Source: Dechloromonas sp. ZY10 (lineage in GTDB: Bacteria; Pseudomonadota; Gammaproteobacteria; Burkholderiales; Rhodocyclaceae). From it: 64,000 nucleotides of DNA. The position numbers were made by a program, and so were the translations under genes. Numbering within the stretch: the first letter of the stretch is position 1; every line of letters starts with the position of its first letter. Below the pieces are notes generated by a model. The model saw nothing but the letters and a program-made list of their open reading frames with translations. It had not been told where the DNA came from and searched no databases. The DNA lies in NCBI RefSeq assembly GCF_041378895.1, contig NZ_CP144212.1:1411501-1475500 (forward strand), in the 5' to 3' direction. Below are positions 1 through 64,000 of the stretch, one piece after another.

Positions 1-158
1 CTTCTGGCCTCTGACGAAAGTAATAAATAAGAGCTCGGTATTTTACTAATCAAGGGTATGAGCACCTTGCTACTCTGCCCATTTTGGGCAGCCCGGCGGA
101 ACTTTGAGCAATACGTCTGCCGCAAGCCTTTGCGACCGGTGCCGAGCGGCTTGCCGGC
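1..158. other. Left window edge with no gene I can support
   Basis: I find no convincing coding region here. A small hairpin, CTGCCC then five bases then GGGCAG, lies near 75-91, and a looser inverted repeat (GCAAGCC ... GGCTTGC) lies near 122-153, just beyond the stop codon of the minus-strand gene that follows. Neither has the T-run of a strong intrinsic terminator. The segment may be the 3' flank of that gene and of a gene outside the window. Confidence 0.4.
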
Positions 159-662
159 TTACTCCCTGAGCATGATTCCCAGTCGTTCCGGCCAGGGGAG
201 GTGAGTCCACCAGTCCTGAAACTTCAGGTAGTAGGCATAGCCCAGTTCCGTCAGCTGAAACACGGCCAGGTTGGGAACCCAGTGAGTGTTTGGGCAAGGG
301 GCGCAGCAGCCGGCGGCAATCAGTAACCGACCGATGATTGCCGGATGATGCGTGCCGGGAACGACCAGAATGTCGAGTCCGGGCTCCTCTCCGGGGCCTT
401 GTGCGGCCTGCTCCCGGGGCCGCAGTGAGGAGGTCGGGGCCGGCGTGGGAGGCGGCAGTTTGACCAGCATCGGCTCACCTCCCGCCAGCCCGCGCAGGGC
501 GTTGAGGAGTTGAAAACGCAGGCCGTCGACCTGGCAGCGTTTGCTTGGGGCTCCTGTGCCGTATTCCGGAAATGCCGGGATCGGGACTGCTTGCGGGACG
601 GATGCCGGGCGCGGTCGGGTCAGCTGGCGGTGGGCGTATTCGGTGGCGGCAAGCAGCAGCAT
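159..662 (-). CDS. Hypothetical protein, 167 aa
   Basis: I do not recognise this protein. The start at 662 is chosen because AGGGAGGGG sits about six bases upstream on the minus strand; the frame stays open further upstream but has no comparable ribosome site. The middle (about residues 60-85) is rich in proline, threonine and alanine and looks like a flexible linker. The C-terminal third (about 95-167) looks globular, with two cysteines in a CCAPC cluster and an aromatic tail containing LGYAYYLKFQDWW. No signal peptide or membrane segment is evident. It is divergently oriented to the glycosyltransferase at 921, and a palindromic repeat lies in the shared upstream region. It could be a lineage-specific regulator or a false call, but the ribosome site and the protein-like C-terminus favour a real gene. 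Confidence 0.5.
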   Translation of the reverse strand: MLLLAATEYAHRQLTRPRPASVPQAVPIPAFPEYGTGAPSKRCQVDGLRFQLLNALRGLAGGEPMLVKLPPPTPAPTSSLRPREQAAQGPGEEPGLDILVVPGTHHPAIIGRLLIAAGCCAPCPNTHWVPNLAVFQLTELGYAYYLKFQDWWTHLPWPERLGIMLRE

Positions 663-815
663 GATCGACCCCTCCCTGAACTGGCGCTTGCCGGAGCCGC
701 GCGGCACAGCAGGCGGCAGATGCGCGTGAAAAACGACACTGACCAGAATTTGACGGGAGAAGCCGGTAAAAGGTTCAGCCAAGGTGGCGGCATGGTTGCC
801 GTTTTTTTTGATTTT

Positions 816-829
816 CACGGTCGACCGTG
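816..829. repeat. Dispersed GGTCGACC palindrome, copy 1
   Basis: A perfect 14-bp palindrome, CACGGTCGACCGTG, lies between two divergent genes. It is preceded by a T-rich stretch (801-815) and followed by GGCAAAAAC at 836-844, which matches the right arm of the longer copies at 49251 and 60568. It belongs to the family described in the findings. Confidence 0.85.
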
Positions 830-920
830 GCCAGTGGCAAAAACTCCGGGGCTTGCCTGTATTTCTCCGGTAACACGGCTTGCCTACCCTGTGGTCTGTT
901 CTGGCCAGGGGAGAAAGACG

Positions 921-2069
921 ATGCAGCAAGCAGATCGGGTGGGTGGGATGCGTTTGGCGCTTGTCAGCGAAACCTGTGCGCCGGAAGTCAATGGCGTCGC
1001 CCTGACTCTTGGCCACCTGCTGTATGGCTTGCGTCAGCGCGGGCATTGGGTCGAACTGGTGCGACCCCGGCAACTGCGCGGCGATCGCGGCGGGCATGGC
1101 GAATTCACCGTTGCCGGCTTGCCTCTACCCGGTTACGCGGGTTTGCGCTTTGGCCTGCCGGCCGGCCGGATCTTGCTGCAACGCTGGCGCGAACAGCGTC
1201 CGGACCTGGTCCATGTGGTCACCGAGGGGCCGCTCGGCTGGTCGGCGGTATCGGCCGCCCGGCGCTTGGGAATTCCGGTGACTTCCGGCTATCACACCAA
1301 TTTTGCCCGCTACAGCCTGCATTACCGGCTTGGCTGGTTGCGTCCGGCGGTGGCCAGCTATTTGCGGGGGTTTCATCGACGAACGCAGGCAACACTGGTG
1401 CCGACCGCAGCCCTGGCGGCAGAACTCGCCGGCGAGGGGGTGCCCGGCGTGCAGGTGGTCGGGCGTGGGGTCGATAGCAGCTTGTTCGGCCCGCAGCGCC
1501 GCAACCCCGGTTTGCGCCACTTGTGGGGAGCCGGTCCGGACGATCCGGTCTGCCTGTTTGTCAGTCGTCTGGCGCCGGAAAAGAACCTGGCCGACGTGGT
1601 CCGCGCCTTTGTCGCGCTGCGTCAACAGCAGCCGGCAGCCCGCATGGTCTGGGTCGGTGATGGGCCGGCCCGGGCGGCACTGCAGCGGGCGCATCCCGAG
1701 CACGTGTTTTGTGGTGAGCAGCGGGGTGAAAAACTGGCCGAGCACTATGCCAGTGCCGACCTGTTCCTCTTTCCCAGCCTCAGCGAAACCTGGGGTAACG
1801 TGGTTGGTGAAGCCATGGCCTCCGGTTTGCCGGTGCTTGCCTATCGCAGTGCCGCAGCGGCCGAACTGATTGTGGATGGCACTAACGGGCGGGTGGTCGC
1901 CCCTGGCGACAGCGCCGCTTTTGTTACCGCTGCCGGCCAGCTGGCCGCCGATCCGGTGGGGCGCCGCCGGATCGGGCAGGCTGCGCGGGAGAGTGTCCAG
2001 CAGCGTGGCTGGTCGGAGGTGGTGGCGCGTTTTGAGGGCATTCTGCGCCAGGTGATCGGGGGGGGCTGA
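921..2069 (+). CDS. Glycosyltransferase family 4 (GT-B), MgtA/PimB-like
   Basis: A 382-residue GT-B glycosyltransferase that probably transfers a hexose or mannose from a nucleotide-sugar to a lipid or glycan acceptor at the inner face of the membrane. The N-terminal Rossmann domain opens with SETCAPEVNGV and has a GYHTNF acceptor-side motif. The C-terminal donor domain has RGVD, FVSRLAPEKN, WVGDGPAR and the E-x7-E motif within ETWGNVVGEAMASGLPV. The start at 921 follows AGGGGAGA; an internal ATG at 948 has poorer spacing. Length and motifs fit family 4 enzymes such as GDP-mannose-dependent alpha-mannosyltransferases. The exact sugar and acceptor cannot be read from sequence. It is monocistronic and divergent from the gene at 159. 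Confidence 0.85.
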   Translation: MQQADRVGGMRLALVSETCAPEVNGVALTLGHLLYGLRQRGHWVELVRPRQLRGDRGGHGEFTVAGLPLPGYAGLRFGLPAGRILLQRWREQRPDLVHVVTEGPLGWSAVSAARRLGIPVTSGYHTNFARYSLHYRLGWLRPAVASYLRGFHRRTQATLVPTAALAAELAGEGVPGVQVVGRGVDSSLFGPQRRNPGLRHLWGAGPDDPVCLFVSRLAPEKNLADVVRAFVALRQQQPAARMVWVGDGPARAALQRAHPEHVFCGEQRGEKLAEHYASADLFLFPSLSETWGNVVGEAMASGLPVLAYRSAAAAELIVDGTNGRVVAPGDSAAFVTAAGQLAADPVGRRRIGQAARESVQQRGWSEVVARFEGILRQVIGGG

Positions 2070-2152
2070 AATGCCGCGCCAGAGGAGGGGGCCGGCGCGG
2101 TGACCGGTCCTCGTTGTCATCTGATGGTCATCATTTTTGCGGCCTGAACTGT

Positions 2153-2167
2153 GTATATTGTTTATAC
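2153..2167. promoter_or_regulatory. Promoter/operator-like AT-rich site
   Basis: GTATA-TTGTT-TATAC is an inverted repeat with perfect 5-bp arms, overlapping a TATATT -10-like hexamer (2154-2159), 23 bp before the start of the histone-like gene at 2190. It is sharply AT-rich against a GC-rich background. It could be the promoter with an overlapping repressor site. Confidence 0.4.
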
Positions 2168-2189
2168 GGTTTTATTGAAAGGATGAATC

Positions 2190-2804
2190 ATGGCCGAGCA
2201 GAATTCGACAACTCCCGCCGCTCCCGCCGCTCCCGCCGCTCCTGCCGCTACCGCAGGCCCCGCGACCGAGGCCCCGGTGACAGCGACCGCCAAGCCGGCA
2301 GCACGCAAGGCGGCTCGCCGCCCTGCTGCTCGTATCCAGTCTGCCGCTGCGGTACCGCCTGTTGCGGCGGCGGTCGAGGTGGCGCCGCTTACTGCCGCCG
2401 AGCCGGTGGCGAGCGACACCCTGGCTGCCAACCCGGTGAGCAAGACAGTTGCGGGCAAGGCGGCCAAGTCGGCCAGGAGTGACAAGACCGAAAAGCCGGA
2501 AAAGACCGAGAAACAAGTCAAGGCGCGCAAGCCGGCCAAAGCCGATAAAAGTGAAAAGCCCGAAAAGCCTGAAAAGCCACGTAAGGCGCGGCTGGTCCGC
2601 GACAGTTACACGATTCCGCAAAACGAGCATGAGCGTCTGGACACGATGAAGAAGCGGGCGCTGGCCTACGGGGTCAGCATCAAGAAAAGTGAATTGCTGC
2701 GTGCCGGCCTGCTGGTTCTCGATGCGCTCGACGACGCCCGTTTCAAGGCGGCGATCGAGCGGGTGGAAGTGATCAAGACCGGGCGTCCGCGCAAGGGCGA
2801 CTGA
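2190..2804 (+). CDS. Ala/Lys/Pro-rich histone-like protein with conserved C-terminal domain
   Basis: A 204-residue, strongly basic protein. Residues 1-130 are low-complexity: Ala/Pro-rich repeats such as AAPAAPAAP, then Lys/Glu/Pro repeats (EKPEKTEK, SEKPEKPEKP). This resembles histone H1-like or AlgP-like tails that bind DNA non-specifically. Residues about 132-204 form a compact domain running from RLVRDSYTIP through KKSELLRAGLLVLDAL to KTGRPRK. That domain is common in betaproteobacterial proteins, and its strand-helix-helix pattern is reminiscent of ribbon-helix-helix DNA-binding proteins. ATG at 2190 follows AAAGGA, and a strong terminator follows the gene. The likely role is a nucleoid-associated or DNA-binding protein; the regulatory target is unknown. 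Confidence 0.75.
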   Translation: MAEQNSTTPAAPAAPAAPAATAGPATEAPVTATAKPAARKAARRPAARIQSAAAVPPVAAAVEVAPLTAAEPVASDTLAANPVSKTVAGKAAKSARSDKTEKPEKTEKQVKARKPAKADKSEKPEKPEKPRKARLVRDSYTIPQNEHERLDTMKKRALAYGVSIKKSELLRAGLLVLDALDDARFKAAIERVEVIKTGRPRKGD

Positions 2805-2845
2805 AGCCGGCATCGATGCGGCGCGGCGCCGGCCGCGTGCGCCAG

Positions 2846-2876
2846 GGCCGCCGTTGCAAAGACGGCGGCCTTTTTT
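2846..2876 (+). terminator. Intrinsic terminator
   Basis: GGCCGCCGT and ACGGCGGCC form a perfect 9-bp stem around a 7-base loop, followed by six T residues. It ends transcription of the histone-like gene. Confidence 0.9.
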
Positions 2877-2952
2877 GTGCACTGCGGCAGCGTGTCATCG
2901 GCCTGCAATCATCGCCGGCGATAGTGGGACTATTGCTTCGAGGAACTGCACG

Positions 2953-4908
2953 ATGAACGCCTTTGATCCCGCCGACCAACCGCCCTGTAACCCCTTCGCC
3001 GAGGCGCTGCCGGCCGGTCTCGCCGATCCCTTCCGCCGCCGCCTGTTGTCGGCGGCCTTGCTCGGCAGCGGTGCCGCCGCACTGAGCGCCGCCGGGATTC
3101 CTTTGCCGGCGCTGGCTGGCAGCGCCGGGCGAGCCGCCGGGTCGCTGGCGGCTTTCGGCGGCGTGCCGGTGAGTCAGGACGACCAGGTGCACCTCGGCGC
3201 CGACTATGTCGCGCAGCTCCTCTATAGCTGGGGCGATCCGGTTTCCAACGGGCCGCGCGCGGCGGCCGATGCTGCCGACAATGAAAATGCCCAGTTGCAG
3301 CAGGCCGGGATGCACCACGACGGGATGCATTTCTTTCCCTTCGTCGAGCGCGGCAAACCGTCATCGACGCATGGCCTGCTCTGCGTCAATCACGAATACA
3401 CCGACGAAGGCCTGCTCCACGCCGATGGCAGCGCCAACCCGAGCCCGGCCAAAGTCGCCAAGTCCAAGGCGGCGCACGGCGTGTCGGTGATCGAGATCCG
3501 CCGTGATGCCGAAGGTGCCTGGCAGGTGGTGCGACCCTCGCGCTGGGCGCGGCGCATCACGGCGGATACCCCGTGCCGGGTGGCCGGGCCGGCGCGCGGC
3601 ATTGCCGCGATGCAAACGGCCGCCGACCGCCGTGGCGAGGTGGTACTCGGCACCTTCAACAATTGCGCGATGGGGGTGACGCCGTGGGGCACCTACCTGA
3701 CCTGCGAAGAAAATTTCAATAATTACTTTAAAGGCCCGGCGACGCCGAATGCCGATCAAAAACGCTACGGCTTGAGCGCCAAGGGCGGCGGTATCGGCTG
3801 GCATCGCTTTGACGAGCGTTTCGACAGCACCCTGCATCCCAACGAGCCCAACCGCTTCGGCTGGGTGGTCGAGATCGACCCGCAGCGGCCCGATTTGCCG
3901 CCGGTCAAGCGCACCGCGCTCGGCCGCTGCAAGCACGAGGGGGCGACCGTGACGCTGGCCCGCGACGGGCGGGTGGTGGTGTACATGGGCGACGACGAGC
4001 GTTTCGAGTACGTCTATAAATTCGTTTCGCAGCGCCGCTACATTGCCGGCGAGCGCGACCCCGGCAGCCTGCTCGACGAGGGCACGCTCTACGCCGCGCG
4101 CTTCGACGAGGACGGCAGCGGCCGCTGGCTGCCGCTGCGCCACGGCGAAAAATACCCGCGCGGCGGGTTGACCGTGGATCATGGCTTTGCCAATCAGGGC
4201 GAGGTCGCGATCCGCTGCCGCCAGGCCGCCGACCTCGCCGGGGCAACGCCGATGGACCGTCCCGAATGGATCGCGGTGCATCCGCACAGCGGCGAGGTCT
4301 ACGTCACGCTGACCAACAACGACCAGCGCGGCAGCCCCGAGCGGCCCGGGATCAACGCTGCCAACCCGCGTCCCCGCAACGTCTTCGGCCAGATCGTGCG
4401 CTGGCGCGAGCAGGGCGGCGACGCGGCAGCGGAAAGCTTCAGCTGGGACATTTTCGCCCTCGCTGGCGACCCGCAGCATCCCGAGCCGGCGCAGCAGGGC
4501 ACGGTGCGCGGCGACGCCTACGGCAGCCCGGACGGCCTGTGGTTTGATCCCAGCGGCCGGCTGTGGATTCAGACCGACGTGTCGACCAGCGCCATGCATC
4601 GGGGCGACTACCAGCGCCTGGGCAATAACCAGATGCTGGTGGCCGACGTTGCCAGCGGCGAAACCCGGCGCTTTCTCACTGGCCCGCGCGGCTGCGAATT
4701 GACCGGGATCAGCGCGACGCCGGATGGGCGGACGCTGTTCGTCAATATCCAGCATCCCGGCGAGCCAGCCAACGAACAATCCGACCCGCAGCGGCCAACT
4801 GCGGTCTCGGCCTGGCCGGCCAATCAGTTTCCCGAGGCCGTCGGCGGTCGGCCGCGCTCCGCGACGCTGGCAATCCGCCGGCGCGACGGGCGGCCGGTGC
4901 TGGATTAA
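2953..4908 (+). CDS. PhoX-family (DUF839) Tat-exported phosphatase
   Basis: A 651-residue member of the PhoX/DUF839 family. Known members are calcium- and iron-dependent alkaline phosphatases exported folded to the periplasm. The N-terminus carries a twin-arginine signal, FRRRLLSAALLG near residues 27-38, followed by a hydrophobic Ala/Leu stretch. Family blocks include NHEYTDEG, GTYLTCEENFNNY, GRCKHEGATV, YMGDDERFEYVYKF and GSPDGLWFDPSGRLWIQTD. The start at 2953 is chosen because GAGGA lies nine bases upstream and the Tat signal begins shortly after; the frame is open further upstream but overlaps the preceding terminator. It is monocistronic. No Pho box was identified. The substrate (phosphomonoester or other) is inferred from the family. 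Confidence 0.88.
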   Translation: MNAFDPADQPPCNPFAEALPAGLADPFRRRLLSAALLGSGAAALSAAGIPLPALAGSAGRAAGSLAAFGGVPVSQDDQVHLGADYVAQLLYSWGDPVSNGPRAAADAADNENAQLQQAGMHHDGMHFFPFVERGKPSSTHGLLCVNHEYTDEGLLHADGSANPSPAKVAKSKAAHGVSVIEIRRDAEGAWQVVRPSRWARRITADTPCRVAGPARGIAAMQTAADRRGEVVLGTFNNCAMGVTPWGTYLTCEENFNNYFKGPATPNADQKRYGLSAKGGGIGWHRFDERFDSTLHPNEPNRFGWVVEIDPQRPDLPPVKRTALGRCKHEGATVTLARDGRVVVYMGDDERFEYVYKFVSQRRYIAGERDPGSLLDEGTLYAARFDEDGSGRWLPLRHGEKYPRGGLTVDHGFANQGEVAIRCRQAADLAGATPMDRPEWIAVHPHSGEVYVTLTNNDQRGSPERPGINAANPRPRNVFGQIVRWREQGGDAAAESFSWDIFALAGDPQHPEPAQQGTVRGDAYGSPDGLWFDPSGRLWIQTDVSTSAMHRGDYQRLGNNQMLVADVASGETRRFLTGPRGCELTGISATPDGRTLFVNIQHPGEPANEQSDPQRPTAVSAWPANQFPEAVGGRPRSATLAIRRRDGRPVLD

Positions 4909-5082
4909 GCCCCGGGCCGGATGGGCGGAAAGGGCTGGCTGGATGCCGCAGCGCTGCCGCCGCCACTATGGCTCGCTGGCCGCCTGGTGCGGCGCTGGTT
5001 CAAGGGGGCTACGGCTAGGGGGACGCCAGCGGAGATGGGTGTCCGAATCAAGGTTTTCAGGTTCTCAGCAGGAGTTTTAGGC

Positions 5083-5238
5083 ATGCAGAAATCGAATCGC
5101 AGCGAGATTGCCGCTTTTCCCGAACTGTTTACCGGGCTCGATCAGTTTGTTGCTGAACAGGCTGGTCGCTGGCTGAAAGGCGGCGGCGTGGTTTTTGTCC
5201 TGGCGCTGGCCCTGAGTGCGGCCAGTTGTGCTGCCTGA
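5083..5238 (+). CDS. Small single-span membrane protein, 51 aa
   Basis: A 51-residue protein opening the TRAP transporter operon. ATG at 5083 is preceded by AGGAG at a good distance. The C-terminal half, about residues 33-51, is hydrophobic (GGGVVFVLALALSAASCAA) and can span the membrane once; the N-terminal half is polar. Its stop codon overlaps the ATG of the next gene (TGATG at 5236-5240), so the two are probably translationally coupled. An in-frame ATG at 4921 would extend it by 54 residues but lacks a clear ribosome site. The function is unknown; position suggests a role with the TRAP system. Confidence 0.55.
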   Translation: MQKSNRSEIAAFPELFTGLDQFVAEQAGRWLKGGGVVFVLALALSAASCAA

Positions 5239-6158
5239 TGCGTGGCTGCTGGCAGTGGCCGGCCGCTCGCCGGCCAGGGCGGGCGATCCTGTGCGCGGCT
5301 TTGCTGCTGGCACTGGGCGCCTGTTCGCCGCGCCAGTTGATCGTCGGCAGTCTGGCAGACGAACTGGCGGCACAGGGTGCAGGGGCCGAGGATGACCTGG
5401 AACTGGCGCGCGACGCCGCGCCGTATCACCTGAAATTGTCCGAGGCCGTGCTCGCCCGCCAGCCGCAGCACGCAGCGCTGGCGCAGGCGGTGGCGGCCGG
5501 GTTCACGCAGTACGCCTGGGCCTTTGTCGCCTTCGACGCCGAGCAGATCGAGGAACGCGACGCCGCTGCCGCCGAGCGCCTGCGCCAGCGGGCGGCGGCG
5601 CTCTATCTACGGGCCTGGCGACACGCGGCGACGGCGCTGGCCGGCGCCCCCGAGGCTTTACCGGCCTTGCTCGCCGGCGACTGGCAGCCGGCCCCGGCGC
5701 AGGTCGGGCTGGCCTATTGGGCGGCCGCCGCCTGGGGCGCGCGGATTGCCTTGAGCAAGGACCAGCCCGAAATCGTCGCCGACCTGCCGCTGGCGATCCG
5801 CCTGGCCGAGCGCGCGGCGCAGGTCGAGCCGGACTGGGGGCGGGGGGCCTTGCACGGCCTGCTCGCCAGCTTCGAGGCCGGGCGGCCGGGCGGCGATCTG
5901 CGACGCGCCGCCGCCGGTTTCGAGCGGGCGATTGCACTGGCGCAGGGGCAACTGGCTGCGCCCTACGTTGCCAAGGCTGAGGCGATTGCACTCGCCGCCG
6001 GCGACCGCGCCGGCTTCGAGGCCTTGCTCCGGCAGGCGCTGGCGGTGCGTGAGCGTTCCGCTGGCGGCGACGGGAGCCAGGAGGGCGATGCGCTGGCTAA
6101 CGAAATCATGCGTCGGCGCGCGCGCTGGCTGCTCGGGCGCGCTGACGATCTGTTTTGA
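5238..6158 (+). CDS. TRAP transporter TatT-component lipoprotein
   Basis: A 306-residue lipoprotein with lipobox LGAC (Cys29) after a basic, hydrophobic signal. The mature part is Ala/Leu-rich and helical, as expected of the TatT (TRAP-associated T component) family. TatT proteins form TPR-like rings that associate with a DctP-type binding protein. Recognisable stretches are AAGFTQYAWAFVAFDAEQIE, APYHLKLSE and the C-terminal NEIMRRRARWLL. The gene starts inside the stop codon of the preceding small gene and is followed by dctP and a fused dctQM, the typical TatT gene order. It probably anchors or hands over substrate within the periplasmic part of the transporter. Confidence 0.8.
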   Translation: MRGCWQWPAARRPGRAILCAALLLALGACSPRQLIVGSLADELAAQGAGAEDDLELARDAAPYHLKLSEAVLARQPQHAALAQAVAAGFTQYAWAFVAFDAEQIEERDAAAAERLRQRAAALYLRAWRHAATALAGAPEALPALLAGDWQPAPAQVGLAYWAAAAWGARIALSKDQPEIVADLPLAIRLAERAAQVEPDWGRGALHGLLASFEAGRPGGDLRRAAAGFERAIALAQGQLAAPYVAKAEAIALAAGDRAGFEALLRQALAVRERSAGGDGSQEGDALANEIMRRRARWLLGRADDLF

Positions 6159-6197
6159 GCTGTGCCGGCAGTGGCCGGGCGGCGTTTTTTGGTCTTT

Positions 6198-6215
6198 TTC
6201 ACGGTCGACCGTGAA
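6198..6215. repeat. Dispersed GGTCGACC palindrome, copy 2
   Basis: A perfect 18-bp palindrome, TTCACGGTCGACCGTGAA, fills much of the 72-bp gap between the TatT gene and dctP inside the TRAP operon. A TTTTTT run lies upstream at 6185-6190. Confidence 0.88.
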
Positions 6216-6230
6216 TTTGGGGGATTTTCG

Positions 6231-7244
6231 ATGTTGAGGAAGCTTTGGCCGTTGCTGATCTGCGCCTGTTTGGCCTTGGGCAATGGGGCGGCGGGTGCCG
6301 CCGACAAGCAGTTGCGGATCGGCACGCTGGCGCCGAAGAATTCGCTCTACCACCGGCAATTGCTCGAAGTCGGCGAGGCCTGGCGGGCGGCGCAGGGCGG
6401 CAGCGGCAAGTACCTGGTTTATCCTGACGGCAGCCAGGGCGGCGAGACCGACATGGCGCGGCGGATGCGTATCGGCCAGTTGCAGGGGGCGTTGCTTTCG
6501 GTGGTCGGGCTGCGCGAGATCGAACCGTCGATTGCCGCCTTGCAGGCGCTGCCGCTGCTCTTCCGCTCGTGGGAAGAAGTCGATTACGTGCGCGAGAAAA
6601 TGCGCGCCGGGATGGAGCAGAAATTCCTCGACAAGGGTTTCGTCGTCCTCGCCTGGGGCGATGCCGGCTGGGTCCGCTTTTTCTCGAAGGAGGCGGCGCT
6701 GCGCCCGGACGACTACCAGCGAATGAAGTTTTTCGCCTGGGCCGGCGAAAACGAGCAGCAGGCGATCATGAAGAGCCTGGGCTATACGCCGGTGCCGCTG
6801 GAAACCAGCGACATCCTGCCGGCGATCCAGACCGGGATGATCAATGCCGTGCCATCGACGCCGTATTTCGCGCTGGCGACGCAGATTTATACCAGTGCGC
6901 CGCACATGCTCGACATCAACTGGGCGCCGATTGTCGGGGCCCTGGTGATCACCAAGAAAGCCTGGGATGAGAGCAGCCCCGAGGCACAGGCCGCCTTGCG
7001 CAGTGCCGGCGCCAAGGCGGGAATGCAGATGCGGGCCAAGGCGCGGCAGGAAGTCGACGAGGCGGTCGCAGCGATGAAAAAGCGCGGACTCACGGTTAAC
7101 ACCCCGAATCCGGCACAAATGCAGGAATGGCAGGCGCTGGCCGAAAAACTCTACCCGCGCATTCGCGGCAAGATGGTGCCGGCCGAGACCTTCGACGAGG
7201 TCATGGGCCATCTCAAGGACTTCCGCAGCGGCAAGGCGAAGTAA
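6231..7244 (+). CDS. dctP: TRAP transporter substrate-binding protein DctP
   Basis: A 337-residue periplasmic solute-binding protein of the DctP family. A Sec signal spans residues 1-23, with cleavage probably after GAAGA. The mature protein begins KQLRIGTLAPKNSLYHRQ. Family blocks include GGETDMARRMRIGQLQGA, KFFAWAGENEQQAIMKSLG and TSDILPAIQTGMINAVPSTP, the last being the conserved helix and substrate-contact region. The start follows GGGGG at 6219-6223. It sits between the TatT lipoprotein and the fused membrane component, so it delivers the ligand to DctQM. The ligand is not predictable with confidence; TatT-linked TRAP systems often differ from C4-dicarboxylate ones. Confidence 0.85.
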   Translation: MLRKLWPLLICACLALGNGAAGAADKQLRIGTLAPKNSLYHRQLLEVGEAWRAAQGGSGKYLVYPDGSQGGETDMARRMRIGQLQGALLSVVGLREIEPSIAALQALPLLFRSWEEVDYVREKMRAGMEQKFLDKGFVVLAWGDAGWVRFFSKEAALRPDDYQRMKFFAWAGENEQQAIMKSLGYTPVPLETSDILPAIQTGMINAVPSTPYFALATQIYTSAPHMLDINWAPIVGALVITKKAWDESSPEAQAALRSAGAKAGMQMRAKARQEVDEAVAAMKKRGLTVNTPNPAQMQEWQALAEKLYPRIRGKMVPAETFDEVMGHLKDFRSGKAK

Positions 7245-7247
7245 GCG

Positions 7248-9146
7248 ATGGCTGCCCGCGAACTGGAAGGGCGCCCGCTGCACATGCGCTGGCCTCGTCG
7301 TGTCGCTGAGGCGCTTGGCCACGGCAGCGAGCGTCTCGCCGAATTCTTCGCCAGCGGCGCGCTGGCGCTGATGCTGCTGTTGCCGCTCGCCGAGATCGCG
7401 GTCCGCCCGCTGCTCGGCGAAGGCATCCAGAACCAGCCGCTGCTGGTGCAGCACTTTGGCCTGATCCTGGCGATGGCCGGTGCCGTGCTTGCCGAGCGTG
7501 GCGGCCACCTGACCACGCTTGGCCCCGGCCTCGCCGCCTTGCCGCAGCCCGGGCTCAGGACCTTCGCCGGCTGGGCCGGGGCAGGCGGCACGGCGCTGCT
7601 CTGCGGCGTGCTGGCGCAGGCCAGCTGGACCTTCGTCGCCAGCGAAATGGCCGGCGGCCGGCTGCTCGCCTACGCCTTGCCCGGCTGGCTGATTCAGCTG
7701 GCGATGCCGCTCGGCTTTGCCGCGCTCGGCATCCGCTATGGCAGCAAACTCGGCGGCCTGGCCGGCGGGGGCGCGGGTGGCAGTCTCACGGTGCGCATTG
7801 CTGGCGCGCTGCTGCCGCTGGTCGGCTGGTTGCTGGCGGCGCAATTCGACGGGACGAGCCTGCCGCTTTTACCGCTGTTATTGCTGTTGACCGTGGTGCT
7901 GCTCTGCGGCGCGCCGATTTTTGCCGTGCTCGGCGGGCTGGCGCTGGCGCTGTTCTGGGCCGAGGGCCAGCCGCTGGCGGCGATCCCGCTCAGTCATTAC
8001 CAGATCACGGTCAATCCTTCGCTGCCGGCGCTGCCGCTATTCACGCTGGCCGGGCTGATCTTTGCCCGCACTGGTGCCGCCGCCCGGCTCGGCGCCTTGT
8101 TCACCGCGCTCTCTGGGGGCGGGGCACGCGGCACGGCGATTGCGGCGGCGGTGCTTTGTTCGGTATTCACCGCCTTCACCGGCGGCAGCGGCGTCACCAT
8201 CCTGGCGCTCGGTGGGCTCTTACTGCCCTTGCTGACCCAGGCCGGGCTGCCGCAGCGGCGCGGTATTGGCCTGGTGACCAGCGCCAGCGCCCTCGGCGTG
8301 CTGCTGGCGCCGTCGGTGCCGCTGATCATGTACGCGATCATCGCCCGCGTGCCAATCAACACCATGTTCCTCGCCGGGCTGCTGCCGGCGGCGCTGATGG
8401 TCGCCTGCCTGCTCGTGGTCGGCGGGTTTCTGCGCCGCGACGGCCTGGCGCCGGCAGCAGCGAGTGCCGCGCCGACCGACTGGGCGGCGGTGCGCCGTGC
8501 GGCCTGGTGCGCGCGTTGGGAAATCGCCGCGCCGCTGGTTGCCATCGGCTCGCTCGCCGGCGGTCTGGCGACGCCGACCGAGAGTGCGGCGCTGACCGCC
8601 GCCTACGCGCTGCTGACCCAGGCCTGGGCGCAACGCGAGGTCGATGCCGCCTTGCTGCGCCGCTGTCTGGCCGATTGCGCGCAGGTGATCGGCGGCATCA
8701 TGCTGATCCTCGGTATGGCGCTGGGCCTGACCAATTACCTGGTCGATGCCGGGATTCCCGACGCCGCGATTGAAACCGCGCAGGCCTGGCTGCCGAACAA
8801 GTGGGCTTTCCTGCTCGCGCTCAACGTCTTCCTGCTGCTGGCCGGCGCCTTGATGGAGATATTTGCGGCGATTGTCGTGCTGGTGCCGCTGCTGCTGCCG
8901 GTAGCCACCAGCTACGGAATCGACCCGGTGCATTTCGGGATCATCTTCCTGGCCAATATCGAAATGGGCTTTCTCTGCCCGCCGGCCGGGATGAATCTCT
9001 ATTTCGCCTCGGCGATGTTCGGGCGGCCGCTACGCGAGGTCGCGGTTTCGGTGCTGCCCGCCGTCGCCGCAATTTTTATCGGGGCGCTGGCGATTTCGCT
9101 GCTGCCTTTTCTCGCTACCTGGCTGCCGGGCTTGCTGCTGCCCTGA
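7248..9146 (+). CDS. Fused TRAP transporter membrane subunit DctQM
   Basis: A 632-residue integral membrane protein. Residues about 25-190 form the four-helix DctQ-like small subunit (LALMLLLPLAEIAVRPLL near its start). Residues about 200-632 form the DctM/SiaM-like large subunit with many membrane spans and family blocks FTAFTGGSGVTILALGGLLLP, SVPLIMYAIIARVPINTMF, ATPTESAALTAAYALL and GFLCPPAGMNLYFA. It imports the DctP-bound solute, energised by an ion gradient. It begins three bases after the dctP stop codon. An in-frame ATG at 7284 could be the true start because no strong ribosome site precedes 7248. Confidence 0.88.
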   Translation: MAARELEGRPLHMRWPRRVAEALGHGSERLAEFFASGALALMLLLPLAEIAVRPLLGEGIQNQPLLVQHFGLILAMAGAVLAERGGHLTTLGPGLAALPQPGLRTFAGWAGAGGTALLCGVLAQASWTFVASEMAGGRLLAYALPGWLIQLAMPLGFAALGIRYGSKLGGLAGGGAGGSLTVRIAGALLPLVGWLLAAQFDGTSLPLLPLLLLLTVVLLCGAPIFAVLGGLALALFWAEGQPLAAIPLSHYQITVNPSLPALPLFTLAGLIFARTGAAARLGALFTALSGGGARGTAIAAAVLCSVFTAFTGGSGVTILALGGLLLPLLTQAGLPQRRGIGLVTSASALGVLLAPSVPLIMYAIIARVPINTMFLAGLLPAALMVACLLVVGGFLRRDGLAPAAASAAPTDWAAVRRAAWCARWEIAAPLVAIGSLAGGLATPTESAALTAAYALLTQAWAQREVDAALLRRCLADCAQVIGGIMLILGMALGLTNYLVDAGIPDAAIETAQAWLPNKWAFLLALNVFLLLAGALMEIFAAIVVLVPLLLPVATSYGIDPVHFGIIFLANIEMGFLCPPAGMNLYFASAMFGRPLREVAVSVLPAVAAIFIGALAISLLPFLATWLPGLLLP

Positions 9147-9164
9147 GCCGGGCAAAAAACGCAA

Positions 9165-9182
9165 TTTTCACGGTCGACCGTG
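9165..9182. repeat. Dispersed GGTCGACC palindrome, copy 3
   Basis: TTCACGGTCGACCGTGAA, identical to the 18-bp copy at 6198, lies in the 58-bp convergent gap between dctQM and the BON-domain gene. CAAAAAACGC (9151-9160) precedes it. Confidence 0.88.
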
Positions 9183-9204
9183 AATTCGGCCGAAAAGCCG
9201 CGCT

Positions 9205-9855
9205 TCAGCGGCTTTCGACCGGTGCCGGGGGGCTTGCGGGCGGCGGCGCGTGGCGGCGCAATTCGGCGTCACTGAGGATTTCGAACAGGCTGACGACGCG
9301 GCGCACGCCATCGGTGGTGCGGGCGATTTCAATCGCGATCTTACTTTCGCGCTCGCCGACCAGGCCCATCAGGTAGGTCGTGCCGCGCTCGGTGACGACC
9401 TTGATATGGTTGGCCGAGAGTTGCTTGTCCTCGATCAGCCGCGCCTTGACCTTGGCGTCGGTCAGCGAGTCCCGGCTGCGGGCAGCCAGCGACGAGGGCG
9501 GCATGACCGCGCTTTCGTCGTGAATCTGGCGGATACCTTCGATTCCCCGCAGGCTGGCCTGGATTTCCTGGCGCGCCTGTTCGTTCGGCACTTCGCCGGT
9601 GATCAGCAGCTTGCGGTTGTAGGACGTGAAATTGAGGTGAGCGCTGTCGCGGTATTTTTCCGGCAGACGGGCGGCTGCCTTCCACTCGGTGCTTTCATCG
9701 TCGGTCAGGGTGCCAAAACTGCGCCGGTCATGCAGCGCCAGCGCGCCAACCCCGCCGGTGGCAACCACGGCGGTGGCGCAACCTGATAGCGACGGGAGCA
9801 GGCTGACGAGGCCAAGGGCGAAAGAGAGGCCGGAAAGCAGTCGGGGCTTGAGCAT
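9205..9855 (-). CDS. BON-domain outer-membrane lipoprotein (DolP/OsmY-like)
   Basis: A 216-residue lipoprotein with lipobox LSGC (Cys26). Two BON domains follow, about residues 68-115 (VPNEQARQEIQASLRGIEG) and 128-195 (DAKVKARLIEDKQLSANHIKV, then TYLMGLVGERE). BON domains bind phospholipid. The architecture matches DolP (YraP), an outer-membrane-integrity lipoprotein. The C-terminus is a Pro-rich tail (PPPASPPAPVESR). The gene stands alone, convergent with the TRAP operon. The family call is firm; the exact cellular role is by analogy. Confidence 0.8.
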   Translation of the reverse strand: MLKPRLLSGLSFALGLVSLLPSLSGCATAVVATGGVGALALHDRRSFGTLTDDESTEWKAAARLPEKYRDSAHLNFTSYNRKLLITGEVPNEQARQEIQASLRGIEGIRQIHDESAVMPPSSLAARSRDSLTDAKVKARLIEDKQLSANHIKVVTERGTTYLMGLVGERESKIAIEIARTTDGVRRVVSLFEILSDAELRRHAPPPASPPAPVESR

Positions 9856-9933
9856 GACGGTGCGGAATAAAGGTGGGATCAGAACCGCGATTATCCCGCA
9901 TCCGGATGATGTTTTCTCTAAGCAAACATGACA

Positions 9934-11544
9934 CTAGACCCGGTACTCCCCGATGATTGCCTGCATTTCCTCGGCCAGGCGGGCAAGTTCGCCGGCCGTG
10001 TCTGAGGTCGATTCGGCTGCCGCGCTGTTTTCCTCGGTCATCTGGGCAATACTTTCGACCTGCTGGGCGATGGTCGTGCTGGCTTCGCTCTGTTCGCGGA
10101 TCGAGTCCGAAATGTCGCTGACCATGCCAACGGTGCGGGTCGAGCCGCTGCCGATTTCCTGCATCGCGCTGCTGGCGCGCTCGGCATGGCCGACGCCGGC
10201 GTCGACACTGCCTTCTACCGTCTGCATGCTGTGCACCGCAGCCTGCGCGCTATTCAGCATCTCCTGAATGGTGCTGGCGATTTCCTGGGTCGACAGCCCG
10301 GTGCGCTCGGCGAGTTTGCGCACTTCGTCGGCAACCACGGCGAATCCGCGCCCCTGCTCGCCGGCGCGGGCCGCTTCGATGGCGGCGTTGAGCGCGAGCA
10401 GATTGGTCTGGTCAGCAATTTCGCGGATCACCTGGACCACGCTGCTGATTTTTTCGCTCTGCGTTTCGAGATCGCTGATTTGCTGCGAAGCATTGCCTAC
10501 GCTCTGGGCAATGCTGTTGATGGCGCCGACCGTGTTGCCAATGATGCCTTCCCCGTCGCGGGCCAATTGACCGGCGCTGCGGGTCAGCTTGGCGGTTTCG
10601 TCGGCGCGGTCGGCCACATGGTTGATGCTCACCGTCAGTTCTTCGATCGAGGCGGCCATGCTGGCCGCCGAGTCGCTTTGCTGGCTGGAGGCGATGGACA
10701 TTTCGTGGGCGGCGGTCGACACCCGGTTGGCTGCGGAATTGACTGCGGCCGCCCGCTCTGAAATCTGGCGGAAACTGCTCTGCAACCGCTCCAGCAACTG
10801 ATTGAAAGCGCGGCTGGCAGTTGAAATCTCATCTTTGCCGTTGGTCGGAATCCGGGTCGTGAAGTCCAGGTCGCGCTCGATCCGGGTAAAGGCAGCAATC
10901 ATTTGTTGCAGCGCATGGCTGACCTGGCGATAGACGAAGTAGCCGATCGCAATCAGCAGGACGGTGGTGGCCAGGGCAACGCCGATGATGAAACTGCGGG
11001 TCTTGCGGTAGTCTTCCTCGGCGGTCCTGGCGTGCTGGGTGGCCAGTTCCTGGTTGTATTTGCCGTGGTCGCTCAGTGATTTGGCCAGTCCGTCGATGGT
11101 TGCGCGCTTGGCCGCCAGCAGTCGGGTAGCTTCCTCAATATGACCATCGCGCGAGGCCTTGAAAATATCCCGGCTGGCTTGCTTGTAGTCCTGCAGCAGG
11201 CGTTTGCTGTTTTCCAGCATTTCCCGGTCTTTGGCGTCGACAACCAGTTTTTCGTAGTCGGCGAGGGATTTTTCGGCTTGCGCAATGCGCTCGTCAAAAC
11301 GTTTTTCAAAGGCAGCTTTTTTCTCCGGGTCGCTTTCCAGCATGTGACTCAGCAACGGAGGGCGGGCACGCAAGTAGGCGGTTTGTGCGTCGCCGAGGAT
11401 GATGATGCTGGGGATACTGTTGGTGTCGGTTTCCACGATCCCGTCGTGGATGGCGACCAGCTTGTACAGGGTGCTACCGACCAGTACGACCAGCGAAAGA
11501 ACTGCGACCAGAATCAGCAGCAGCAGGCGTTGTGCGATGCTCAT
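9934..11544 (-). CDS. Methyl-accepting chemotaxis protein
   Basis: A 536-residue transmembrane chemoreceptor. TM1 lies near residues 7-28. A periplasmic four-helix-bundle sensor (about 29-185) follows, with a charged heptad pattern. TM2 ([19 protein letters not shown]) leads into a HAMP domain (about 208-260) and the long cytoplasmic methyl-accepting coiled coil. The conserved hairpin tip has [20 protein letters not shown] and [18 protein letters not shown], the CheA/CheW contact region. GGGGGAAG precedes the start at 11544. No che genes lie nearby, so it feeds a pathway encoded elsewhere. The ligand is unknown. Confidence 0.9.
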
Positions 11545-11665
11545 GTGACTTCCCCCTCGGCGATCCCCAATGTCAGTGTCGGGTAATGGTATCACTTAGG
11601 TGATGCCCCGATCTTTTGGTTCAGTTCGGCCATCTGGCTTGCCCATGGCTTGAGCACGGGCGAGG

Positions 11666-11708
11666 GAAAAACGAAGGCCCCGGGATCGGCATTCGATCCC
11701 GGGGCCTT
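11666..11708 (-). terminator. Intrinsic terminator of nrdJ
   Basis: A 15-bp perfect stem (11674-11688 with 11694-11708, GGCCCCGGGATCG-type) has a 5-base loop. On the minus strand it is followed by a T-run (AAAAA at 11667-11671 on the plus strand). It lies about 30 bp beyond the nrdJ stop codon. Confidence 0.85.
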
Positions 11709-11736
11709 CGGTGGCCTGCCGTTGTCTGCCTTGCGT

Positions 11737-14637
11737 TTAGCCGCAGGTACCGACCGCGCCGCAGGCGGTACAGAAGTCGCAGCCGTCCTTGCGGATCACG
11801 GTGTGGTTGCCGCACTCGCTACACAGCTTGCCCTGGGTCGGCAGCACCTTGTTGCTGGTGGTGTCTTCCGGGGCTTCGAGGATGCCCATCTGCTGCAGCG
11901 GGAAGCCGGCTTCGTCGAGGATGCCGAGCATCGCGTAGCGATGAATGATCAGGTGGGCGATGTAGGCGACGGTGGACGGATAGGTCTGCTGTTTGCGTGA
12001 GCCGGGAACGAAGGCCATGAAATCGCCGAGCGGCTCGGAGTAGTCGAGCAATTTGCGCAGCTTCATGCCGATCCAGGCCGGGTCGAGCACGCGCATGTCG
12101 AGCGACAGCAGCTTGCACAGGCCGTCGAGGGCACGCGGGTAGTTACCGGCCAGCCACATCGAGTAGGGACGGGTAACGCCGTCGGGCAGGGTGATTTCCT
12201 TGAGGCCGAGGACGAAGTCTTCGCCGGTCGAGGGATTGCTGACATCGACTGTCCAGGACAGCGTGCCGTCGGTACCGGTCTTCGGCTCCTTGGCGCTGAA
12301 CAGCGCATCCTTCACTGGCGTCGGGCCTTCGTGCTTGAAGGCGCCGAGCTGTTCGCAACGCCAGCGGATGATCTGGGCCATCGCCGAGACTACCGACGGC
12401 TGGCGCTTCTTCTCGCCGTGCGGGGGCATGGCGATATCGACCGCATCGCCGGGCGTTTTGGCCAGGGCTTCGAGCTTCATTTCCAGCCAGCCGTGGTCGT
12501 TGGCGCGCATGTCCATCGACAGCGTCTTGGCGACGGCGCCGAGGCCGCGCGGTTCGGCCGGGCCGTTGGTCCACACTTCGAACGGCCAGGCACGGCCTTC
12601 AGGTTCGACATGGCCGACGAAGAGCGCGAACTTGCCGATCGCCGAATCCAGCATGTAGGTCCAGCACAGATTGCCTTCCGGCAGGTTCGGGCGGCCAGGC
12701 CAGCGCAGGCTGGCCAGCACTGGCGCTGGCAGGTGCTTGATTTCAAGACGGCGGTTGGCGTCGGAGATGAAATCCTGCGGCGATTTGGCATCGGCGGCAG
12801 CAGGTGCTGGTTCGGTCTTGGCCGGTTCGACCGAGAGGACGGAGCCGAGCACGCTGTTCGGGCGATAGGTGGCCAGGCCTTTGAGGCCGGCCTTCCAGGC
12901 TTGCATGTAGAGGTCCTGGAAATCCTCGTAGGGATAGTCGGCAGGCACGTTCACCGTCTTCGAAATCGAGGTGTCGATGTACGGTGCGACGGCGGCGACC
13001 ATGTCGGCGTGGGCCTTGGCCGAGATTTCGAGGGCAGTGACGAAGTAGTCAGGCAACTTGGCGACATCGCCACCCTGGTGCTTGTACAGGCGCCAGGCGT
13101 AGTCCTCGACCGCGTATTCCTTGAGCGTGCCGTCCGGCATCCTTTTTTTGCGGTTGTAGGTCCAGGAGAAGGGGGGTTCGATCCCGTTCGAGGCGTTGTC
13201 GGCGAAGGCCAGCGAAATGGTGCCGGTCGGGGCAATCGACAAAAGGTGTGAGTTGCGCAGGCCGTGCTTGCGGATTTCGTTCTTGACCTCGTTGGGCAGA
13301 CGGGAGGCGAAGTTGCCGCCCGACAGATACAGTTCGGCGTTGAACAGCGGGAAGGCGCCGCGTTCCTTGGCCAGTTCGACCGAGGCGAGGTAGGCGGTGT
13401 CGCGCATGAATTCGCTGATGCGGCTGGCCAGGGCGCGCGCTTCCGGCTTGTCGTAGCGCAGGCGGAGCATGGCCAGGGTGTCGCCCAGGCCGGTAAAGCC
13501 GAGGCCGACGCGACGCTTGTTGGCGGCTTCTTCTGCCTGGCGTTCGAGCGGCCAGTGAGTCGCGTCGAGGACGTTGTCGAGCATCCGGATCGAGACGCGG
13601 ACGGCTTCGGCAAAGCCTTCGAAGTCGAAGCTGGCCTTGTCCGAGAAGGCATCGCGGACGTACAGCGTGAGGTTAAGCGAACCCAGGCAGCAGCAGCCGT
13701 AAGGCGGCAGGGGCTGTTCGGCGCAGGGATTGGTGGCTTCGATCAGTTCGCAGTAGTTGAGGTTGTTGTCCTTGTTCATCCGGTCGAGGAAGAGAATCCC
13801 CGGCTCGGCGTGATCGTAGGTGGACTTCATGACCTGGTCCCACAGGTCGCGGGCGCGCAGCTTGCGGTAGACCCACAGGCCATCCTCGCGCTGATAGGCG
13901 CCGGCAGAACGCATGTCGGTGTTGGGTTCGCTGCGATGCAGCAATTCGACGTCGCCGTCCTGATCAACCGCTTCCATGAAGGCATCGGTGACGCCGATGG
14001 AAATGTTGAAGTTGGTCAGGTCGCCGTGGTCCTTGGCATGGATGAATTCCTCGATGTCCGGGTGGTCGCAGCGCAGCACGCCCATCTGGGCGCCGCGACG
14101 GGCACCGGCGGATTCGACGGTTTCGCAGGAGCGGTCGAAAACGCGCATGTAGGAAACCGGGCCGGAGGCGCGCGATTGCGTGCCCTTGACCAGCGCGCCC
14201 TGCGGCCGGATCGACGAGAAGTCGTAGCCGACGCCGCCACCGCGGCGCATGGTTTCTGCGGCCTGGGCCAGCGCGGTGTAGATGCCGGGGCGGCCATCGA
14301 CGGTTTCGACGATCGAGTCGCCGACTGGCTGGACGAAACAATTGATCAGCGTCGCCTGGAGATCGGTTCCGGCGGCAGAGTTGATCCGGCCGGCCGGGAT
14401 GAAACCGTTTTCCTGGGCCCACAGGAATTTTGCTTCCCAGTGGGCGCGGTCCTTTTCCTGCTCGACCTGAGCGAGCGCCCAGGCCACCCGCTTGCGCACG
14501 TCGTGGACGTTCGTTTCCTTGCCTTTGGCGTATTTTTCGATCAGGACTTCGGCCGAAATTTCCTGTTCGGGCAAAGGCGCGAACTCCGGCGGTGCCGGGA
14601 TTTCGGTCAGGGAAAGTTGTTCAGCTAAAGGGGCCAT
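11737..14637 (-). CDS. nrdJ: Adenosylcobalamin-dependent (class II) ribonucleotide reductase
   Basis: A 966-residue vitamin B12-dependent ribonucleotide reductase that makes dNTPs independently of oxygen. Landmarks are the N-terminal [18 protein letters not shown] and the substrate-site stretch [15 protein letters not shown]. The radical/cysteine loop region has [20 protein letters not shown], the finger loop has [21 protein letters not shown], and a C-terminal zinc-type tail has [19 protein letters not shown] and CTACG. The central insert (about residues 590-900) with its [18 protein letters not shown] repeat is usual in long NrdJ proteins. TGCTCC-type complement to AGGAGCAA gives the ribosome site before 14637. 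Two NrdR boxes lie upstream. Its presence implies a cobalamin supply. No radical activase is needed. Confidence 0.93.
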
Positions 14638-14696
14638 CGCTTGCTCCTTGGGAGATTTTTTGTTAGAGGGTATTTTGGTGTGTCTGAGGAAGGAAT

Positions 14697-14712
14697 CTAC
14701 TATATCTAGTGG
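14697..14712 (-). promoter_or_regulatory. NrdR box 1 upstream of nrdJ
   Basis: CTACTATATCTAGTGG matches the NrdR consensus ACACTATATATAGTGT at most positions. NrdR is the ATP/dATP-sensing repressor of ribonucleotide reductase genes. Confidence 0.8.
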
Positions 14713-14727
14713 TGAGTGGCAATCCGT

Positions 14728-14743
14728 TGACTAGATACAGTGG
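14728..14743 (-). promoter_or_regulatory. NrdR box 2 upstream of nrdJ
   Basis: TGACTAGATACAGTGG is a second NrdR-like box. Its centre is 31 bp from that of box 1, three helical turns, the spacing typical of paired NrdR sites. Confidence 0.75.
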
Positions 14744-14791
14744 GTTGTGCCTTGCCTCTCCAAGATGCCCTTGTCTTCGAGGAAGGCCAGA

Positions 14792-14827
14792 AAAAACAAG
14801 GCCCCGGCCACTTCTGCGACCGGGGCC
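14792..14827 (-). terminator. Intrinsic terminator of ackA
   Basis: GGCCCCGG (14800-14807) pairs with CCGGGGCC (14820-14827). Read on the minus strand the stem is followed by a TTGTTTTTT tract. It lies just downstream of the ackA stop codon. Confidence 0.8.
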
Positions 14828-14845
14828 GGAAGGTGCGCGGAGGGC

Positions 14846-16027
14846 TTACAGCGCCAGGACGGCGCAGGCATGCTGCGCGATCATCCATTCTTCGTTGGTC
14901 GGGATCACCAGGACATCGACCCGGCTATCGGTGGCGGCAATGCGGGTCTGGTCATCGGTATTCGCCTGCTCGTTGAGGGCCAGCCCGAGCCAGGCCGATT
15001 GTTCGCAGACCCGGCGGCGGACTTCGGCGGCGTGTTCGCCGATGCCGCCGGTGAACACCAGCGCGTCGAGGCCGCCGATGGCTGCGGCGAGCGAACCGAT
15101 TTCACGGACGATGCGGTAGCAGTAGAGCGCAATCGCTTCCTCGGCTTCCGGCTGGGCGGCGGCGAGCAGGGTGCGCATGTCCTGGCTGATCCCGGAGACG
15201 CCGAGCAGGCCGGATTCCTTGTAGAGCAGCCGGGTCAGCTCCTTGGAGCCCATCCCCTTGTTGTCGATCAGGTAGAGCAGCACGCCGGGGTCGATGGCGC
15301 CGGTGCGGGTGCCCATCATCAGCCCGTCGATGGCGGTGAAGCCCATGGTCGAGGCGATGCTCTTGCGTCCGATCATGGCGCAGGCCGACGAGCCGTTGCC
15401 GAGGTGGCAGACGATCACCCGGCCGTCGGCGCGCTCGCTGTGTTCGGGCAGGACGCGGGCGATGTACTCGTAGGAGAGGCCGTGGAAACCGTAGCGCTTG
15501 ACGCCTTCGGCCGACAGTGCGCGGGGAATCGCGAAGGCCTGGGCGACCGGCGGATTGCTGCGGTGGAAGGCGGTATCAAAGCAGGCGACCTGTGGCAGTT
15601 GCGGCAGGGTTCGGGCGATGGCCTTGATCCCGTTGAGGTTGTGCGGCTGGTGCAGCGGCGCCAGGTTGATGAATTGTTCGAGTTGCGCGAGTTTTTCACG
15701 GTCGACCGCCATCGGGGCCGAAAACAGTTCGCCGCCATGCACCACGCGGTGGCCAACGGCAGCGATCTCGACGCCGCTGAGGTGTTCGCCGATCCACTTG
15801 AGCAGGAAGTCGAGCGAGGCGGCGTGTTGCGCTTCCTGCTCGCCGCTCAGCGGCAGGGCGATTTCGTGCTTGCCGCTGCGGTCCTTGGCGACCAGCCTGG
15901 CGGCGGCGCCGATACCGTCGATCTGACCGGAGAGGGCCGGTGTGGCGGCCAGCTGGCCGTCGTGTTCGTAGAGCGAAAACTTGATCGACGACGAACCGGC
16001 GTTGATGGTGAGAATTCCACGAGCCAT
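14846..16027 (-). CDS. ackA: Acetate kinase
   Basis: A 393-residue acetate kinase (acetyl phosphate + ADP to acetate + ATP). It begins GILTINAGSSSIKFSL, the family phosphate-binding signature. It has GHRVVHGGE, CFDTAFHRSNP (catalytic Asp within FDTAFH), GFHGLSYEYI, CHLGNGSSACA (nucleotide-binding) and FTGGIGEHAAEVR near the C-terminus. It follows the MaoC-Pta fusion by three bases, so acetyl-CoA goes to acetyl phosphate and then acetate within one operon. Codons near residue 108 (VDREKL) carry TTTTTCACGGTCGACCG on the plus strand, which looks like the dispersed palindrome's half-site, although the peptide itself is acceptable for the family. Confidence 0.95.
   Translation of the reverse strand: MARGILTINAGSSSIKFSLYEHDGQLAATPALSGQIDGIGAAARLVAKDRSGKHEIALPLSGEQEAQHAASLDFLLKWIGEHLSGVEIAAVGHRVVHGGELFSAPMAVDREKLAQLEQFINLAPLHQPHNLNGIKAIARTLPQLPQVACFDTAFHRSNPPVAQAFAIPRALSAEGVKRYGFHGLSYEYIARVLPEHSERADGRVIVCHLGNGSSACAMIGRKSIASTMGFTAIDGLMMGTRTGAIDPGVLLYLIDNKGMGSKELTRLLYKESGLLGVSGISQDMRTLLAAAQPEAEEAIALYCYRIVREIGSLAAAIGGLDALVFTGGIGEHAAEVRRRVCEQSAWLGLALNEQANTDDQTRIAATDSRVDVLVIPTNEEWMIAQHACAVLAL
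15692..15708. repeat. Possible coding half-copy of the GGTCGACC element in ackA
   Basis: TTTTTCACGGTCGACCG occurs within ackA. It matches 17 bases of the intergenic copies but lacks the right arm. It could be chance in a GC-rich gene, since the encoded VDRE fits the protein. Confidence 0.35.
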
Positions 16028-16030
16028 GAG

Positions 16031-17452
16031 TTACTGTGCTCCCTTGTTGCGATTGGCGTGGGCGACCAGCGCGGCGATCACGCACGAGGCAGTCCGCGTT
16101 TCGGCGGTGTCGGCGCGGCTGGTCAGGACGATGGGTACCTTGGCGCCGAGGACGATGCCGGCCGTCAGCGCGTTGGCGAGATATTCAAGTTGCTTGGCAA
16201 CCATGTTGCCGGATTCGAGGTCGGGGACGACCAGGATTTCGGCGTGGCCGGCGACCGCCGACTTGATTCCCTTGGTTTTGGCGGCGACGATCGAGACTGC
16301 GTTGTCGAAGGCCAGCGGACCGTCGAGCAGGCCGCCCTTGATCTGGCCACGGTCGGCCATTTTGCACAGGGCGGCGGCATCGAGCGTGGACTGGATCTTG
16401 GGATTGACTGTCTCGACGGCCGAAAGGATGGCTACCTTGGGTTCGGCGATGCCGATCACGTGGGCGAGGTCGATCGCGTTCTGGATGATGTGCACCTTTT
16501 CTTCCAGCGTCGGTGCGATGTTGATCGCCGCATCGGTGATCAGCAGCGGCCGGTGATAGGTTGGCACGTCCATCAGGAAGACGTGGCTGATCCGGCGCGA
16601 GGTACGCAGGCCGGCGGCCCGGCTGACCACTTCGCCCATCAGTTCGTCGGTATGCAGACTGCCTTTCATCAGCGCTTCGGCATCGCCGGTCCGGACCAGT
16701 GAAACCGCCAGCGCAGCGGCATCGTGACTGTGCGCGGCATGCACGATGCGGATGCCGTGCAGGTCGATGCCGAATTCCTCGGCCACCGCGCGAATCTTGT
16801 TTTCCGGGCCGACCAGGATGGGTTCGATGATCCCGGCCTGAAAAGCCTGCACCGGGCCTTTGAGCGACTCCTTGTCGCACGGGTGGGCGACGGCGGTCGG
16901 GATCGGCTCCAGGCCCTTGACCCGTTGCAACAGGTGGGTGTAACGCTCGTGCTTGTCGTCAATGTGGATTTCCGGCAGATACACTTCCTGCAGGTGGCTG
17001 ACCTTTTCGCTCGGGGCGAGTACTTCGACGCTACCGCGCACGACCTGCAGGCCTTCCTGGTTGGTGCATACGCAGTCGAACAGGACATGCTGGTTGTGCG
17101 CGAATTTCTGCTTGGCGGTGACGGTGATGGTCACTGTGTCGCCGATGCTGACCGGGCGGGCAAAGTGCAGCGACTGGTCGATCAGGATGGTGCCCGGGCC
17201 GGGAAACTGGGTGCCGAGGATGGTCGAAATCAGCGAACCGCTCCACATCCCGTGCGCCATCACCTCGCGGAACAGGCCGCTGTGCGAGTACTCGGGGTTG
17301 GCGACACCGGGGTTGATCTCGCCGGTGAGGACGGCGAACAGCTTGACGTCCTCGGGCATCAGCGTCTTGGTCAGCGAAGCACTTTCGCCGACGTGAATTT
17401 CGTTGAAGGTCTTGTTGACCACATGGCGTTGTTCGCCGTTGTTGCTGTGCAT
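16031..17452 (-). CDS. MaoC-like hydratase / phosphate acetyl- or butyryltransferase fusion
   Basis: A 473-residue fusion. Residues about 10-140 form a MaoC-type hot-dog domain (FNEIHVGESASLTKTL, then LTGEINPGVANPEY, HGMWSGSLISTILG, PGPGTILIDQSLHFARPV), normally an R-specific enoyl-CoA hydratase. Residues about 160-473 form a phosphotransacetylase/phosphotransbutyrylase domain (AAALAVSLVRTGDAEALMKG, ADRGQIKGGLLDGPLAFDNA, GHAEILVVPDLESGNMVAKQ). Coupled to ackA three bases downstream, it probably makes acetyl phosphate from acetyl-CoA. The hydratase half could pass R-3-hydroxyacyl-CoA to the PHA synthase encoded elsewhere in the window. This fusion is known in proteobacteria; its substrate chain length is not decided by sequence. 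Confidence 0.88.
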   Translation of the reverse strand: MHSNNGEQRHVVNKTFNEIHVGESASLTKTLMPEDVKLFAVLTGEINPGVANPEYSHSGLFREVMAHGMWSGSLISTILGTQFPGPGTILIDQSLHFARPVSIGDTVTITVTAKQKFAHNQHVLFDCVCTNQEGLQVVRGSVEVLAPSEKVSHLQEVYLPEIHIDDKHERYTHLLQRVKGLEPIPTAVAHPCDKESLKGPVQAFQAGIIEPILVGPENKIRAVAEEFGIDLHGIRIVHAAHSHDAAALAVSLVRTGDAEALMKGSLHTDELMGEVVSRAAGLRTSRRISHVFLMDVPTYHRPLLITDAAINIAPTLEEKVHIIQNAIDLAHVIGIAEPKVAILSAVETVNPKIQSTLDAAALCKMADRGQIKGGLLDGPLAFDNAVSIVAAKTKGIKSAVAGHAEILVVPDLESGNMVAKQLEYLANALTAGIVLGAKVPIVLTSRADTAETRTASCVIAALVAHANRNKGAQ

Positions 17453-17478
17453 GTGCTTTCTCCCTGCAATGAACGGAT

Positions 17479-17961
17479 TCAGGCGCGGGTTGCGACGCGT
17501 CGTTCGTGGGCGGCGGTGGCCGCCGGAATGTCGATGTCGAGGTCAGGGCAGAGGGCTTGCAGCCTTTCAATCACCCAGGGATTGGCCTCGTAGGTGAACT
17601 CCCGCGCCTCCAGCGGTGCGCCGCTGAAGGCTTCGACAAACAGTGCGACGGCGGCTGAGCGGCTGACCCCGTACTCGCAATGCACCATTACCGACATGGC
17701 AAACGGAGCGCGATGGATTTCGTCGACGAAATCGCGAATCCGGCGCGCCATCATCTGGTCGAACAGTCCGGGCAGCGCCGGCATGAATTCGTCGGCCGGC
17801 ACTGCGTCGAAGAAGGAGAGGCGCAGGACATGCCGGAATAGCGGATCGAGCCGGGCTTCCGGCGTGGTTGGATCGGTGATCGAAATCACCGCCATGTACG
17901 GGTTGCCGGCCAGCGATTCGGCGAGCTTGCGCGAGGTGTAAAAGACGTGGTTGATGGTCAT
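17479..17961 (-). CDS. Dual-specificity/tyrosine-phosphatase-like protein
   Basis: A 160-residue cytoplasmic protein with the phosphatase P-loop HCEYGVSRSAAVA (HCxxGxxRS), about residues 93-105, preceded by a hydrophobic strand (FAMSVMV). A general-acid Asp could lie in FFDAVPADEF (about 50-59) or FDQMMARRIRDF. Length and fold order fit compact cysteine phosphatases of the DSP/PTP class. A 30-bp gap carrying a dispersed palindrome separates it from the kinase-like gene transcribed just before it, and the MaoC-Pta gene follows 27 bp later. The substrate is unknown; the neighbouring kinase-like protein is an attractive partner. Confidence 0.75.
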   Translation of the reverse strand: MTINHVFYTSRKLAESLAGNPYMAVISITDPTTPEARLDPLFRHVLRLSFFDAVPADEFMPALPGLFDQMMARRIRDFVDEIHRAPFAMSVMVHCEYGVSRSAAVALFVEAFSGAPLEAREFTYEANPWVIERLQALCPDLDIDIPAATAAHERRVATRA

Positions 17962-17962
17962 G

Positions 17963-17991
17963 TCACGGTCGACGGAAAAAATGCCGGTTTT
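17963..17991. repeat. Dispersed GGTCGACC element, degenerate copy in an operon junction
   Basis: TCACGGTCGACGG followed by AAAAAATGCCGGTTTTT occupies essentially the whole 30-bp space between the kinase-like gene and the phosphatase gene. The form TCACGGTCGAC(N)G...GAAAAA is shared with the in-frame copies at 27550 and 43681. Confidence 0.65.
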
Positions 17992-18570
17992 TCATTCCAT
18001 GAATACCGGATCGGAAAAAACCAGGGTGCCGTCCTTGCGCATCATCAGGTTATCGGCCTTGATCAGGTCGGGCAGCGCGTCGTATTCGGCAGAGAATTCC
18101 TCCAGTGCCTTCAGCGACTCCTGCAGGGCATCGCTCCATCCCATCGGCGTCACTGCCAGGTGGTGCAGCGCGATGCGGCCCATGTCGTGGGCAAAATTGC
18201 GCCAGGCCATGCAGGCATCAAAGTACGAGGTGGAAATCTTGGTTGCCAGTTCGACCGCGTCGCCCTGGCCGGGCAGTGGATAGAGCCGTTCAACCTCGAC
18301 GATGTGGAAGGGGAAACCACGGCTCGACTTGCCGACTGTGCCGTGATCGGCAAAAACCACCGGGAAATGGCGGCCGGTCGGGCGGTCGGGGGCGGTGTAA
18401 TAGGCGTAGTCGGTCGGTGACGAGAGGATCTTGAAAACACGTTCCTGGCCGTCGACGGTATCGGCTTCGACGACGATGGTGCTTTCGCCGCGCCCGATTT
18501 CACGGCGCCCCTTGAGCAGGGGGTGGTCCGGAACCGGATCGGCAATGATCGGTGTGGCGTTGCTGTCCAT
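17992..18570 (-). CDS. Kinase-fold-like hypothetical protein
   Basis: A 192-residue protein with faint kinase-like features. Near residues 27-48 a GRGESTIVVEAD segment followed by RVFKI resembles a glycine-rich loop plus the ATP-binding Lys. Near 170-190 DLIKADNLMMRKDGTLVFSDPVF resembles the catalytic-loop and DFG segments of protein or aminoglycoside kinases (D-x4-DN ... D-G-x-x-V-x-x-D-P). The HRD motif proper is missing, so catalysis is uncertain. The start at 18570 follows GGAG, while an upstream in-frame ATG at 18621 lacks one. It lies between fabI and a cysteine phosphatase on the same strand. A phage- or plasmid-type kinase-like family is the best guess. Confidence 0.5.
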   Translation of the reverse strand: MDSNATPIIADPVPDHPLLKGRREIGRGESTIVVEADTVDGQERVFKILSSPTDYAYYTAPDRPTGRHFPVVFADHGTVGKSSRGFPFHIVEVERLYPLPGQGDAVELATKISTSYFDACMAWRNFAHDMGRIALHHLAVTPMGWSDALQESLKALEEFSAEYDALPDLIKADNLMMRKDGTLVFSDPVFME

Positions 18571-18686
18571 GGGCGACTCCACGAGCTGGAAATGAAGGCG
18601 GATGACACCGGCAGGCGCCATCCGGACTCCCTATTGTGCGCCCAAGCCCGATACCAGCGCCAGCCGGCGTCGGGCCTGGGACGGGA

Positions 18687-19469
18687 TCAGGCGACGATAT
18701 GGGCGCCGGCGTCGACGTAGATGGTCTGCCCGGTCATCCCTGACGAACCCGGGGTGCACAGGAAAGCAGTCAGCGCGCCGACTTCCTCGATGGTCACGGT
18801 GCGGCCGAGCGGCGCCTTCTGCGCGTCGGATTCGAGCAGGTTGTTGAAGTTGGCGATCCCGGAGGCGGCGCGGGTCATGATCGGGCCGGGCGACACGGCG
18901 AAGACGCGGATGCCCTTGGGGCCGAGGTCGTAGGCCATGTAGCGGACAGCCGATTCGAGCGCCGCCTTGATGATGCCCATCACGCCGTAGTTGCGGACCA
19001 CGCGCTCGGCGCCCAGATAGGACATGGTGATCAGCGAGCCGCCGTGCGCCATCAAGGGCTCCAGCGCCTTGGCCATGCGCAGGAAGCTGTGGCAGGAGAC
19101 GTTCATCGCGGCGTCGAAACCGGCTTCGGTGGCGTCGATGACGCGGCCGTGCAGGTCGTCGGCGTTGCAGAAGGCCATCGAGTGGATCGCGAAGTCGATT
19201 TCGCCGAAGGCGGCGCCGCATTCGGCGATCACGTTTTCCAGGCAGCCCGGTTCGGATACGTCGAGCTTCAGGAAGCGCTTGGCACCGAGGGCTTCGGCCA
19301 GCGGCTGGGTGTACTTGGCGGTCTTGTCGTTCTGGTAGGTCACGGCGATTTCGCCGCCCAGTTCGACGATGGCCTTGGCAACTGCATAGGCGATCGACTT
19401 GTCGTTGGCAATGCCGGTGACAATGCCTTTTTTGCCGGCGAGCGGCAGGGCCTGGTTGGTGAGGTTCAT
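18687..19469 (-). CDS. fabI: Enoyl-[acyl-carrier-protein] reductase (NADH)
   Basis: A 260-residue short-chain dehydrogenase-type enoyl-ACP reductase that completes each fatty acid elongation cycle in the cytosol. It has the FabI-type nucleotide motif KKGIVTGIANDKSIAY, GEIDFAIHSMAF and the catalytic block SYLGAERVVRNYGVMGIIKA, with the Tyr-x6-Lys pair. SPGPIMTRAASGI and TGQTIYVDAGAHI are also present. The start at 19469 follows GGAAGAG; longer in-frame starts only add a non-conserved leader. It is divergent from hoxF. Confidence 0.93.
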   Translation of the reverse strand: MNLTNQALPLAGKKGIVTGIANDKSIAYAVAKAIVELGGEIAVTYQNDKTAKYTQPLAEALGAKRFLKLDVSEPGCLENVIAECGAAFGEIDFAIHSMAFCNADDLHGRVIDATEAGFDAAMNVSCHSFLRMAKALEPLMAHGGSLITMSYLGAERVVRNYGVMGIIKAALESAVRYMAYDLGPKGIRVFAVSPGPIMTRAASGIANFNNLLESDAQKAPLGRTVTIEEVGALTAFLCTPGSSGMTGQTIYVDAGAHIVA

Positions 19470-19723
19470 GCTGTTCTCTTCCCTGTGCTTGGTTTGCAAA
19501 ATGCTGCTGTGCATCAATTGAACTCCTGTTGTGCTCTTGCGGCAAGGGGTTTTCGATGCTGTAGTGCAACAAGATTGTGTCACAAGCAGGTTGCAGCGGG
19601 ATGACGTGGCGGAGTGCTTCTGCCGCAGTCAGCCGGGTTTTCTCGGCGTCGTTTGATCTGGCGCAAAAAAACACCAGGTCCGGCTGCTAACCTGTGGGCA
19701 TCGAGCGGGCACTCATGGGGGAG
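19470..19723. promoter_or_regulatory. Divergent fabI-hoxF intergenic region
   Basis: This 254-bp region must hold the fabI and hoxF promoters. I looked for a sigma-54 element (TGGCAC-N5-TTGC) expected for HoxA-type control and for an FNR box and found no convincing match. The only near-match is TTTGATCTGGCGCAA at about 19649-19663, which has one good FNR half-site. Confidence 0.4.
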
Positions 19724-19729
19724 ATGATG

Positions 19730-21619
19730 ATGCAGGCGAACGATAGACAGTCCGAAGCGGTGGCCGGGGTTGTCGACCGGGTGGTGGCGCATTACCGTGG
19801 CGATCCGAGTTGCATGGTCCAGATTCTGCGCGAAATTCAGGAGGCGCGGGGCTGGATTGAGCCTGCGGCGATTGACCGGTTGCAGACGGTGCTGGCGGTG
19901 CCGCGCACCAAGATCGAGGGCGTCGCCGGGTTCTATTCCTTTTTCCACACCCGGCCGGTGGGTCGCTACCGGCTGCTCTTCTCCGACAACATCACCGACC
20001 GCATGCAAGGCTCGGCGGCGTTGCTCGAACGCCTCTGTTCGGCGCTGTGGATCGAGCCGGGCAAGGTTTCCGAGGACGGGCTGGTCAGCGTCGACCGCAC
20101 TTCCTGCACCGGTTTGTGCGATCAAGGGCCGGGCCTGCTGGTCAATTTGCGTGCCATCGGCCGGTTGACCGTGGAACGCATCGACCGCATCGTCGAACTG
20201 GTGCGTGACGAGGTGCCGCTGGCCGACTGGCCGGCGGAGTTCTTCGTGATCGAGGACAACATCCGCCGCGCCGATATCTTGCTCGCCACCCCCTTTGCTC
20301 CTGGCGATGCCTTGCGTGCGGCGCAGGCGCGGGTACCCAGCGACGGCCTCGCCGCCGCCAACCTGCGCTCCTGGCGCGAAGGCTTGCCGACTGGACTCGG
20401 CGGCCCGGCGGCGATGCTCGACGAAATCAAGCGCGCCAACCTGCGTGGGCGCGGCGGCGCCGGCTTCATGACCGGGCTCAAGTGGGAGGCTTGTCGCAAC
20501 GCGCCGCTCAAGGCTGGGCAGCAGCGTTTCGTGGTCTGCAATGCCGACGAGGGCGAGCCCGGCACCTTCAAGGACCGGGTGTTGCTGACCACACGCGCCG
20601 ATCTGGTATTCGAGGGGATGACCGTCGCCGCCTACGCCATCGGCGCCCAGCGCGGCTTTCTCTACCTGCGCGGCGAATATCGCTACCTGCTCGACGACCT
20701 CAACGCGGTGCTTGAACGCCGCCGTCGCGACGGCCTGCTTGGCAGTGACATCGGGGGGATCCCCGGTGCCGATTTCGAGATCGAAATTCATGTTGGAGCA
20801 GGGGCCTACGTCTGTGGCGAAGAGTCGGCGCTGATCGAGTCGCTCGAAGGCAAGCGCGGCACGCCGCGCAACCGTCCGCCCTTCCCGGTGACCAACGGCT
20901 ATCTCGACCAGCCGACGGTAGTCAATAACGTCGAAACCTTCGCCGCCGCAGCCCTGATCGCGCTAAAAGGCGGTGACTGGTACGCGGCCATCGGCACTCG
21001 TCATTCGGCCGGGACCAAGCTTCTGTCGGTGGCCGGCAATTGTTCCCGACCCGGCATCTACGAATATCCTTTCGGCGTCAGTATCCGTCAGGTGCTGGCC
21101 GACTGCGGTGCGACCGATCCGCAGGCGGTGCAGGTCAGCGGTCCCTCCGGGGTCTGCCTCGGTGATGCCGAGTTCGACCGCTGCATCGGCTTCGAGGACA
21201 TTCCTACTGCCGGCGCCTTCACCGTCTTCGACCGGAGCCGCGACATGTTCGAGGTGGCGCGCAATTACGTACATTTCTTCCAGCACGAGAGTTGTGGCTT
21301 CTGCACTCCGTGCCGGGTTGGTACCTCGCTGTTGAAGAACCTGATGGACAAACTGCACCAGGGCTGCGGCTCGCCCTACGATTTCGGCGAAATCGAAAAG
21401 CTCAACCAGTTGCTGCAGACGATGAGCCATTGTGGCCTCGGCCATACCGCCTGCAACCCGGTGCTCGACACCATCGCCCGCTTCCGCCCGGCCTACGAGC
21501 GGCGGATGCGGCAGCAGGAGTTCGCCCCTGCCTTCGACCTTGACCGGGCGCTGGCGGCGGCGCGGCAGATGACCGGGCGCGACGATGCCGGCGCGCACTT
21601 CCTCGATCAGGAGGCATGA
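19730..21619 (+). CDS. hoxF: NAD-reducing hydrogenase diaphorase subunit HoxF
   Basis: A 629-residue fusion of NuoE-like (about 1-165) and NuoF-like (about 200-600) domains. It binds FMN and NAD(H) and passes electrons to the HoxU/HoxYH module. It has GRGGAGFMTGLKWEAC (FMN/NAD), NADEGEPGTFKDR, GAGAYVCGEESALIESLEGK and the [4Fe-4S] ligands SCGFCTPCRVGT plus a distal Cys in CGLGHTACNP. In the NuoE part only one Cys pair (SCTGLC) is visible; LFSDNITDRMQG stands where the first pair usually lies, so the N-terminal [2Fe-2S] site looks incomplete. GGGGGAG precedes three consecutive ATGs, and the third, at 19730, has the best spacing. It is the first gene of hoxFUYHW. Confidence 0.92.
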   Translation: MQANDRQSEAVAGVVDRVVAHYRGDPSCMVQILREIQEARGWIEPAAIDRLQTVLAVPRTKIEGVAGFYSFFHTRPVGRYRLLFSDNITDRMQGSAALLERLCSALWIEPGKVSEDGLVSVDRTSCTGLCDQGPGLLVNLRAIGRLTVERIDRIVELVRDEVPLADWPAEFFVIEDNIRRADILLATPFAPGDALRAAQARVPSDGLAAANLRSWREGLPTGLGGPAAMLDEIKRANLRGRGGAGFMTGLKWEACRNAPLKAGQQRFVVCNADEGEPGTFKDRVLLTTRADLVFEGMTVAAYAIGAQRGFLYLRGEYRYLLDDLNAVLERRRRDGLLGSDIGGIPGADFEIEIHVGAGAYVCGEESALIESLEGKRGTPRNRPPFPVTNGYLDQPTVVNNVETFAAAALIALKGGDWYAAIGTRHSAGTKLLSVAGNCSRPGIYEYPFGVSIRQVLADCGATDPQAVQVSGPSGVCLGDAEFDRCIGFEDIPTAGAFTVFDRSRDMFEVARNYVHFFQHESCGFCTPCRVGTSLLKNLMDKLHQGCGSPYDFGEIEKLNQLLQTMSHCGLGHTACNPVLDTIARFRPAYERRMRQQEFAPAFDLDRALAAARQMTGRDDAGAHFLDQEA

Positions 21620-21620
21620 G

Positions 21621-22346
21621 ATGAGCCAGACCTTCACCCTCGACGGACTGAGTATTCCCTTTACCGAAGGCGAAACCATCATCCAGGCGGCGACGCGGGC
21701 CGGCGTCTTCATTCCGCACCTGTGCTACCACCCGGAGTTCAAGCCGCACGGTTCGTGCAAGCTGTGCACGGTCAAGGTCAATGGCCGCCATACCGCGTCG
21801 TGCACCTTGCGCGCCGCCGCCGGCATGGTGGTCGAGAACAATACCGAGGAACTCAACGCCGAGCGGCGGGCGCTGACCCAGATGCTGTTCGTCGAAGGCA
21901 ACCATTTCTGCCCCTCGTGCGAAAAGAGCGGCCACTGCCAGTTGCAGGCCACCGCCTACCACCTCGGGATGATGAGTCCGCACTACGACCACTTTTTCCC
22001 CGACCGGCCGGTCGACGCCTCGCACCCGGAGGTGCTGCTCGATTTCAACCGCTGCATCCTTTGCTCGCTGTGCGTGCGCGCCAGCCGCGACGTCGATGGC
22101 AAGAACGTGTTCGCGCTGTCCGGGCGCGGAATCCGCACCCAGCTGATCGTCAATGCCAAGTCCGGCCGGCTGGCCGACACCGATTTCACGGTCGACGACA
22201 AGGCGGCGCACATTTGCCCGGTCGGCGTGATCCTGAAAAAGCGTCGCGGCTTCGCTGTGCCGATCGGCGAGCGACCGTACGACCGTGCCCCCTTGTCTGA
22301 AACCGCACTGGCCGAGGCTGTTTCGGCCCGGGAGGAGGGCGCATGA
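21621..22346 (+). CDS. hoxU: NAD-reducing hydrogenase diaphorase small subunit HoxU
   Basis: A 241-residue NuoG-N-terminal-like electron-transfer subunit. It has a plant-type [2Fe-2S] domain (HLCYHPEFKPHGSCKLC plus a later SC), a His/Cys-ligated [4Fe-4S] motif (HFCPSCEKSGHC) and a further cluster site (RCILCSLC with downstream HICPVG). It wires HoxF to the hydrogenase small subunit. GGAGG lies seven bases before the ATG, one base after the hoxF stop codon. Its 3' end overlaps hoxY by four bases (ATGA). Confidence 0.93.
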   Translation: MSQTFTLDGLSIPFTEGETIIQAATRAGVFIPHLCYHPEFKPHGSCKLCTVKVNGRHTASCTLRAAAGMVVENNTEELNAERRALTQMLFVEGNHFCPSCEKSGHCQLQATAYHLGMMSPHYDHFFPDRPVDASHPEVLLDFNRCILCSLCVRASRDVDGKNVFALSGRGIRTQLIVNAKSGRLADTDFTVDDKAAHICPVGVILKKRRGFAVPIGERPYDRAPLSETALAEAVSAREEGA

Positions 22347-22897
22347 ACACCACCGCACCGCGCAAACTCAAGGTTGCAACCACCTCGCTGGCTGGCTGTT
22401 TTGGCTGCCACATGTCCTTCCTCGACATCGACGAGCGCTTGTTCGCGCTGCTCGAACACATCGAATTCGACCGCTCGCCGCTGACCGACATCAAGAGCGT
22501 GAGCCCGGATTGCGATATCGGGATCGTCGAGGGCGGGCTGTGCAATGCCGAAAACGTGCACGTCCTGCGCGAGTTCCGCAAGCAGTGCAAGGTGTTGATT
22601 GCCATCGGTGCCTGCGCGATCAACGGCGGCCTGCCGGCGCAGCGCAACCATCTGCCGCTGCCGGTGATCCTCGAAGAGGTCTATCACACCAGCCCCGGCC
22701 TGGCCAACGGCCTGATCCCGAACGACCCGGAACTGCCGCTGCCGCTCAACCAGGTGCACCCGATCCATGAAGTGGTCAAGGTCGATTACTTCATCCCCGG
22801 TTGTCCGCCGTCCGGCGACGCGATCTGGAAGGTGCTGAGCGACCTGCTGGCCGGCCGCGAGCCCGAGCTGGGGCACGGCCTGCTGCACTATGACTAG
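22343..22897 (+). CDS. hoxY: [NiFe] hydrogenase small subunit HoxY
   Basis: A 184-residue small subunit carrying the proximal [4Fe-4S] cluster. Its ligands are visible in AGCFGCHMSFLDID, GLCNAENV/GACAINGG and PGCPPSGDAIW. There is no Tat signal, as expected for a cytoplasmic group 3d enzyme. It overlaps hoxU at ATGA and precedes hoxH by 36 bp. Confidence 0.93.
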   Translation: MNTTAPRKLKVATTSLAGCFGCHMSFLDIDERLFALLEHIEFDRSPLTDIKSVSPDCDIGIVEGGLCNAENVHVLREFRKQCKVLIAIGACAINGGLPAQRNHLPLPVILEEVYHTSPGLANGLIPNDPELPLPLNQVHPIHEVVKVDYFIPGCPPSGDAIWKVLSDLLAGREPELGHGLLHYD

Positions 22898-22933
22898 GAT
22901 TGGGCGCGTGGCGCCGATCAGGAAGGATTGAGC

Positions 22934-24397
22934 ATGAGCTACCAACTGGAAACCGCTGCCCATCCGGAGACGCTGCGCCGGGTGGCGATCGATCCGGTGT
23001 CGCGGGTCGAGGGGCATGGCAAGGTGACCTTGCTGCTCGACGAGCAGAACAAGGTGCACCAGGTGCGCCTGCACATCGTCGAGTTTCGCGGCTTCGAGAA
23101 ATTCATCCAGGGCCGCCCGTACTGGGAGGTGCCGGTGATGGTCCAGCGCCTGTGCGGGATCTGCCCGGTGTCGCATCACCTGGCGGCGGCCAAGGCGCTC
23201 GACCAGGTGGTCGGCGCCCGCCAGCTCACACCGACCGCAGAAAAGCTGCGCCGGCTGATGCATTACGGGCAGATGCTGCAATCGCACGCGCTGCATTTTT
23301 TCCATCTTTGTTCACCTGATCTGCTATTCGGTTTCGACAGCGAGGTGACCCGCCGCAATATCGTCGGCGTCGCCCAGGAACACCCGGAGATTGCCAAGCG
23401 CGGGGTGTTGCTGCGCAAGTTCGGCCAGGAGGTGATCCGCGTCACTTCGGGCAAGCGGGTGCATGGCACCGGCGCGGTGCCGGGCGGGGTGAACAAGGCG
23501 TTGACGGTGGCCGAGCGCGATGAATTGCTGCGCGACATCTACCAGATCGTCGCCTGGTCGCGCGATGCGGTGCACCTGATCCAGAAGGTGCATATGCAGG
23601 ACCCCGGCCTCTACAACAGCTTCGGCATCTTCCGCTCGAACTTCATGTCGCTGGTCGGCCACAACGGCGACCTCGACTTTTATCACGGCACGCTGCGCGC
23701 CCGCGACGACAACGGCAAAGCGATTTTCGACGGCGTCGATTACTGCCAGTATGACCGCTACATCGAAGAGGAAGTGAAGCCGTGGAGCTACATGAAGTTC
23801 CCGTACTTCCGGGCCTTGGGCAAGGAGCACGGCTGGTACAAGGTCGGGCCGCTGGCGCGGGTGCAGAACTGTGACCAGATTCCGACCCCCTTTGCCGAAC
23901 GCGAGCGCAAGGAATTCGTCGATTACGCCGGCGGCTCGCCGCTACATGCGCCGCTGGCCTATCACTGGACGCGGATGATCGAGATGCTGCACGCCGCCGA
24001 AACGATCAAGGACTTGCTGCACGACGACGATTTGCTGGGCGATCACCTGCTGGTCGAAGGCCCGCGGGCTTTTGAGGGGGTCGGCGTGATCGAGGCGCCG
24101 CGCGGCACCTTGTTCCACCATTACCGGGTCGATGAAAACGACTTGGTGACGATGGCCAACCTGATCGTATCGACCACCAACAACAATCAGGCGATGAACG
24201 AGGCGATCCGCCATGTCGCCCGCCGCTACCTGCACGGGCGGGAGATCACCGAGGGCCTGCTCAACCACATCGAAGTCGCGATCCGCGCCTTCGACCCCTG
24301 CCTCTCCTGCGCCACGCACGCGCTGGGCAAGATGCCGCTGGAGGTCGAGCTGATCGATGCTGACGGCGAGCGCGTGCATGCGCTGGCGCGCGGCTGA
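22934..24397 (+). CDS. hoxH: [NiFe] hydrogenase large subunit HoxH
   Basis: A 487-residue catalytic subunit that binds the NiFe(CN)2CO centre. The L1 motif RLCGICPVSHH (Cys74, Cys77) and the L2 motif DPCLSCATH (Cys456, Cys459, His462) supply all four metal cysteines. The 25 residues after His462 form a normal C-terminal extension for removal by the endopeptidase encoded next. GGAAGGA precedes the ATG at 22934. Together with HoxFUY it forms a soluble, reversible NAD-linked hydrogenase. Accessory hyp genes are not in this window. Confidence 0.95.
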   Translation: MSYQLETAAHPETLRRVAIDPVSRVEGHGKVTLLLDEQNKVHQVRLHIVEFRGFEKFIQGRPYWEVPVMVQRLCGICPVSHHLAAAKALDQVVGARQLTPTAEKLRRLMHYGQMLQSHALHFFHLCSPDLLFGFDSEVTRRNIVGVAQEHPEIAKRGVLLRKFGQEVIRVTSGKRVHGTGAVPGGVNKALTVAERDELLRDIYQIVAWSRDAVHLIQKVHMQDPGLYNSFGIFRSNFMSLVGHNGDLDFYHGTLRARDDNGKAIFDGVDYCQYDRYIEEEVKPWSYMKFPYFRALGKEHGWYKVGPLARVQNCDQIPTPFAERERKEFVDYAGGSPLHAPLAYHWTRMIEMLHAAETIKDLLHDDDLLGDHLLVEGPRAFEGVGVIEAPRGTLFHHYRVDENDLVTMANLIVSTTNNNQAMNEAIRHVARRYLHGREITEGLLNHIEVAIRAFDPCLSCATHALGKMPLEVELIDADGERVHALARG

Positions 24398-24406
24398 GGC
24401 ACCATC

Positions 24407-24967
24407 TTGGTCGATTGCGAAGCCAGCGCAGATGCAGTTGCGGCAACCGGCCTGGCGCCGGTCGTGGTGTTCTGCATCGGCAATCCGAGCCGGGGCGATG
24501 ACGCGCTTGGGCCGCATATCCACGGTCAACTGGAGAATTGGCTGAAAACCGCCGGGCTGGATGCGACGGTAGAACTGATTGAGGATTTCCAGCTGCAGAT
24601 CGAGCACGCAGTGGATTTGGCCGGGCGGCAACTGGCGATCTTTGTCGATGCCGGGGTGGAAACCCTGGCACCCGTGGTTTTTCGCCGCTTGGCTGCGTCG
24701 ACCGTGGCAACTCACTCCACCCATGCCCTGCCGCCGGAAAGCGTGCTGCAGGTGGCCTTGCAGATGGGCGTGCCACTGCCGCCGGCCTATGTGCTCTGCG
24801 TGCGCGGCGAGAGCTTTGCCTTGGGTGAGCCCTTGAGTCCGGCGGCACGCAGTTCTGCGGCGGCGGCACTGGGCTTGCTGCAGGATTTGCTGGGTGCCGC
24901 CGAGGGAGGCCAGGGGGTAGCGGATCGGGCAGCGAGGCTGGCCGGCAGCGGCGACCCGGGCGTATAA
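24407..24967 (+). CDS. hoxW: Hydrogenase maturation endopeptidase HoxW
   Basis: A HyaD/HybD-type protease that trims the HoxH C-terminus after nickel insertion. It has FCIGNPSRGDDALGP (family GxGNxxxxDD), with the first Asp/Glu-type nickel-sensing residue in this loop. FVDAGVETL supplies the second acidic residue, and STHALPPESVLQVA supplies the conserved His region. The N-terminus is uncertain: the longest sensible start is TTG at 24407 (186 aa), but a GTG just before FCIGNP would match the usual family length better. The last gene of the hox operon, its stop codon overlaps the -10 hexamer of the next operon. Confidence 0.85.
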   Translation: MVDCEASADAVAATGLAPVVVFCIGNPSRGDDALGPHIHGQLENWLKTAGLDATVELIEDFQLQIEHAVDLAGRQLAIFVDAGVETLAPVVFRRLAASTVATHSTHALPPESVLQVALQMGVPLPPAYVLCVRGESFALGEPLSPAARSSAAAALGLLQDLLGAAEGGQGVADRAARLAGSGDPGV

Positions 24968-24968
24968 T
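24963..24968 (+). promoter_or_regulatory. -10 hexamer TATAAT before the HlyD-ABC operon
   Basis: A perfect TATAAT overlaps the hoxW stop codon and lies 11 bp upstream of the 20-bp operator. No convincing -35 hexamer is seen, which suggests an activator or a weak promoter. Confidence 0.55.
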
Positions 24969-24978
24969 TCGCTGGTAA

Positions 24979-24998
24979 TACTGACTTTTGAGTCAGTA
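24979..24998. promoter_or_regulatory. Operator-type palindrome before the HlyD-ABC operon
   Basis: TACTGACT-TTTG-AGTCAGTA has perfect 8-bp arms and a 4-bp spacer. It lies just after the -10 and 14 bp before the HlyD start. This geometry is typical of TetR-family repressor sites, and efflux operons of this type usually carry one. No regulator gene is adjacent. Confidence 0.7.
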
Positions 24999-25012
24999 AA
25001 GGCGGGTGCAGA

Positions 25013-25990
25013 ATGAAAAAGATCAAAAACATCGTGGCCGGGGTGGCTTTGCTCCTCGGTGTAGCCAGCGTCGGCTACGTTTTCTGGCAACGTCAGGCGG
25101 CGGCTCTGCCGCCCGGGCTGACCAGTGCCAACGGGCGGCTGGAAGCGACCGAGGTCGATGTCGCCAGCAAGATTCCCGGGCGGATTGCGGCGGTGATGCC
25201 GCGCGAAGGCGACTGGGTCGAGGCCGGGACAGTGGTTGCCCGACTGGTTGCCGACGAACTGCGTGCCCAGTTGCGGGCGGCCGAAGCCAGCGTGGTCCAG
25301 GCCGAGCGAGCGGTCGATCAGGGCCGTGCCGGGGTGCGCAAATCGCGCGCCGACCTGCAGCTTGCCGACAAGACCCTGCAGCGCTCTGAAGAACTGGTCG
25401 GGCGCGGCTTCATCTCGCGCAACAAGCTCGACAGCGACCAGAGCGGCATGGAAGGCGCGATGGCCGGCATGGCCCAGGCGCAGGGCCGGGTCGCCGAAGC
25501 CGGTGCGGCGGTGGCGGCGGCACGGGCGCGGGTCGAGGTGCTGCAGGCCAATCTGCGCGACAGCGAACTGCTGGCACCGGTCTCCGGCCGCGTACTCTAC
25601 CGCCTGGCCGAGCCGGGCGAAGTGCTGGCGGCCGGCGGCAAGGTGCTGACCCTGCTCGATCTGAGCGAAATGCATCTGACAGTCTTTCTGCCGACGGCGC
25701 TGGCCGGGCAGGTGGCGCTCGGCAGCGAGGCGCGGGTCGTGCTCGACGCCTTGCCGCAGCAGCCGCTGCCGGCGACGGTCAGTTTCGTCGCGGCCAAGGC
25801 GCAGTTTACGCCGCGCGAGGTCGAGACCCGCAGCGAACGCGAGAAACTGATGTTCCGGGTCAAGGTCCGGGTCGATCCGGACTGGCTGGCGGCGCACCGC
25901 GATCTGGCCAAGAGCGGCATGCCTGGCGTCGCCTATCTCAAGCTGGCCGCTGCCGCACCCTGGCCGGCGGCGCTGGCGGTGGCGCGCTGA
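25013..25990 (+). CDS. HlyD/YhiI-family periplasmic adaptor protein
   Basis: A 325-residue membrane fusion protein. An N-terminal anchor (about 7-25) is followed by the split biotinyl-lipoyl domain ([22 protein letters not shown] and [20 protein letters not shown]). Between them lies a long Ala/Gln-rich coiled-coil hairpin (about 75-185), then a beta-barrel region with [15 protein letters not shown]. It is the first gene of a three-gene operon matching the YhiI-RbbA-YhhJ arrangement and would link the inner-membrane ABC exporter to an outer-membrane channel. Confidence 0.85.
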
Positions 25991-25997
25991 GGCGGGT

Positions 25998-28754
25998 ATG
26001 AGCGCCGAGGCAGCGGTGCTGGCGCGGCTGAGCGGCGTCCGCCTGGAATACGGCGCGGTGCAGGCGCTGGCCGAGCTTGAGTTGAGCCTGCCGGCGGGGT
26101 GCATGGTCGGGCTGATCGGCCCGGATGGTGTCGGCAAATCCTCGTTGCTGGCCTTGCTTGCCGGTGCCCGGCGGATTCAGCATGGGACGGTCGAAGTGCT
26201 CGGCGGCCATCTGGCCGATCCGGCTTTTCGCGCCGCGATCCAGCCGCGTATCGCCTACATGCCGCAAGGGCTGGGCAAGAATCTCTATCCGACCCTGTCG
26301 GTCAATGAAAACCTGCATTTTTTCGGCCGCCTGTTCGGCCAGGCTGCCGCCGAGCGGCAGGTACGCATCGCCGAATTGCTTGCCGCAACCGGCTTGACGC
26401 CGTTCGCCGAACGGCCGGCTGGGCAGCTTTCGGGCGGGATGAAGCAGAAGCTGGGCCTGTGTTGTGCATTGATCCACGACCCCGACCTGCTGATTCTCGA
26501 TGAGCCGACCACCGGCGTCGATCCGCTGTCGCGGCGCCAGTTCTGGGAACTGATCGCACGCATTCGCGAGCGGCGGCCGGGAATGAGCGTGCTGGTCGCC
26601 ACCGCGTACATGGAAGAGGCCGAACGCTTCGACTGGCTGGTGGCGATGGATGCCGGCCGCGTGCTTGGCTGCGGGACGCCGGCCGAGTTGCGGGTGCGCA
26701 CCGGCCGCGACAACCTCGATGCGGCCTTCATCGAGTTGCTGCCGGCAGCCCGCCGCCAGGCGCACCGGGCGCTCAGCATTCCGCCGCGTGCGGCTGGCGG
26801 CACCACCTGGGCGATCGAGGCAGAGGATCTGAGCCAGCGTTTCGGCGAATTCACCGCCGTCGATGGCGTCAGCTTCCGCATCGCCCAGGGCGAGATTTTT
26901 GGCTTTCTCGGCTCGAACGGCTGCGGCAAGACGACCACCATGAAAATGCTGACCGGCTTGTTGCCGCCGACCGCCGGCAGCGCCCGCCTGTTCGGCCAGC
27001 CGGTTGCTGCCGGCGATCTCGCCACCCGGCGCCAGGTCGGCTACATGTCGCAGGCTTTTTCGCTCTACGGCGAGTTGACCGTGTTCGCCAACCTCGACCT
27101 GCATGCCCGCCTGTTCGCCTTGCCGGCGGCGCAGCGGCAGGCGCGGATTGGCGGGTTGATGCAGCGCTTCGGCCTCGACGAATACGCCGACCAGCCGGCC
27201 GCCGAGTTGCCGCTGGGGATCCGCCAGCGCCTCTCGCTGGCGGTGGCGGTGGTGCATGAACCCCGGCTGCTGATCCTCGACGAGCCGACATCCGGCGTCG
27301 ACCCGGTGGCCCGCGACCAGTTCTGGGAGTTGCTGATCGAGTTGTCGCGCGGGCAGGGGGTGACGATCTTCATCTCGACCCACTTCATGAACGAGGCCGA
27401 GCGTTGCGATCGGATTTCCTTGATGCACGCCGGCCGCGTCCTCGCCTGCGATACGCCGCAGGGGCTGCGTGCCGGGCAGGGGGCGGCGACGCTCGAAGCG
27501 GCCTTTATCGCTTATCTGGAGGCAGCAAACAGTGGTCGCAGCGATCTGGTCACGGTCGACGGCGAAAAAACCGAAAAATCGCCTTCCCCGCCGGTCGACC
27601 GTGAGGCTCCGTCTCACGCCGCTCCAGGCGGCTTCAGCCTGCGCCGCCTGCTCGCCTACGCCGGGCGGGAGTGGCTGGAATTGCGCCGCGACCGAATCCG
27701 CCTGGCCTTTGCCTTGCTTGGCTCGCTGTTGATGATGTTCGTGCTTGGCTACGGTTTGAGTTTCGATGTCGAAGGCCTGCGCTTTGCCGTGCTTGATCGC
27801 GACCAGACGCCGGCCAGCCGCGACTACATTGCCCACCTCGGCGGCACCCGTTACTTTGTCGAGCAGCCGCCGCTGCACGACGCCGGCGAACTGGAGCGGC
27901 AGTTGCAGAGCGGGCGGATTGCGCTGGCGATTGAAATTCCCGAAAACTATGGGCGCGAACTGGGACGCGGCCGCAGCGTCGAGCTTGCCGCCTTTGTCGA
28001 TGGCGCCATGCCTTTCCGCGGCGAGACCGTCCGTGGCTACGTCGAAGGCCTGCATCGCGACTATCTTGCCCGGCGCCAGCTGGAAAGCCGTGGCGAAGCG
28101 CCCGCGCCAGCGTTCAGCCTGGTCAGCCGCTACCGTTACAACCAGGACTTCAAGAGCATCTACGCGATGGTGCCGGCGGTGATTCCGCTGTTGCTGCTGC
28201 TGATTCCCGCGATCCTGATGGCGCTCGGCGTGGTCCGCGAAAAGGAGCTGGGCTCGATCACCAACCTGTATGTGACGCCGGTCAGCCGCCTCGAATTCCT
28301 GCTCGGCAAGCAATTGCCCTACATCGGCCTGAGTCTGGCCAGCTATGCGCTGATGCTGGCCGAGGCGGTCTGGCTGTTCGCGGTGCCGGTCAAGGGCAGC
28401 CTGGCGGCGATGTCGCTCGGCGCGCTGCTGTACGTCGCGGCAACCACCGGGTTGGGGCTGCTGATGTCCAACTTCACGCGGACGCAGATTGCCGCGCTGT
28501 TCGGGACCGCGATCGTGACCATGCTGCCGACTATCCAGTTTTCCGGCCTGACCTCGCCGGTCGAGTCCTTGCAGGGGGCCAGCTACTGGATCGGTCAGTT
28601 TTACCCGGCAACCTACTTCATCCTGATCTGTCGCGGTGCCTTCACCAAGGGCCTGGGCTTTGCCGAACTGTGGCCGGCACTGCTGGCGCTGGCCGCCTTC
28701 GCGCCGGTGCTGACGGCGGTCAACGTTGCCTTGCTGCGGAAACAGGAGGATTGA
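25998..28754 (+). CDS. RbbA-like tandem ABC ATPase fused to ABC-2 permease
   Basis: A 918-residue fusion. ATPase 1 (about 5-235) has Walker [10 protein letters not shown], signature LSGGMKQK and Walker [11 protein letters not shown]. ATPase 2 (about 270-510) has Walker [10 protein letters not shown], an altered signature LPLGIRQR (no SGG) and Walker [11 protein letters not shown]. The C-terminal ABC-2 permease (about 540-918) begins with a membrane anchor and has a soluble loop and a final bundle of spans. The linker, about residues 517-537 (VTVDG ... PPVDREA), is encoded by a 55-bp copy of the dispersed palindromic element read in frame. Probably an exporter of a drug-like or hydrophobic compound with the YhhJ-like partner. 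Confidence 0.85.
27550..27604. repeat. In-frame GGTCGACC element in the RbbA-like linker
   Basis: TCACGGTCGAC at 27550-27560 and GGTCGACCGTGA at 27593-27604 are inverted copies enclosing an A-rich then C-rich spacer. The open reading frame passes through it, exactly between the second ATPase and the permease domain. Confidence 0.75.
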
Positions 28755-28756
28755 GG

Positions 28757-29887
28757 ATGCGCTTCTCGCTGGCTCAGGTCTATCGTCTGGGGATCAAGGA
28801 ACTGCGCAGCCTGGCGGCCGACAAGGTGTTGCTGGCGCTGATCTGCTGGGCGTTCAGCGGGGCGATCTACGAGGCTGCAACCGGGGTTTCGCAGCAATTG
28901 CATCTGGCGCCGGTAGCGATTGTCGATGCCGACGTTTCGCCGCTGTCGACGCGCCTGGCGGCAGCCCTCTATCCCCCGTATTTCCAGGTGCCGCAGAGCA
29001 TTTCGCCGGAGCAGATGGATCCGGCGCTGGATCAGGGCCTGTACGCCTTCGTGCTGGTGATTCCGGCCAATTTCCAGCGTGACCTGAGCGCCGGGCGACG
29101 GCCGGAAATTCAGCTGAATATCGATGCCACGGTGGTCAGCCAAGCCTTTATCGGGGCCGGCTACATCAAGCAGATCGTTGCTGGCGAGGTCGCCCACTAC
29201 CTGCAGGGCGATGCCGCCGCCGCACCCGACGCAATCCGTCTGGCGACGCGGGTACGCTTCAACCCCAATCTCACCGGCGTGTGGTTCGGCGGGGTGATGG
29301 AGGCGATCAACAACGTCACCATGCTGACCATCATCTTGGTCGGCGCCGCCTTCGTCCGCGAGCGCGAGCACGGGACGCTGGAACACCTCTTGGTGATGCC
29401 GCTGCGTCCGGCCGAAATCATGCTGGCCAAAATCTGGGCCAACGGGCTGGCAGTGCTGCTCGGGGTCGCCTTCGCGCTCAAGGTGGTGGTGCAGCAACTG
29501 CTGGAGGTGCCGCTGGCCGGGTCGCTGGCGCTGTTCCTGCTGGCGGCGGCTGGCTACCTGTTTGCCGCCGCGTCGATCGGCATCTTTCTCGCGACGCTGG
29601 CCCGCTCGATGCCGCAGCTGGGCCTGCTGATCATTATCGTGATTGTTCCGCTGCAGCTGCTCTCGGGCGGCGTGACGCCGCAGGAAAGCATGCCCGAGGC
29701 GGTGCGCTGGGTGATGGCGGCGACTCCGACCACCTATTTCGTCCGCCTGGCGCAAGGCATTCTTTACCGGGGGGCCGGCCTCGACGTGGTCTGGCGCGAC
29801 CTGCTGCTGATGCTGACCGTCGGCGGTGGCTTCTTTGCCGTCGCCTTGTTGCGCTTCCGCAAGTCGGTAGCGCAGAGTCTGAATTGA
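28757..29887 (+). CDS. ABC-2 type permease, YhhJ-like
   Basis: A 376-residue ABC-2 membrane subunit. It has an N-terminal span (about 20-42), a long extracytoplasmic region to about 175, then five spans, with the family block AFVREREHGTLEHLLVMPLRPAEIMLAK and the re-entrant GVTPQESMPEAVRWVM. GAGGATTGAGG precedes the ATG, two bases after the preceding stop codon. It probably forms a heterodimeric channel with the permease half of the RbbA-like protein. Confidence 0.85.
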   Translation: MRFSLAQVYRLGIKELRSLAADKVLLALICWAFSGAIYEAATGVSQQLHLAPVAIVDADVSPLSTRLAAALYPPYFQVPQSISPEQMDPALDQGLYAFVLVIPANFQRDLSAGRRPEIQLNIDATVVSQAFIGAGYIKQIVAGEVAHYLQGDAAAAPDAIRLATRVRFNPNLTGVWFGGVMEAINNVTMLTIILVGAAFVREREHGTLEHLLVMPLRPAEIMLAKIWANGLAVLLGVAFALKVVVQQLLEVPLAGSLALFLLAAAGYLFAAASIGIFLATLARSMPQLGLLIIIVIVPLQLLSGGVTPQESMPEAVRWVMAATPTTYFVRLAQGILYRGAGLDVVWRDLLLMLTVGGGFFAVALLRFRKSVAQSLN

Positions 29888-29940
29888 TTTTCATCATGGG
29901 CAGCAGCGAGGTCGCTGTTTAAGCTGCATCCCCGTGTCTG

Positions 29941-29960
29941 CCGCTTTCGGCAGAAAGCGG
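29941..29960 (+). promoter_or_regulatory. Hairpin overlapping the ribosome site of the next gene
   Basis: CCGCTTTC-GGCA-GAAAGCGG is a perfect 8-bp stem with a tetraloop. Its last two G residues are part of the GGAG (29959-29962) that serves the ATG at 29968, so folding could limit translation initiation. Confidence 0.5.
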
Positions 29961-29967
29961 AGTTGAC

Positions 29968-30687
29968 ATGCATTTCCTCAGAAGCGTCTTGGCGGCGACC
30001 GCGGTCGCCGCATTTTTTCCCGCAGCTTCGCTCGCGCTGGCGGGCGAAAGCGCTGAACAGCATTTTGTCGCTTTGCAGACCGACGAACAGGCAGGCAAGC
30101 GTTTGCCGGGTCGCGAACTGGTGCTCGAAATCGACCTCGCCGCCAGCGATGTCGAGCGGCAGGAAGAGGGTAGCCGGCATCGCCTGCATTACCGGATGGC
30201 CGCCAACCAGGTGGCCGAGGGCTGGAGCTGGCAGCCGCAGGCCAACCCGGCGCAGGAAGATTATTACCGCTACAAGTTCCTGCCCCTGCAGTCGTTGACC
30301 GTGGAGCGCGGCGAATACACCCACGAAGACAAGATCGGCGAGGCCCAGCAGATGCGCATCGTCTGGCGCTACGACTATTTCCTGGCTTTCGACAACCTCT
30401 ACGAGTTCTACCCGCGGCTGGTCGATGACGAAGCCGGTTTCGACGTCGAGTGGATGAGCCTGGCCGACGAGCGCGTCGGCTTGCGGGCCAAGGTCACGCT
30501 GGGCGAAACGCCGCTGTCGGAAAGTACGACTTTCTGGAAGGCGATTCATGCCCAGCCACGCGATCTGACCCTGAAAAAACGTTATTTCGTCGGCCAGTTG
30601 CAAGCACTGGAAGCTTTTGATCGGCAAAGTGGGGCGACCTTGTGCCGCATCGAGCGCGCTAGCAGTGGTCACTGCCGCCAGCCATAA
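29968..30687 (+). CDS. Exported hypothetical protein, 239 aa
   Basis: I do not recognise the family. Residues 1-25 are a Sec signal peptide, with cleavage probably after LALA. The mature part (about 214 residues) is mixed alpha/beta and rich in aromatic residues (HRLHYRM, DYYRYKFLPLQSL, IVWRYDYFLAFDNLYEFYP). It has two late cysteines (LCRIERASSGHC) that could form a disulfide. The start is fixed by GGAG at 29959-29962. It stands 80 bp after the ABC permease and may be transcribed with it or from its own promoter. A periplasmic role is likely. Confidence 0.7.
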   Translation: MHFLRSVLAATAVAAFFPAASLALAGESAEQHFVALQTDEQAGKRLPGRELVLEIDLAASDVERQEEGSRHRLHYRMAANQVAEGWSWQPQANPAQEDYYRYKFLPLQSLTVERGEYTHEDKIGEAQQMRIVWRYDYFLAFDNLYEFYPRLVDDEAGFDVEWMSLADERVGLRAKVTLGETPLSESTTFWKAIHAQPRDLTLKKRYFVGQLQALEAFDRQSGATLCRIERASSGHCRQP

Positions 30688-30705
30688 ATAGGCCAGCCGG
30701 CCAGT

Positions 30706-30730
30706 AAAAAGCCCGGCACCAGGCCGGGCT
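30706..30730 (-). terminator. Intrinsic terminator of the universal stress gene
   Basis: AGCCCGGC-ACCAG-GCCGGGCT forms an 8-bp stem, and on the minus strand it is followed by five T residues (AAAAA at 30706-30710 on the plus strand). Confidence 0.8.
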
Positions 30731-30749
30731 GCGATGGCAAGGGGATCGT

Positions 30750-31193
30750 TCAGCGATAGACGAGAACCGGAATCTTGGAGTGAGTGAGGACCTTGTTGGT
30801 CTCGCTGCCAAGCAAAAAGCCGCTAAAGCCGCGTCGACCGTGGGAAGCCATGAAAATCAGGTCGCATTCGGCCTTTTCGGCGGCTTCGATGATCGCTTCA
30901 TAAGGGATATCGCTGGTTGCCGAAACCGTGGCGCATGGCACGCCGGCTTCAGCGCACAGGCGGCTTACTTCGCCGAGATATTCGGCGGCCTGTTGCTCGG
31001 CCATTTCAGCGAATTTTTCGGGAGTGGTCGGATCGATCAATGCGCCTTCGCCAAAATAGGCAATCGGATATTCCGGCTTCGCGAAGAAGGCGGTGATCCG
31101 GGCACCGGCTTCGCGGGCAAAGGTAACCGCACGCTGGACCGTGGCTTGCGACAGTTCCGAGCCATCGGTAGGAACAAAGATATGCTTGAACAT
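30750..31193 (-). CDS. Universal stress protein (UspA family)
   Basis: A 147-residue cytoplasmic protein. It starts FKHIFVPTDGSELSQ and ends with the ATP-binding type motif MASHGRRGFSGFLLGSET (G-2x-G-9x-G-S). A perfect AGGAGG precedes the start at 31193; an upstream in-frame start lacks support. It is divergent from phaC, a common pairing of stress and carbon-storage genes. Confidence 0.9.
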   Translation of the reverse strand: MFKHIFVPTDGSELSQATVQRAVTFAREAGARITAFFAKPEYPIAYFGEGALIDPTTPEKFAEMAEQQAAEYLGEVSRLCAEAGVPCATVSATSDIPYEAIIEAAEKAECDLIFMASHGRRGFSGFLLGSETNKVLTHSKIPVLVYR

Positions 31194-31455
31194 GGTTTGC
31201 CTCCTTGGAAATCCTTGCCGGGCGGGGCTTTCGCGTCTTTTGCCCGAGTTCGTTTTCATGCTACGCCCAAGCGCTCGGGAAGGCAAACCCGAGGTAATCC
31301 GGCGCTCGGTTGATACCAGGAGATGGCCCGGTGCAGGCCGGCATCTGCGGAAAAATGCAAAGGCATTTGCGGCGGATCAAGTCTTGGCCGGCATTTAAGC
31401 TGCGAGTCGGGGGTAAGATGATCGCCATACCGTCGTCAATCAAGAGGTGAATTCG

Positions 31456-33201
31456 ATGTCCGGCAATCAAAATGCGTTCAAGGATCTCGATCTGGCTGGC
31501 CTGAGTACGCTGGAAAATATTGGCCAAGCGGTCGGCAAAAGCGTCGATCCCTTCGGTGTCACCACTTCGCTGGTCAATGCCTGGATGGCCTGGGCGCTGC
31601 ATCCGCAGGAACTGGCCCGGGCGGTCAGCGGTTTGTCGGGCGACCTGTTGGCCCTGCAGGCGCATGTCGCGCGGCGGGCGCTCGGCCTGCCCTCGCAGGA
31701 CGTGATCACGCCGAATGCCGACGACGCGCGTTTTTCGGCCCCGGTGTGGACCGACTCGGCAAGCTGGGACATCATCAAGGAGTGGTATCTCGCCTTTACT
31801 CACCGCTTGCAGGACATGTTTTTCGAAACGCCGGGACTCTCCGACAGGGAGCGGCGGCGGGCGGCTTTCTGGCTGCGCAAGTGGCTGAACATGGTCGCTC
31901 CGACCAACTTCTTCTGGCTCAATCCGGTGGCCATGCAGCGCTGTGTCGAGACCCATGGCGAAAGTCTGCGTCAGGGCTGGGAGAACTTCCAGCGCGACGT
32001 GCAGGCCAAGAATATCCTGATGGTCGAGCCGGATGCTTTCGAAGTCGGCAAGGAACTTGCGACGACGCCGGGCAAGGTGGTTTTCCGCAACCGCCTGGTC
32101 GAGTTGATCCACTATGCACCGACCACCGAAAAGGTCAGGGCGATGCCGATCGTGATCATCACGCCGTGGATCAACAAATTTTACATTCTCGATCTGACGG
32201 CCAAGAAAAGCCTGGTCAAGTACCTGACCGATCAGGGGTTTTCGGTATTCATCACCAGCTGGAAAAATCCCGATGCCGGTATGGCCGATGTCCGCTTCGA
32301 CGATTACCTGCTCGAAGGCGTCAACGAAGTGGTTGCCGCTGCCCGTGCATTTTGTCAGGTACCGCAGGTGCATCTGGTCGGCTACTGCATCGGCGGGACG
32401 CTGGTGACCACCTACATGGCCTGGGCCAACAAGCATTTTGCCGCCGATCAGGTGCCGGTCGCGCACTGGACCTTGTTTACCACGCTGACTGATTTCTCGC
32501 ATCCGGGCGACATCGATGTTTTCATCGATGAGGCCTGCATCGGTGCGCTTGAAGAGTCGATGGCCAAGAAGGGATACCTTGACGGCAGCGAAATGGCAAT
32601 GTCTTTCCGCATGCTGCGCTCCAATGGCCTGATCTGGCATTACTGGGTGCACAGCTATCTGCTTGGCGAGGCCTTGCCGCCTTTCGATGTGCTGTTCTGG
32701 AACATGGACACGACGCGCATGCCGCAGGCGATGCATTCCTTTTATCTGCGCGAAATGTATCTGCACAACAACCTGATCAAGCGCGACCGGCTGAGCATCG
32801 CCGGCGAACCGATCGACCTCGACCGGATCGTCCAGCCGCTTTATGCCGTGACTGCCGAAGACGATCACATCGCGCCGTGGAAGCAGTGTTACCGGATTCG
32901 CAAGTACATCAATGTCAGCGCTCCGGTGCGTTTTGTGCTGTCAACCTCGGGTCATATCCTCGGTATCGTCAATCCGCCCGCCAATCCTCCCAAGCGCGCT
33001 TACTGGATTGCCGAACCGGAGCGTAATGAGCATTGGGAGCACTGGCTTGACCGGGCCGACAAGAAAGCAGGAACCTGGTGGGAGGACTGGACCGGCTGGC
33101 TGGCCGAGCGGACCGGTGAACTGGTTCCGGCTTATCCGGCGGAAAGCGCGGGTTACCCGGCGCTGGCCGATGCTCCCGGCGAATATGTCCGCGAAAGATA
33201 G
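31456..33201 (+). CDS. phaC: Class I poly(3-hydroxyalkanoate) synthase
   Basis: A 581-residue PHA synthase that polymerises R-3-hydroxyacyl-CoA on storage granules. The N-terminal domain contains WLNPVAMQRCVETHGESLRQG and NFFWLNP. The alpha/beta-hydrolase core has the lipase-like box GYCIGG with nucleophile Cys311, the Asp region YAVTAEDDHIAPW and the His region STSGHILGIVNPP. The start at 31456 follows AGAGG; a GTG nine bases earlier is possible. No phaA, phaB or phasin gene is adjacent. The MaoC domain at 16031 could supply monomers from fatty acid breakdown. Confidence 0.93.
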   Translation: MSGNQNAFKDLDLAGLSTLENIGQAVGKSVDPFGVTTSLVNAWMAWALHPQELARAVSGLSGDLLALQAHVARRALGLPSQDVITPNADDARFSAPVWTDSASWDIIKEWYLAFTHRLQDMFFETPGLSDRERRRAAFWLRKWLNMVAPTNFFWLNPVAMQRCVETHGESLRQGWENFQRDVQAKNILMVEPDAFEVGKELATTPGKVVFRNRLVELIHYAPTTEKVRAMPIVIITPWINKFYILDLTAKKSLVKYLTDQGFSVFITSWKNPDAGMADVRFDDYLLEGVNEVVAAARAFCQVPQVHLVGYCIGGTLVTTYMAWANKHFAADQVPVAHWTLFTTLTDFSHPGDIDVFIDEACIGALEESMAKKGYLDGSEMAMSFRMLRSNGLIWHYWVHSYLLGEALPPFDVLFWNMDTTRMPQAMHSFYLREMYLHNNLIKRDRLSIAGEPIDLDRIVQPLYAVTAEDDHIAPWKQCYRIRKYINVSAPVRFVLSTSGHILGIVNPPANPPKRAYWIAEPERNEHWEHWLDRADKKAGTWWEDWTGWLAERTGELVPAYPAESAGYPALADAPGEYVRER

Positions 33202-33307
33202 CGCGGCGGCTTTTTTTACCGGCTGCCGCCGCTTTCCCACTGTTCCTTTGTCGCCCGAGTTGATAAATTAGCGCCTGCTTCAAAAAGGCGATTGGGAAAA
33301 TTCTGCT

Positions 33308-33931
33308 ATGAGTACAGGATTGGCTGTGACAAAGAAAAGCGCGTCGACCGCTGGCGCTGATTTACTGCGTATTGTGCGCATCAACGAAGAAATCAAGTTG
33401 GTGGTCAGTGTCGCTTTTAAAATCAATATCATGGCGCTCAATGCGATTTTTCTCGCCAAGCGTGCGGGTACCGCCGCGCTTGGCTTCGGGGTGCTATCGA
33501 ACGAGTTGCGGGTTTTTTCCCAGGATTTGCGCACCTGCATGCAGACCTTGACCGATCTGATTCACGCCAGCGTTGGCGAGGTTTCGGTGACCCTCAAGAA
33601 TGTACGTCGTACCCGCTTGCTGCGCGCTGCGGTGCGAATGGCGCCAGAGTCTTCGGCAACAGCAGCATTGGCCCGCCGGGAGGCGGAAAACGAAGTGCAT
33701 GAGCTCAAGTTTCAGTCTTTGCGCAAGCAGCTCAAGCGCGCACTTGAAGATGCATTTCAGATGGTTGAGCTGGGCGGCGTGCTGGCCAAGTCGGCCAAGA
33801 TCGAAGCCGCTTATGGCCAGAGTTTTGCCGGGGCCCTGGCTCAGGTGTCGGGGGAATTCGACGGTATTGTCGAGGAAATTCGTAGTTCGCTGGAGTCGTT
33901 GCGCCGCTCGACTTTCGTCACCGCGCGCTGA
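33308..33931 (+). CDS. Soluble chemoreceptor-tip-like protein
   Basis: A 207-residue cytoplasmic helical protein without membrane spans or HAMP. Residues about 36-70 (NIMALNAIFLAKRAGTAALG, then FGVLSNELRVFS) align with the chemoreceptor hairpin tip, whose family form is [20 protein letters not shown] then [12 protein letters not shown]. It keeps N, ALNA, A-RAG, GF-V and E-R but loses the acidic and glutamine positions. A second helical segment (about 120-200) could complete a hairpin. It lies 23 bp before an ODP-like di-iron protein gene. In Treponema an ODP protein acts through a chemoreceptor on CheA, so a role in oxygen signalling is a reasonable inference. Confidence 0.65.
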   Translation: MSTGLAVTKKSASTAGADLLRIVRINEEIKLVVSVAFKINIMALNAIFLAKRAGTAALGFGVLSNELRVFSQDLRTCMQTLTDLIHASVGEVSVTLKNVRRTRLLRAAVRMAPESSATAALARREAENEVHELKFQSLRKQLKRALEDAFQMVELGGVLAKSAKIEAAYGQSFAGALAQVSGEFDGIVEEIRSSLESLRRSTFVTAR

Positions 33932-33954
33932 TTGCCCAGGGAGGGATGAGGACA

Positions 33955-34695
33955 ATGAAAAAAACCGAAACTATTTTTCAGGATGGGTCGCACAAATGGG
34001 TGGCGATCATCCGCGATCAGGAAAAGCCCGGGTATCTGGTCGATACCAATGAGTATCTTGTGATCAACGGCAAGCAGGGGCTGTTGCTCGACCCCGGTGG
34101 TGCCGAAATTTTCCCGGCAGTCTTTTCGGCGTTGTCGGCTGAGTTTGATCCGTCGGCTCTGACCGCGATCTTTGCCTCCCATCAGGACCCCGACATCTGT
34201 TCGTCGCTTGCCCTGTGGCTGGAATTCAACCCGGCGATGCGCTGCTACATCAGTTGGCTGTGGGAGAGCTTCATTCCCCATTTCGGCGGCGATGCCGAGA
34301 CTTTCGTCCCGATTCCCGACGAGGGCATGGATATCTCCTTGAACGGGCTGCCCTTGCGTGCGGTGCCGGCGCATTACCTCCACTCCTCGGGGAATTTCCA
34401 CCTTTACGACAAGCAGGCAAAAATCCTGTTCAGCGGCGATGTCGGGGCAGCATTACTGCCGCCCGGCGATGAGAGCCTGTTCGTCGAAAAATTCGATACT
34501 CACATCCGTTATGCCGAAGGCTTCCATCGTCGCTGGATGGGGTCGAACGATGCCAAGCGTCGCTGGTGCGAACGGGTGTCGCAACTCGATATCGACATGC
34601 TTTGTCCGCAGCACGGGTCGATCTATCGCGGTGCCGACGTGCAGCGCTTCATTAACTGGTTCGATGAATTGCAAGTCGGAATTATCCAGTACTAA
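33955..34695 (+). CDS. ODP/flavodiiron-like metallo-beta-lactamase-fold protein
   Basis: A 246-residue single-domain protein related to the di-iron half of flavodiiron proteins, without the flavodoxin domain. Metal-site candidates are HQDPD (His76, Asp78, Asp80), the His residues in AHYLHSSGNFH, Asp in FSGDVG and His in CPQHGS. The usual His following the second Asp is Ile here, as in the oxygen-binding ODP subgroup. The start at 33955 is chosen over 33946 because GGGAGGG abuts the earlier ATG. It is followed by hemerythrin and DUF2249 genes. A role in binding or sensing oxygen or NO is more likely than in hydrolysis. Confidence 0.75.
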   Translation: MKKTETIFQDGSHKWVAIIRDQEKPGYLVDTNEYLVINGKQGLLLDPGGAEIFPAVFSALSAEFDPSALTAIFASHQDPDICSSLALWLEFNPAMRCYISWLWESFIPHFGGDAETFVPIPDEGMDISLNGLPLRAVPAHYLHSSGNFHLYDKQAKILFSGDVGAALLPPGDESLFVEKFDTHIRYAEGFHRRWMGSNDAKRRWCERVSQLDIDMLCPQHGSIYRGADVQRFINWFDELQVGIIQY

Positions 34696-34711
34696 AAGCA
34701 TTTTTGTCGAT

Positions 34712-34725
34712 TTGACGGCTGTCAA
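34712..34725. promoter_or_regulatory. CRP/FNR-family type palindrome before the hemerythrin gene
   Basis: TTGAC-GGCT-GTCAA is a perfect 14-bp palindrome that fits the FNR/DNR superfamily layout (TTGAT-N4-ATCAA) with C/G at the inner position. It is 62 bp upstream of the hemerythrin ATG. Confidence 0.5.
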
Positions 34726-34748
34726 GGCGTGACCGCAAGGGTCACGCC
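34726..34748. other. 9-bp stem hairpin after the ODP-like gene
   Basis: GGCGTGACC-GCAAG-GGTCACGCC is a perfect hairpin with no T-run after it. It lies in the leader of the hemerythrin gene. It could attenuate read-through, stabilise mRNA or bind a protein. Confidence 0.5.
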
Positions 34749-34787
34749 GACAATCAGGGAAAGATTTCCGCAGCCGTGAGTAACACG

Positions 34788-35234
34788 ATGACCACCATAC
34801 GTAACCTGATGACCGACGATCATCGTCGGTGCGACGATTTTTTTGCCGATGCCGAGCAGGCTGTCGGTAAAGGCAATCTGGAGGCCGCCCGAGCCGCTTT
34901 TGCGCACTTCCGCCAAGCTACGCTGGCGCATTTCGACAGTGAGGAAAAGACGCTTTTTCCGACATTCGAGGCCAAAACCGGGATGAGCATGGGGCCTACC
35001 CAGGTGATGCGGATGGAGCATGCCCAGATGCGAACCCTGTTTGATGATGCCGATGCTGCGCTGGTTTCCGGCGATAGCGACGAGTATCTGGGGGTGGCCG
35101 AAACCTTGCTGATCATGATGCAGCAGCACAATATGAAAGAGGAAAACATCCTTTATCCGATGTGCGATCAGCATCTTGCGGACGAGTTGCCGGAGTTGTT
35201 GCCGCGCCTCGAAAGCGAACTGGCCGGGGAGTGA
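34788..35234 (+). CDS. Hemerythrin-domain protein
   Basis: A 148-residue single-domain hemerythrin with the di-iron ligands in order: DDHRRCDDFF, LAHFDSEEKTLFP, MEHAQMRTLF and QQHNMKEENILYP. It binds oxygen, NO or iron in the cytoplasm. The start is taken at ATG 34788; a GTG at 34776 is in frame, and neither has a strong ribosome site. The DUF2249 gene follows two bases after the stop codon. Confidence 0.88.
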   Translation: MTTIRNLMTDDHRRCDDFFADAEQAVGKGNLEAARAAFAHFRQATLAHFDSEEKTLFPTFEAKTGMSMGPTQVMRMEHAQMRTLFDDADAALVSGDSDEYLGVAETLLIMMQQHNMKEENILYPMCDQHLADELPELLPRLESELAGE

Positions 35235-35236
35235 GC

Positions 35237-35464
35237 ATGAGCCATCCCAAGACGCCGCACGTGGTCGATGCCCGCTATCTGGAGCCGCCGGAGCCCTTTG
35301 TCCAGACCATGGAGATGCTCGACCGGCTGGCGGTTGGTGAGCGGATGCTGCTGCTGCTGTTCCGTGAGCCGCACCCCCTGTACAAGGTCCTGCGCCAGAA
35401 TGGGCATACCTACGAAACCGAATTGCTGCCTGACGGTACTTTCGAAATCCTGATCACTCGCTGA
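35237..35464 (+). CDS. DUF2249 domain protein
   Basis: A 75-residue protein of the DUF2249 (SirA/TusA-like) family, with VVDARYLEPPEPFVQTME, LLLLFREPHPLYKVL and the C-terminal YETELLPDGTFEILITR. These small proteins commonly lie beside hemerythrins and NO/denitrification genes. GGGGAGTGAGC precedes the ATG. The function is unknown; context suggests redox or NO-linked metal-centre repair. Confidence 0.8.
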   Translation: MSHPKTPHVVDARYLEPPEPFVQTMEMLDRLAVGERMLLLLFREPHPLYKVLRQNGHTYETELLPDGTFEILITR

Positions 35465-35479
35465 GCGGAGGCGGACTCG

Positions 35480-36781
35480 ATGCAGGCCCTGCTGTCGTTC
35501 GAGAATGCTCCGCCGTTTGCTGCCCCTCTCAGGTTTTTCATCACGGCGCCGCTGCTGGCGGCACTGGCCGGCCTGATTCTGGTCTGGCAGGGGGGCGACC
35601 TATTGTCGTCGCGCTGGCATCCCGGATTGCTGGCAGCCACGCACTTGCTGACCGTCGGTTTCATGCTGATGGTGATGCTTGGGGCGCTGATCCAGATTCT
35701 GCCGGTGGTTGCCGGTGCCAATCTGCGCCAGCCTTTGCAGCTGGCGCGTGGCCTGCATCCGCTGCTGTTGCTCGGTGCGCTGATGCTGGCGGCAGGATTG
35801 CTGTTCGGCAGGCCAGGCTGGTTGCAATTGGCGGCAGCCCTGTTGCTGTCGGCTGGTGGCTGGTTTATCCATTCTGCCGTGCAGGCTTTGTGGCGGGTAC
35901 CCCTTACCAGCCCTACCATCGCCGGCCTGAAGCTGGCTTTGCCAGCGTTGGCGCTCAGCTTGCTGCTGGGGGGCGGGTTGGCCCTGACCTTGGCCGGTGG
36001 CTGGGCCTGGCCAGTTTCGGGGGTGACTGACCTGCATGCGGGCTGGGCTCTCGGCGCCTGGGCCACCGTCCTGCTCGCCGCCGTTGCCTATGTCGTGGTC
36101 CCGATGTTTCAGTTAACGCCGGGCTATCCGGCGCGAGCCGGCTGGCTGTTTCCCTGGGCAATGTGTGGCGTCGTGCTGTTTTGGTCGCTGGCCGAGATTT
36201 TCCGGTTCGCTGCGGCCGGTTTGCTGGCTCGCCAGCTGGCTGCCGGCCTGGGGCTGGCCTTTGCCGTTCAGACCTTGTATCTGCAGGGGCAGCGGCGGCG
36301 GGCGCGGCCCGACGCGATTTATCGTTTCTGGCAAGGAGGGCTGCTTTGCGCGGTTTTTGCGCTATTGCTGCTGTTGACCGTGAATGCCTTGCCCGAGGCG
36401 TTTGCCTGGGCTGGCTGGCCGGTGCTGATCGGGGTCTTGCTGCTGCCCGGTGCCTTTGTCGCCTTTATTTCCGGAATGCTATACAAGATCGTCCCTTTTC
36501 TGGCCTGGATGCATTTGCAAAATGCCGGACAGGGCAAGGTTTCGGCTCCCAGCATGGGTAAGCTGTTGCCTGAACGCGATGCTCTCTTGCAATCACGCTT
36601 GTATTTCACGGCAATGCTGCTCTTGCTGCTGGCAGTGTTTTTCCCCGACTGGCTGGCACGGCCGGCTGGTCTGAGTTTTGCAGCAGCCATGCTGTGGCTG
36701 GCGAGGAATTTGTGGTTGGCCTTGCGGCGTTATCGGGCGCACCAGCGGCTATTGTCGGGTATCGCGGAGGAGGGGGCGTGA
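35480..36781 (+). CDS. Polytopic membrane protein, NnrS/haem-copper-oxidase-like
   Basis: A 433-residue protein with about 12 hydrophobic spans. A first-third block, ATHLLTVGFMLMVMLGALIQ, resembles the His-bearing helices of NnrS and haem-copper oxidase subunit I-like proteins. Other His-bearing segments are ARGLHPLLLLG, GVTDLHAGWALG and the conserved MLYKIVPFLAWMHLQNAG. NnrS proteins bind haem and relieve NO stress, but I cannot assign this subfamily confidently. It lies in a run with hemerythrin, DUF2249 and SirB2 genes upstream of fnr, supporting an NO or oxygen-related role. Its stop codon overlaps the next start. Confidence 0.65.
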   Translation: MQALLSFENAPPFAAPLRFFITAPLLAALAGLILVWQGGDLLSSRWHPGLLAATHLLTVGFMLMVMLGALIQILPVVAGANLRQPLQLARGLHPLLLLGALMLAAGLLFGRPGWLQLAAALLLSAGGWFIHSAVQALWRVPLTSPTIAGLKLALPALALSLLLGGGLALTLAGGWAWPVSGVTDLHAGWALGAWATVLLAAVAYVVVPMFQLTPGYPARAGWLFPWAMCGVVLFWSLAEIFRFAAAGLLARQLAAGLGLAFAVQTLYLQGQRRRARPDAIYRFWQGGLLCAVFALLLLLTVNALPEAFAWAGWPVLIGVLLLPGAFVAFISGMLYKIVPFLAWMHLQNAGQGKVSAPSMGKLLPERDALLQSRLYFTAMLLLLLAVFFPDWLARPAGLSFAAAMLWLARNLWLALRRYRAHQRLLSGIAEEGA

Positions 36782-37158
36782 GCTATCTGTTGTTGAAGCA
36801 TCTGCATGTCAGTTGTGTGGTGCTCAGTGGCATCGGCTTCTTGCTGCGGGGGCTGTGGATGCTGCGGGGGTCGCCGTTGCTCGGTCATCGCCTGACACGC
36901 ATATTGCCGCATCTGATCGATAGTTCATTACTGGGCAGCGCGTTGCTTCTGGCGTGGTTGAGCGGTCAATATCCGTTCATGCTCGACTGGCTGACTGGCA
37001 AGTTTTTTGGTTTGCTCGCTTACATCGTCCTTGGGGCGCTGGCCCTCAAGCGTGCGCCCACCTTGCGTGGGCGTGCACTCTGCCTGGTGCTGGCGGTGGT
37101 GGCTTATGGCTACATCGTCAGCGTTGCCATGACCCGCAATCCGTGGCCCTGGGCTTGA
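36778..37158 (+). CDS. SirB2-family membrane protein
   Basis: A 126-residue membrane protein of the SirB family with four predicted spans. It starts YLLLKHLHVSCVVLSGIGFLLRG and ends YGYIVSVAMTRNPWPW, both typical of SirB2. It uses GTG at 36778, preceded by GGAGG and overlapping the previous stop codon, so it is co-translated with the polytopic protein. The biochemical role is unknown; the family often accompanies respiratory genes. Confidence 0.8.
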   Translation: MSYLLLKHLHVSCVVLSGIGFLLRGLWMLRGSPLLGHRLTRILPHLIDSSLLGSALLLAWLSGQYPFMLDWLTGKFFGLLAYIVLGALALKRAPTLRGRALCLVLAVVAYGYIVSVAMTRNPWPWA

Positions 37159-37184
37159 GCGGCAAGCTTCCGCCCCTGTTCGGG

Positions 37185-37925
37185 TCAGTGTTGCGGGTGC
37201 ATCAGGCTCTTGAGTCCGGCAACATTGAGAATGCGGATGTGTTTCTGCTGGACTGCGATATGGCCCTCTTCCTGGAAACGGGAAAAGGCGCGTGAAACGG
37301 TTTCCAGTTTGAGACCCAGGTAACTGCCGATTTCCTCGCGGGTCATCCGCAGGTAGAACTCGGAGGGAGAAAAGCCGCGCGCGGTGAAGCGCTGTGACAG
37401 GTTGAGCAGGAAGGCGGCCAGGCGCTCTTCGGCGCGCATTGTTCCGAGCAGCATCATTACACCATGGTCACGGACGATTTCGCGGCTCATTACCTTGTGG
37501 AAATGGTGTTGCAGGGTATGAATCTCGCGCGACAGGGACTCCAGGCGCGAGAAGGGGATCGCGCAGACCTCGCTGTCTTCGAGGGCGATCGCGTTGCAGG
37601 TGTGGTGTTCAGTGCTGATTCCGTCAAGTCCGAGCAATTCGCCGGCCATCTGGAAGCCCGTCACCTGGTCCCGGCCGTCGGAGAGCAGGACGCCGGTTTT
37701 GAAAAAGCCGCTGCGGATCGCGTAGATTGCATCAAAGGTTTCGCTGGCGCGGTAGAGGTGGTCGCCACGCTTGACCCGGCGGCGGGTCGAGACCAGATCG
37801 TCGAGGCGTGCCATTTCCTCAGGCGAGAGCCCAAGCGGCAGGCAGAGCTCACGCAAGTTGCAGTTGGAACAGGCCGTTTTGATGACCGCGAGGGATACTT
37901 CTTCGTTCAGTTTGTGCTGACCCAT
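37185..37925 (-). CDS. fnr: FNR-type oxygen-responsive transcription regulator
   Basis: A 246-residue CRP/FNR-family regulator. Cys19, Cys22 and Cys28 in ACSNCNLREL plus CLP, and Cys110 in HHTCNAIAL, reproduce the four [4Fe-4S] ligands of FNR. An effector-fold domain is followed by a helix-turn-helix whose recognition helix LETVSRAFSRFQ keeps the E--SR residues that read TTGAT. The start at ATG 37925 follows GCAGG; a TTG six bases earlier is possible. It is divergent from hemN, with an FNR box in between that may serve both genes. Confidence 0.92.
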   Translation of the reverse strand: MGQHKLNEEVSLAVIKTACSNCNLRELCLPLGLSPEEMARLDDLVSTRRRVKRGDHLYRASETFDAIYAIRSGFFKTGVLLSDGRDQVTGFQMAGELLGLDGISTEHHTCNAIALEDSEVCAIPFSRLESLSREIHTLQHHFHKVMSREIVRDHGVMMLLGTMRAEERLAAFLLNLSQRFTARGFSPSEFYLRMTREEIGSYLGLKLETVSRAFSRFQEEGHIAVQQKHIRILNVAGLKSLMHPQH

Positions 37926-37942
37926 ACGCAACCTGCAATCGA

Positions 37943-37956
37943 TTGATCCATGTCAA
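37943..37956. promoter_or_regulatory. FNR box between fnr and hemN
   Basis: TTGAT-CCAT-GTCAA matches the FNR/ANR consensus TTGAT-N4-ATCAA with one mismatch. Its centre (37949.5) is 41.5 bp before a start point expected about 7 bp after the CATAAT hexamer at 37979-37984, the class II activator position for hemN. It also lies just upstream of fnr. Confidence 0.8.
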
Positions 37957-37978
37957 CCGTTAAAATCGACCTTCCGAA

Positions 37979-37984
37979 CATAAT
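37979..37984 (+). promoter_or_regulatory. -10 hexamer of hemN
   Basis: CATAAT matches the sigma-70 -10 consensus at five of six bases and is correctly spaced from the FNR box. Confidence 0.6.
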
Positions 37985-38011
37985 GCCGCAAAAAGCGAGG
38001 CGCCTAGCTCA

Positions 38012-39415
38012 ATGAATTTTGCCACTGAAAATCTGGTTTTTGATCCTGAAATCATCCGTCGTTTCGACGTCAATGGACCGCGTTACACATCCTACCCCAC
38101 CGCGGATCGTTTCGTCGAGGCATTCGACTCCGATGCCGCCAAATTGTGGCTGAGCAAACGCAACATCGGCGGTATCAGCCGTCCCTTGTCGCTGTATTTC
38201 CATATTCCTTTCTGCAACACCATTTGCTACTACTGTGCCTGCAACAAGATCATTACCAAGGATCACGGGCGCAGTGCCAAGTATCTGAAGTACCTGGGGC
38301 GCGAACTGGCCTTGCAGAGCGCGGCGCTCGAAGGCACCGACGGCGAACACGAGGTCATCCAGCTGCACTGGGGCGGTGGTACGCCGACCTTCCTGTCGCA
38401 CGACGAGATGCGCCAGTTGATGGGCGAGACGCGCAAGCATTTCAAGTTGCTTGAAGGCGGCGAGTTCTCGATTGAAGTCGACCCGCGCAAGGTTGATACG
38501 GCAACCGTGGCGCTGCTTGGTGAACTCGGCTTCAACCGGATGAGCGTCGGTGTCCAGGATTTCGACGAACGTGTTCAGGCGGCGGTCAACCGCATCCAGA
38601 GCGAGGAAGAAACCGCCAACGTGATCCAAGCGGCCCGCGCCAATGGCTTCAAGTCGATTTCGGTGGACCTGATCTACGGCCTGCCGCATCAGACCGTGAT
38701 GGGCTTCAACCGCACGCTCGAGCGTGTGCTGGCGATGGACCCGGACCGTCTGTCGATTTACAACTATGCGCACTTGCCCAGCCTGTTCAAGCCGCAGCGC
38801 CGGATTGCCGAAGACGATTTGCCGTCGGCCGACAGCAAGCTGCAGATTCTGGCGCTGGCAATCCGCAAGCTGACCGAAGCTGGTTACGTCTTCATCGGCA
38901 TGGACCACTTCGCCAAGCCTGACGACGAGCTCGCCGTGGCGCAGCGGCAAGGACGCCTGCACCGCAATTTCCAGGGCTATTCGACCTATGCCGACTGCGA
39001 CATGCTGTCGTTCGGGATTTCGTCGATCAGCAAGGTCGGACCGACCTACAGCCAGAACGTCAAGACGCTCGACGAGTACTACGACCGCCTCGACTCGGGG
39101 ATGCTGCCGGTGTTTCGCGGGATCGAACTGACCGCCGACGACATCCTGCGCCGTTCGATCATCCAGGCGCTGATGTGCCATTTCGAACTGTCGATCGAGA
39201 GCATCGAGAGCGCGCATCTGATCGACTTCCACAAATATTTTGCCGCCGAGCTGGAAGATTTGCGCGAACTGGAGCGTGGCGGCCTGGTCAAGATCGACCG
39301 CGAATGGATCACCGTGCTGCCGCCGGGACGCATGCTGGTCCGTGTGATTTCGATGGCGTTCGATCGCTACTTGCGTGCTGATCGTCAGCGTACTCGTTAC
39401 TCGAAGGTGATCTGA
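38012..39415 (+). CDS. hemN: Oxygen-independent coproporphyrinogen III oxidase (radical SAM)
   Basis: A 467-residue HemN that decarboxylates coproporphyrinogen III during anaerobic haem synthesis. The radical-SAM cluster motif CNTICYYCACNK (CxxxCxxC) lies near residues 68-79 after SLYFHIPF. HWGGGTPTFLS, SVGVQDFDERVQAAVNRIQ, DLIYGLPHQT and a C-terminal HemN domain (RGIELTADDILRRSIIQALMC) follow. It is probably activated by FNR through the adjacent box. A strong terminator follows. Confidence 0.95.
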   Translation: MNFATENLVFDPEIIRRFDVNGPRYTSYPTADRFVEAFDSDAAKLWLSKRNIGGISRPLSLYFHIPFCNTICYYCACNKIITKDHGRSAKYLKYLGRELALQSAALEGTDGEHEVIQLHWGGGTPTFLSHDEMRQLMGETRKHFKLLEGGEFSIEVDPRKVDTATVALLGELGFNRMSVGVQDFDERVQAAVNRIQSEEETANVIQAARANGFKSISVDLIYGLPHQTVMGFNRTLERVLAMDPDRLSIYNYAHLPSLFKPQRRIAEDDLPSADSKLQILALAIRKLTEAGYVFIGMDHFAKPDDELAVAQRQGRLHRNFQGYSTYADCDMLSFGISSISKVGPTYSQNVKTLDEYYDRLDSGMLPVFRGIELTADDILRRSIIQALMCHFELSIESIESAHLIDFHKYFAAELEDLRELERGGLVKIDREWITVLPPGRMLVRVISMAFDRYLRADRQRTRYSKVI

Positions 39416-39441
39416 CCGATTGTTGTTGGGGGGCAGGGAGG

Positions 39442-39475
39442 AAAAGGGGGGCTGCGGGGGCAGTCCCCCTTTTTT
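39442..39475 (+). terminator. Intrinsic terminator after hemN
   Basis: AAAAGGGGG (39442-39450) pairs with CCCCCTTTT (39465-39473) around a GC-rich loop and continues into a T-run. Confidence 0.85.
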
Positions 39476-39571
39476 CTTTTGGCCGGCAAGGCTTTTTCGC
39501 GGGAGTCGAGGAAGCCGGTAAAATGCCGGCTTTTGCCGGGGCAGCCGCCTGCGGCCAGCCGGATCAATCGC

Positions 39572-41191
39572 ATGCTCAGAATTACCGAAGTCAAACTCCC
39601 CCTCGATCACCCGCAGGAAGCGCTGCTGGCAGCCATCTGTGCCCGTCTGGAGGTGCCGGCGGCTGCGGTGCTCGGCTACACTATCTTTCGGCGCGGCTAC
39701 GATGCCCGCCGTAAAAGCCAGATTTCGCTGATCTACACGCTGGACGTGACCCTGGCTGAGGAAGCGGCGGTGCTCGCCCGCTTTGCCGGCGACAAGCAGG
39801 TGCAGCCGGCGCCGGATACCCGCTATCAGTATGTCGCGCAGGCGCCGGCAGGGCTGAACGAGCGGCCGGTGGTGATCGGGATGGGGCCGTGCGGCTTCAT
39901 GGCCGGCTTGTTGCTGGCGCAGATGGGGTTCCGCCCGATCATCCTCGAGCGCGGCAAGGCCGTCCGCGAGCGGACCAAGGATACCTGGGGGCTGTGGCGC
40001 AAGCACAAGCTCAACCCGGAATCCAACGTTCAGTTCGGCGAGGGCGGCGCTGGCACCTTCTCCGACGGCAAGCTCTACAGCCAGATCAAGGACCCGAATT
40101 TCTACGGCCGCAAGGTGCTGGAGGAGTTCGTCCAGGCCGGGGCGCCGGAAGAAATCATCTACGTCAGCAAGCCGCACATCGGCACCTTCCGGCTGGTCAA
40201 GATGGTCGAAAACATCCGTGCCAAAATCACCGAGTTGGGCGGTGAAATCCGCTTCGAAAGCAAGGTCGACCGTATCGTGCGCGAAGACGGACAGGTGGTG
40301 GCGGTCGAACTCGCTGGCGGCGAGCGGATCGCTACCCGGCATGTGGTGCTGGCAGTCGGCCACAGCGCCCGCGATACCTTCCAGATGGTGCACGCGCAGG
40401 GAATTTACGTCGAAGCCAAGCCGTTTTCGATCGGTTTCCGCGTCGAGCATCCGCAAACCTTGATTGACAAGGCGCGCTTCGGTTCCAGCGCCGGGCATCC
40501 GATTCTCGGCGCCGCCGATTACAAGCTGGTGCACCATTGCGCCAACGGGCGGGCAGCCTACAGTTTCTGCATGTGTCCGGGTGGCCAGGTGGTGGCCGCG
40601 ACCTCCGAGCCGGGGCGGGTAGTGACCAATGGCATGAGCCAGTATTCGCGTGCCGAGCGCAATGCCAACGCGGCGCTGGTGGTCGAGGTCAAACCGGAGG
40701 ACTTCCCCGGCGATTACCGTAGCAATCCGCTGGCCGGGATCGACTTTCAGCGGCAGTGGGAATCGGCTGCCTTCGTTGCCGGCGGCGAAAATTACGACGC
40801 GCCGGCGCAAAAGGTGGGCGATTTTCTTGCCGGCCGGCCGTCGACCGTGTTGGGCAGCGTCGAGCCTTCGTACCAGCCCGGGGTCCGGATGACCGACCTC
40901 GCCAGCTGCGTGCCGCCCTTCGTGATCGAGGCGCTGCGTGAGGCGATTCCGGCCTTCGACCGCCAGATCAAGGGCTTTGCGATGGCCGATGCGGTGCTGA
41001 CCGGGGTCGAGACGCGTACTTCGTCGCCGGTGCGGATCAAGCGCGGCGCCGATTTCCAGAGCATCAACACTCGCGGTCTGTTCCCGGCCGGCGAAGGCGC
41101 CGGTTACGCGGGCGGTATCCTGTCGGCCGGGGTCGATGGGATCAAAGTAGCGGAAGCGGTGGCCTTGTCGATGCTGGCGGGAGCCAGCTAG
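39572..41191 (+). CDS. FAD-dependent oxidoreductase (COG2509 type)
   Basis: A 539-residue NAD(P)/FAD-dependent protein of the uncharacterised COG2509 family. A short N-terminal domain (about 1-85) precedes a Rossmann motif VVIGMGPCGFMAGLLLAQMG and GGAGTFSDGKLYSQI. FSIGFRVEHPQTLI, FCMCPGGQVVAATSEPG and the C-terminal FAD block GLFPAGEGAGYAGGILSAGVDGIK follow. The start at 39572 is chosen by similarity in length and the LRITEVKLPLDHP opening; the ribosome site is weak. It is monocistronic. Homologues are widespread but the substrate is unknown. Confidence 0.82.
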   Translation: MLRITEVKLPLDHPQEALLAAICARLEVPAAAVLGYTIFRRGYDARRKSQISLIYTLDVTLAEEAAVLARFAGDKQVQPAPDTRYQYVAQAPAGLNERPVVIGMGPCGFMAGLLLAQMGFRPIILERGKAVRERTKDTWGLWRKHKLNPESNVQFGEGGAGTFSDGKLYSQIKDPNFYGRKVLEEFVQAGAPEEIIYVSKPHIGTFRLVKMVENIRAKITELGGEIRFESKVDRIVREDGQVVAVELAGGERIATRHVVLAVGHSARDTFQMVHAQGIYVEAKPFSIGFRVEHPQTLIDKARFGSSAGHPILGAADYKLVHHCANGRAAYSFCMCPGGQVVAATSEPGRVVTNGMSQYSRAERNANAALVVEVKPEDFPGDYRSNPLAGIDFQRQWESAAFVAGGENYDAPAQKVGDFLAGRPSTVLGSVEPSYQPGVRMTDLASCVPPFVIEALREAIPAFDRQIKGFAMADAVLTGVETRTSSPVRIKRGADFQSINTRGLFPAGEGAGYAGGILSAGVDGIKVAEAVALSMLAGAS

Positions 41192-41229
41192 GTTTTTGTC
41201 TTGCTTTTAGTGGTTTTGCTGAATTCTGC

Positions 41230-41243
41230 TTGATGTTAGTCAA
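41230..41243 (+). promoter_or_regulatory. FNR box before the HD-GYP-hemerythrin gene
   Basis: TTGAT-GTTA-GTCAA has the same one-mismatch form as the hemN box. A TAGCAT hexamer at 41265-41270 places the expected start near 41277-41278, with the box centred at about -41.5 (class II position). Confidence 0.7.
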
Positions 41244-41303
41244 CGGATAGTCGGTAGTTCCGCGTAGCATCTAGGTCTTTCGTACTAGATTGCTTCGGCA
41301 AAC

Positions 41304-42836
41304 ATGGATAAGGACCAGGAAATTCTCGCGGTCAGCCGCATGGTTTTCGAACTGACGCGGATTGGCGACGATGATCTGGACCGCATGCTTGATCGCTTGT
41401 GCGAACTGTTGCCCGCCTTGCCCGGCATCCGGGTGCGCGATCAAGCCGTGCTGTTGCTGCGCAACCGGCGCGGAGTCCTCACCCAGGTAGCCCAGCACGG
41501 GCTGGCGCCCGCGTGGTTGCAGCCCTTGCAATCGGCCGGTGAGGTCGGGGGCGAGGTGCGCATCACGACGCCGGCGACGCATACGCCGCCGCTGCATTTC
41601 AACGATGTTGCTGCCGAAGCGCCCTGTTTTGCCTTGCCGCTGGCCGCGGCCGGCTGGTTGCTGTTGTTCATCGATCCAGAATGGCGGCCGGATGCGGTTG
41701 AGTGTGAGTTCATGAACGATCTCGCCCAGTCGGTGGCGGTGATCGTTACCCGCAGTATTGTCAATGAAACCCTGCGTGTTCGTGAAATTGAACTGGAGCA
41801 GGCACGGACTGATGCCATCCGCCGTTTGGGTGCGGCTTCCGAGTATCGCGACAATGAAACCGGGATGCACGTGATGCGGATGACCCATTTCGCCACCAGC
41901 ATTGCCAAAGCGATGGGGCTGCCCGAAGCGCAGCGCGAACTGCTGGCGATCTGTGCGCCGATGCACGATGTCGGCAAGATCGGAATTCCCGATGCCATTC
42001 TGCTCAAGCCCGGGCGTTTGTCGGCCGAGGAATTCGAGGTGATGAAGACGCATGCCGAAATCGGCAGCCGCCTGCTGACCGGTGACGATGCCTTGATTCA
42101 GGCTGCGCGTGAAATTGCGGTCAGTCACCACGAGCGCTGGGATGGCCAGGGCTACCCGCAGGGCCTGACGGGTGACGAAATTCCACTGCTGGCGCGGATT
42201 TGCGCGGTTTCCGATGTTTTCGATGCATTGACTTCAATCCGGCCGTACAAGGAAGCATGGCCACTCGATGAAGCAATTGCCTGGATTCGTGCCGGCTCGG
42301 GAACGCATTTCGATCCGGCGGTGGTCTGCGCTTTTGAGCTTGCCCTGCCTGAAATCCTGCGGATTCGGCAGTTGTATCGCGACGACATCATCGATCCCAA
42401 TCAGATCCTCAGTCTGCCGCCGCTGCCGTCGCGCGCAGACAACTGGGTGCAGTGGGATGACAGTCTCAGCGTCGGGATCGACGTGATCGATGAGCACCAC
42501 CGCTACCTGTTTGACCTGACCAACGATTTGTTCGAAGTGGTCTCGCACAAGCGAGGCGCGCGCGAAGTCGCGCGGGTTTTGAAGGCGCTCGACCATTACG
42601 TGCAGGTGCATTTCCGCGCCGAGGAACGGATGATGACCCACTGGGGTTACGGCGGTCTGGCGCAGCAAGAGCAACAGCATGCCGAATTTGAGAGTCGCCT
42701 GCGCGGCTTTTATGAAGCGCTGCATGACAACCCGCTGACGGCGCAGTTCGACGTGCTGCACTACTTGCGCAACTGGCTGCTGGCGCACATCGTGCACGAA
42801 GATGCCAAGCTGCGTCTGCTGGTACAGCCGGCCTGA
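41304..42836 (+). CDS. HD-GYP c-di-GMP phosphodiesterase fused to bacteriohemerythrin
   Basis: A 510-residue cytoplasmic signalling protein. Residues about 1-165 look like a divergent GAF-type sensor. Residues about 170-365 form an HD-GYP domain with APMHDVGKIGIPD, the signature HHERWDGQGYP and SDVFDALTSIRPYK, so it should hydrolyse c-di-GMP. Residues about 385-505 form a bacteriohemerythrin with EHHRYLF, HYVQVHFRAEERMM, QQHAEF and AHIVHEDAKL, giving all di-iron ligands. Oxygen binding at the hemerythrin would tune c-di-GMP turnover, as shown for other hemerythrin-linked c-di-GMP enzymes. An FNR box upstream adds transcriptional oxygen control. It stands alone. Confidence 0.9.
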   Translation: MDKDQEILAVSRMVFELTRIGDDDLDRMLDRLCELLPALPGIRVRDQAVLLLRNRRGVLTQVAQHGLAPAWLQPLQSAGEVGGEVRITTPATHTPPLHFNDVAAEAPCFALPLAAAGWLLLFIDPEWRPDAVECEFMNDLAQSVAVIVTRSIVNETLRVREIELEQARTDAIRRLGAASEYRDNETGMHVMRMTHFATSIAKAMGLPEAQRELLAICAPMHDVGKIGIPDAILLKPGRLSAEEFEVMKTHAEIGSRLLTGDDALIQAAREIAVSHHERWDGQGYPQGLTGDEIPLLARICAVSDVFDALTSIRPYKEAWPLDEAIAWIRAGSGTHFDPAVVCAFELALPEILRIRQLYRDDIIDPNQILSLPPLPSRADNWVQWDDSLSVGIDVIDEHHRYLFDLTNDLFEVVSHKRGAREVARVLKALDHYVQVHFRAEERMMTHWGYGGLAQQEQQHAEFESRLRGFYEALHDNPLTAQFDVLHYLRNWLLAHIVHEDAKLRLLVQPA

Positions 42837-42926
42837 GCGCCGGCCGGCGCAGCGGGTATTCGCTGGATATTGCAGGCATCGGATGGGCTGCCGGAACTTG
42901 CCGGAGCGCGACGGTGACTGCCCGGC

Positions 42927-44147
42927 TCAGGCGAACTGGCCGGCGACCCAGCCCGACGACCAGGCCCACTGGAAGTTGTAGCCGCCCAGCCAGCCGGTGA
43001 CGTCGACCACTTCGCCGACAAAATACAGGCCGGGCACCTGCTTGGCTTCCATGGTTTTTGACGACAGCGCGTCGGTCGCCACCCCGCCCAGGGTGACTTC
43101 TGCCTTGGCAAAGCCGAGGGTGCCGGCCGGCATCAACTCCCAGCCCTGCAAGGCGCACGCCGCCTGTTCAAGGTCGCGCTTGCCGAGTTCGCTGAGCGGG
43201 CGTTTGAGCCAGCGTTCTCCGCCGAGCAAGGCGCACCATTCGTGCGCGAAGCGGCGGGGCAGTTGCTGCGCCAACAGGTTCGGCAGCAGCATCCGGCTCT
43301 GCCAGTGCTCGGCCAGCCAGGCGGCGGCGTCAATGCCGGGCAGCAGGTCAATCTGCAGCGGGGCCTTCTTGCCGGCCTGATACTCCTGCATCTGCCAGTA
43401 ACTGGAAATCTGCAGGATCGCCGGGCCGGACAGGCCACGGTGGGTGATCAGCACATTTTCGCGGAAACGCGCCGTGCCGAACTCGGCAATGGCATCCAGC
43501 GTGGCACCGGCCAGCGGCTTGATCGGCTCCAGAACTTCCGGCGCCAGCGCCAGCGGCACCAGTGCCGGCTTGGGCGGGATCACCGCCAGCCCGAATTGTT
43601 CGGCGAGGCGGTAGCCGAAAGGGGTGGCGCCGATCTTGGGGATCGCCAGACCACCGGTCGCAACCACCAGCGACGTTGCCGAAAAGTGGCCTTTTTCGCT
43701 GTCGACCGTGAATCGCGCTCCATTTTGGCCGGCGTCCGTGAGTTGGCGGATTTCACCGACCGCGCAGGGCATTGCCCAGCGCACCCCGACCGCATCGCAG
43801 GCGTCCTTCAGCATGTCGACGATATCGGCGGCCGATTCGTCGCAAAACAACTGGCCGTGTTCGCGCTCGTGGTAGGGAATGCCGCGTTTTTCCAGCATCG
43901 CGATGAAATCCCACTGGCTGAAACGGGCCAGCGCCGAGCGGCAGAAATGCGGGTTTTGCGACAAATAATTGTCGGCGCTGACGCTGCGGTTGGTGAAGTT
44001 GCAGCGGCCGCCGCCGGAAATGCGGATGCGCTCGCCCAGCTTTTCGGCGTGGTCGAGCAAGAGCACGCGGCGGCCACGGGCGCCGGCCTGGGTCGCGCAC
44101 ATCATGCCGGCGGCGCCGGCACCTATCACGATGACGTCGAAATGCAT
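42927..44147 (-). CDS. HI0933/YhiN-family flavoprotein
   Basis: A 406-residue FAD-binding protein. It begins DVIVIGAGAAGMMCATQAG, has ISGGGRCNFTN and VVATGGLAIPKIGATPFGY, and ends GLYFVGEVVDVTGWLGGYNFQWA, all diagnostic of the HI0933 (YhiN) family. At about residues 145-156 the peptide FTVDSEKGHF is encoded by a copy of the dispersed GGTCGACC element, in a variable surface loop before the VVATGG strand. No clear ribosome site precedes the ATG at 44147. The physiological role of the family is undefined. Confidence 0.88.
   Translation of the reverse strand: MHFDVIVIGAGAAGMMCATQAGARGRRVLLLDHAEKLGERIRISGGGRCNFTNRSVSADNYLSQNPHFCRSALARFSQWDFIAMLEKRGIPYHEREHGQLFCDESAADIVDMLKDACDAVGVRWAMPCAVGEIRQLTDAGQNGARFTVDSEKGHFSATSLVVATGGLAIPKIGATPFGYRLAEQFGLAVIPPKPALVPLALAPEVLEPIKPLAGATLDAIAEFGTARFRENVLITHRGLSGPAILQISSYWQMQEYQAGKKAPLQIDLLPGIDAAAWLAEHWQSRMLLPNLLAQQLPRRFAHEWCALLGGERWLKRPLSELGKRDLEQAACALQGWELMPAGTLGFAKAEVTLGGVATDALSSKTMEAKQVPGLYFVGEVVDVTGWLGGYNFQWAWSSGWVAGQFA
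43681..43712. repeat. In-frame GGTCGACC-type element in the YhiN-like gene
   Basis: On the minus strand the copy reads TTCACGGTCGACAGCGAAAA followed by a GGCC-centred A/T-rich arm. This matches the left half of the RbbA-linker copy (TCACGGTCGACGGCGAAAAA) with very few differences. Confidence 0.6.
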
Positions 44148-44454
44148 GGGAAGGGAGCGAAGAAAGGGGCGCCGATTCTACCACCCGCCCGCATCATGCC
44201 GGGTTTGCCGGAGTATTCCGTCCTGATCCGGGGGGCGCAGCCAAGCCGCTGAGCGCACGAATATTTCGCCCATCGGCAACGCTGCGGGCTGCTACTCGGC
44301 GACAGGGACAACCGGCGGCCGGGCAGACCTGGCGCCAAGCAGCTTCGCTTGATGTCGGCAGGGTGGGGGGATCAACTGCGATCACTCGATTCCCGGTCGA
44401 CGCCGGCGGTTGCTCTTCGGTACACTGCGGCCTTTGTCATTACGGTCGTCGCTC
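44148..44454. other. Divergent intergenic region, 307 bp
   Basis: No coding region is convincing here. It separates the divergent YhiN-like and TauE/SafE-like genes. A TACACT hexamer near 44421 could be the -10 of the plus-strand operon. A CCCGGTCGACGCCGG segment near 44393-44407 resembles the palindrome core but lacks its arms. I checked for a riboswitch pattern and saw none. Confidence 0.5.
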
Positions 44455-45138
44455 ATGCCCGATTCCGGCTATCTCGCGCTGTTCCTGGTTGGTCTGCTTG
44501 GCGGCACTCATTGCGTCGGCATGTGCGGCGGGATTGTCGGCGCCTTGAGCATGGGGGCTCCCGGCAGCGGGCGCTGGTCCTTGCACCTGGCCTACAACGG
44601 TGGACGGATCGCCTCGTATGCGCTGGCCGGCACCCTGGCCGGAGCGCTCGGCGCCGCCAGCCTGGGCTTCGACGGCGTCGCGCCGGTGCGGCTGACCCTC
44701 TACCTGCTGGCCAACCTGATGCTGATTGCGCTCGGCCTCTACCTGCTCGGCGCGACGCGGGCGCTGGCGCTGACCGAGCGTGCCGGCCAGCTGTTGTGGC
44801 AACGCCTGCAACCGCTGACCCGGCGCTTCCTGCCGGCGCGCAGCGTCGCCCAGGCCTTTCCGCTCGGCCTGCTGTGGGGCTGGTTGCCCTGCGGCCTGGT
44901 CTATAGCGCGCTGGCGACAGCCCTGACCGCCGGCTCGCCCGGGCGTGGGGCGGCGCTGATGCTGGCTTTCGGCCTTGGCACCCTGCCCAATCTGCTGCTC
45001 GCCGGGATCGTCCTCGCCCGGCTGAACGAATTCGTCCGCCGCCCGGTCGTACGCCTGTTGTCTGGCGCACTGGTGCTCGGTTTTGGCCTGTATGGCCTGC
45101 TCGGCTGGTTCCGCCTGCTGGCTCTTGAAGGAAAATGA
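44455..45138 (+). CDS. TauE/SafE (DsbD_2-like) membrane protein
   Basis: A 227-residue integral membrane protein with six to seven spans. It begins ALFLVGLLGGTHCVGMCGG, the cysteine-bearing motif of the sulfite-exporter-TauE/SafE-like group found beside copper ATPases. GLLWGWLPCGLVYSAL supplies the paired conserved Cys/Pro helix. In copper- and cbb3-oxidase-linked operons such proteins are implicated in copper handling. It leads an operon with Usp, CopA and CopZ, which supports that role here. Confidence 0.8.
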   Translation: MPDSGYLALFLVGLLGGTHCVGMCGGIVGALSMGAPGSGRWSLHLAYNGGRIASYALAGTLAGALGAASLGFDGVAPVRLTLYLLANLMLIALGLYLLGATRALALTERAGQLLWQRLQPLTRRFLPARSVAQAFPLGLLWGWLPCGLVYSALATALTAGSPGRGAALMLAFGLGTLPNLLLAGIVLARLNEFVRRPVVRLLSGALVLGFGLYGLLGWFRLLALEGK

Positions 45139-45142
45139 AACG

Positions 45143-45568
45143 ATGAAACTACTGCTCGCTGTCGATGGTTCCGATTGTTCGCTGCGTGCGCTTGAGCATG
45201 TGATCGGACTGGCGGCGCAGTGGCGGACGCCGCCGGAAGTGCACCTGTTGCACGTGCATCCGCCGATTCCGCTTGGCCGCGTGCAGGTGCATGTCGGCAA
45301 GGAAACGCTGGCAGCGCATTACCGCGAGGAAGGCGAAGCGGTGCTGGCGGTAGCGCAGCAGCGGCTGGCGCAGGCCGGGCTGGCCTATATCCCGCATCTG
45401 CATGTCGGCTTGCCGGCCGAGGTCATTGCGCATCAGGCCGAACTGCTGGCGGTCGATCAAGTGGTGATCGGTTCGCACGGGCGGGGCGCACTCGCCGGAC
45501 TGCTGCTCGGCTCGGTGGCGCAAAAGCTCGCGCATCTGCTGAAAACGCCGCTGTTGCTGGTCAAATGA
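45143..45568 (+). CDS. Universal stress protein (UspA family)
   Basis: A 141-residue Usp-fold protein starting [19 protein letters not shown] and ending [20 protein letters not shown], the ATP-binding G-2x-G-9x-G-S type motif. GAAGGAAAA precedes the ATG, four bases after the previous stop codon. Its own stop codon overlaps the copA ATG, so it is co-translated with the copper exporter. Confidence 0.88.
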
Positions 45569-47895
45569 GCGCTACGTCGCAGGAAGCCGCTGCGGGCAAC
45601 GAACAGGTCGTCGAATTCGCCATCGGCGGCATGACTTGTGCCGCCTGTTCGACGCGCCTGGAAAAGGTGCTCAACCGCCAGCCGGGGATGCAGGCCAACG
45701 TCAATCTCGCCGCCGAACGGGCGCGCGTGCGCCTGGCGGCCGGGGTCGAGGCGGCGGCGGTGGTCGCCGCCGTGGCCAAGGCCGGCTTCAGCGCGACGCC
45801 GGTCGACGCCGGCACCCGCGAGCGCGAAAAGGCCGCCAAACAGGCGGCTTATGCGCAGGAATTGCGCCAGTTCTGGATCGCCGCCGCGCTGACCCTGCCG
45901 CTGGTGCTGCAAATGCTGTGGATGTTCCCGGCCGACGGGCATGGCCACGCCGAACTGCCGCGCTGGCTGCAGCTGGCGCTGGCGACACCGGTGCAGTTCT
46001 GGATCGGCTGGCGTTTTTACGACGGGGCCTGGAAGGCGCTGCGCGGTGGCGGCGCCAACATGGACGTGCTGGTCGCGCTGGGGACGACCATGGCCTGGCT
46101 GCTGTCGGCGGTGGTGACCCTGTTCGGGCTCGACGAGCATGTCTATTTCGAAGGCGGGGCGGCGGTGATCACCCTGGTCCTGCTCGGCAAGCTGCTCGAA
46201 GCGCGGGCCAAGGCGCGCACCTCGGAAGCCATTGAGGCGCTGATCCGGCTGCAGCCGAAGACTGCCCGCGTCCGCCGCGAGCAGGACGGCGCGGTGGTCT
46301 GGCGGGAACTGCCGGTCGAGGCGCTGATGCCTGGCGATGTGTTTCTGGTCCGTCCCGGCGAAGCGGTGCCGGTCGATGGTGAGGTGGTCGACGGGGCGTC
46401 GAGCGTCAATGAAGCGATGCTCACCGGCGAGAGCATGCCGGTCGGCAAGGCGCCCGGCGACCGGGTTTTTGCCGCGACCCATAACGGCGAAGGGGCGTTG
46501 ACCTGTCGCGCTACCGGCGTCGGCGAGCAGACGCTGCTGGCCGGAATCATCCGTCTGGTGGGTGAAGCGCAGGGCTCGAAAGCGCCGGTGCAGCGGCTGG
46601 CCGACCAGATTTCCGGGATTTTCGTGCCGGTGGTGTGCTCGCTGGCGCTGGCCACCTTCGTCGGCTGGTGGCTGGCCGGCGCCGGTTTTGCGACGGCGCT
46701 GGTCAATGCCGTCGCGGTGCTGGTGATTGCCTGTCCCTGCGCGCTCGGGCTGGCAACGCCGACCGCGATCATGGTCGGTACCGGCCAGGGGGCGCGCGCC
46801 GGGGTGCTGGTACGCAACGCCGAGGCGCTGGAGCGGGCGGAAAAAATCAAGGTACTGGCACTCGACAAGACCGGCACGCTGACCTGCGGCGAGCCGCAGT
46901 TGACCGACCTGCTGCCGCGCGCCGAATCCTCCGATGCTGTGCTGGCGCTGGCGGCGGCACTGGAGCAGTCGTCCGAACACCCGCTGGCGCGGGCAATTTT
47001 GCACCATTTCACGGTCGACCGTAAAAATCCGCAATTTTTACCAGTGCGCGACTTCCGGGCACTGCCCGGCCACGGCGTCGAGGCGCGGGTGACGACGCCG
47101 AGCGGCGAACGCCAGCTGCGCCTCGGTTCGCCGGTCTGGCTGGGGCTGGCCGACGATCCTGAGGTCAAGCGCCTGCAGCAGATGGGCAAGACGGTGGTGG
47201 TGCTGGCCGAGTGGCCGGGGGCGCAATCCGTCGCCGAATCTGCCACCGAGTCTGCCGCGCTGCAGGCCGCTGCCAATCAAGTGGAAGCCAATCCAGCGGC
47301 AGCCGGGCCGACGGTGCTTGGCGTGCTGGCGATTGCCGATGCCTTGCGTCCGACCTCGCGGGCGGCGGTGGCGCGGTTGCGGGCACAGGGGATCCGGGTG
47401 GTGATGCTGACCGGCGACCAGGCGCTGACGGCGGCGGCGATTGCCGCCGAGGCCGGGGTCGATGAATTCCGTGCCGGCATCCTGCCCGGTGACAAAGCCT
47501 CTGCCATCGGCGAACTGCGCGCTGCCGCCCAGGCGATGGACGCCAAGGCGCTGGTGGCGATGGTTGGCGACGGGATCAACGATGCGCCGGCGCTGGCCGC
47601 TGCCGATGTCGGCTTCGCGATGGGCGCCGGCTCCGATGCGGCGGTCGAGGCCGCCGACCTGACGCTGATCCGCAGCGACCTGCACGGTCTGGCCGACGCC
47701 ATCGACCTGTCGCGGGCGACGCTGGGCAAGATCCGCCAGAACCTGTTCTTCGCCTTCATTTACAACGTGCTCGGCATTCCCGCCGCCGCCTTCGGCCTGC
47801 TCAACCCGGTGATCGCCGGCGCGGCGATGGCGGCAAGTTCGGTGTCGGTGGTCAGCAATTCGCTGCTGCTCAAGCGCTGGCGCGCCGGGCGTTAA
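45565..47895 (+). CDS. copA: Copper-translocating P1B-type ATPase
   Basis: A 776-residue Cu(+) exporter. One N-terminal metal-binding domain has GGMTCAAC (Cys25, Cys28). The actuator has [11 protein letters not shown]6 has the ion motif [11 protein letters not shown], the phosphorylation site is DKTGTLT, the N-domain has [10 protein letters not shown], and the hinge is [12 protein letters not shown]. Two oddities sit in the N-domain. Residues about 479-492 ([14 protein letters not shown]) are encoded by a copy of the dispersed palindrome. An Ala-rich insertion (about residues 552-582, [20 protein letters not shown] onwards) is unusual for the family. Both lie in loops and keep the frame. It is followed by a copper chaperone. 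Confidence 0.93.
47001..47040. repeat. In-frame GGTCGACC element in copA
   Basis: TTTCACGGTCGACCGTAAA lies at about 47008-47026, with flanking TTTT (46997-47000) and ATTTTTA (47034-47040). The gene reads it in frame as FTVDRK (Phe482 onwards). Confidence 0.7.
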
Positions 47896-47908
47896 AAATT
47901 CACTTTTT

Positions 47909-47924
47909 CAGGAGTCGACCGTGG
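47909..47924 (+). repeat. GGTCGACC half-element providing the copZ start region
   Basis: AGGAGTCGACCGTGGG: the right half of the palindrome (GTCGACCGTGG) supplies both the spacer and the GTG start codon of copZ, with AGGAG directly before it. CACTTTTTC lies just upstream. Confidence 0.55.
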
Positions 47925-48139
47925 GAAGTACGCAAACAAGTACCGAAATCAAGATCGGCGGCATGAGCTGCCAGGGCTGCGTCAAGAATATCGGCGGCGT
48001 GCTTGCCGCCTTGCCCGGGGTGGCCAGCGCCGAAGTATCGCTGGAACAGAACGCCGCGCAGGTCAGCTTCGACCCGCAGCAGATCAGCCGCGCTGACTTG
48101 CTGGCGGCGATTGAAGACGCCGGTTTTGATGCCGAATAA
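47921..48139 (+). CDS. copZ: Copper chaperone / heavy-metal-associated domain protein
   Basis: A 72-residue HMA-fold protein with the metal motif GGMSCQGC (about residues 13-20) and the usual ferredoxin-like pattern ([20 protein letters not shown]). It delivers Cu(+) to CopA, which is encoded 25 bp upstream. The start is GTG at 47921 with AGGAG six bases away. Its GMSCQGC rather than GMTCxxC is a minor variant. Confidence 0.88.
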
Positions 48140-48156
48140 CGTGCCGAGAGCCCTGC

Positions 48157-49224
48157 ATGACTCAAGCCTCTAATACGAACGGCGCACCGCCGCGCCTGAC
48201 CCAGCTGTCGCACGGCGGCGGTTGCGGTTGCAAGATCGCACCCGCCGTGCTGCGCCAGATTCTCGCTGCCTCCGGCGTGGCTGGCATCGTCCCGCCGCAA
48301 CTGCTGGTCGGCACCGAGACCAGCGACGACGCAGCGGTTTACCAGATCAACGAAACCCAGGCGATTGTCGCGACCACTGATTTCTTCATGCCGATTGTCG
48401 ACGACCCCTACGACTTTGGCCGCATCGCCGCGACCAACGCCATTTCCGACGTTTATGCGATGGGCGGCACGCCGCTGTTCGCCCTGGCACTGGTCGGCAT
48501 GCCGGTCAATGTGCTGCCGCTGGAGACCATCGGCCGCATCCTGGCCGGCGGCGAAAGCGTGTGCAAGGCGGCCGGGATTCCGATTGCCGGCGGCCACACC
48601 ATCGACTCGGTCGAGCCGATTTACGGCCTGGTCGCCATCGGCCTGGTCGATCCGCGCCACCTCAAGCGCAATTCCGGCGCCCGTCCCGGCGACAAGCTGA
48701 TTCTCGGCAAGCCGCTCGGCGTCGGCGTGTACAGCGCGGCACTGAAGAAGGAGCAATTGCATTCGGGCGATTACGCCGCGATGGTCGATGCCACAACCCG
48801 GCTCAATACGCCGGGGCAGTTGCTTGCCTGTCTCGACGGCGTGCATGCGCTGACCGACGTGACCGGCTTCGGCCTGCTCGGGCATCTGCTCGAAATCGCA
48901 CGCGGCAGTGGCCTGCGCGCCCGCCTCAATCTGGCCGACATTCCGCTGTTGCCGCGCGCCCGCGAGTTTGCGGCGGCGGGTTACATCACCGGTGCTTCCG
49001 GCCGCAACTGGGCCAGCTACGGCGCAGAAGTCAGTCTGGCCGCCAGTGTCGGCGACCTCGACCGCGCCCTGCTCACCGACCCGCAAACTTCGGGCGGCTT
49101 GCTCGTTGCCTGCGCCCCGGATACCGTCACCGAAGTGTTGTCGGCCTTCCTGCAGCACGGTTTCAACCATGCGGCGGTGGTCGGCGAAATCGTCGATGGC
49201 CCGGCCGGGGTCGAGGTGGGCTAA
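48157..49224 (+). CDS. selD: Selenide, water dikinase
   Basis: A 355-residue SelD that makes selenophosphate from selenide and ATP. It has the N-terminal [10 protein letters not shown] loop with an ordinary catalytic Cys (not selenocysteine; no TGA is seen), [52 protein letters not shown] and [10 protein letters not shown]. It lies 18 bp after copZ in the same direction. No selA, selB or mnmH (ybbB) gene is seen here, so the use of selenium (Sec or 2-selenouridine) cannot be read from this window. Confidence 0.94.
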
Positions 49225-49250
49225 GCGGTTTTGGCGGTTTTTTCCGTTTC

Positions 49251-49266
49251 CCACGGTCGACCGTGG
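49251..49266. repeat. Dispersed GGTCGACC palindrome, convergent-gap copy
   Basis: A perfect 16-bp palindrome, CCACGGTCGACCGTGG. TTTTTTCCG at 49238-49246 and GGCAAAAAA at 49271-49279 sit symmetrically about its centre and pair at seven of nine positions. Confidence 0.88.
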
Positions 49267-49321
49267 CAATGGCAAAAAATAGCCGACAAGCAGCCAAAGC
49301 CAGCCAAAAACCAGCCGAGAC

Positions 49322-49362
49322 AAAAACAGCGCGCCGGGATTTTCGTCCCGGCGCGCTGTTTT
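49322..49362. terminator. Bidirectional intrinsic terminator
   Basis: AAAACAGCGCGCCGGGA and its complement flank a 6-base TTTTCG loop, with A- and T-runs on the two sides. It separates the convergent selD and MFS genes. Confidence 0.9.
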
Positions 49363-49387
49363 GCTTTGGCGATCCGCTCAGAGCCGG

Positions 49388-50593
49388 TCAGGCATAGGCC
49401 TGTTCAGCGACCTTTTCGCGCTGTTCGACGGCTTTCAGCACGAACAGCAGCCCGGTGCCGATGGCCATGATCGCGGCGGCCAGCCACAGCCCGGCGGTGT
49501 AGTCGCCGGTACGGGTCGCCAGCCAGCCGGTCAGTGCCGGCGCCATGATCTGCGCTGCGCCGTAGGAAAGGGTCATCTTGCCCATCATCTTGGCCGGCTT
49601 GGTCGGGTAGTAGCGCCCGGCCATGGTCAGCACCAGGCTGACCATGCCGACGAAGGTCGAGCCGAAGAGCAGGGCCGCGAAGATCGCCGGCAGCAGGCCG
49701 GGGACGGTGATCGGCAGCAGGATGCCGACGATCTGCAAGGCGGCGGCGAGGATCAGCGCATTCAGTTCGCCGCTGCGGCGGGCGATGAAGTCCCAGGAAA
49801 TGCAGGCCGGCGCAGCGCCGATGCCGATCGCCAGGAAAATCTTGGTGCCCTGACCGGCCATGTCCGGCAGGTGGTTGACGATGGCAACGATGAAGGTGGT
49901 GGTGACCACGAAGCCGACCCCGGCGCAGAAATACATCGCCATGAACAGCTTGAGGAAGAGCGGCGACGGCGGGTTGTCGACCAGCTTCTGCCCGCCGGCG
50001 GTGAGGCCCGAGTTATCGGGCGGTGGCAGCCAGCGCCAGGCCGGGATCAGCAGTAGGCAGGCGAGGGCACTGAAGGCGAACCACTGCTCGCGCCAGTCGA
50101 GCGCCGGGGTCAGTAGCCACACTGCCGCCGAGCAGCCGGCAATGCCGAGGCCGATGCCGGCGAAGTGGATGCCGAGTTCCGGGCGTTGCTGATGGCGGAT
50201 CAGCCAGTTGAGGATCAGCCCGGTGCCGAGCAGCATCGCGGCGGCGCTGGCCAGTCCGGCGAAATAGCGCGATAGCAGCCAGATCCACAGGTCGGTGGTC
50301 AGGCCCATCAGCAGCGTGCTGGCAATCGCCAGCAACAGGCCGACCCGGTACAGGCGGTCCTTGAGGTGGAGGTCGGAAATCGACGCCGCGATCAGCGCGC
50401 CGGACAGATAGCCGGCGTAGTTGATCGCTGCCAGCCAGCCGCCTTCGGCCAGCCCCAGCCCCGCTTGTTGCTGCATCAAGGGCAGCAGCGGCGTGTAGGC
50501 AAAGCGGGCAACGCCGAGGGTCAGCAGCAGGCTGAAAATGCCCGCGCCCATCACCCGGTAGCGCTGGCGCGATCGTTCATTGCTGGAATTCAT
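49388..50593 (-). CDS. YbfB/YjiJ-family MFS transporter
   Basis: A 401-residue major facilitator with 12 predicted spans. It has the family opening LLLTLGVARFAYTPLLPLMQ and YAGYLSGALIAA, plus a cytoplasmic loop after span 2 (SDLHLKDRLYRVG). The C-terminal half includes GSTFVGMVSLVLTMAGRYYP and MGKMTLSYGAAQIMAPALTG. GGAGAAA precedes the start at 50593. It is divergent from a LysR regulator, which probably controls it. The substrate is unknown; members are annotated as sugar or drug transporters. Confidence 0.88.
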   Translation of the reverse strand: MNSSNERSRQRYRVMGAGIFSLLLTLGVARFAYTPLLPLMQQQAGLGLAEGGWLAAINYAGYLSGALIAASISDLHLKDRLYRVGLLLAIASTLLMGLTTDLWIWLLSRYFAGLASAAAMLLGTGLILNWLIRHQQRPELGIHFAGIGLGIAGCSAAVWLLTPALDWREQWFAFSALACLLLIPAWRWLPPPDNSGLTAGGQKLVDNPPSPLFLKLFMAMYFCAGVGFVVTTTFIVAIVNHLPDMAGQGTKIFLAIGIGAAPACISWDFIARRSGELNALILAAALQIVGILLPITVPGLLPAIFAALLFGSTFVGMVSLVLTMAGRYYPTKPAKMMGKMTLSYGAAQIMAPALTGWLATRTGDYTAGLWLAAAIMAIGTGLLFVLKAVEQREKVAEQAYA

Positions 50594-50695
50594 GGTGTTT
50601 CTCCTGATACAGAATTGCTTCACCTACGATAAACGCGCTAAGCTATCTGTTCAAATGATTTATCAAGAATCAATTGTTCGATTTTGGAGAATGGT
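50594..50695. promoter_or_regulatory. Divergent MFS-LysR control region
   Basis: A 102-bp AT-rich region. It contains TTATCAAGAATCAATTGTTC near 50661-50680 and a related TGTTCAAATGATTTATC just before it, plausible LysR-binding and promoter sequences. An exact T-N11-A box could not be fixed. Confidence 0.45.
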
Positions 50696-51559
50696 ATGGA
50701 ATTGATCGCACTCCGCACCTTCGTTGCCGTGGTCGAGGCCGGTGGCATTCTGGCGGCGGCCGGCCGGCTGAATACCGTGCAGTCGAACGTGACCGGCCGC
50801 ATTCGCAAGCTGGAGGACGAGTTCGCCAGCGAGCTGTTTCAACGCAAGGGACGCGGGTTGGAACTGGCGCCGGCTGGCCGGGTGCTGCTCGACTATGCGC
50901 GGCGGATGCTGGAGCTGGAGCGCCAGACGCTCGCCGCCGTGCGTCAGGTTGGCGAGTGTTCCGGCGAACTGCGGATCGGTGCGATGGAAACCTTTGCCGC
51001 ACTGCATCTGCCGCAGGCCCTGAAAGCAGTGCGCAGCGCGCATCCCAAGGTTGAGTTGCGGGTGTATACCGAGCCGACTGCCCGGCTGGTGGACAAGGTG
51101 CTGGCCCACAAGCTTGACGCGGCCTTCGTCGCCGGCCCGGTCGTGCATCCGGACCTGACTTTCAGCGAAGTGGTGGCCGAAGAACTGGTGCAGGTGCATG
51201 CCACCGGTTGCGATCCGGTCCGGCTACCGTTGATCCTGTTTCGCGAGGGATGTGCCTATCGCACCCGGGCACTGGCCTGGCAGCGCAGCATCGGGCATGC
51301 GACGGCAGATGTGATGGAGTTCGGTACGCTGGACGGCATTCTCGGCTGCGTTTCGGTCGGCCTTGGCTGGACCCTGATGCCGCGGCGGATTGTCGAACAG
51401 TCGCGGCAGGCCTCCGAACTGATCATCACCCCGGTACCGGATGAAATTGCCCGGGTGCCGACTGGCCTGATTCGTCGCCACGAAGTATCGCCGCTACGCG
51501 CCTTGCAAACCCTGGTCGAAGCTTTTACGCCGCCGCAGGCGTGGCGGCAGGTGGCCTGA
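50696..51559 (+). CDS. LysR-family transcription regulator
   Basis: A 287-residue LysR-type regulator. It has an N-terminal winged helix-turn-helix (LIALRTFVAVVEAGGILAAA, then TVQSNVTGRIRKLEDEFASE) and a C-terminal periplasmic-binding-like effector domain from about residue 88 (GELRIGAMETFAALHLPQAL). GGAG lies seven bases before ATG 50696. It probably regulates the divergent MFS gene in response to the transported compound. Confidence 0.88.
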   Translation: MELIALRTFVAVVEAGGILAAAGRLNTVQSNVTGRIRKLEDEFASELFQRKGRGLELAPAGRVLLDYARRMLELERQTLAAVRQVGECSGELRIGAMETFAALHLPQALKAVRSAHPKVELRVYTEPTARLVDKVLAHKLDAAFVAGPVVHPDLTFSEVVAEELVQVHATGCDPVRLPLILFREGCAYRTRALAWQRSIGHATADVMEFGTLDGILGCVSVGLGWTLMPRRIVEQSRQASELIITPVPDEIARVPTGLIRRHEVSPLRALQTLVEAFTPPQAWRQVA

Positions 51560-51833
51560 CTCCGACTCGCTACCGGGCCGCGTGGGGGCGACAGCCGGGA
51601 CAAGACCGGGTGCAGCAAGGCAAAATCAGGGCAGGAAAAATGAAAAAAGCCACGGTCAACGTGGCTTGGCGGCAAAAATGCCGGTGGAAGTTTGGGGCGG
51701 GGGCTGCGGCCGGTGACGGTGGCCGGCAAGCGTAACTGGCGGTAGTAGGCGTAGCCTCTTTAAAGCGGCCCCAATCGGGCTGCCCTAAATGGATGACCCA
51801 AAACGACCGGCGGCGATGGCCGCCGGGTCGGGG
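51560..51833. other. Intergenic region with hairpins, 274 bp
   Basis: No gene is supported. It contains AAGCCACG-GTCAA-CGTGGCTT (51647-51667), preceded by AAAAAA and followed by GGCAAAAATGCCGG, a degenerate relative of the GGTCGACC element that could also act as a terminator. It also holds the bacterioferritin terminator. A short GGCTACGCCTACTACC-type stretch (minus strand, near 51737-51752) resembles codons near the end of the unknown gene at 159; this may be chance. Confidence 0.5.
51800..51826 (-). terminator. Terminator of the bacterioferritin operon
   Basis: CCGGCGGC-GATG-GCCGCCGG is a perfect 8-bp stem, and on the minus strand it is followed by TCGTTTT. Confidence 0.75.
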
Positions 51834-52313
51834 TCAGTCGCCGCTGCCCATCTGCGTCTGCAGGTAGTTGGGCAGGGTCACGGCGTCGATCAGGCTATGC
51901 TGGGTCTCGATCCAGTCGATCGCTTCCTCGCAGCCTTCGAGCAGGTCTTCGAGCAATTCGCGGCTGACGTAATCCTGCTGCTCCTCGCACAGGGCAATGG
52001 CTTCAATCAGCTGCGGGCGCTGGATTTCCTGCTCGTACTTGAGGTCGCCTTGCAGGCATTCGGCGACATGCTCGCCGATCAGCAATTTGCCGAGGTTCTG
52101 CAGGTTGGGCAGGCCTTCGAGGAAGAGGATGCGCTCGATCAGTTCGTCGGCTTCCTTCATCACCCGGATCGACTGCTTGTACTGGTAGTCGTTGAGCTTC
52201 TCCAGGCCCCAGTTGCGGAACATCCGGGCGTGCAGGAAGTACTGGTTGATCGCGGTCAGTTCGTTCTTGAGGACCTTATTCAGGACTTCGATGACCTTCT
52301 TGTTACCTTTCAT
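51834..52313 (-). CDS. bfr: Bacterioferritin subunit, haem-type (ferroxidase ligands lost)
   Basis: A 159-residue four-helix ferritin-like protein. Using E. coli Bfr numbering it keeps Glu18, Glu94 and the haem-ligating Met52 (VMKEAD). At the other di-iron positions it has Val51 for Glu, Glu54 for His, and at the Glu127/His130 pair Cys128 and Ala131. It should therefore bind haem but not form a ferroxidase centre. It lies 10 bp downstream of a second bfr gene with the opposite pattern, so the two probably assemble into one heteromeric iron store. It ends in QTQMGSGD, matching the C-terminus of its partner. Confidence 0.9.
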
Positions 52314-52323
52314 CGCGGTCTCC

Positions 52324-52809
52324 TCAGCTCGGGCTGCCGGAGCCCATCTGGCTCTGCAGATAGTTGGGCAGGCCGATCATCTCGATCAGGCGCAACTGCT
52401 TTTCCAGGAAGTAGGCGTGGTCGACTTCGGTGTCTTCCAACTGCACTTGCAGCATGTCGCGGGTGACGTAGTCCTGGGCTTTTTCACAGGCGGCGATGGC
52501 CTTCTTCAGTTCGCCGTCGACCTTGTATTCCACGTCGAGGTCGGCCTTGAGCATGTCCGGCACGCTCTTGCCGACTTTCAGCGCTTCACGCTTTTCCAGA
52601 TTCGGCTTGCCTTCAAGGAAGAGGATGCGCTGGATCAGCGCGCGGGCATGCTGGCGTTCGTGGTCGGATTCGTGGATCGACTTTTCGGCCAGCTCGTTGA
52701 GGCCCATGTCGGCGTACATTTCGCCGTGAATCAGGTATTGGTCGACGGCGGTCAATTCGCCGGCGAGGAGATCGTTGAGGATCTCGATGATTTTCTTGTC
52801 GCCCTTCAT
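52324..52809 (-). CDS. bfr: Bacterioferritin subunit, ferroxidase-type (haem Met lost)
   Basis: A 161-residue bacterioferritin with a complete di-iron ferroxidase set: Glu18, Glu51, His54, Glu94, and the Glu/His pair at 128/131 (TEVDHAYF). The haem-ligating Met52 is Arg (HERQH). It therefore oxidises Fe(II) but should not bind haem as a homodimer. CCAGGAGAAA precedes the start. Together with the downstream haem-type subunit it mirrors two-subunit bacterioferritins such as the BfrA/BfrB pair of Neisseria. Confidence 0.9.
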
Positions 52810-52946
52810 GGCTTTTTCTCCTGGGAGTGTGGGGGACGGACTGGCTGGCAGACCTCGGCTGGCTGATCCCGGCGATTGCCGGGCGCCATTGTAGGCGCTT
52901 GCGTCCCGTCTTAGAAGCGCGATTTGAAAAAAAGTTCTTTGATTAC

Positions 52947-52970
52947 AATGAATTAGGAACTGTTCTCATT
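52947..52970 (-). promoter_or_regulatory. Possible Fur-type site upstream of bfr
   Basis: AATGA at the left and TCATT at the right enclose an imperfect inverted repeat with GGAACTGTTCTC in the middle. It resembles degenerate Fur boxes and sits in the only AT-rich stretch before the bfr pair. The match is weak. Confidence 0.35.
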
Positions 52971-53241
52971 TGTGTTTCGGGGTTTTTTCGTTTTCTACCC
53001 AGATGTGCCGGGCAATGGCGTGTTCGAGTGCCAATTCAACCTCGTCGGCAAGGATCACGGTCATCGGCCGCTGCTGCAGCACGGTCAGTGGCTGCCCGAG
53101 CGCCAGGCCATAGGCGGTTAGTTGTTCGCGTTGCAAGGGATCGATTTCATCGCCGAGTTCGGCCAGGCAGACCCGCTGGCCGGCAGGAATGAAGGCCAGC
53201 GGCAGGCGGGCTGCCGCGTGGGAATTGGATTTCGGACTCAT
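52966..53241 (-). CDS. feoA: FeoA-like ferrous iron transport accessory protein
   Basis: A 91-residue SH3-like protein with LPLAFIPAGQRVCLAELG and the closing ILADEVELALEHAIARHIWV, typical of FeoA. It modulates the FeoB GTPase/permease. It begins 12 bp after the feoB stop codon, so the order is feoB then feoA, the reverse of the usual arrangement. An in-frame upstream ATG would overlap feoB; 53241 is preferred. Confidence 0.8.
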   Translation of the reverse strand: MSPKSNSHAAARLPLAFIPAGQRVCLAELGDEIDPLQREQLTAYGLALGQPLTVLQQRPMTVILADEVELALEHAIARHIWVENEKTPKHK

Positions 53242-53252
53242 GGGCAGGTGCC

Positions 53253-55196
53253 TCAGGACCACAGCGCGCGCAGCGCCAGATTGAACAGACCGCCAACGAA
53301 AAAGGCGAAGGGAACAATGGTCGCGACCATGCCGAGCGCGGTTTTCAGGCCTTGTTCCTTGACCATCATCATCAGGCTGGCAAAGCAGGGGATGAACAGG
53401 GTGATGGTGATCATCCCGACCACCGCCTGAATCGGGTCGAGGCTGCCAGCCATCGCGAACAGGCCGGTGGCGCCGAAGTCACGGCGCAAAAAGCCCATCA
53501 CGAAGGCAGCTGAGGCTGCCGGCGGCAGGCCGAGCCAGCCGCTGACCAGCGGTTCGCCGAGGCGGATGATCGCCGGCAGGATGCCGAATTTGTCGAGCGA
53601 GTACATGATCAGGGTGCCGAGCAGGAACAGCGGGATCACTTCGATCAGATACCACTTGAGGCGGCCGCCGGTCTTCTTCAGCACGTTGCCGAGGATGGGC
53701 AGGCGCATCGGCGGCAGTTCGGTGACCAGCGGAATACGGCGGCCGGGAATCAGCCGGGCGGCCAGGAAGCCGGCCAGCAGCAGTACGCCGACCATGGCCA
53801 GGGCCCACACCAGCAGCGCCTGGAAGGAGACGCCGCCAAGCATGCCGAGAACCACGCCGAGCTGCGCTGAGCAGGGGATCGCCAGCGCCAGTAGGAAGGT
53901 GGTGATCAGGCGTTCGCGAGGCGAATGCAGGATGCGCGTGGTCAGTGTCGCCATCGTCACGCAGCCGAGGCCGAGCACCATCGGCAGCACGGCGCGGCCG
54001 TTGAGGCCGATGGCAGCGAAGAGCCGGTTGGCGATCACGGTTAACCGGGGCAGATAGCCGGAATCCTCGAGCACGCCAAAGGCGATGAAGAAGGTGGTGA
54101 CGATGGGCAGAATCAGCGCCAGCGCGTAGGTCATGCCCATGGTCCATAGGCCGTACTGGCCGACCAGCAATTCGGCCAGCCAGGGCTGGTCGACCGTGGT
54201 TTCGACGAACTGGGTGAAGGCCGGGTTGAGGAGGCCTTCGAAGAGGTCTTCCTCAAGCAGGCCGACGAGGGTGGTGGCGCCGAAGACGCCGACGAATTCA
54301 TAAACCGCAAACAAGACGGCAAGCAGGCAGGGAATGCCCCACAGCGGATGCACCACGTATTGGCCGATGCGTTGCGAGAGCAGCGGGCTGCTTTGGGCGC
54401 TGCGCCGGATTACGCTGGCGGCCAGCGCATCGGCGGCCTGGGTCCGCTCACGGGCAAGTTCGGCGGGCAACTTGCCGTGCCAGCGGGCTTGCGCATTTTT
54501 ACGGATGTCGGCCAGTTGACCGTAGTGCTCGCCGGCGCGCTCATGCAGCCAGCTTTCGACCTGGCCGTCGTTGCCGAGATAGAGGATGGCTAGGCCGCGT
54601 GCGTTTAGCTGCGGGTGCGGCGCCAGTTCGGCGATGGCCGCCGCCATTTCGCCAATTGCGGTTTCGCTGGCGGCATCGTAGCGCAGCAGCGGATCGGGGC
54701 GCCGGGCTTGCGGCAGGCTCTGGGTCAGCGCCTCGATGCCTTCGCCGCCGGTGGCGACGGTGGCCAGCACCGGAATCCCGAGTTCTTCAGCGAGCGCCGC
54801 CAGATCGACGGTGACGCCACGGGCGGCCGCCTCGTCGTGCATGTTCAGGGTCAGCACCATCGGCACGCCGAGTTCGGCGAGGAGCGCGGTCAGCGTCAGC
54901 GTCCGGCGCAGATTCTTGGCATCGCCGACCTGCAGCCAGCAGCGGGCGTCTTCGCCGAGCAGCGCGCGCATCGTCGCCCGTTCGTCGTCACTGCGCGAGG
55001 GCAGGGCGAGCACGCCGGGGGTGTCGAGCAGGCTGGCGCTGCCATCGAAGCGGGCGCTGGCGCGGGTGACTTCGACGGTGGTGCCGGGGTAGTTCGAGAC
55101 ATTGACGTAGGCGCCGGTCAGGCGATGGAAAAGGACCGATTTGCCGACGTTGGGATGGCCGACCAGGAGGATGGCGCTGGCAGAGGTTTGAGTCAT
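53253..55196 (-). CDS. feoB: Ferrous iron transporter FeoB
   Basis: A 647-residue Fe(II) permease. The N-terminal G domain has GHPNVGKSVLFHRLTG (G1), YPGTTVEVTRA (G2), LDTPGV (G3) and NMHDEA in place of the canonical NxxD (G4), followed by a helical GDI-like region. The membrane part has two Gate-type repeats with the cysteine motifs LPMVLGLGCVTMATL and LLALAIPCSAQLGVVLG. It is shorter than E. coli FeoB (no FeoC-binding tail). The start MTQTSASAILLVGHP at 55196 lies just after the TlpA-like gene, suggesting one transcript with it. Confidence 0.92.
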   Translation of the reverse strand: MTQTSASAILLVGHPNVGKSVLFHRLTGAYVNVSNYPGTTVEVTRASARFDGSASLLDTPGVLALPSRSDDERATMRALLGEDARCWLQVGDAKNLRRTLTLTALLAELGVPMVLTLNMHDEAAARGVTVDLAALAEELGIPVLATVATGGEGIEALTQSLPQARRPDPLLRYDAASETAIGEMAAAIAELAPHPQLNARGLAILYLGNDGQVESWLHERAGEHYGQLADIRKNAQARWHGKLPAELARERTQAADALAASVIRRSAQSSPLLSQRIGQYVVHPLWGIPCLLAVLFAVYEFVGVFGATTLVGLLEEDLFEGLLNPAFTQFVETTVDQPWLAELLVGQYGLWTMGMTYALALILPIVTTFFIAFGVLEDSGYLPRLTVIANRLFAAIGLNGRAVLPMVLGLGCVTMATLTTRILHSPRERLITTFLLALAIPCSAQLGVVLGMLGGVSFQALLVWALAMVGVLLLAGFLAARLIPGRRIPLVTELPPMRLPILGNVLKKTGGRLKWYLIEVIPLFLLGTLIMYSLDKFGILPAIIRLGEPLVSGWLGLPPAASAAFVMGFLRRDFGATGLFAMAGSLDPIQAVVGMITITLFIPCFASLMMMVKEQGLKTALGMVATIVPFAFFVGGLFNLALRALWS

Positions 55197-55200
55197 GGGT

Positions 55201-55782
55201 TCAGGCTGTTTGGCAGCGGGCGATGGCCTGGTGCAGCCACTGCTCGCCGATTTCGCCGCTGTGGCGGGCACAGGGACGGCGATCCGGGGTGAGGACGAGA
55301 GTATAGGGCAGGGCGCCGCTGCGGTTACCGAAACGGGCGAGCAAGCCGCGTGGCTCGCTCGGTCCGTGCAGCAGCAGCAGTGGGGAGCGTAGCGCGGCGC
55401 GGGCCGGTGCGGGGGCACGTTCGGTTTCCGCCGGACGTTGCAGCGCGACGGTGACAATCCGGGCGCGGCCGGCATGTGCCTCGGCGCTCCGCAGCAGGGT
55501 CGGCAGTTCGCGGACACAGGGCGGGCAGTCGCTGCGCCAGAAATTGACTACCGAGACTTGTGGCGGCAAGTTGGCCAGGCGAACAAAACCTTCGTTGGCC
55601 GCCAGTTCGAAATCCAGGGTAGCGTCGGAAAATGCCGAATTTTCGGCGTGGACCGTGGAGATTCCGCCCAGCAGCACCGCTAAGCATAAGCAGCCAGCGC
55701 GGCCGGGGCGAGTAAGGGCAAAGCCCGTCCGGGCCGGAGCCGGGACGGGCGGAAGTGGCAATCGGGCGGGCTTACAACGCAA
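55201..55782 (-). CDS. TlpA-like thioredoxin-fold exported protein
   Basis: A thioredoxin-fold protein of up to 193 residues. A hydrophobic export signal (CLCLAVLLGGISTVHA) is followed by a TlpA/ResA-type core with VSVVNFWRSDCPPCVRELP (active-site CPPC) and GNRSGALPYTLVL, containing the conserved cis-Pro (LPY). It should act as a periplasmic disulfide reductase. The start is unclear: TTG at 55782 overlaps the stop codon of the TonB receptor and GGAG lies ten bases upstream, so translational coupling is possible. Another TTG at 55761 is in frame. It sits between the receptor and feoB. Confidence 0.75.
   Translation of the reverse strand: MRCKPARLPLPPVPAPARTGFALTRPGRAGCLCLAVLLGGISTVHAENSAFSDATLDFELAANEGFVRLANLPPQVSVVNFWRSDCPPCVRELPTLLRSAEAHAGRARIVTVALQRPAETERAPAPARAALRSPLLLLHGPSEPRGLLARFGNRSGALPYTLVLTPDRRPCARHSGEIGEQWLHQAIARCQTA
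55723..55752 (-). terminator. GC-rich hairpin after the TonB receptor gene
   Basis: GCCCGTCC and GGACGGGC form a stem with an inner GGCCGGAGCC segment. On the minus strand it is followed by only a weak TTTGCCCTT tract. It lies inside the predicted 5' end of the TlpA-like gene, so it may attenuate rather than fully terminate transcription. Confidence 0.45.
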
Positions 55783-57904
55783 ACTTGACTCCGCCGTAGA
55801 TGAAGCGACCCCGGTTCGGACCCCAGATATGGGTCACATCGTAGCTGCCGGCGGCGTCGATCCAGAGCATGCTTTCCTTGTCTGACTGCTTGAAGTCAAA
55901 CAAGTTATCGACACCCAGGTAGGCAGACCACTGCTTGTTCAGGCGGTATTCACCGCGCGCATCGACGACCCAGTAAGCCGGGCTTTTACGGCGTTTCGGG
56001 CTGCCGTCGAAGTTGAAGCGCTGGTTGTTGTCGTAGTCGTAGAACTTGGCCAGGTCCATCGGCCCGGTCCAGGTCGCCCGCAGCATTCCGGTCCACGGGC
56101 CGCTGTCGTAGTCAAGACGGAGATAGGCGCGGGTCTCGGGACGGGCGAAGGCGAGCGTGCCGGCTTCCGAAAAATCGTACTTGAAGTGTTCGCCGGCAAT
56201 CGTCGCTTCCAGCTGCGGTGTCAGCTTGTAGGTGACGGTCAGGTCGCCGCCGATCACGGTCACCGGCTGTCGGGCCGAGGTGAAGCGGGTAATCGGGTCG
56301 CCGGTCAGCGGATCGGTGGCGCCCGAGTTGAGCAGTGCCATATTCTTGATCCGGTTGTAGTTCAGCGAGCCGACCCAGGCCAGGCGGTCGCCGGCGTAGG
56401 ACAGTGCGTAGGAAAGGTTGTCGGCGGTTTCCGGCTTCTTGATTTCGCGGACGATGCGAGTGGTATCGAGAATCCCGTGGTCCTGTTCGAAGAACGAGGT
56501 CGGGGCGCGGTAGCCGTGGCCGACGGCAAAGCGGCTGTTGAGTTCGTGGCTGTGGTTCCACAGCACGTTCAGGCGCGGGCTGGTGATGCCGCCGAAAACA
56601 TTGTGGTTGTCGTAACGCAGCGACCCGTTCACCTCGACATCGCCGTCGAAGAAGGCACGGTAGGCCTGAACGAAGGCGCCGGGGGTGCGGTACTTGTAAT
56701 TGTCGATGCCATCGTTGATCCGGCCACTGGCGTCGCGGCCCCGGCTATTGAGGTCTTCGTAACGGTAGCTGGTGCCGACGGTGAGCAAGGTGGCGCCGAG
56801 CGGCTGCTGGGTGCTCGCCTCGAAGTAGTACTGATCCTGCGCCGCCTGGTAGAGCGCCTTTTCGTAGAACGAATCCTGCTTGTGGTTGGCGTAGCCGAAG
56901 GCCAGGCGCAGGCTGCCGGCGCCGAGGGCACGGGTGGCGCTGGAAACAAACTGCTTGCGCTCGGTGAAAATGATCTCCGACATGCCGGCCCGGCCATCGG
57001 TGTAGAAACGTCCGGCCTGGCCGTTGCGCAGCAGGTCGCTGCCGCTGCCATCTGGCGTCACCCAGCCACGCGGGTCGGGTGAGCCGTTGGCACCCCGGCT
57101 CCAGTCAAAACCATTGCCGCCGCCGTCGGCCTTGACGCCGCTGTAGTCGCGGCCCATCGCTCCGCCCATGCGCTTTTCGTCGACCACGTCGAAGCGGCCC
57201 TTGAGCTTGAAGCCGCCGAGATCGTCGGCGAAGAAACCGATGCCGCCGAGCTTGCGCTCGTAGCCGGTATATTCGGAAACGCCGTTCCTGTCGGCGTCGA
57301 CCGTGTTATGCCGGTTGTGCTGGAAGTTGGCGGTTACGGCGCCGCGTTCGAAAGCCTTGGCGGCGAACAGGTCGGTGCTGTTCTGGCCGTAGCTGCCGAA
57401 CTGTTGGTTGGCGATGAATTCATCCCTGGTCGGGCGGCGGGTCACGATATTGACCGAGCCAGCCAGCGCTTCGGGGGCGATCAGACTGGTCCCCGCACCC
57501 CGTGAAATGTCGATCCGTTCGATGCCGCCGAGATTGACGCTGTCGAGGCCGTACGCGGTCGAGACCGACGAAAAGATCGGGATGCCGTCGATCAGCAGCG
57601 TGGTGTAGCGGCCGGGCAGGTTGTTGAGGACCACGTTGCGCACGTTGCAGATCGAGCATTCGGCCTGGACAGCGATTCCCGGGCGCTTGTCGAGCGCCTC
57701 GGTGAGCATGGTCGCCCCGGTTTTTTCCAGTTCGCGGGCACCGATCGATTCGGTGGCAACGATCTCATCGCGCAATTGCGGCTTGGCGCCCACCGCGCGG
57801 CCGCCGGAAACGGTGACCTCGCCGAGTTGCTTGTCGGCCAGTGCCGGCCAGGCAAAGCATAGTGCCAGTGCGGCGGCAATCGGTTTGAGATGGGTGTGAC
57901 GCAT
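55772..57904 (-). CDS. TonB-dependent outer-membrane receptor with CxxC plug motif
   Basis: A 710-residue TonB-dependent receptor. The signal peptide (1-23) ends PALA. The plug domain (about 30-155) contains AECSICNVRNVVLNNLPG and the usual TTLLIDGIPI and GAGTSLIAPEALAGSVNIVT. The 22-strand barrel ends with YLGVDNLFDFKQSD and the terminal aromatic region GGVKFAL. The TonB-box-like stretch is LGEVTVSGG. The cysteine pair in the plug (CSIC) is unusual in classical siderophore receptors. GGGAGGA precedes 57904. It lies between exbD and a TlpA-like gene in an iron block, so an iron or haem-related or other metal ligand is likely; the exact ligand is unknown. Confidence 0.88.
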   Translation of the reverse strand: MRHTHLKPIAAALALCFAWPALADKQLGEVTVSGGRAVGAKPQLRDEIVATESIGARELEKTGATMLTEALDKRPGIAVQAECSICNVRNVVLNNLPGRYTTLLIDGIPIFSSVSTAYGLDSVNLGGIERIDISRGAGTSLIAPEALAGSVNIVTRRPTRDEFIANQQFGSYGQNSTDLFAAKAFERGAVTANFQHNRHNTVDADRNGVSEYTGYERKLGGIGFFADDLGGFKLKGRFDVVDEKRMGGAMGRDYSGVKADGGGNGFDWSRGANGSPDPRGWVTPDGSGSDLLRNGQAGRFYTDGRAGMSEIIFTERKQFVSSATRALGAGSLRLAFGYANHKQDSFYEKALYQAAQDQYYFEASTQQPLGATLLTVGTSYRYEDLNSRGRDASGRINDGIDNYKYRTPGAFVQAYRAFFDGDVEVNGSLRYDNHNVFGGITSPRLNVLWNHSHELNSRFAVGHGYRAPTSFFEQDHGILDTTRIVREIKKPETADNLSYALSYAGDRLAWVGSLNYNRIKNMALLNSGATDPLTGDPITRFTSARQPVTVIGGDLTVTYKLTPQLEATIAGEHFKYDFSEAGTLAFARPETRAYLRLDYDSGPWTGMLRATWTGPMDLAKFYDYDNNQRFNFDGSPKRRKSPAYWVVDARGEYRLNKQWSAYLGVDNLFDFKQSDKESMLWIDAAGSYDVTHIWGPNRGRFIYGGVKFAL

Positions 57905-57973
57905 GCTGATCCTCCCTGAAGATTGGTTTGGCGGCACGACTCAGGTCTGTTTTCCCGCCGGTTCACTGCCAAA

Positions 57974-57989
57974 GCCGCCCGTAGGCGGC
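57974..57989 (-). terminator. Weak hairpin between exbD and the receptor gene
   Basis: GCCGCC-CGTA-GGCGGC with flanking AAA/TT. On the minus strand the stem is followed by TTTGG. It may partly separate exbD from receptor expression. Confidence 0.4.
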
Positions 57990-58009
57990 TTGGCGGAGGG
58001 CAAAAGGCC

Positions 58010-58429
58010 TTAACCCTGTCCGGGCTGGGTGACGAAGCCGATCTTGCTGAGACCGGCCCGACGGGCCGCGCTCATGGTCTCAGCAACCGTTTCGTAACGG
58101 GTGACGCGGTCGGCCTTGAGGTGCATTTCGACATTGGCATCCTGCTGCACCGCATCGCGGAACTTGGCTTCGAGGCTGTTACGGTCGACCGGCTCGGAAC
58201 CGACAAAAACCTGGTTGTCGGCGTTGATCGCAACCTGCAGGGTCATCGGCTTTTCCGGGGTCGGGGTGCTGGCGGCGCGCGGCAGGTCAACCTTGACCGA
58301 ATGGGTCATCAGCGGCGCGGTGATGATGAAGATGATCAGCAGCACCAGCATCACGTCGACCAGTGGCGTCATGTTGATTTCGGCGGTCGGCATCTGGCTG
58401 CCGCCGGAGTTGAACGAACCCATCGCCAT
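58010..58429 (-). CDS. exbD: Biopolymer transport protein ExbD
   Basis: A 139-residue inner-membrane protein. A short cytoplasmic N-terminus with EINMTPLVDVMLVLLIIFII contains the essential membrane Asp (PLVD), followed by a periplasmic domain (LQVAINADNQVFVGSEPV, VHLKAD-type). It forms the proton-driven ExbB/ExbD/TonB motor. Its ATG is adjacent to the exbB stop codon. Confidence 0.92.
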   Translation of the reverse strand: MAMGSFNSGGSQMPTAEINMTPLVDVMLVLLIIFIITAPLMTHSVKVDLPRAASTPTPEKPMTLQVAINADNQVFVGSEPVDRNSLEAKFRDAVQQDANVEMHLKADRVTRYETVAETMSAARRAGLSKIGFVTQPGQG

Positions 58430-59170
58430 TTAAGCCACCTCTGCCGCAGCACGGGCGCGCATCGGGTGGATCTGGGCGCTGTTGGCGACGAAAGGTTTGC
58501 CGACGGTGAAGAAGGCGTGCAGGTCGTGGGCGAAGGCGTCGAGGTCGGCGAGGATGACGCGGTTGGCGCGGGTGAAGGCGTTGTAGGCGAACACTGCGGG
58601 CAGCGCGACGGCGAGGCCGGCGGCGGTCATGATCAGCGCTTCGCCGACCGGGCCGGCGACCTTTTCCAGCGCGGCCTGGCCGGAGAGGCCGATCGCGACC
58701 AGCGCGTGGTAGATGCCCCAGACGGTGCCGAAGAGACCGACGAACGGTGCGGTGGCGCCGGTGGTGGCGAGCAGGGTCAGACCGTTTTCCATGCCGGCCT
58801 GGGTCGTCGACAGTTGCTGGCGCAGGGCGCGTTCCATCTGCTCGGCCGGGTCGAAGCGGGAAGCGAGGCGGCCGGTCGCGGCTTCGCAGTCGTTGTTGCA
58901 GCAATTGGCCTGGGCGGCGAGTTGGGCGTAGGGGCTGTCCTCGCCGGCTTCGCGCAGGCGGTCGAGACCCTCGGCGACGCTGCGGGCGCCCCAGAAGGCG
59001 CCGACGGCGCGGGCGGCGCGGCGCATGTTGTACCAGTCCCAGGCCTTGGCCAGGATCAGGTACCAGCTGGCGACCGACATCAGGGCCAGGATGACCGCGA
59101 CGCTGTGCGAGATGGCATCGCCGGCCGCCCAGAGGTGGGCGAAGCCGAAAGCGTTTTGCGTGTTGTCCAT
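58430..59170 (-). CDS. exbB: MotA/TolQ/ExbB proton channel family protein
   Basis: A 246-residue membrane protein with three spans, at about 13-37, 133-160 and 175-200. The conserved ExbB blocks are LLATTGATAPFVGLFGTVWGIYHAL and GEALIMTAAGLAVALPAVFAYN. It partners ExbD and TonB encoded on either side (order tonB, exbB, exbD, receptor). Confidence 0.92.
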   Translation of the reverse strand: MDNTQNAFGFAHLWAAGDAISHSVAVILALMSVASWYLILAKAWDWYNMRRAARAVGAFWGARSVAEGLDRLREAGEDSPYAQLAAQANCCNNDCEAATGRLASRFDPAEQMERALRQQLSTTQAGMENGLTLLATTGATAPFVGLFGTVWGIYHALVAIGLSGQAALEKVAGPVGEALIMTAAGLAVALPAVFAYNAFTRANRVILADLDAFAHDLHAFFTVGKPFVANSAQIHPMRARAAAEVA

Positions 59171-59173
59171 GTC

Positions 59174-59812
59174 TTATTGCTCCAGTTTGAAGATGATGGG
59201 AACCAGGACCCAGCTTTGGACCGGGGTGTCACCGCGCTTGGCGGCGACGAATTTCCAGGTGCGAACGGTTTTCTGGGCGGCCTCGTCGAGACGGGCACTG
59301 CCGGAGGAAGTCTTGATTTCGACGTTGTCGGCGGTCCCTTGCGGGGTGACCGAAACGCGCAGGATGACCTTGCCTTCCTCGCCCATGCGGCGGGAGAGCG
59401 GCGGGTAAGCTGGGGCCGGATTTTTCAGGTAGTCGGCGTCGAAGCGGGCCTGGCTGACCGGCTCGGGCGCCGGTGGAGCCGGCGGTGTCGGCTTGCTTTC
59501 GACCACCGGGGCGACCGGCGCGGCCGGGGCTGGGACGGTGCTGGTGGTGGCTTCGATCTGCGGCTGCGCCGGCTTGGGTTGCGGTTGCGGGCGCACTGCT
59601 TGCGGCTTGGCCATCGGCAAAGGCTTGGCTTCTGGCGGCTTGGGTGCTTCGACCGGTGGAATCAGGTCGACGATCAGCGGCATTTCGAGAATCTGCGGCA
59701 CCACCGTCTTGGCGGCCATGATCAGCGCAAAAACGCCGACATGCAGACCGATGACGAGACCGAGCAGGCTGCTGCGACGACCGGCAGCGGAAGAGGAAAG
59801 GGCGTAACTCAT
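59174..59812 (-). CDS. tonB: TonB energy-transducing protein
   Basis: A 212-residue TonB. A membrane anchor (about 17-40, LLGLVIGLHVGVFALIM, with the anchor His) is followed by a Pro/Lys/Ala-rich periplasmic spacer (PPVEAPKPPEAKPLPMAKPQ). The C-terminal domain has AYPPLSRRMGEEGKVILRVS and KTVRTWKFVAAKRGD. The start at 59812 is chosen at the ATG before SYALSSSA; an ATG 15 bases upstream is possible. It lies three bases before exbB. Confidence 0.92.
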   Translation of the reverse strand: MSYALSSSAAGRRSSLLGLVIGLHVGVFALIMAAKTVVPQILEMPLIVDLIPPVEAPKPPEAKPLPMAKPQAVRPQPQPKPAQPQIEATTSTVPAPAAPVAPVVESKPTPPAPPAPEPVSQARFDADYLKNPAPAYPPLSRRMGEEGKVILRVSVTPQGTADNVEIKTSSGSARLDEAAQKTVRTWKFVAAKRGDTPVQSWVLVPIIFKLEQ

Positions 59813-59930
59813 GATCTTTCGCAGCATCCGCAAGACACAAAAAACCCGTGGCTTGCTTGCAGATGCTGGCTGGCTGTGGGAAGGATTACAACGGAGAGAG
59901 GGAAAGTGGTACTCGACAGTTGCGCACTGG

Positions 59931-60107
59931 CTATTTGGTCAGGATCAGCTTGTTTTCGCGGGTGACGCGCAACTGGTAACGCTGTCCGGCATGCTCAATT
60001 TCGATCAGGTTCCGGCCGGCCAGGAGTTGCCGGCTGTCGATGCAGGTCTTGCTGTCGCTGGCTTCGGTGCGGACCGGTTGCGAGGGTGTGCTAGGGGTTT
60101 GCAGCAT
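59931..60107 (-). CDS. hemP: Hemin uptake protein HemP
   Basis: A 58-residue protein ending QLLAGRNLIEIEHAGQRYQL then RVTRENKLILTK, the HemP/HmuP signature. HemP is a small, often Fur-controlled regulator or accessory factor for haem receptor expression. It leads the tonB-exbB-exbD-receptor block, with two Fur-type boxes immediately upstream, so the whole set is probably iron-regulated. The ATG at 60107 has a weak ribosome site. Confidence 0.88.
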   Translation of the reverse strand: MLQTPSTPSQPVRTEASDSKTCIDSRQLLAGRNLIEIEHAGQRYQLRVTRENKLILTK

Positions 60108-60124
60108 GATGGATTGCAAATAAT

Positions 60125-60139
60125 TGAGAATTGTTCTCA
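60125..60139 (-). promoter_or_regulatory. Fur box 1 upstream of hemP
   Basis: TGAGAATTGTTCTCA is a 7-1-7-like inverted repeat close to the Fur consensus (TGATAAT-N-ATTATCA), 18 bp before the hemP ATG. Confidence 0.8.
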
Positions 60140-60150
60140 TATTATCGTAT

Positions 60151-60165
60151 TGAGAATCGTTGTCA
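60151..60165 (-). promoter_or_regulatory. Fur box 2 upstream of hemP
   Basis: TGAGAATCGTTGTCA, flanked by TAT and ATA to give a longer symmetric site, lies 26 bp from box 1. Confidence 0.75.
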
Positions 60166-60170
60166 ATATT

Positions 60171-60391
60171 GTTTTGGCAATTTGATTGAACTTTTTCCGC
60201 CGTCAAGGAAAAACTGTGGGAGGCTGGCCGAAAAAATCGGAGGATTGCTGGTGCTCGGTCCAGTCGCTGGCAGCGAGCATGGGATTTTCAGTGCGCAGTG
60301 AACGGTCAATTCGTGCCGGGTCGAATCGCACGGTTGGCAGCTTGCATGTCGTTGCAAAGCACCGGCGAAGGGCAGCAGCGGGAGCGAGCGG
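60171..60391. other. Gene-poor stretch beyond hemP
   Basis: No gene is supported between the Fur region and the small candidate gene. Reading frames open here have compositions unlike the rest of the window (Ser/Arg/Cys-rich) and no ribosome sites. Confidence 0.5.
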
Positions 60392-60559
60392 TCATGCTGC
60401 CGGGACGGGGGATGGCCGACGTGCGGAAGCCTCGGCGAAGCGAGCAGGGGGGTACAGGTTGACGTGGCTATCGCGGTAATCCGGCGCCAGTTTTTCGGCA
60501 TGTGCCGGATGGTCGGGGCAGTCGTTGAGGCCGGGACGCGGCAGGGGATGGTCCGGCAA
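60392..60559 (-). CDS. Small hypothetical protein, possibly truncated, 55 aa
   Basis: A minus-strand frame from TTG at 60559 to TGA at 60392 has coding-like composition, with high GC at third positions and an amphipathic sequence with LNDCPDHPAHAEKLAPDYRD then SHVNLYPPARF. No ribosome site is visible. The frame closes upstream at a TAA inside the 42-bp palindromic element at 60568-60609, so this may be the 3' remnant of a gene cut by that element. I do not recognise the family. Confidence 0.3.
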   Translation of the reverse strand: MPDHPLPRPGLNDCPDHPAHAEKLAPDYRDSHVNLYPPARFAEASARRPSPVPAA

Positions 60560-60567
60560 GAATTGTT

Positions 60568-60609
60568 TTTTTGCCGTTGATTATGGTCGACCGTAACTAA
60601 CGGCAAAAA
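60568..60609. repeat. Full-length GGTCGACC element with 11-bp outer arms
   Basis: The most complete copy: TTTTTGCCGTT (60568-60578), six bases, core GGTCGACC (60585-60592), six bases, AACGGCAAAAA (60599-60609). The outer arms are perfectly complementary and exactly symmetric about the core. A transcript could fold into a hairpin from either strand. Confidence 0.9.
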
Positions 60610-60729
60610 CCGGCTTAAGCAGCTTGCCCTGCGCAGCTCGGTGCTTGCCTGAGGGCTGGCAAGATGGCCGGAGGGGCTTGTCGGAAATGAACGAGTCAGC
60701 GGGCTATTCCGGCAAGCTGTGATGAACAA

Positions 60730-60759
60730 AAAAATGGCGGGATCGCTCCCGCCATTTTT
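60730..60759 (-). terminator. Intrinsic terminator of the aminotransferase gene
   Basis: AAAAATGGCGGGA-TCGC-TCCCGCCATTTTT: a 13-bp perfect stem with T-runs on both strands, 19 bp beyond the stop codon. Confidence 0.9.
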
Positions 60760-60778
60760 GCTGTAGCAGTCTTGCTGC

Positions 60779-61984
60779 TTATTTGGTCACGGCAGCAATA
60801 GCCTTGGCGACGTAGTCAATGTTCTTGCTGTTCAGCGCGGCCAGACAGATACGGCCGGTGGACACGGCGTAGATGCCGAATTCTTCCTTCATCCGTTCAA
60901 CCTGGGCGGCGGTCAGGCCGGTGTAGGAGAACATGCCGCGCTGTTGCACGACAAAGGAGAAGTCCTGGGCACAACCGGTCGCCTTGATGGCGTCGACCAG
61001 ACCGGTACGCATGGCACGGATACGGTCGCGCATGCCGGCCAGTTCGGCTTCCCACTGGGCGCGCAGTTCGGTCGAGGCGAGCACGCCGGAGACCAGGGCG
61101 GCACCGTGGATCGGCGGGTTGGAGTAGTTGGTGCGGATGACGCGCTTGACCTGCGACATGACGCGGGCCGATTCGTCCTTGGAGGCGGTGACGATGGACA
61201 GGGCGCCGACGCGCTCGCCGTACAGCGAGAAGTTCTTGGAGAACGAGCTGGAAGCGAAGAACTGCAGGCCGGAGGCGGAGAAGGCGCGGATGGCGACGGC
61301 GTCGGCGTCGATGCCGTCGGCAAAGCCCTGGTAGGCCATGTCGAGGAAGGGCACCAGGCCGCGTTCCTTGCAGATGCCGACGACTTCTGCCCACTGGGCA
61401 TCGCTCATGTCGGCGCCGGTCGGGTTGTGGCAGCAGGCGTGCAGCAGCACGACCGAGCCCGGGGCCATCTTGTTCAGGTCGGCGACCATGCCGGCGAAGT
61501 TCACGCCGCGGGTAGCGGCATCGTAGTAAGCGTAGTCTTCCACGACGAAACCAGCGGCTTCGAACAGCGCACGGTGGTTTTCCCAGGACGGGTTGGAGAT
61601 ATAGACCTTGGCTTCCGGGTTGAGGCGCTTCAGGTAGTCGGCACCGATTTTCAGGGCGCCGGTGCCGCCAATGGCCTGAGCGGTGATCACGCGGCCGGCG
61701 GCGAGCAGGTCGGAACCCTGGCCGAAGAGCAGGTTCTGCACCGCGCCGGTGTAGGCGGCCGGGCCTTCGATCGGCTGGTAGCCGCGCGGCGGGGCGGCCT
61801 TCAGGCGGGTCTCTTCGGCGGCCTTGACGGCGGCCAGCAGCGGAATCTTGCCGTTGTCGTCAAAGTAGACGCCAACGCCGAGGTTGACCTTGGTGTCGCG
61901 CGTGTCGGCATTGAAGGCTTCGTTCAGGCCGAGGATCGGATCGCGCGGGGCCATTTCCACCGCTGCAAAGATCGAAGAGGACAT
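60779..61984 (-). CDS. Aromatic-amino-acid/aspartate aminotransferase
   Basis: A 401-residue class I PLP-dependent aminotransferase of the TyrB/AspC type. It starts [22 protein letters not shown], has the substrate-binding [15 protein letters not shown] and [11 protein letters not shown], and the PLP-lysine motif [18 protein letters not shown]. The C-terminal [17 protein letters not shown] and [12 protein letters not shown] carry the carboxylate-binding Arg. GGAG precedes 61984. It interconverts amino acids and 2-oxo acids in the cytosol. TyrB versus AspC cannot be separated from sequence alone. It is divergent from uvrB. Confidence 0.92.
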
Positions 61985-62066
61985 AGGAACTCCGTGGAAT
62001 AATAGGGACGAACTGACAATAACGCGCAAAGCACGCTTCGCGCTGACAAAACCGCAAAATTCTAGC

Positions 62067-64000
62067 ATGACTGAAACGCCTGCATCCCTGCCTGAAGCTC
62101 AGGTTGTCACTTTTCCCGACAGTCCTTTTCGTTTGCACCAGCCTTTTCCGCCGGCTGGCGACCAGCCGGAAGCGATCCGGCAACTGGTCGAAGGACTGGA
62201 CGATGGTCTTTCGTTCCAGACCTTGCTTGGCGTCACTGGCTCGGGAAAAACCTACACGATGGCCAATGTGATTGCCCGCAGCGGTCGGCCGGCCTTGATT
62301 CTGGCGCACAACAAGACCTTGGCGGCGCAGCTGTATTCGGAGTTCAAGGAGTTTTTCCCGGAGAACGCGGTCGAGTACTTCGTCTCCTACTACGACTACT
62401 ACCAGCCGGAAGCCTACGTCCCGTCGCGCGACCTGTTCATCGAAAAGGACAGTGCGATCAATGACCATATCGAGCAGATGCGCCTTTCTGCGACCAAGAG
62501 CCTGATCGAACGCCGCGATGTGGTGATTGTGGCTTCGGTGTCGTGCATCTACGGTATCGGCGACCGCGAGGAATACCACAACATGATCCTGACCATGCGT
62601 GTCGGCGACCGCATGGATCAGCGCGACATCATCAAGCGCTTGAGCGCGATGCAGTATGATCGCAATGAACTGGATTTCCACCGTGGCACCTTCCGTGTGC
62701 GCGGCGACGTGATCGACATCTTTCCGGCCGAACATGCTGAACATGCGATCCGGGTTTCCTTGTTCGACGATGAAATCGAGGCCCTGCAGTTCTTCGATCC
62801 GCTGACCGGACAGATGCTGCACAAGGCCCTGCGGTTCACGGTCTTTCCGGCATCGCACTATGTGACGCCACGGGCGACGGTGTTGCGGGCGATCGAGGCG
62901 ATCAAGGAAGAGTTGCGCACCCGTGTCGATTATTTCACCCGCAACCAGCAACTGGTCGAGGCGCAGCGGATCGAGCAGCGGACCAAGTTCGATCTGGAGA
63001 TGCTCGATCAGATCGGCTTTTGCAAGGGGATCGAAAACTATTCGCGGCATTTGTCCGGGCGGCGACCGGGTGAGGCACCGCCGACGCTGATCGACTACCT
63101 GCCAGCCGATGCCTTGATGTTCATTGACGAGTCGCACGTCACCATTGGCCAGGTCGGTGGGATGTACAAGGGCGACCGCTCGCGCAAGGAAAATCTGGTC
63201 AACTATGGTTTCCGTCTGCCTTCGGCGCTGGACAATCGGCCGCTGCAGTTCGACGAATTCGAGGCGCATCTGCGGCAGACCGTCTTTGTCACTGCCACGC
63301 CATCGGACTACGAGCAGAAGCATGCTGGTCAGGTGGTCGAGCAGGTGGTGCGACCGACCGGGCTGGTTGATCCGGAAATCATCGTCCGGCCAGCGACGAC
63401 GCAGGTCGACGATTTGCTGGCCGAGGCTGCGAAGCGGATTGCCGTCGGCGAGCGGGTTCTGGTGACAACGCTGACCAAGCGGATGGCCGAAGACTTGACC
63501 GATTTTCTCGCCGACAACGGGATCAAGGTGCGCTACCTGCATTCCGATATCGACACCGTCGAACGGGTCGAGATCATCCGCGACCTGCGCCTCGGCGAAT
63601 TCGATGTGCTGGTCGGCATCAACCTGCTGCGCGAAGGTCTGGATATTCCCGAGGTGTCGCTGGTGACCATCCTCGATGCAGACAAGGAGGGCTTCCTGCG
63701 GTCCGAGCGTTCGCTGATCCAGACTATTGGCCGGGCTGCGCGCCACTTGCACGGGACGGCGATTCTCTATGCTGATAAGATAACCGAGTCGATGCGCCGG
63801 GCGATGGCCGAAACCGAGCGGCGGCGCGAGAAGCAGTTACGTTTCAATGCTGAAAACGGGATCACACCCCGTGGCGTATCGAAGCGAATCAAGGATATTA
63901 TCGATGGTGTGCATGACACCGACAGCAGCAGCGGCACCGGCCTGAAGGTGGCCGAGCGGCAGGCTGCGTACGATGTCATGGACGAGAAGGCGCTGGCCAA
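62067..64000 (+). CDS. uvrB: UvrABC system protein B, 3' end outside the window
   Basis: The first 644 residues of UvrB, the damage-verifying helicase-like subunit of nucleotide excision repair. Walker A GVTGSGKT lies at residues 55-62, then [13 protein letters not shown], the beta-hairpin with [23 protein letters not shown] and DESHVT (helicase motif II). [27 protein letters not shown] and QTIGRAARH follow. The frame is still open at the last base. The missing part should hold the C-terminal UVR domain that contacts UvrC. No strong ribosome site or LexA box is seen in the 82-bp gap shared with the divergent aminotransferase. Confidence 0.95.

Follow-up and report, generated by a model that had tools for sequence, protein, structure and literature searches.

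The question raised by this 64-kb stretch of DNA, called the window below, is what kind of element is represented by a short palindrome scattered along it. The original prediction took the palindrome as the unit, counted about a dozen copies, mostly at gene junctions, and proposed either a REP/BIME or MITE-like family or a chromosome-wide protein-binding site comparable to parS or nucleoid-occlusion sites; it knew of no described element with this consensus, and none was found in the literature searched. The unit turns out to be a different one, a directional motif, CACGGTCRAC-n4-AAAA-n6-W5, in which a core is followed downstream by two A/T tracts. It is very probably a DNA uptake signal sequence, a directional tag for a type IV pilus DNA receptor.

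The predicted over-representation was borne out. Within the window there are 11 instances of GGTCGACC, where 1.37 would be expected, and 28 of the 14-mer when three or fewer mismatches are allowed, where 5.13 would be expected; neither count was reached in any of 100 shuffles. The 3.57-Mb genome has 164 exact copies of CACGGTCGACCGTG and 872 of the extended pattern CACGGTCRAC-N15-WWWW (429:443 between the strands), with none of either in the reversed controls. The motif core supplies the top over-represented 9- and 10-mers in a 464-kb sample of the genome, where oriented sites have a density of about 0.5 per kb (253 in all). A position weight matrix whose training sites lay outside the window detects 39 oriented sites in it at a score of at least 9, and none in the reversed window; at a score of at least 12 there are 37, in 29 distinct places (Table 1). 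All twelve places listed originally are present as full or partial matches, the list itself being incomplete. Exact 14-mers lie at 816, 6200, 9169 and 49252, with a one-mismatch copy at 47010, and the extended form TTCACGGTCGACCGTGAA is found at 6198 and 9167. The copies given at 43681, 60568 and 47911 exist, with cores actually at 43697, 60582 and 47914–47923. At gathering scores, the window has no match to any Rfam family.

The conserved unit spans about 35 bp and consists of three blocks with free letters between them. The core is followed by an A tract at +14 to +17 and an A/T tract at +24 to +28, successive blocks being spaced by about one helical turn; the nearly invariant block is CGGTC. 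Conserved arms had been predicted, and columns +26 and +27, counted from the first base of CACGGTCGAC, are indeed A/T in 97% of the 86 non-palindromic ACGGTCGAC copies. Palindromic copies are two overlapping inverted copies of the directional motif, sharing one core.

Table 1. Motif places in the window at a matrix score of at least 12; paired scores are in the order of the cores.
Positions	Strand	Feature	Score	Context
799..846	.	palindromic pair, cores 816+ / 829-	34.7, 30.0	exact 14-mer
4146..4180	-	single	18.7	coding
6183..6230	.	palindromic pair, 6200+ / 6213-	40.1, 40.6	intergenic (own gene calls), upstream of TRAP substrate-binding protein gene 6270-7244
7865..7899	-	single	21.5	within TRAP permease gene 7248-9146
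9152..9199	.	palindromic pair, 9169+ / 9182-	36.4, 37.1	between convergent genes; terminator-like stem and T tail, - strand
15680..15727	.	palindromic pair, 15697+ / 15710-	22.5, 13.8	within acetate/propionate kinase gene 14846-16027
17960..17994	+	single	25.9	intergenic
20143..20177	-	single	20.5	coding; net length unchanged in 54/54 alignments
22183..22217	+	single	23.1	coding; net length unchanged in 52/52 alignments; relatives most often read CACGCTGGCC
24517..24551	+	single	28.2	coding; many relatives have their own dialect at this position (alignments)
24676..24710	-	single	25.7	coding
27053..27087	-	single	13.9	coding
27547..27581	+	single, two strong A/T tracts	32.4	coding
27573..27607	-	single	21.0	faces motif 27547..27581
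30812..30846	-	single	22.5	coding
36352..36386	-	single	29.1	coding
40244..40278	-	single	14.8	coding
43680..43727	.	palindromic pair, 43697+ / 43710-	22.3, 31.5	within gene 42927-44147
46993..47040	.	palindromic pair, 47010+ / 47023-	39.8, 41.0	within gene 45565-47895
47893..47927	-	single	24.6	directly beyond end of gene 45565-47895
49235..49282	.	palindromic pair, 49252+ / 49265-	31.4, 34.4	between convergent genes
51647..51681	+	single	22.1	intergenic
54032..54066	+	single, weak, CACGGTTAAC	16.9	coding
54168..54202	-	single	14.1	coding
54494..54528	-	single	16.8	coding
55627..55661	-	single, CACGGTCCAC	31.5	coding
57275..57309	-	single	16.2	coding
58176..58210	+	single	18.6	coding
60565..60612	.	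palindromic pair, 60582+ / 60595-	27.1, 29.6	intergenic (own gene calls)

Single and palindromic copies are distributed differently. Genes in the 464-kb sample were called with a home-made codon model, 5,000 masked bases being counted as one gene (377 genes and 86.0% coding when these are excluded). The preference for junctions holds for the palindromic form, with 88 of 108 paired oriented sites intergenic, and fails for single sites, of which 109 of 145 are coding and just 36 intergenic. Among intergenic gaps of 20–1500 bp, those between convergent genes are enriched (20 palindromic places against 8.2 expected, 16 single against 7.0) and those between divergent genes depleted (7 against 11.1 and 3 against 9.4, respectively). 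HIP1 of cyanobacteria is likewise a short palindrome highly iterated across the genome; it is not known to have direction or phased flanking tracts. Here, single places exceed palindromic ones (145 vs. 54).

Judged from alignments with relatives, the coding copies arise by point mutation, not by insertion. Net length at coding motifs is unchanged in 300 of 341 alignments, and none shows a net shortening of 14 bases or more; alignments were obtained for 27 of the 119 coding sites, and nine window sites account for 322 of the 341. Raw gaps are more frequent in motif segments (115/341) than in flanks (74/602), these being mostly balanced gaps that cancel in net length. Changed residues are seen in the genes at the motif. 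At the intergenic site at 17964, one of 44 alignments is gap-free, and the sites at 6200 and 9169 are outside alignment coverage.

The nearest related loci are in Azonexus/Dechloromonas records. A dialect-tolerant form of the pattern reaches 20 copies or more in 46 of the 76 genomes from this group and stays at eight or fewer in 28; 241 genomes from other genera of the family have at most four, and 368 other genomes of the class at most six. The dialects found, CACGGTCGAC, YACGGTCAACCGGAAAA, TGCGGTCGAC and TACGGTCGGC, differ between species, and they also differ at a single codon site compared among orthologs. The TGC and CGC dialects contain GCGG, which is absent from the CAC dialect of the window. 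A 21-kb locus of Azonexus hydrophilus ZS02, a cultured isolate, has mostly the TGC dialect. A single-protein tree of 60 rows, with 20 of its 57 inner branches open, requires at least 10 changes of motif presence and 17 of dialect label, and suggests that some dialects cluster. The 9-mer core reaches z-scores of 14–17 in three motif-rich genomes (G310, G338, G325). In 100 kb from each of four motif-poor ones (G304, G308, G329, G035), no other repeat word is comparable (best z at most 9), and these four genomes appear to lack any alternative tag of comparable strength.

A dispersed, directional tag with species dialects invites comparison with uptake signals. Sequence-specific uptake is described as known from the Neisseriaceae and Pasteurellaceae only (PMC12616744). 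The Pasteurellaceae uptake signal sequences (USS), compared here in their Hin (AAGTGCGGT) and Apl (ACAAGCGGT) types, have a similar layout, in which two A/T segments at about helical-turn spacing flank one side of a 9–10 bp core (PMC1626085, PMC12616744). The two also have in common equal use of both orientations, frequent placement within genes, inverted pairing in intergenic DNA, gain through point mutation and subclade dialects. There are clear differences as well. The host is Azonexus/Dechloromonas, GC-rich and of another class, rather than Pasteurellaceae. When the two motifs are aligned on the shared GGTC (our own alignment), the first A/T tract starts some 5–6 bp farther from the core and the tract phase is off by about half a turn; the tracts are about 10 bp apart, against 12 in USS, and the palindromes overlap fully. 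The USS inner core GCGG is not matched by the CAC dialect, where the block is CGGTC. Nor, unlike in H. influenzae, do perfect cores outnumber single mismatches: the ratio is 152:252 for ACGGTCGAC (reversed control 10:302) and 68:282 for ACGGTCAAC (8:203). With the DNA uptake sequences (DUS) of Neisseriaceae (GCCGTCTGAA and dialects; receptor ComP) the motif shares its character as a genome-wide tag with clade dialects, but no likeness of core is apparent (CGGTCRAC here, inner CTG in DUS), and the two flanking tracts contrast with DUS, which have no flanking A/T segments (PMC1626085, PMC12616744).

If the motif is an uptake signal, a type IV pilus DNA receptor, with a minor pilin as the presumed reader, would recognize it on DNA outside the cell, and DNA of the cell's own kind would be preferred. 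Tagged fragments would be bound and imported better and would then recombine, allowing the tag to spread by biased gene conversion; palindromic copies at gene ends may double as terminators. Candidate components are encoded in the genome under study: homologues of ComEC (202.5 bits), DprA (256.6) and ComEA (68.6), along with a cluster of type IV minor pilins that includes ComP-type and GspH/FimT-type members. One minor pilin has a ComP_DUS domain (PF16732, 40.9 bits); a comparison of this pilin with solved structures gave 17 pilin or pilin-like sequences, none of them named as ComP. ComP_DUS-domain pilins are present in 70 of the 76 Azonexus/Dechloromonas genomes, ComEC in 71 and DprA in 75, motif-poor genomes included, and these genes therefore do not track the motif: ComEC, DprA and the ComP_DUS pilin all fail to separate motif-rich from motif-poor strains. 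Individual gaps also occur on the motif-rich side, with no ComEA match above cut-off in G338 and no DprA match in the draft genome G019. The literature searched yielded no paper on natural transformation in Azonexus/Dechloromonas.

A more ambitious version combines a third uptake lineage with kinship of its signal to Haemophilus USS, related minor pilins reading both through descent, receptor transfer or shared physical constraint. In the widespread TGCGGTCAAC dialect, a run of nine bases, TGCGGTCAA, is identical to part of the extended Hin USS (AAAGTGCGGTCAATTTT; PMC12616744). This identity and the common core-plus-two-tracts layout would be explained if related pilins read both; the idea is tentative and rather unlikely.

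It is unlikely that a cytoplasmic DNA-binding protein, nucleoid-associated or serving chromosome organization or repair, uses the motif chromosome-wide in a role like that of Chi, KOPS, matS, parS or nucleoid-occlusion sites. The dispersed oriented sites could accommodate such a protein, helically phased tracts might suit one that bends DNA, and the motif is found in 20 of 21 stretches sampled along the chromosome. There is, however, no leading/lagging polarity (65+/66- in the right half and 55+/53- in the left, omitting two stretches beside the skew switch with 0/0 and 9/5), which rules out a Chi- or KOPS-like arrangement, and sites occur along both replichores and are therefore not clustered as parS or matS would be. 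The variety of dialects and the virtual absence of the motif from many relatives also fit such a role poorly, and the altered residues in genes point to drive over local need. The one sampled stretch without sites, a 20-kb region with Druantia defense genes, counts against such a role as well. That region and a second stretch have the lowest GC contents sampled (56.3 and 56.1%) and the fewest sites (none and two), both sites of the latter lying outside its low-GC half. Of the predicted protein-binding site, then, what survives is binding as such, with the binder proposed to be at the cell surface.

That the palindromic subset acts purely at the RNA level, as a favored transcription terminator or another kind of hairpin, is very improbable. 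The enrichment between convergent genes would suit it, and four copies that were folded form stems of 5–7 pairs, but with modest z-scores (-1.0 to -2.4). A scan of 4.2 kb found one terminator-like palindromic copy and no excess of terminator-like sites (5 vs. 4.1 in shuffles), and the 145 single places, the one-sided A/T tracts and the coding location would all be left unexplained. A REP/BIME or MITE-like element copied through a transposase is least credible of all: the strong consensus and the dispersed, often intergenic palindromes do recall REP/BIME and RAYT elements, but the unit is directional, three-block and frequent in genes, an insertion origin for its coding copies is excluded by alignments without insertion-sized losses together with the lack of any Y1 transposase (PF01797) match in the genome under study, and the PF01797 matches in the four other genomes tried do not follow the motif (two, none and two in motif-rich G011, G310 and G020; one in motif-poor G304).

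Overall, the uptake signal accounts best for these patterns, and on genomic evidence Azonexus/Dechloromonas is best read as a third lineage in which DNA uptake is sequence-specific. If this is correct, it would be an environmental lineage in which tag-rich, tag-poor and differently tagged species occur within one genus, and comparing close relatives could test the identity of the receptor, the choosiness of uptake and the self-drive of the tag. In addition, the tag would label imported DNA, and it could serve as a handle for transforming Azonexus/Dechloromonas.

The original prediction described a dispersed palindrome, which was found at the places listed for it in the window; genome-wide (one contig of 3,568,927 bases, with the window at 1,411,501–1,475,500) its 14-mer, CACGGTCGACCGTG, has 164 copies, and the reversed control none. 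The palindromic element is thus real, but the palindrome is not the unit: it consists of two inverted motifs sharing one core. In a 464-kb sample (20 stretches of 20 kb plus the window, 5,000 bases of these masked), the most over-represented 9-mer and 10-mer under an order-4 model were ACGGTCGAC (152 vs. 17.4 expected, both strands) and CACGGTCGAC (108 vs. 5.3), with CACGGTCAAC the third-ranked 10-mer (54 vs. 2.2). These are the core of the motif, so the unit extends beyond the palindrome, and the palindromic kind accounts for 54 of 199 distinct places in the sample. The form CACGGTCRAC-N15-WWWW occurs 429 times forward and 443 times reverse in the genome (control 0). A second over-represented word, CAGGGTTTC/GAAACCCTG, was found 47 times in the same 464 kb (7.0 expected, both strands), and 12-mers such as AGCAGATTCAAC, AACCGGGACAAC, and CAACCGGTACAG, at 11–14 copies each, apparently represent another repeat.

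Alignment of non-palindromic copies shows the motif to be directional: a weak T-rich lead precedes the core CACGGTCRAC, and an A tract and then an A/T tract come after it. The predicted conservation of arms outside the core was borne out: among 86 non-palindromic ACGGTCGAC copies, A/T makes up 97% in two neighboring columns, and the A/T tract columns of the CACGGTCAAC copies (n = 54) have 93–94%. A 38-column matrix holds 27.9 bits. Counting from the first base of the core, it places the two tracts at +14 to +17 and +24 to +28; about 10 bp separate the core centre from the first tract, and the first tract from the second. At score 12 the matrix finds 216 sites in its 400-kb training sample vs. 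three in the reverse, and at a score of at least 9 it finds 39 in the window, which was kept out of training, vs. none in the reversed window.

The motif is balanced between strands in the sampled stretches (65+/66− in the right replichore half, 55+/53− in the left), with replichores assigned by GC skew and two stretches adjoining the skew switch omitted (L011, 0/0; L012, 9/5). According to home-made gene calls (86% coding), 109 single sites are coding and 36 intergenic, while 20 paired sites are coding and 88 intergenic. Among gaps of 20–1500 bp, convergent ones are favored (palindromic 20 vs. 8.2 expected, single 16 vs. 7.0) and divergent ones depleted (7 vs. 11.1 and 3 vs. 9.4). The places are spaced somewhat more regularly than at random (coefficient of variation 0.84 over 179 gaps). 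The two stretches with the lowest GC are L007 and L011 (56.1 and 56.3%; others 58.6–65.5%). L007 has two sites, both within its GC-normal first half; the low-GC second half carries glycosyltransferase-like, nucleotidyltransferase, and DegT-type genes. L011 has no sites in 20 kb, with about 11 expected from the mean, and encodes homologs of DruE, DruF, DruG, DruK, and a methylase; this motif-free, Druantia-bearing island was apparently acquired.

Locations of the Druantia-like island, unusual ComEC matches, and motif clusters in other genera
Location	Feature
G000:C1:1560001-1580000 (L011), 42-14680	Druantia type II-like island: DruE2 (2017.7 bits), DruF2, DruG2, DruK, cytosine methylase
G035:C1:1959178-1959913	ComEC match split over two frames
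G018:C8:1085724-1086371	ComEC match, short open frame
G097:C15:3512-11518	3–4 motifs clustered on one contig
G138:C150:38769-41480	3–4 motifs clustered on one contig
G090:C38:40227-51338	3–4 motifs clustered on one contig

The nearest related loci are from Azonexus and Dechloromonas records, the closest being L023 from an Azonexus MAG (96% protein identity). Copy numbers of the CACGGTCRAC form range from 0 to 908 (controls 0–3) over the 76 genus genomes. A generic pattern, YRCGGTCRRC-N5-AAA-N7-WWWW (no more than one control copy in either direction), has at least 20 copies in 46 of these genomes, 14 and 17 in two, and at most eight in 28. Within the family (249 genomes), no genome of another genus (241) has more than four generic copies or more than five of the CACGGTCRAC form; within the class (369 genomes), the other 368 have no more than six generic copies, and the genome with six, G445, carries near-identical copies of a single sequence. 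Three nearly motif-free genomes of other genera have clustered motifs (see table), as if the DNA had been imported from a motif-bearing relative or the contig mis-binned.

The core also varies among species. The dialect is CACGGTCGAC in ZY10 (400-kb sample). From 100-kb samples of four other genomes, it is YACGGTCAACCGGAAAA for both G310 and G325 and TGCGGTCGAC for G020, and in G338 the TGC, CAC, and TAC cores are mixed and mostly carry CAAC; TACGGTCGGC-type cores occur in the related loci L026, L027, and L031. In equal samples of motif-poor genomes, the motif was at or under the reversed control in G304, G308, and G329, and 14 vs. 7 in G035. Unrelated repeats were seen in samples of G020 (L158–L162; ATGCCGGACA/GGACATGCC words, 16–18 copies) and G310 (L143–L147; GAGAAGTCCGAG words, 9–10 copies), and in L023 a short repeat containing AAGGATCAA is densely packed, at 20 copies (both strands counted) in 21 kb.

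Origin by point mutation was tested on coding copies, as Redfield and co-workers did similarly with proteins for the Pasteurellaceae uptake signal sequence (USS; PMC1626085). Alignments were obtained for 27 of the 119 coding sites queried, and nine window sites supplied 322 of the 341; coverage was nil at intergenic 6200 and 9169 and coding 7895. Net length was unchanged in 300 of 341 motif alignments, none losing 14 bases or more, and in 419 of 500 flanking controls. Counting any gap, motif segments fare worse (115/341 vs. 74/602), with gaps that mostly cancel; at intergenic site 17964, one of 44 alignments was gap-free. At 22187, CACGGTCGAC stands where relatives most often have CACGCTGGCC, the reading frame being unchanged; 45 of the 48 loci covered there align without gaps. 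At 24521 (31 of 40 covered loci gap-free), CACGGTCAAC is shared with L023, L036, L042, and L077, while the same codons read TACGGTCGGC in L026 and L027, TACGGTCGAC in L062, and TGCGGTCAAC or TGCGGTCGAC in L045, L050, L054, L058, L060, L061, L064, L068, and L074. These dialects swap a residue among His, Tyr, and Cys. The motif is absent here from other loci, including L033, L038, and L044, despite TGC-type motifs elsewhere in those three.

ZY10 encodes ComEC (open frame 869 aa), DprA, and ComEA, and a pilin cluster comprising one pilin with a ComP_DUS domain, another with a GspH/FimT domain, PilW and PilY1 domains, and a PilV-like protein below the family cut-off. The ComEC matches in motif-poor G035 and G018 (see table) possibly reflect recent competence loss; this is not a general explanation for motif poverty, since the equally motif-poor G304 and G308 have long open ComEC frames. 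In H. influenzae and Neisseria, the type IV pilus uptake machine prefers tagged DNA (PMC12616744, PMC7811141). FimT of several gammaproteobacteria binds DNA (PMC8897410), and for the USS of Pasteurellaceae the predicted receptor is PpdA/ComN (PMC12616744); by analogy with these, the reader of the motif would likely be a minor pilin.

The motif behaves like the Pasteurellaceae USS on nearly all sequence tests made, but differs in host, inner core, and perfect-to-mismatch ratio. The USS has two A/T segments at helical spacing (PMC1626085), and the TGCGGTCAAC dialect has TGCGGTCAA in common with the extended Haemophilus type, printed as AAAGTGCGGTCAATTTT in PMC12616744. A literature search found no motif of this kind described for Rhodocyclales, Dechloromonas, or Azonexus, and the accessible portions of PMC2907700, PMC5217627, PMC4212676, PMC9045156, PMC3364145, PMC12649708, and PMC6908604 do not mention it. 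On its sequence characteristics, it is a candidate uptake signal, USS-like and outside the Pasteurellaceae USS as defined. Tagged fragments would enter the cell more often than untagged ones, and their recombination would spread any mutation creating or improving a tag. Such biased entry and recombination would explain why tags lie in genes with altered residues, why dialects replace one another at fixed positions, and why tags are absent from the apparently acquired island.
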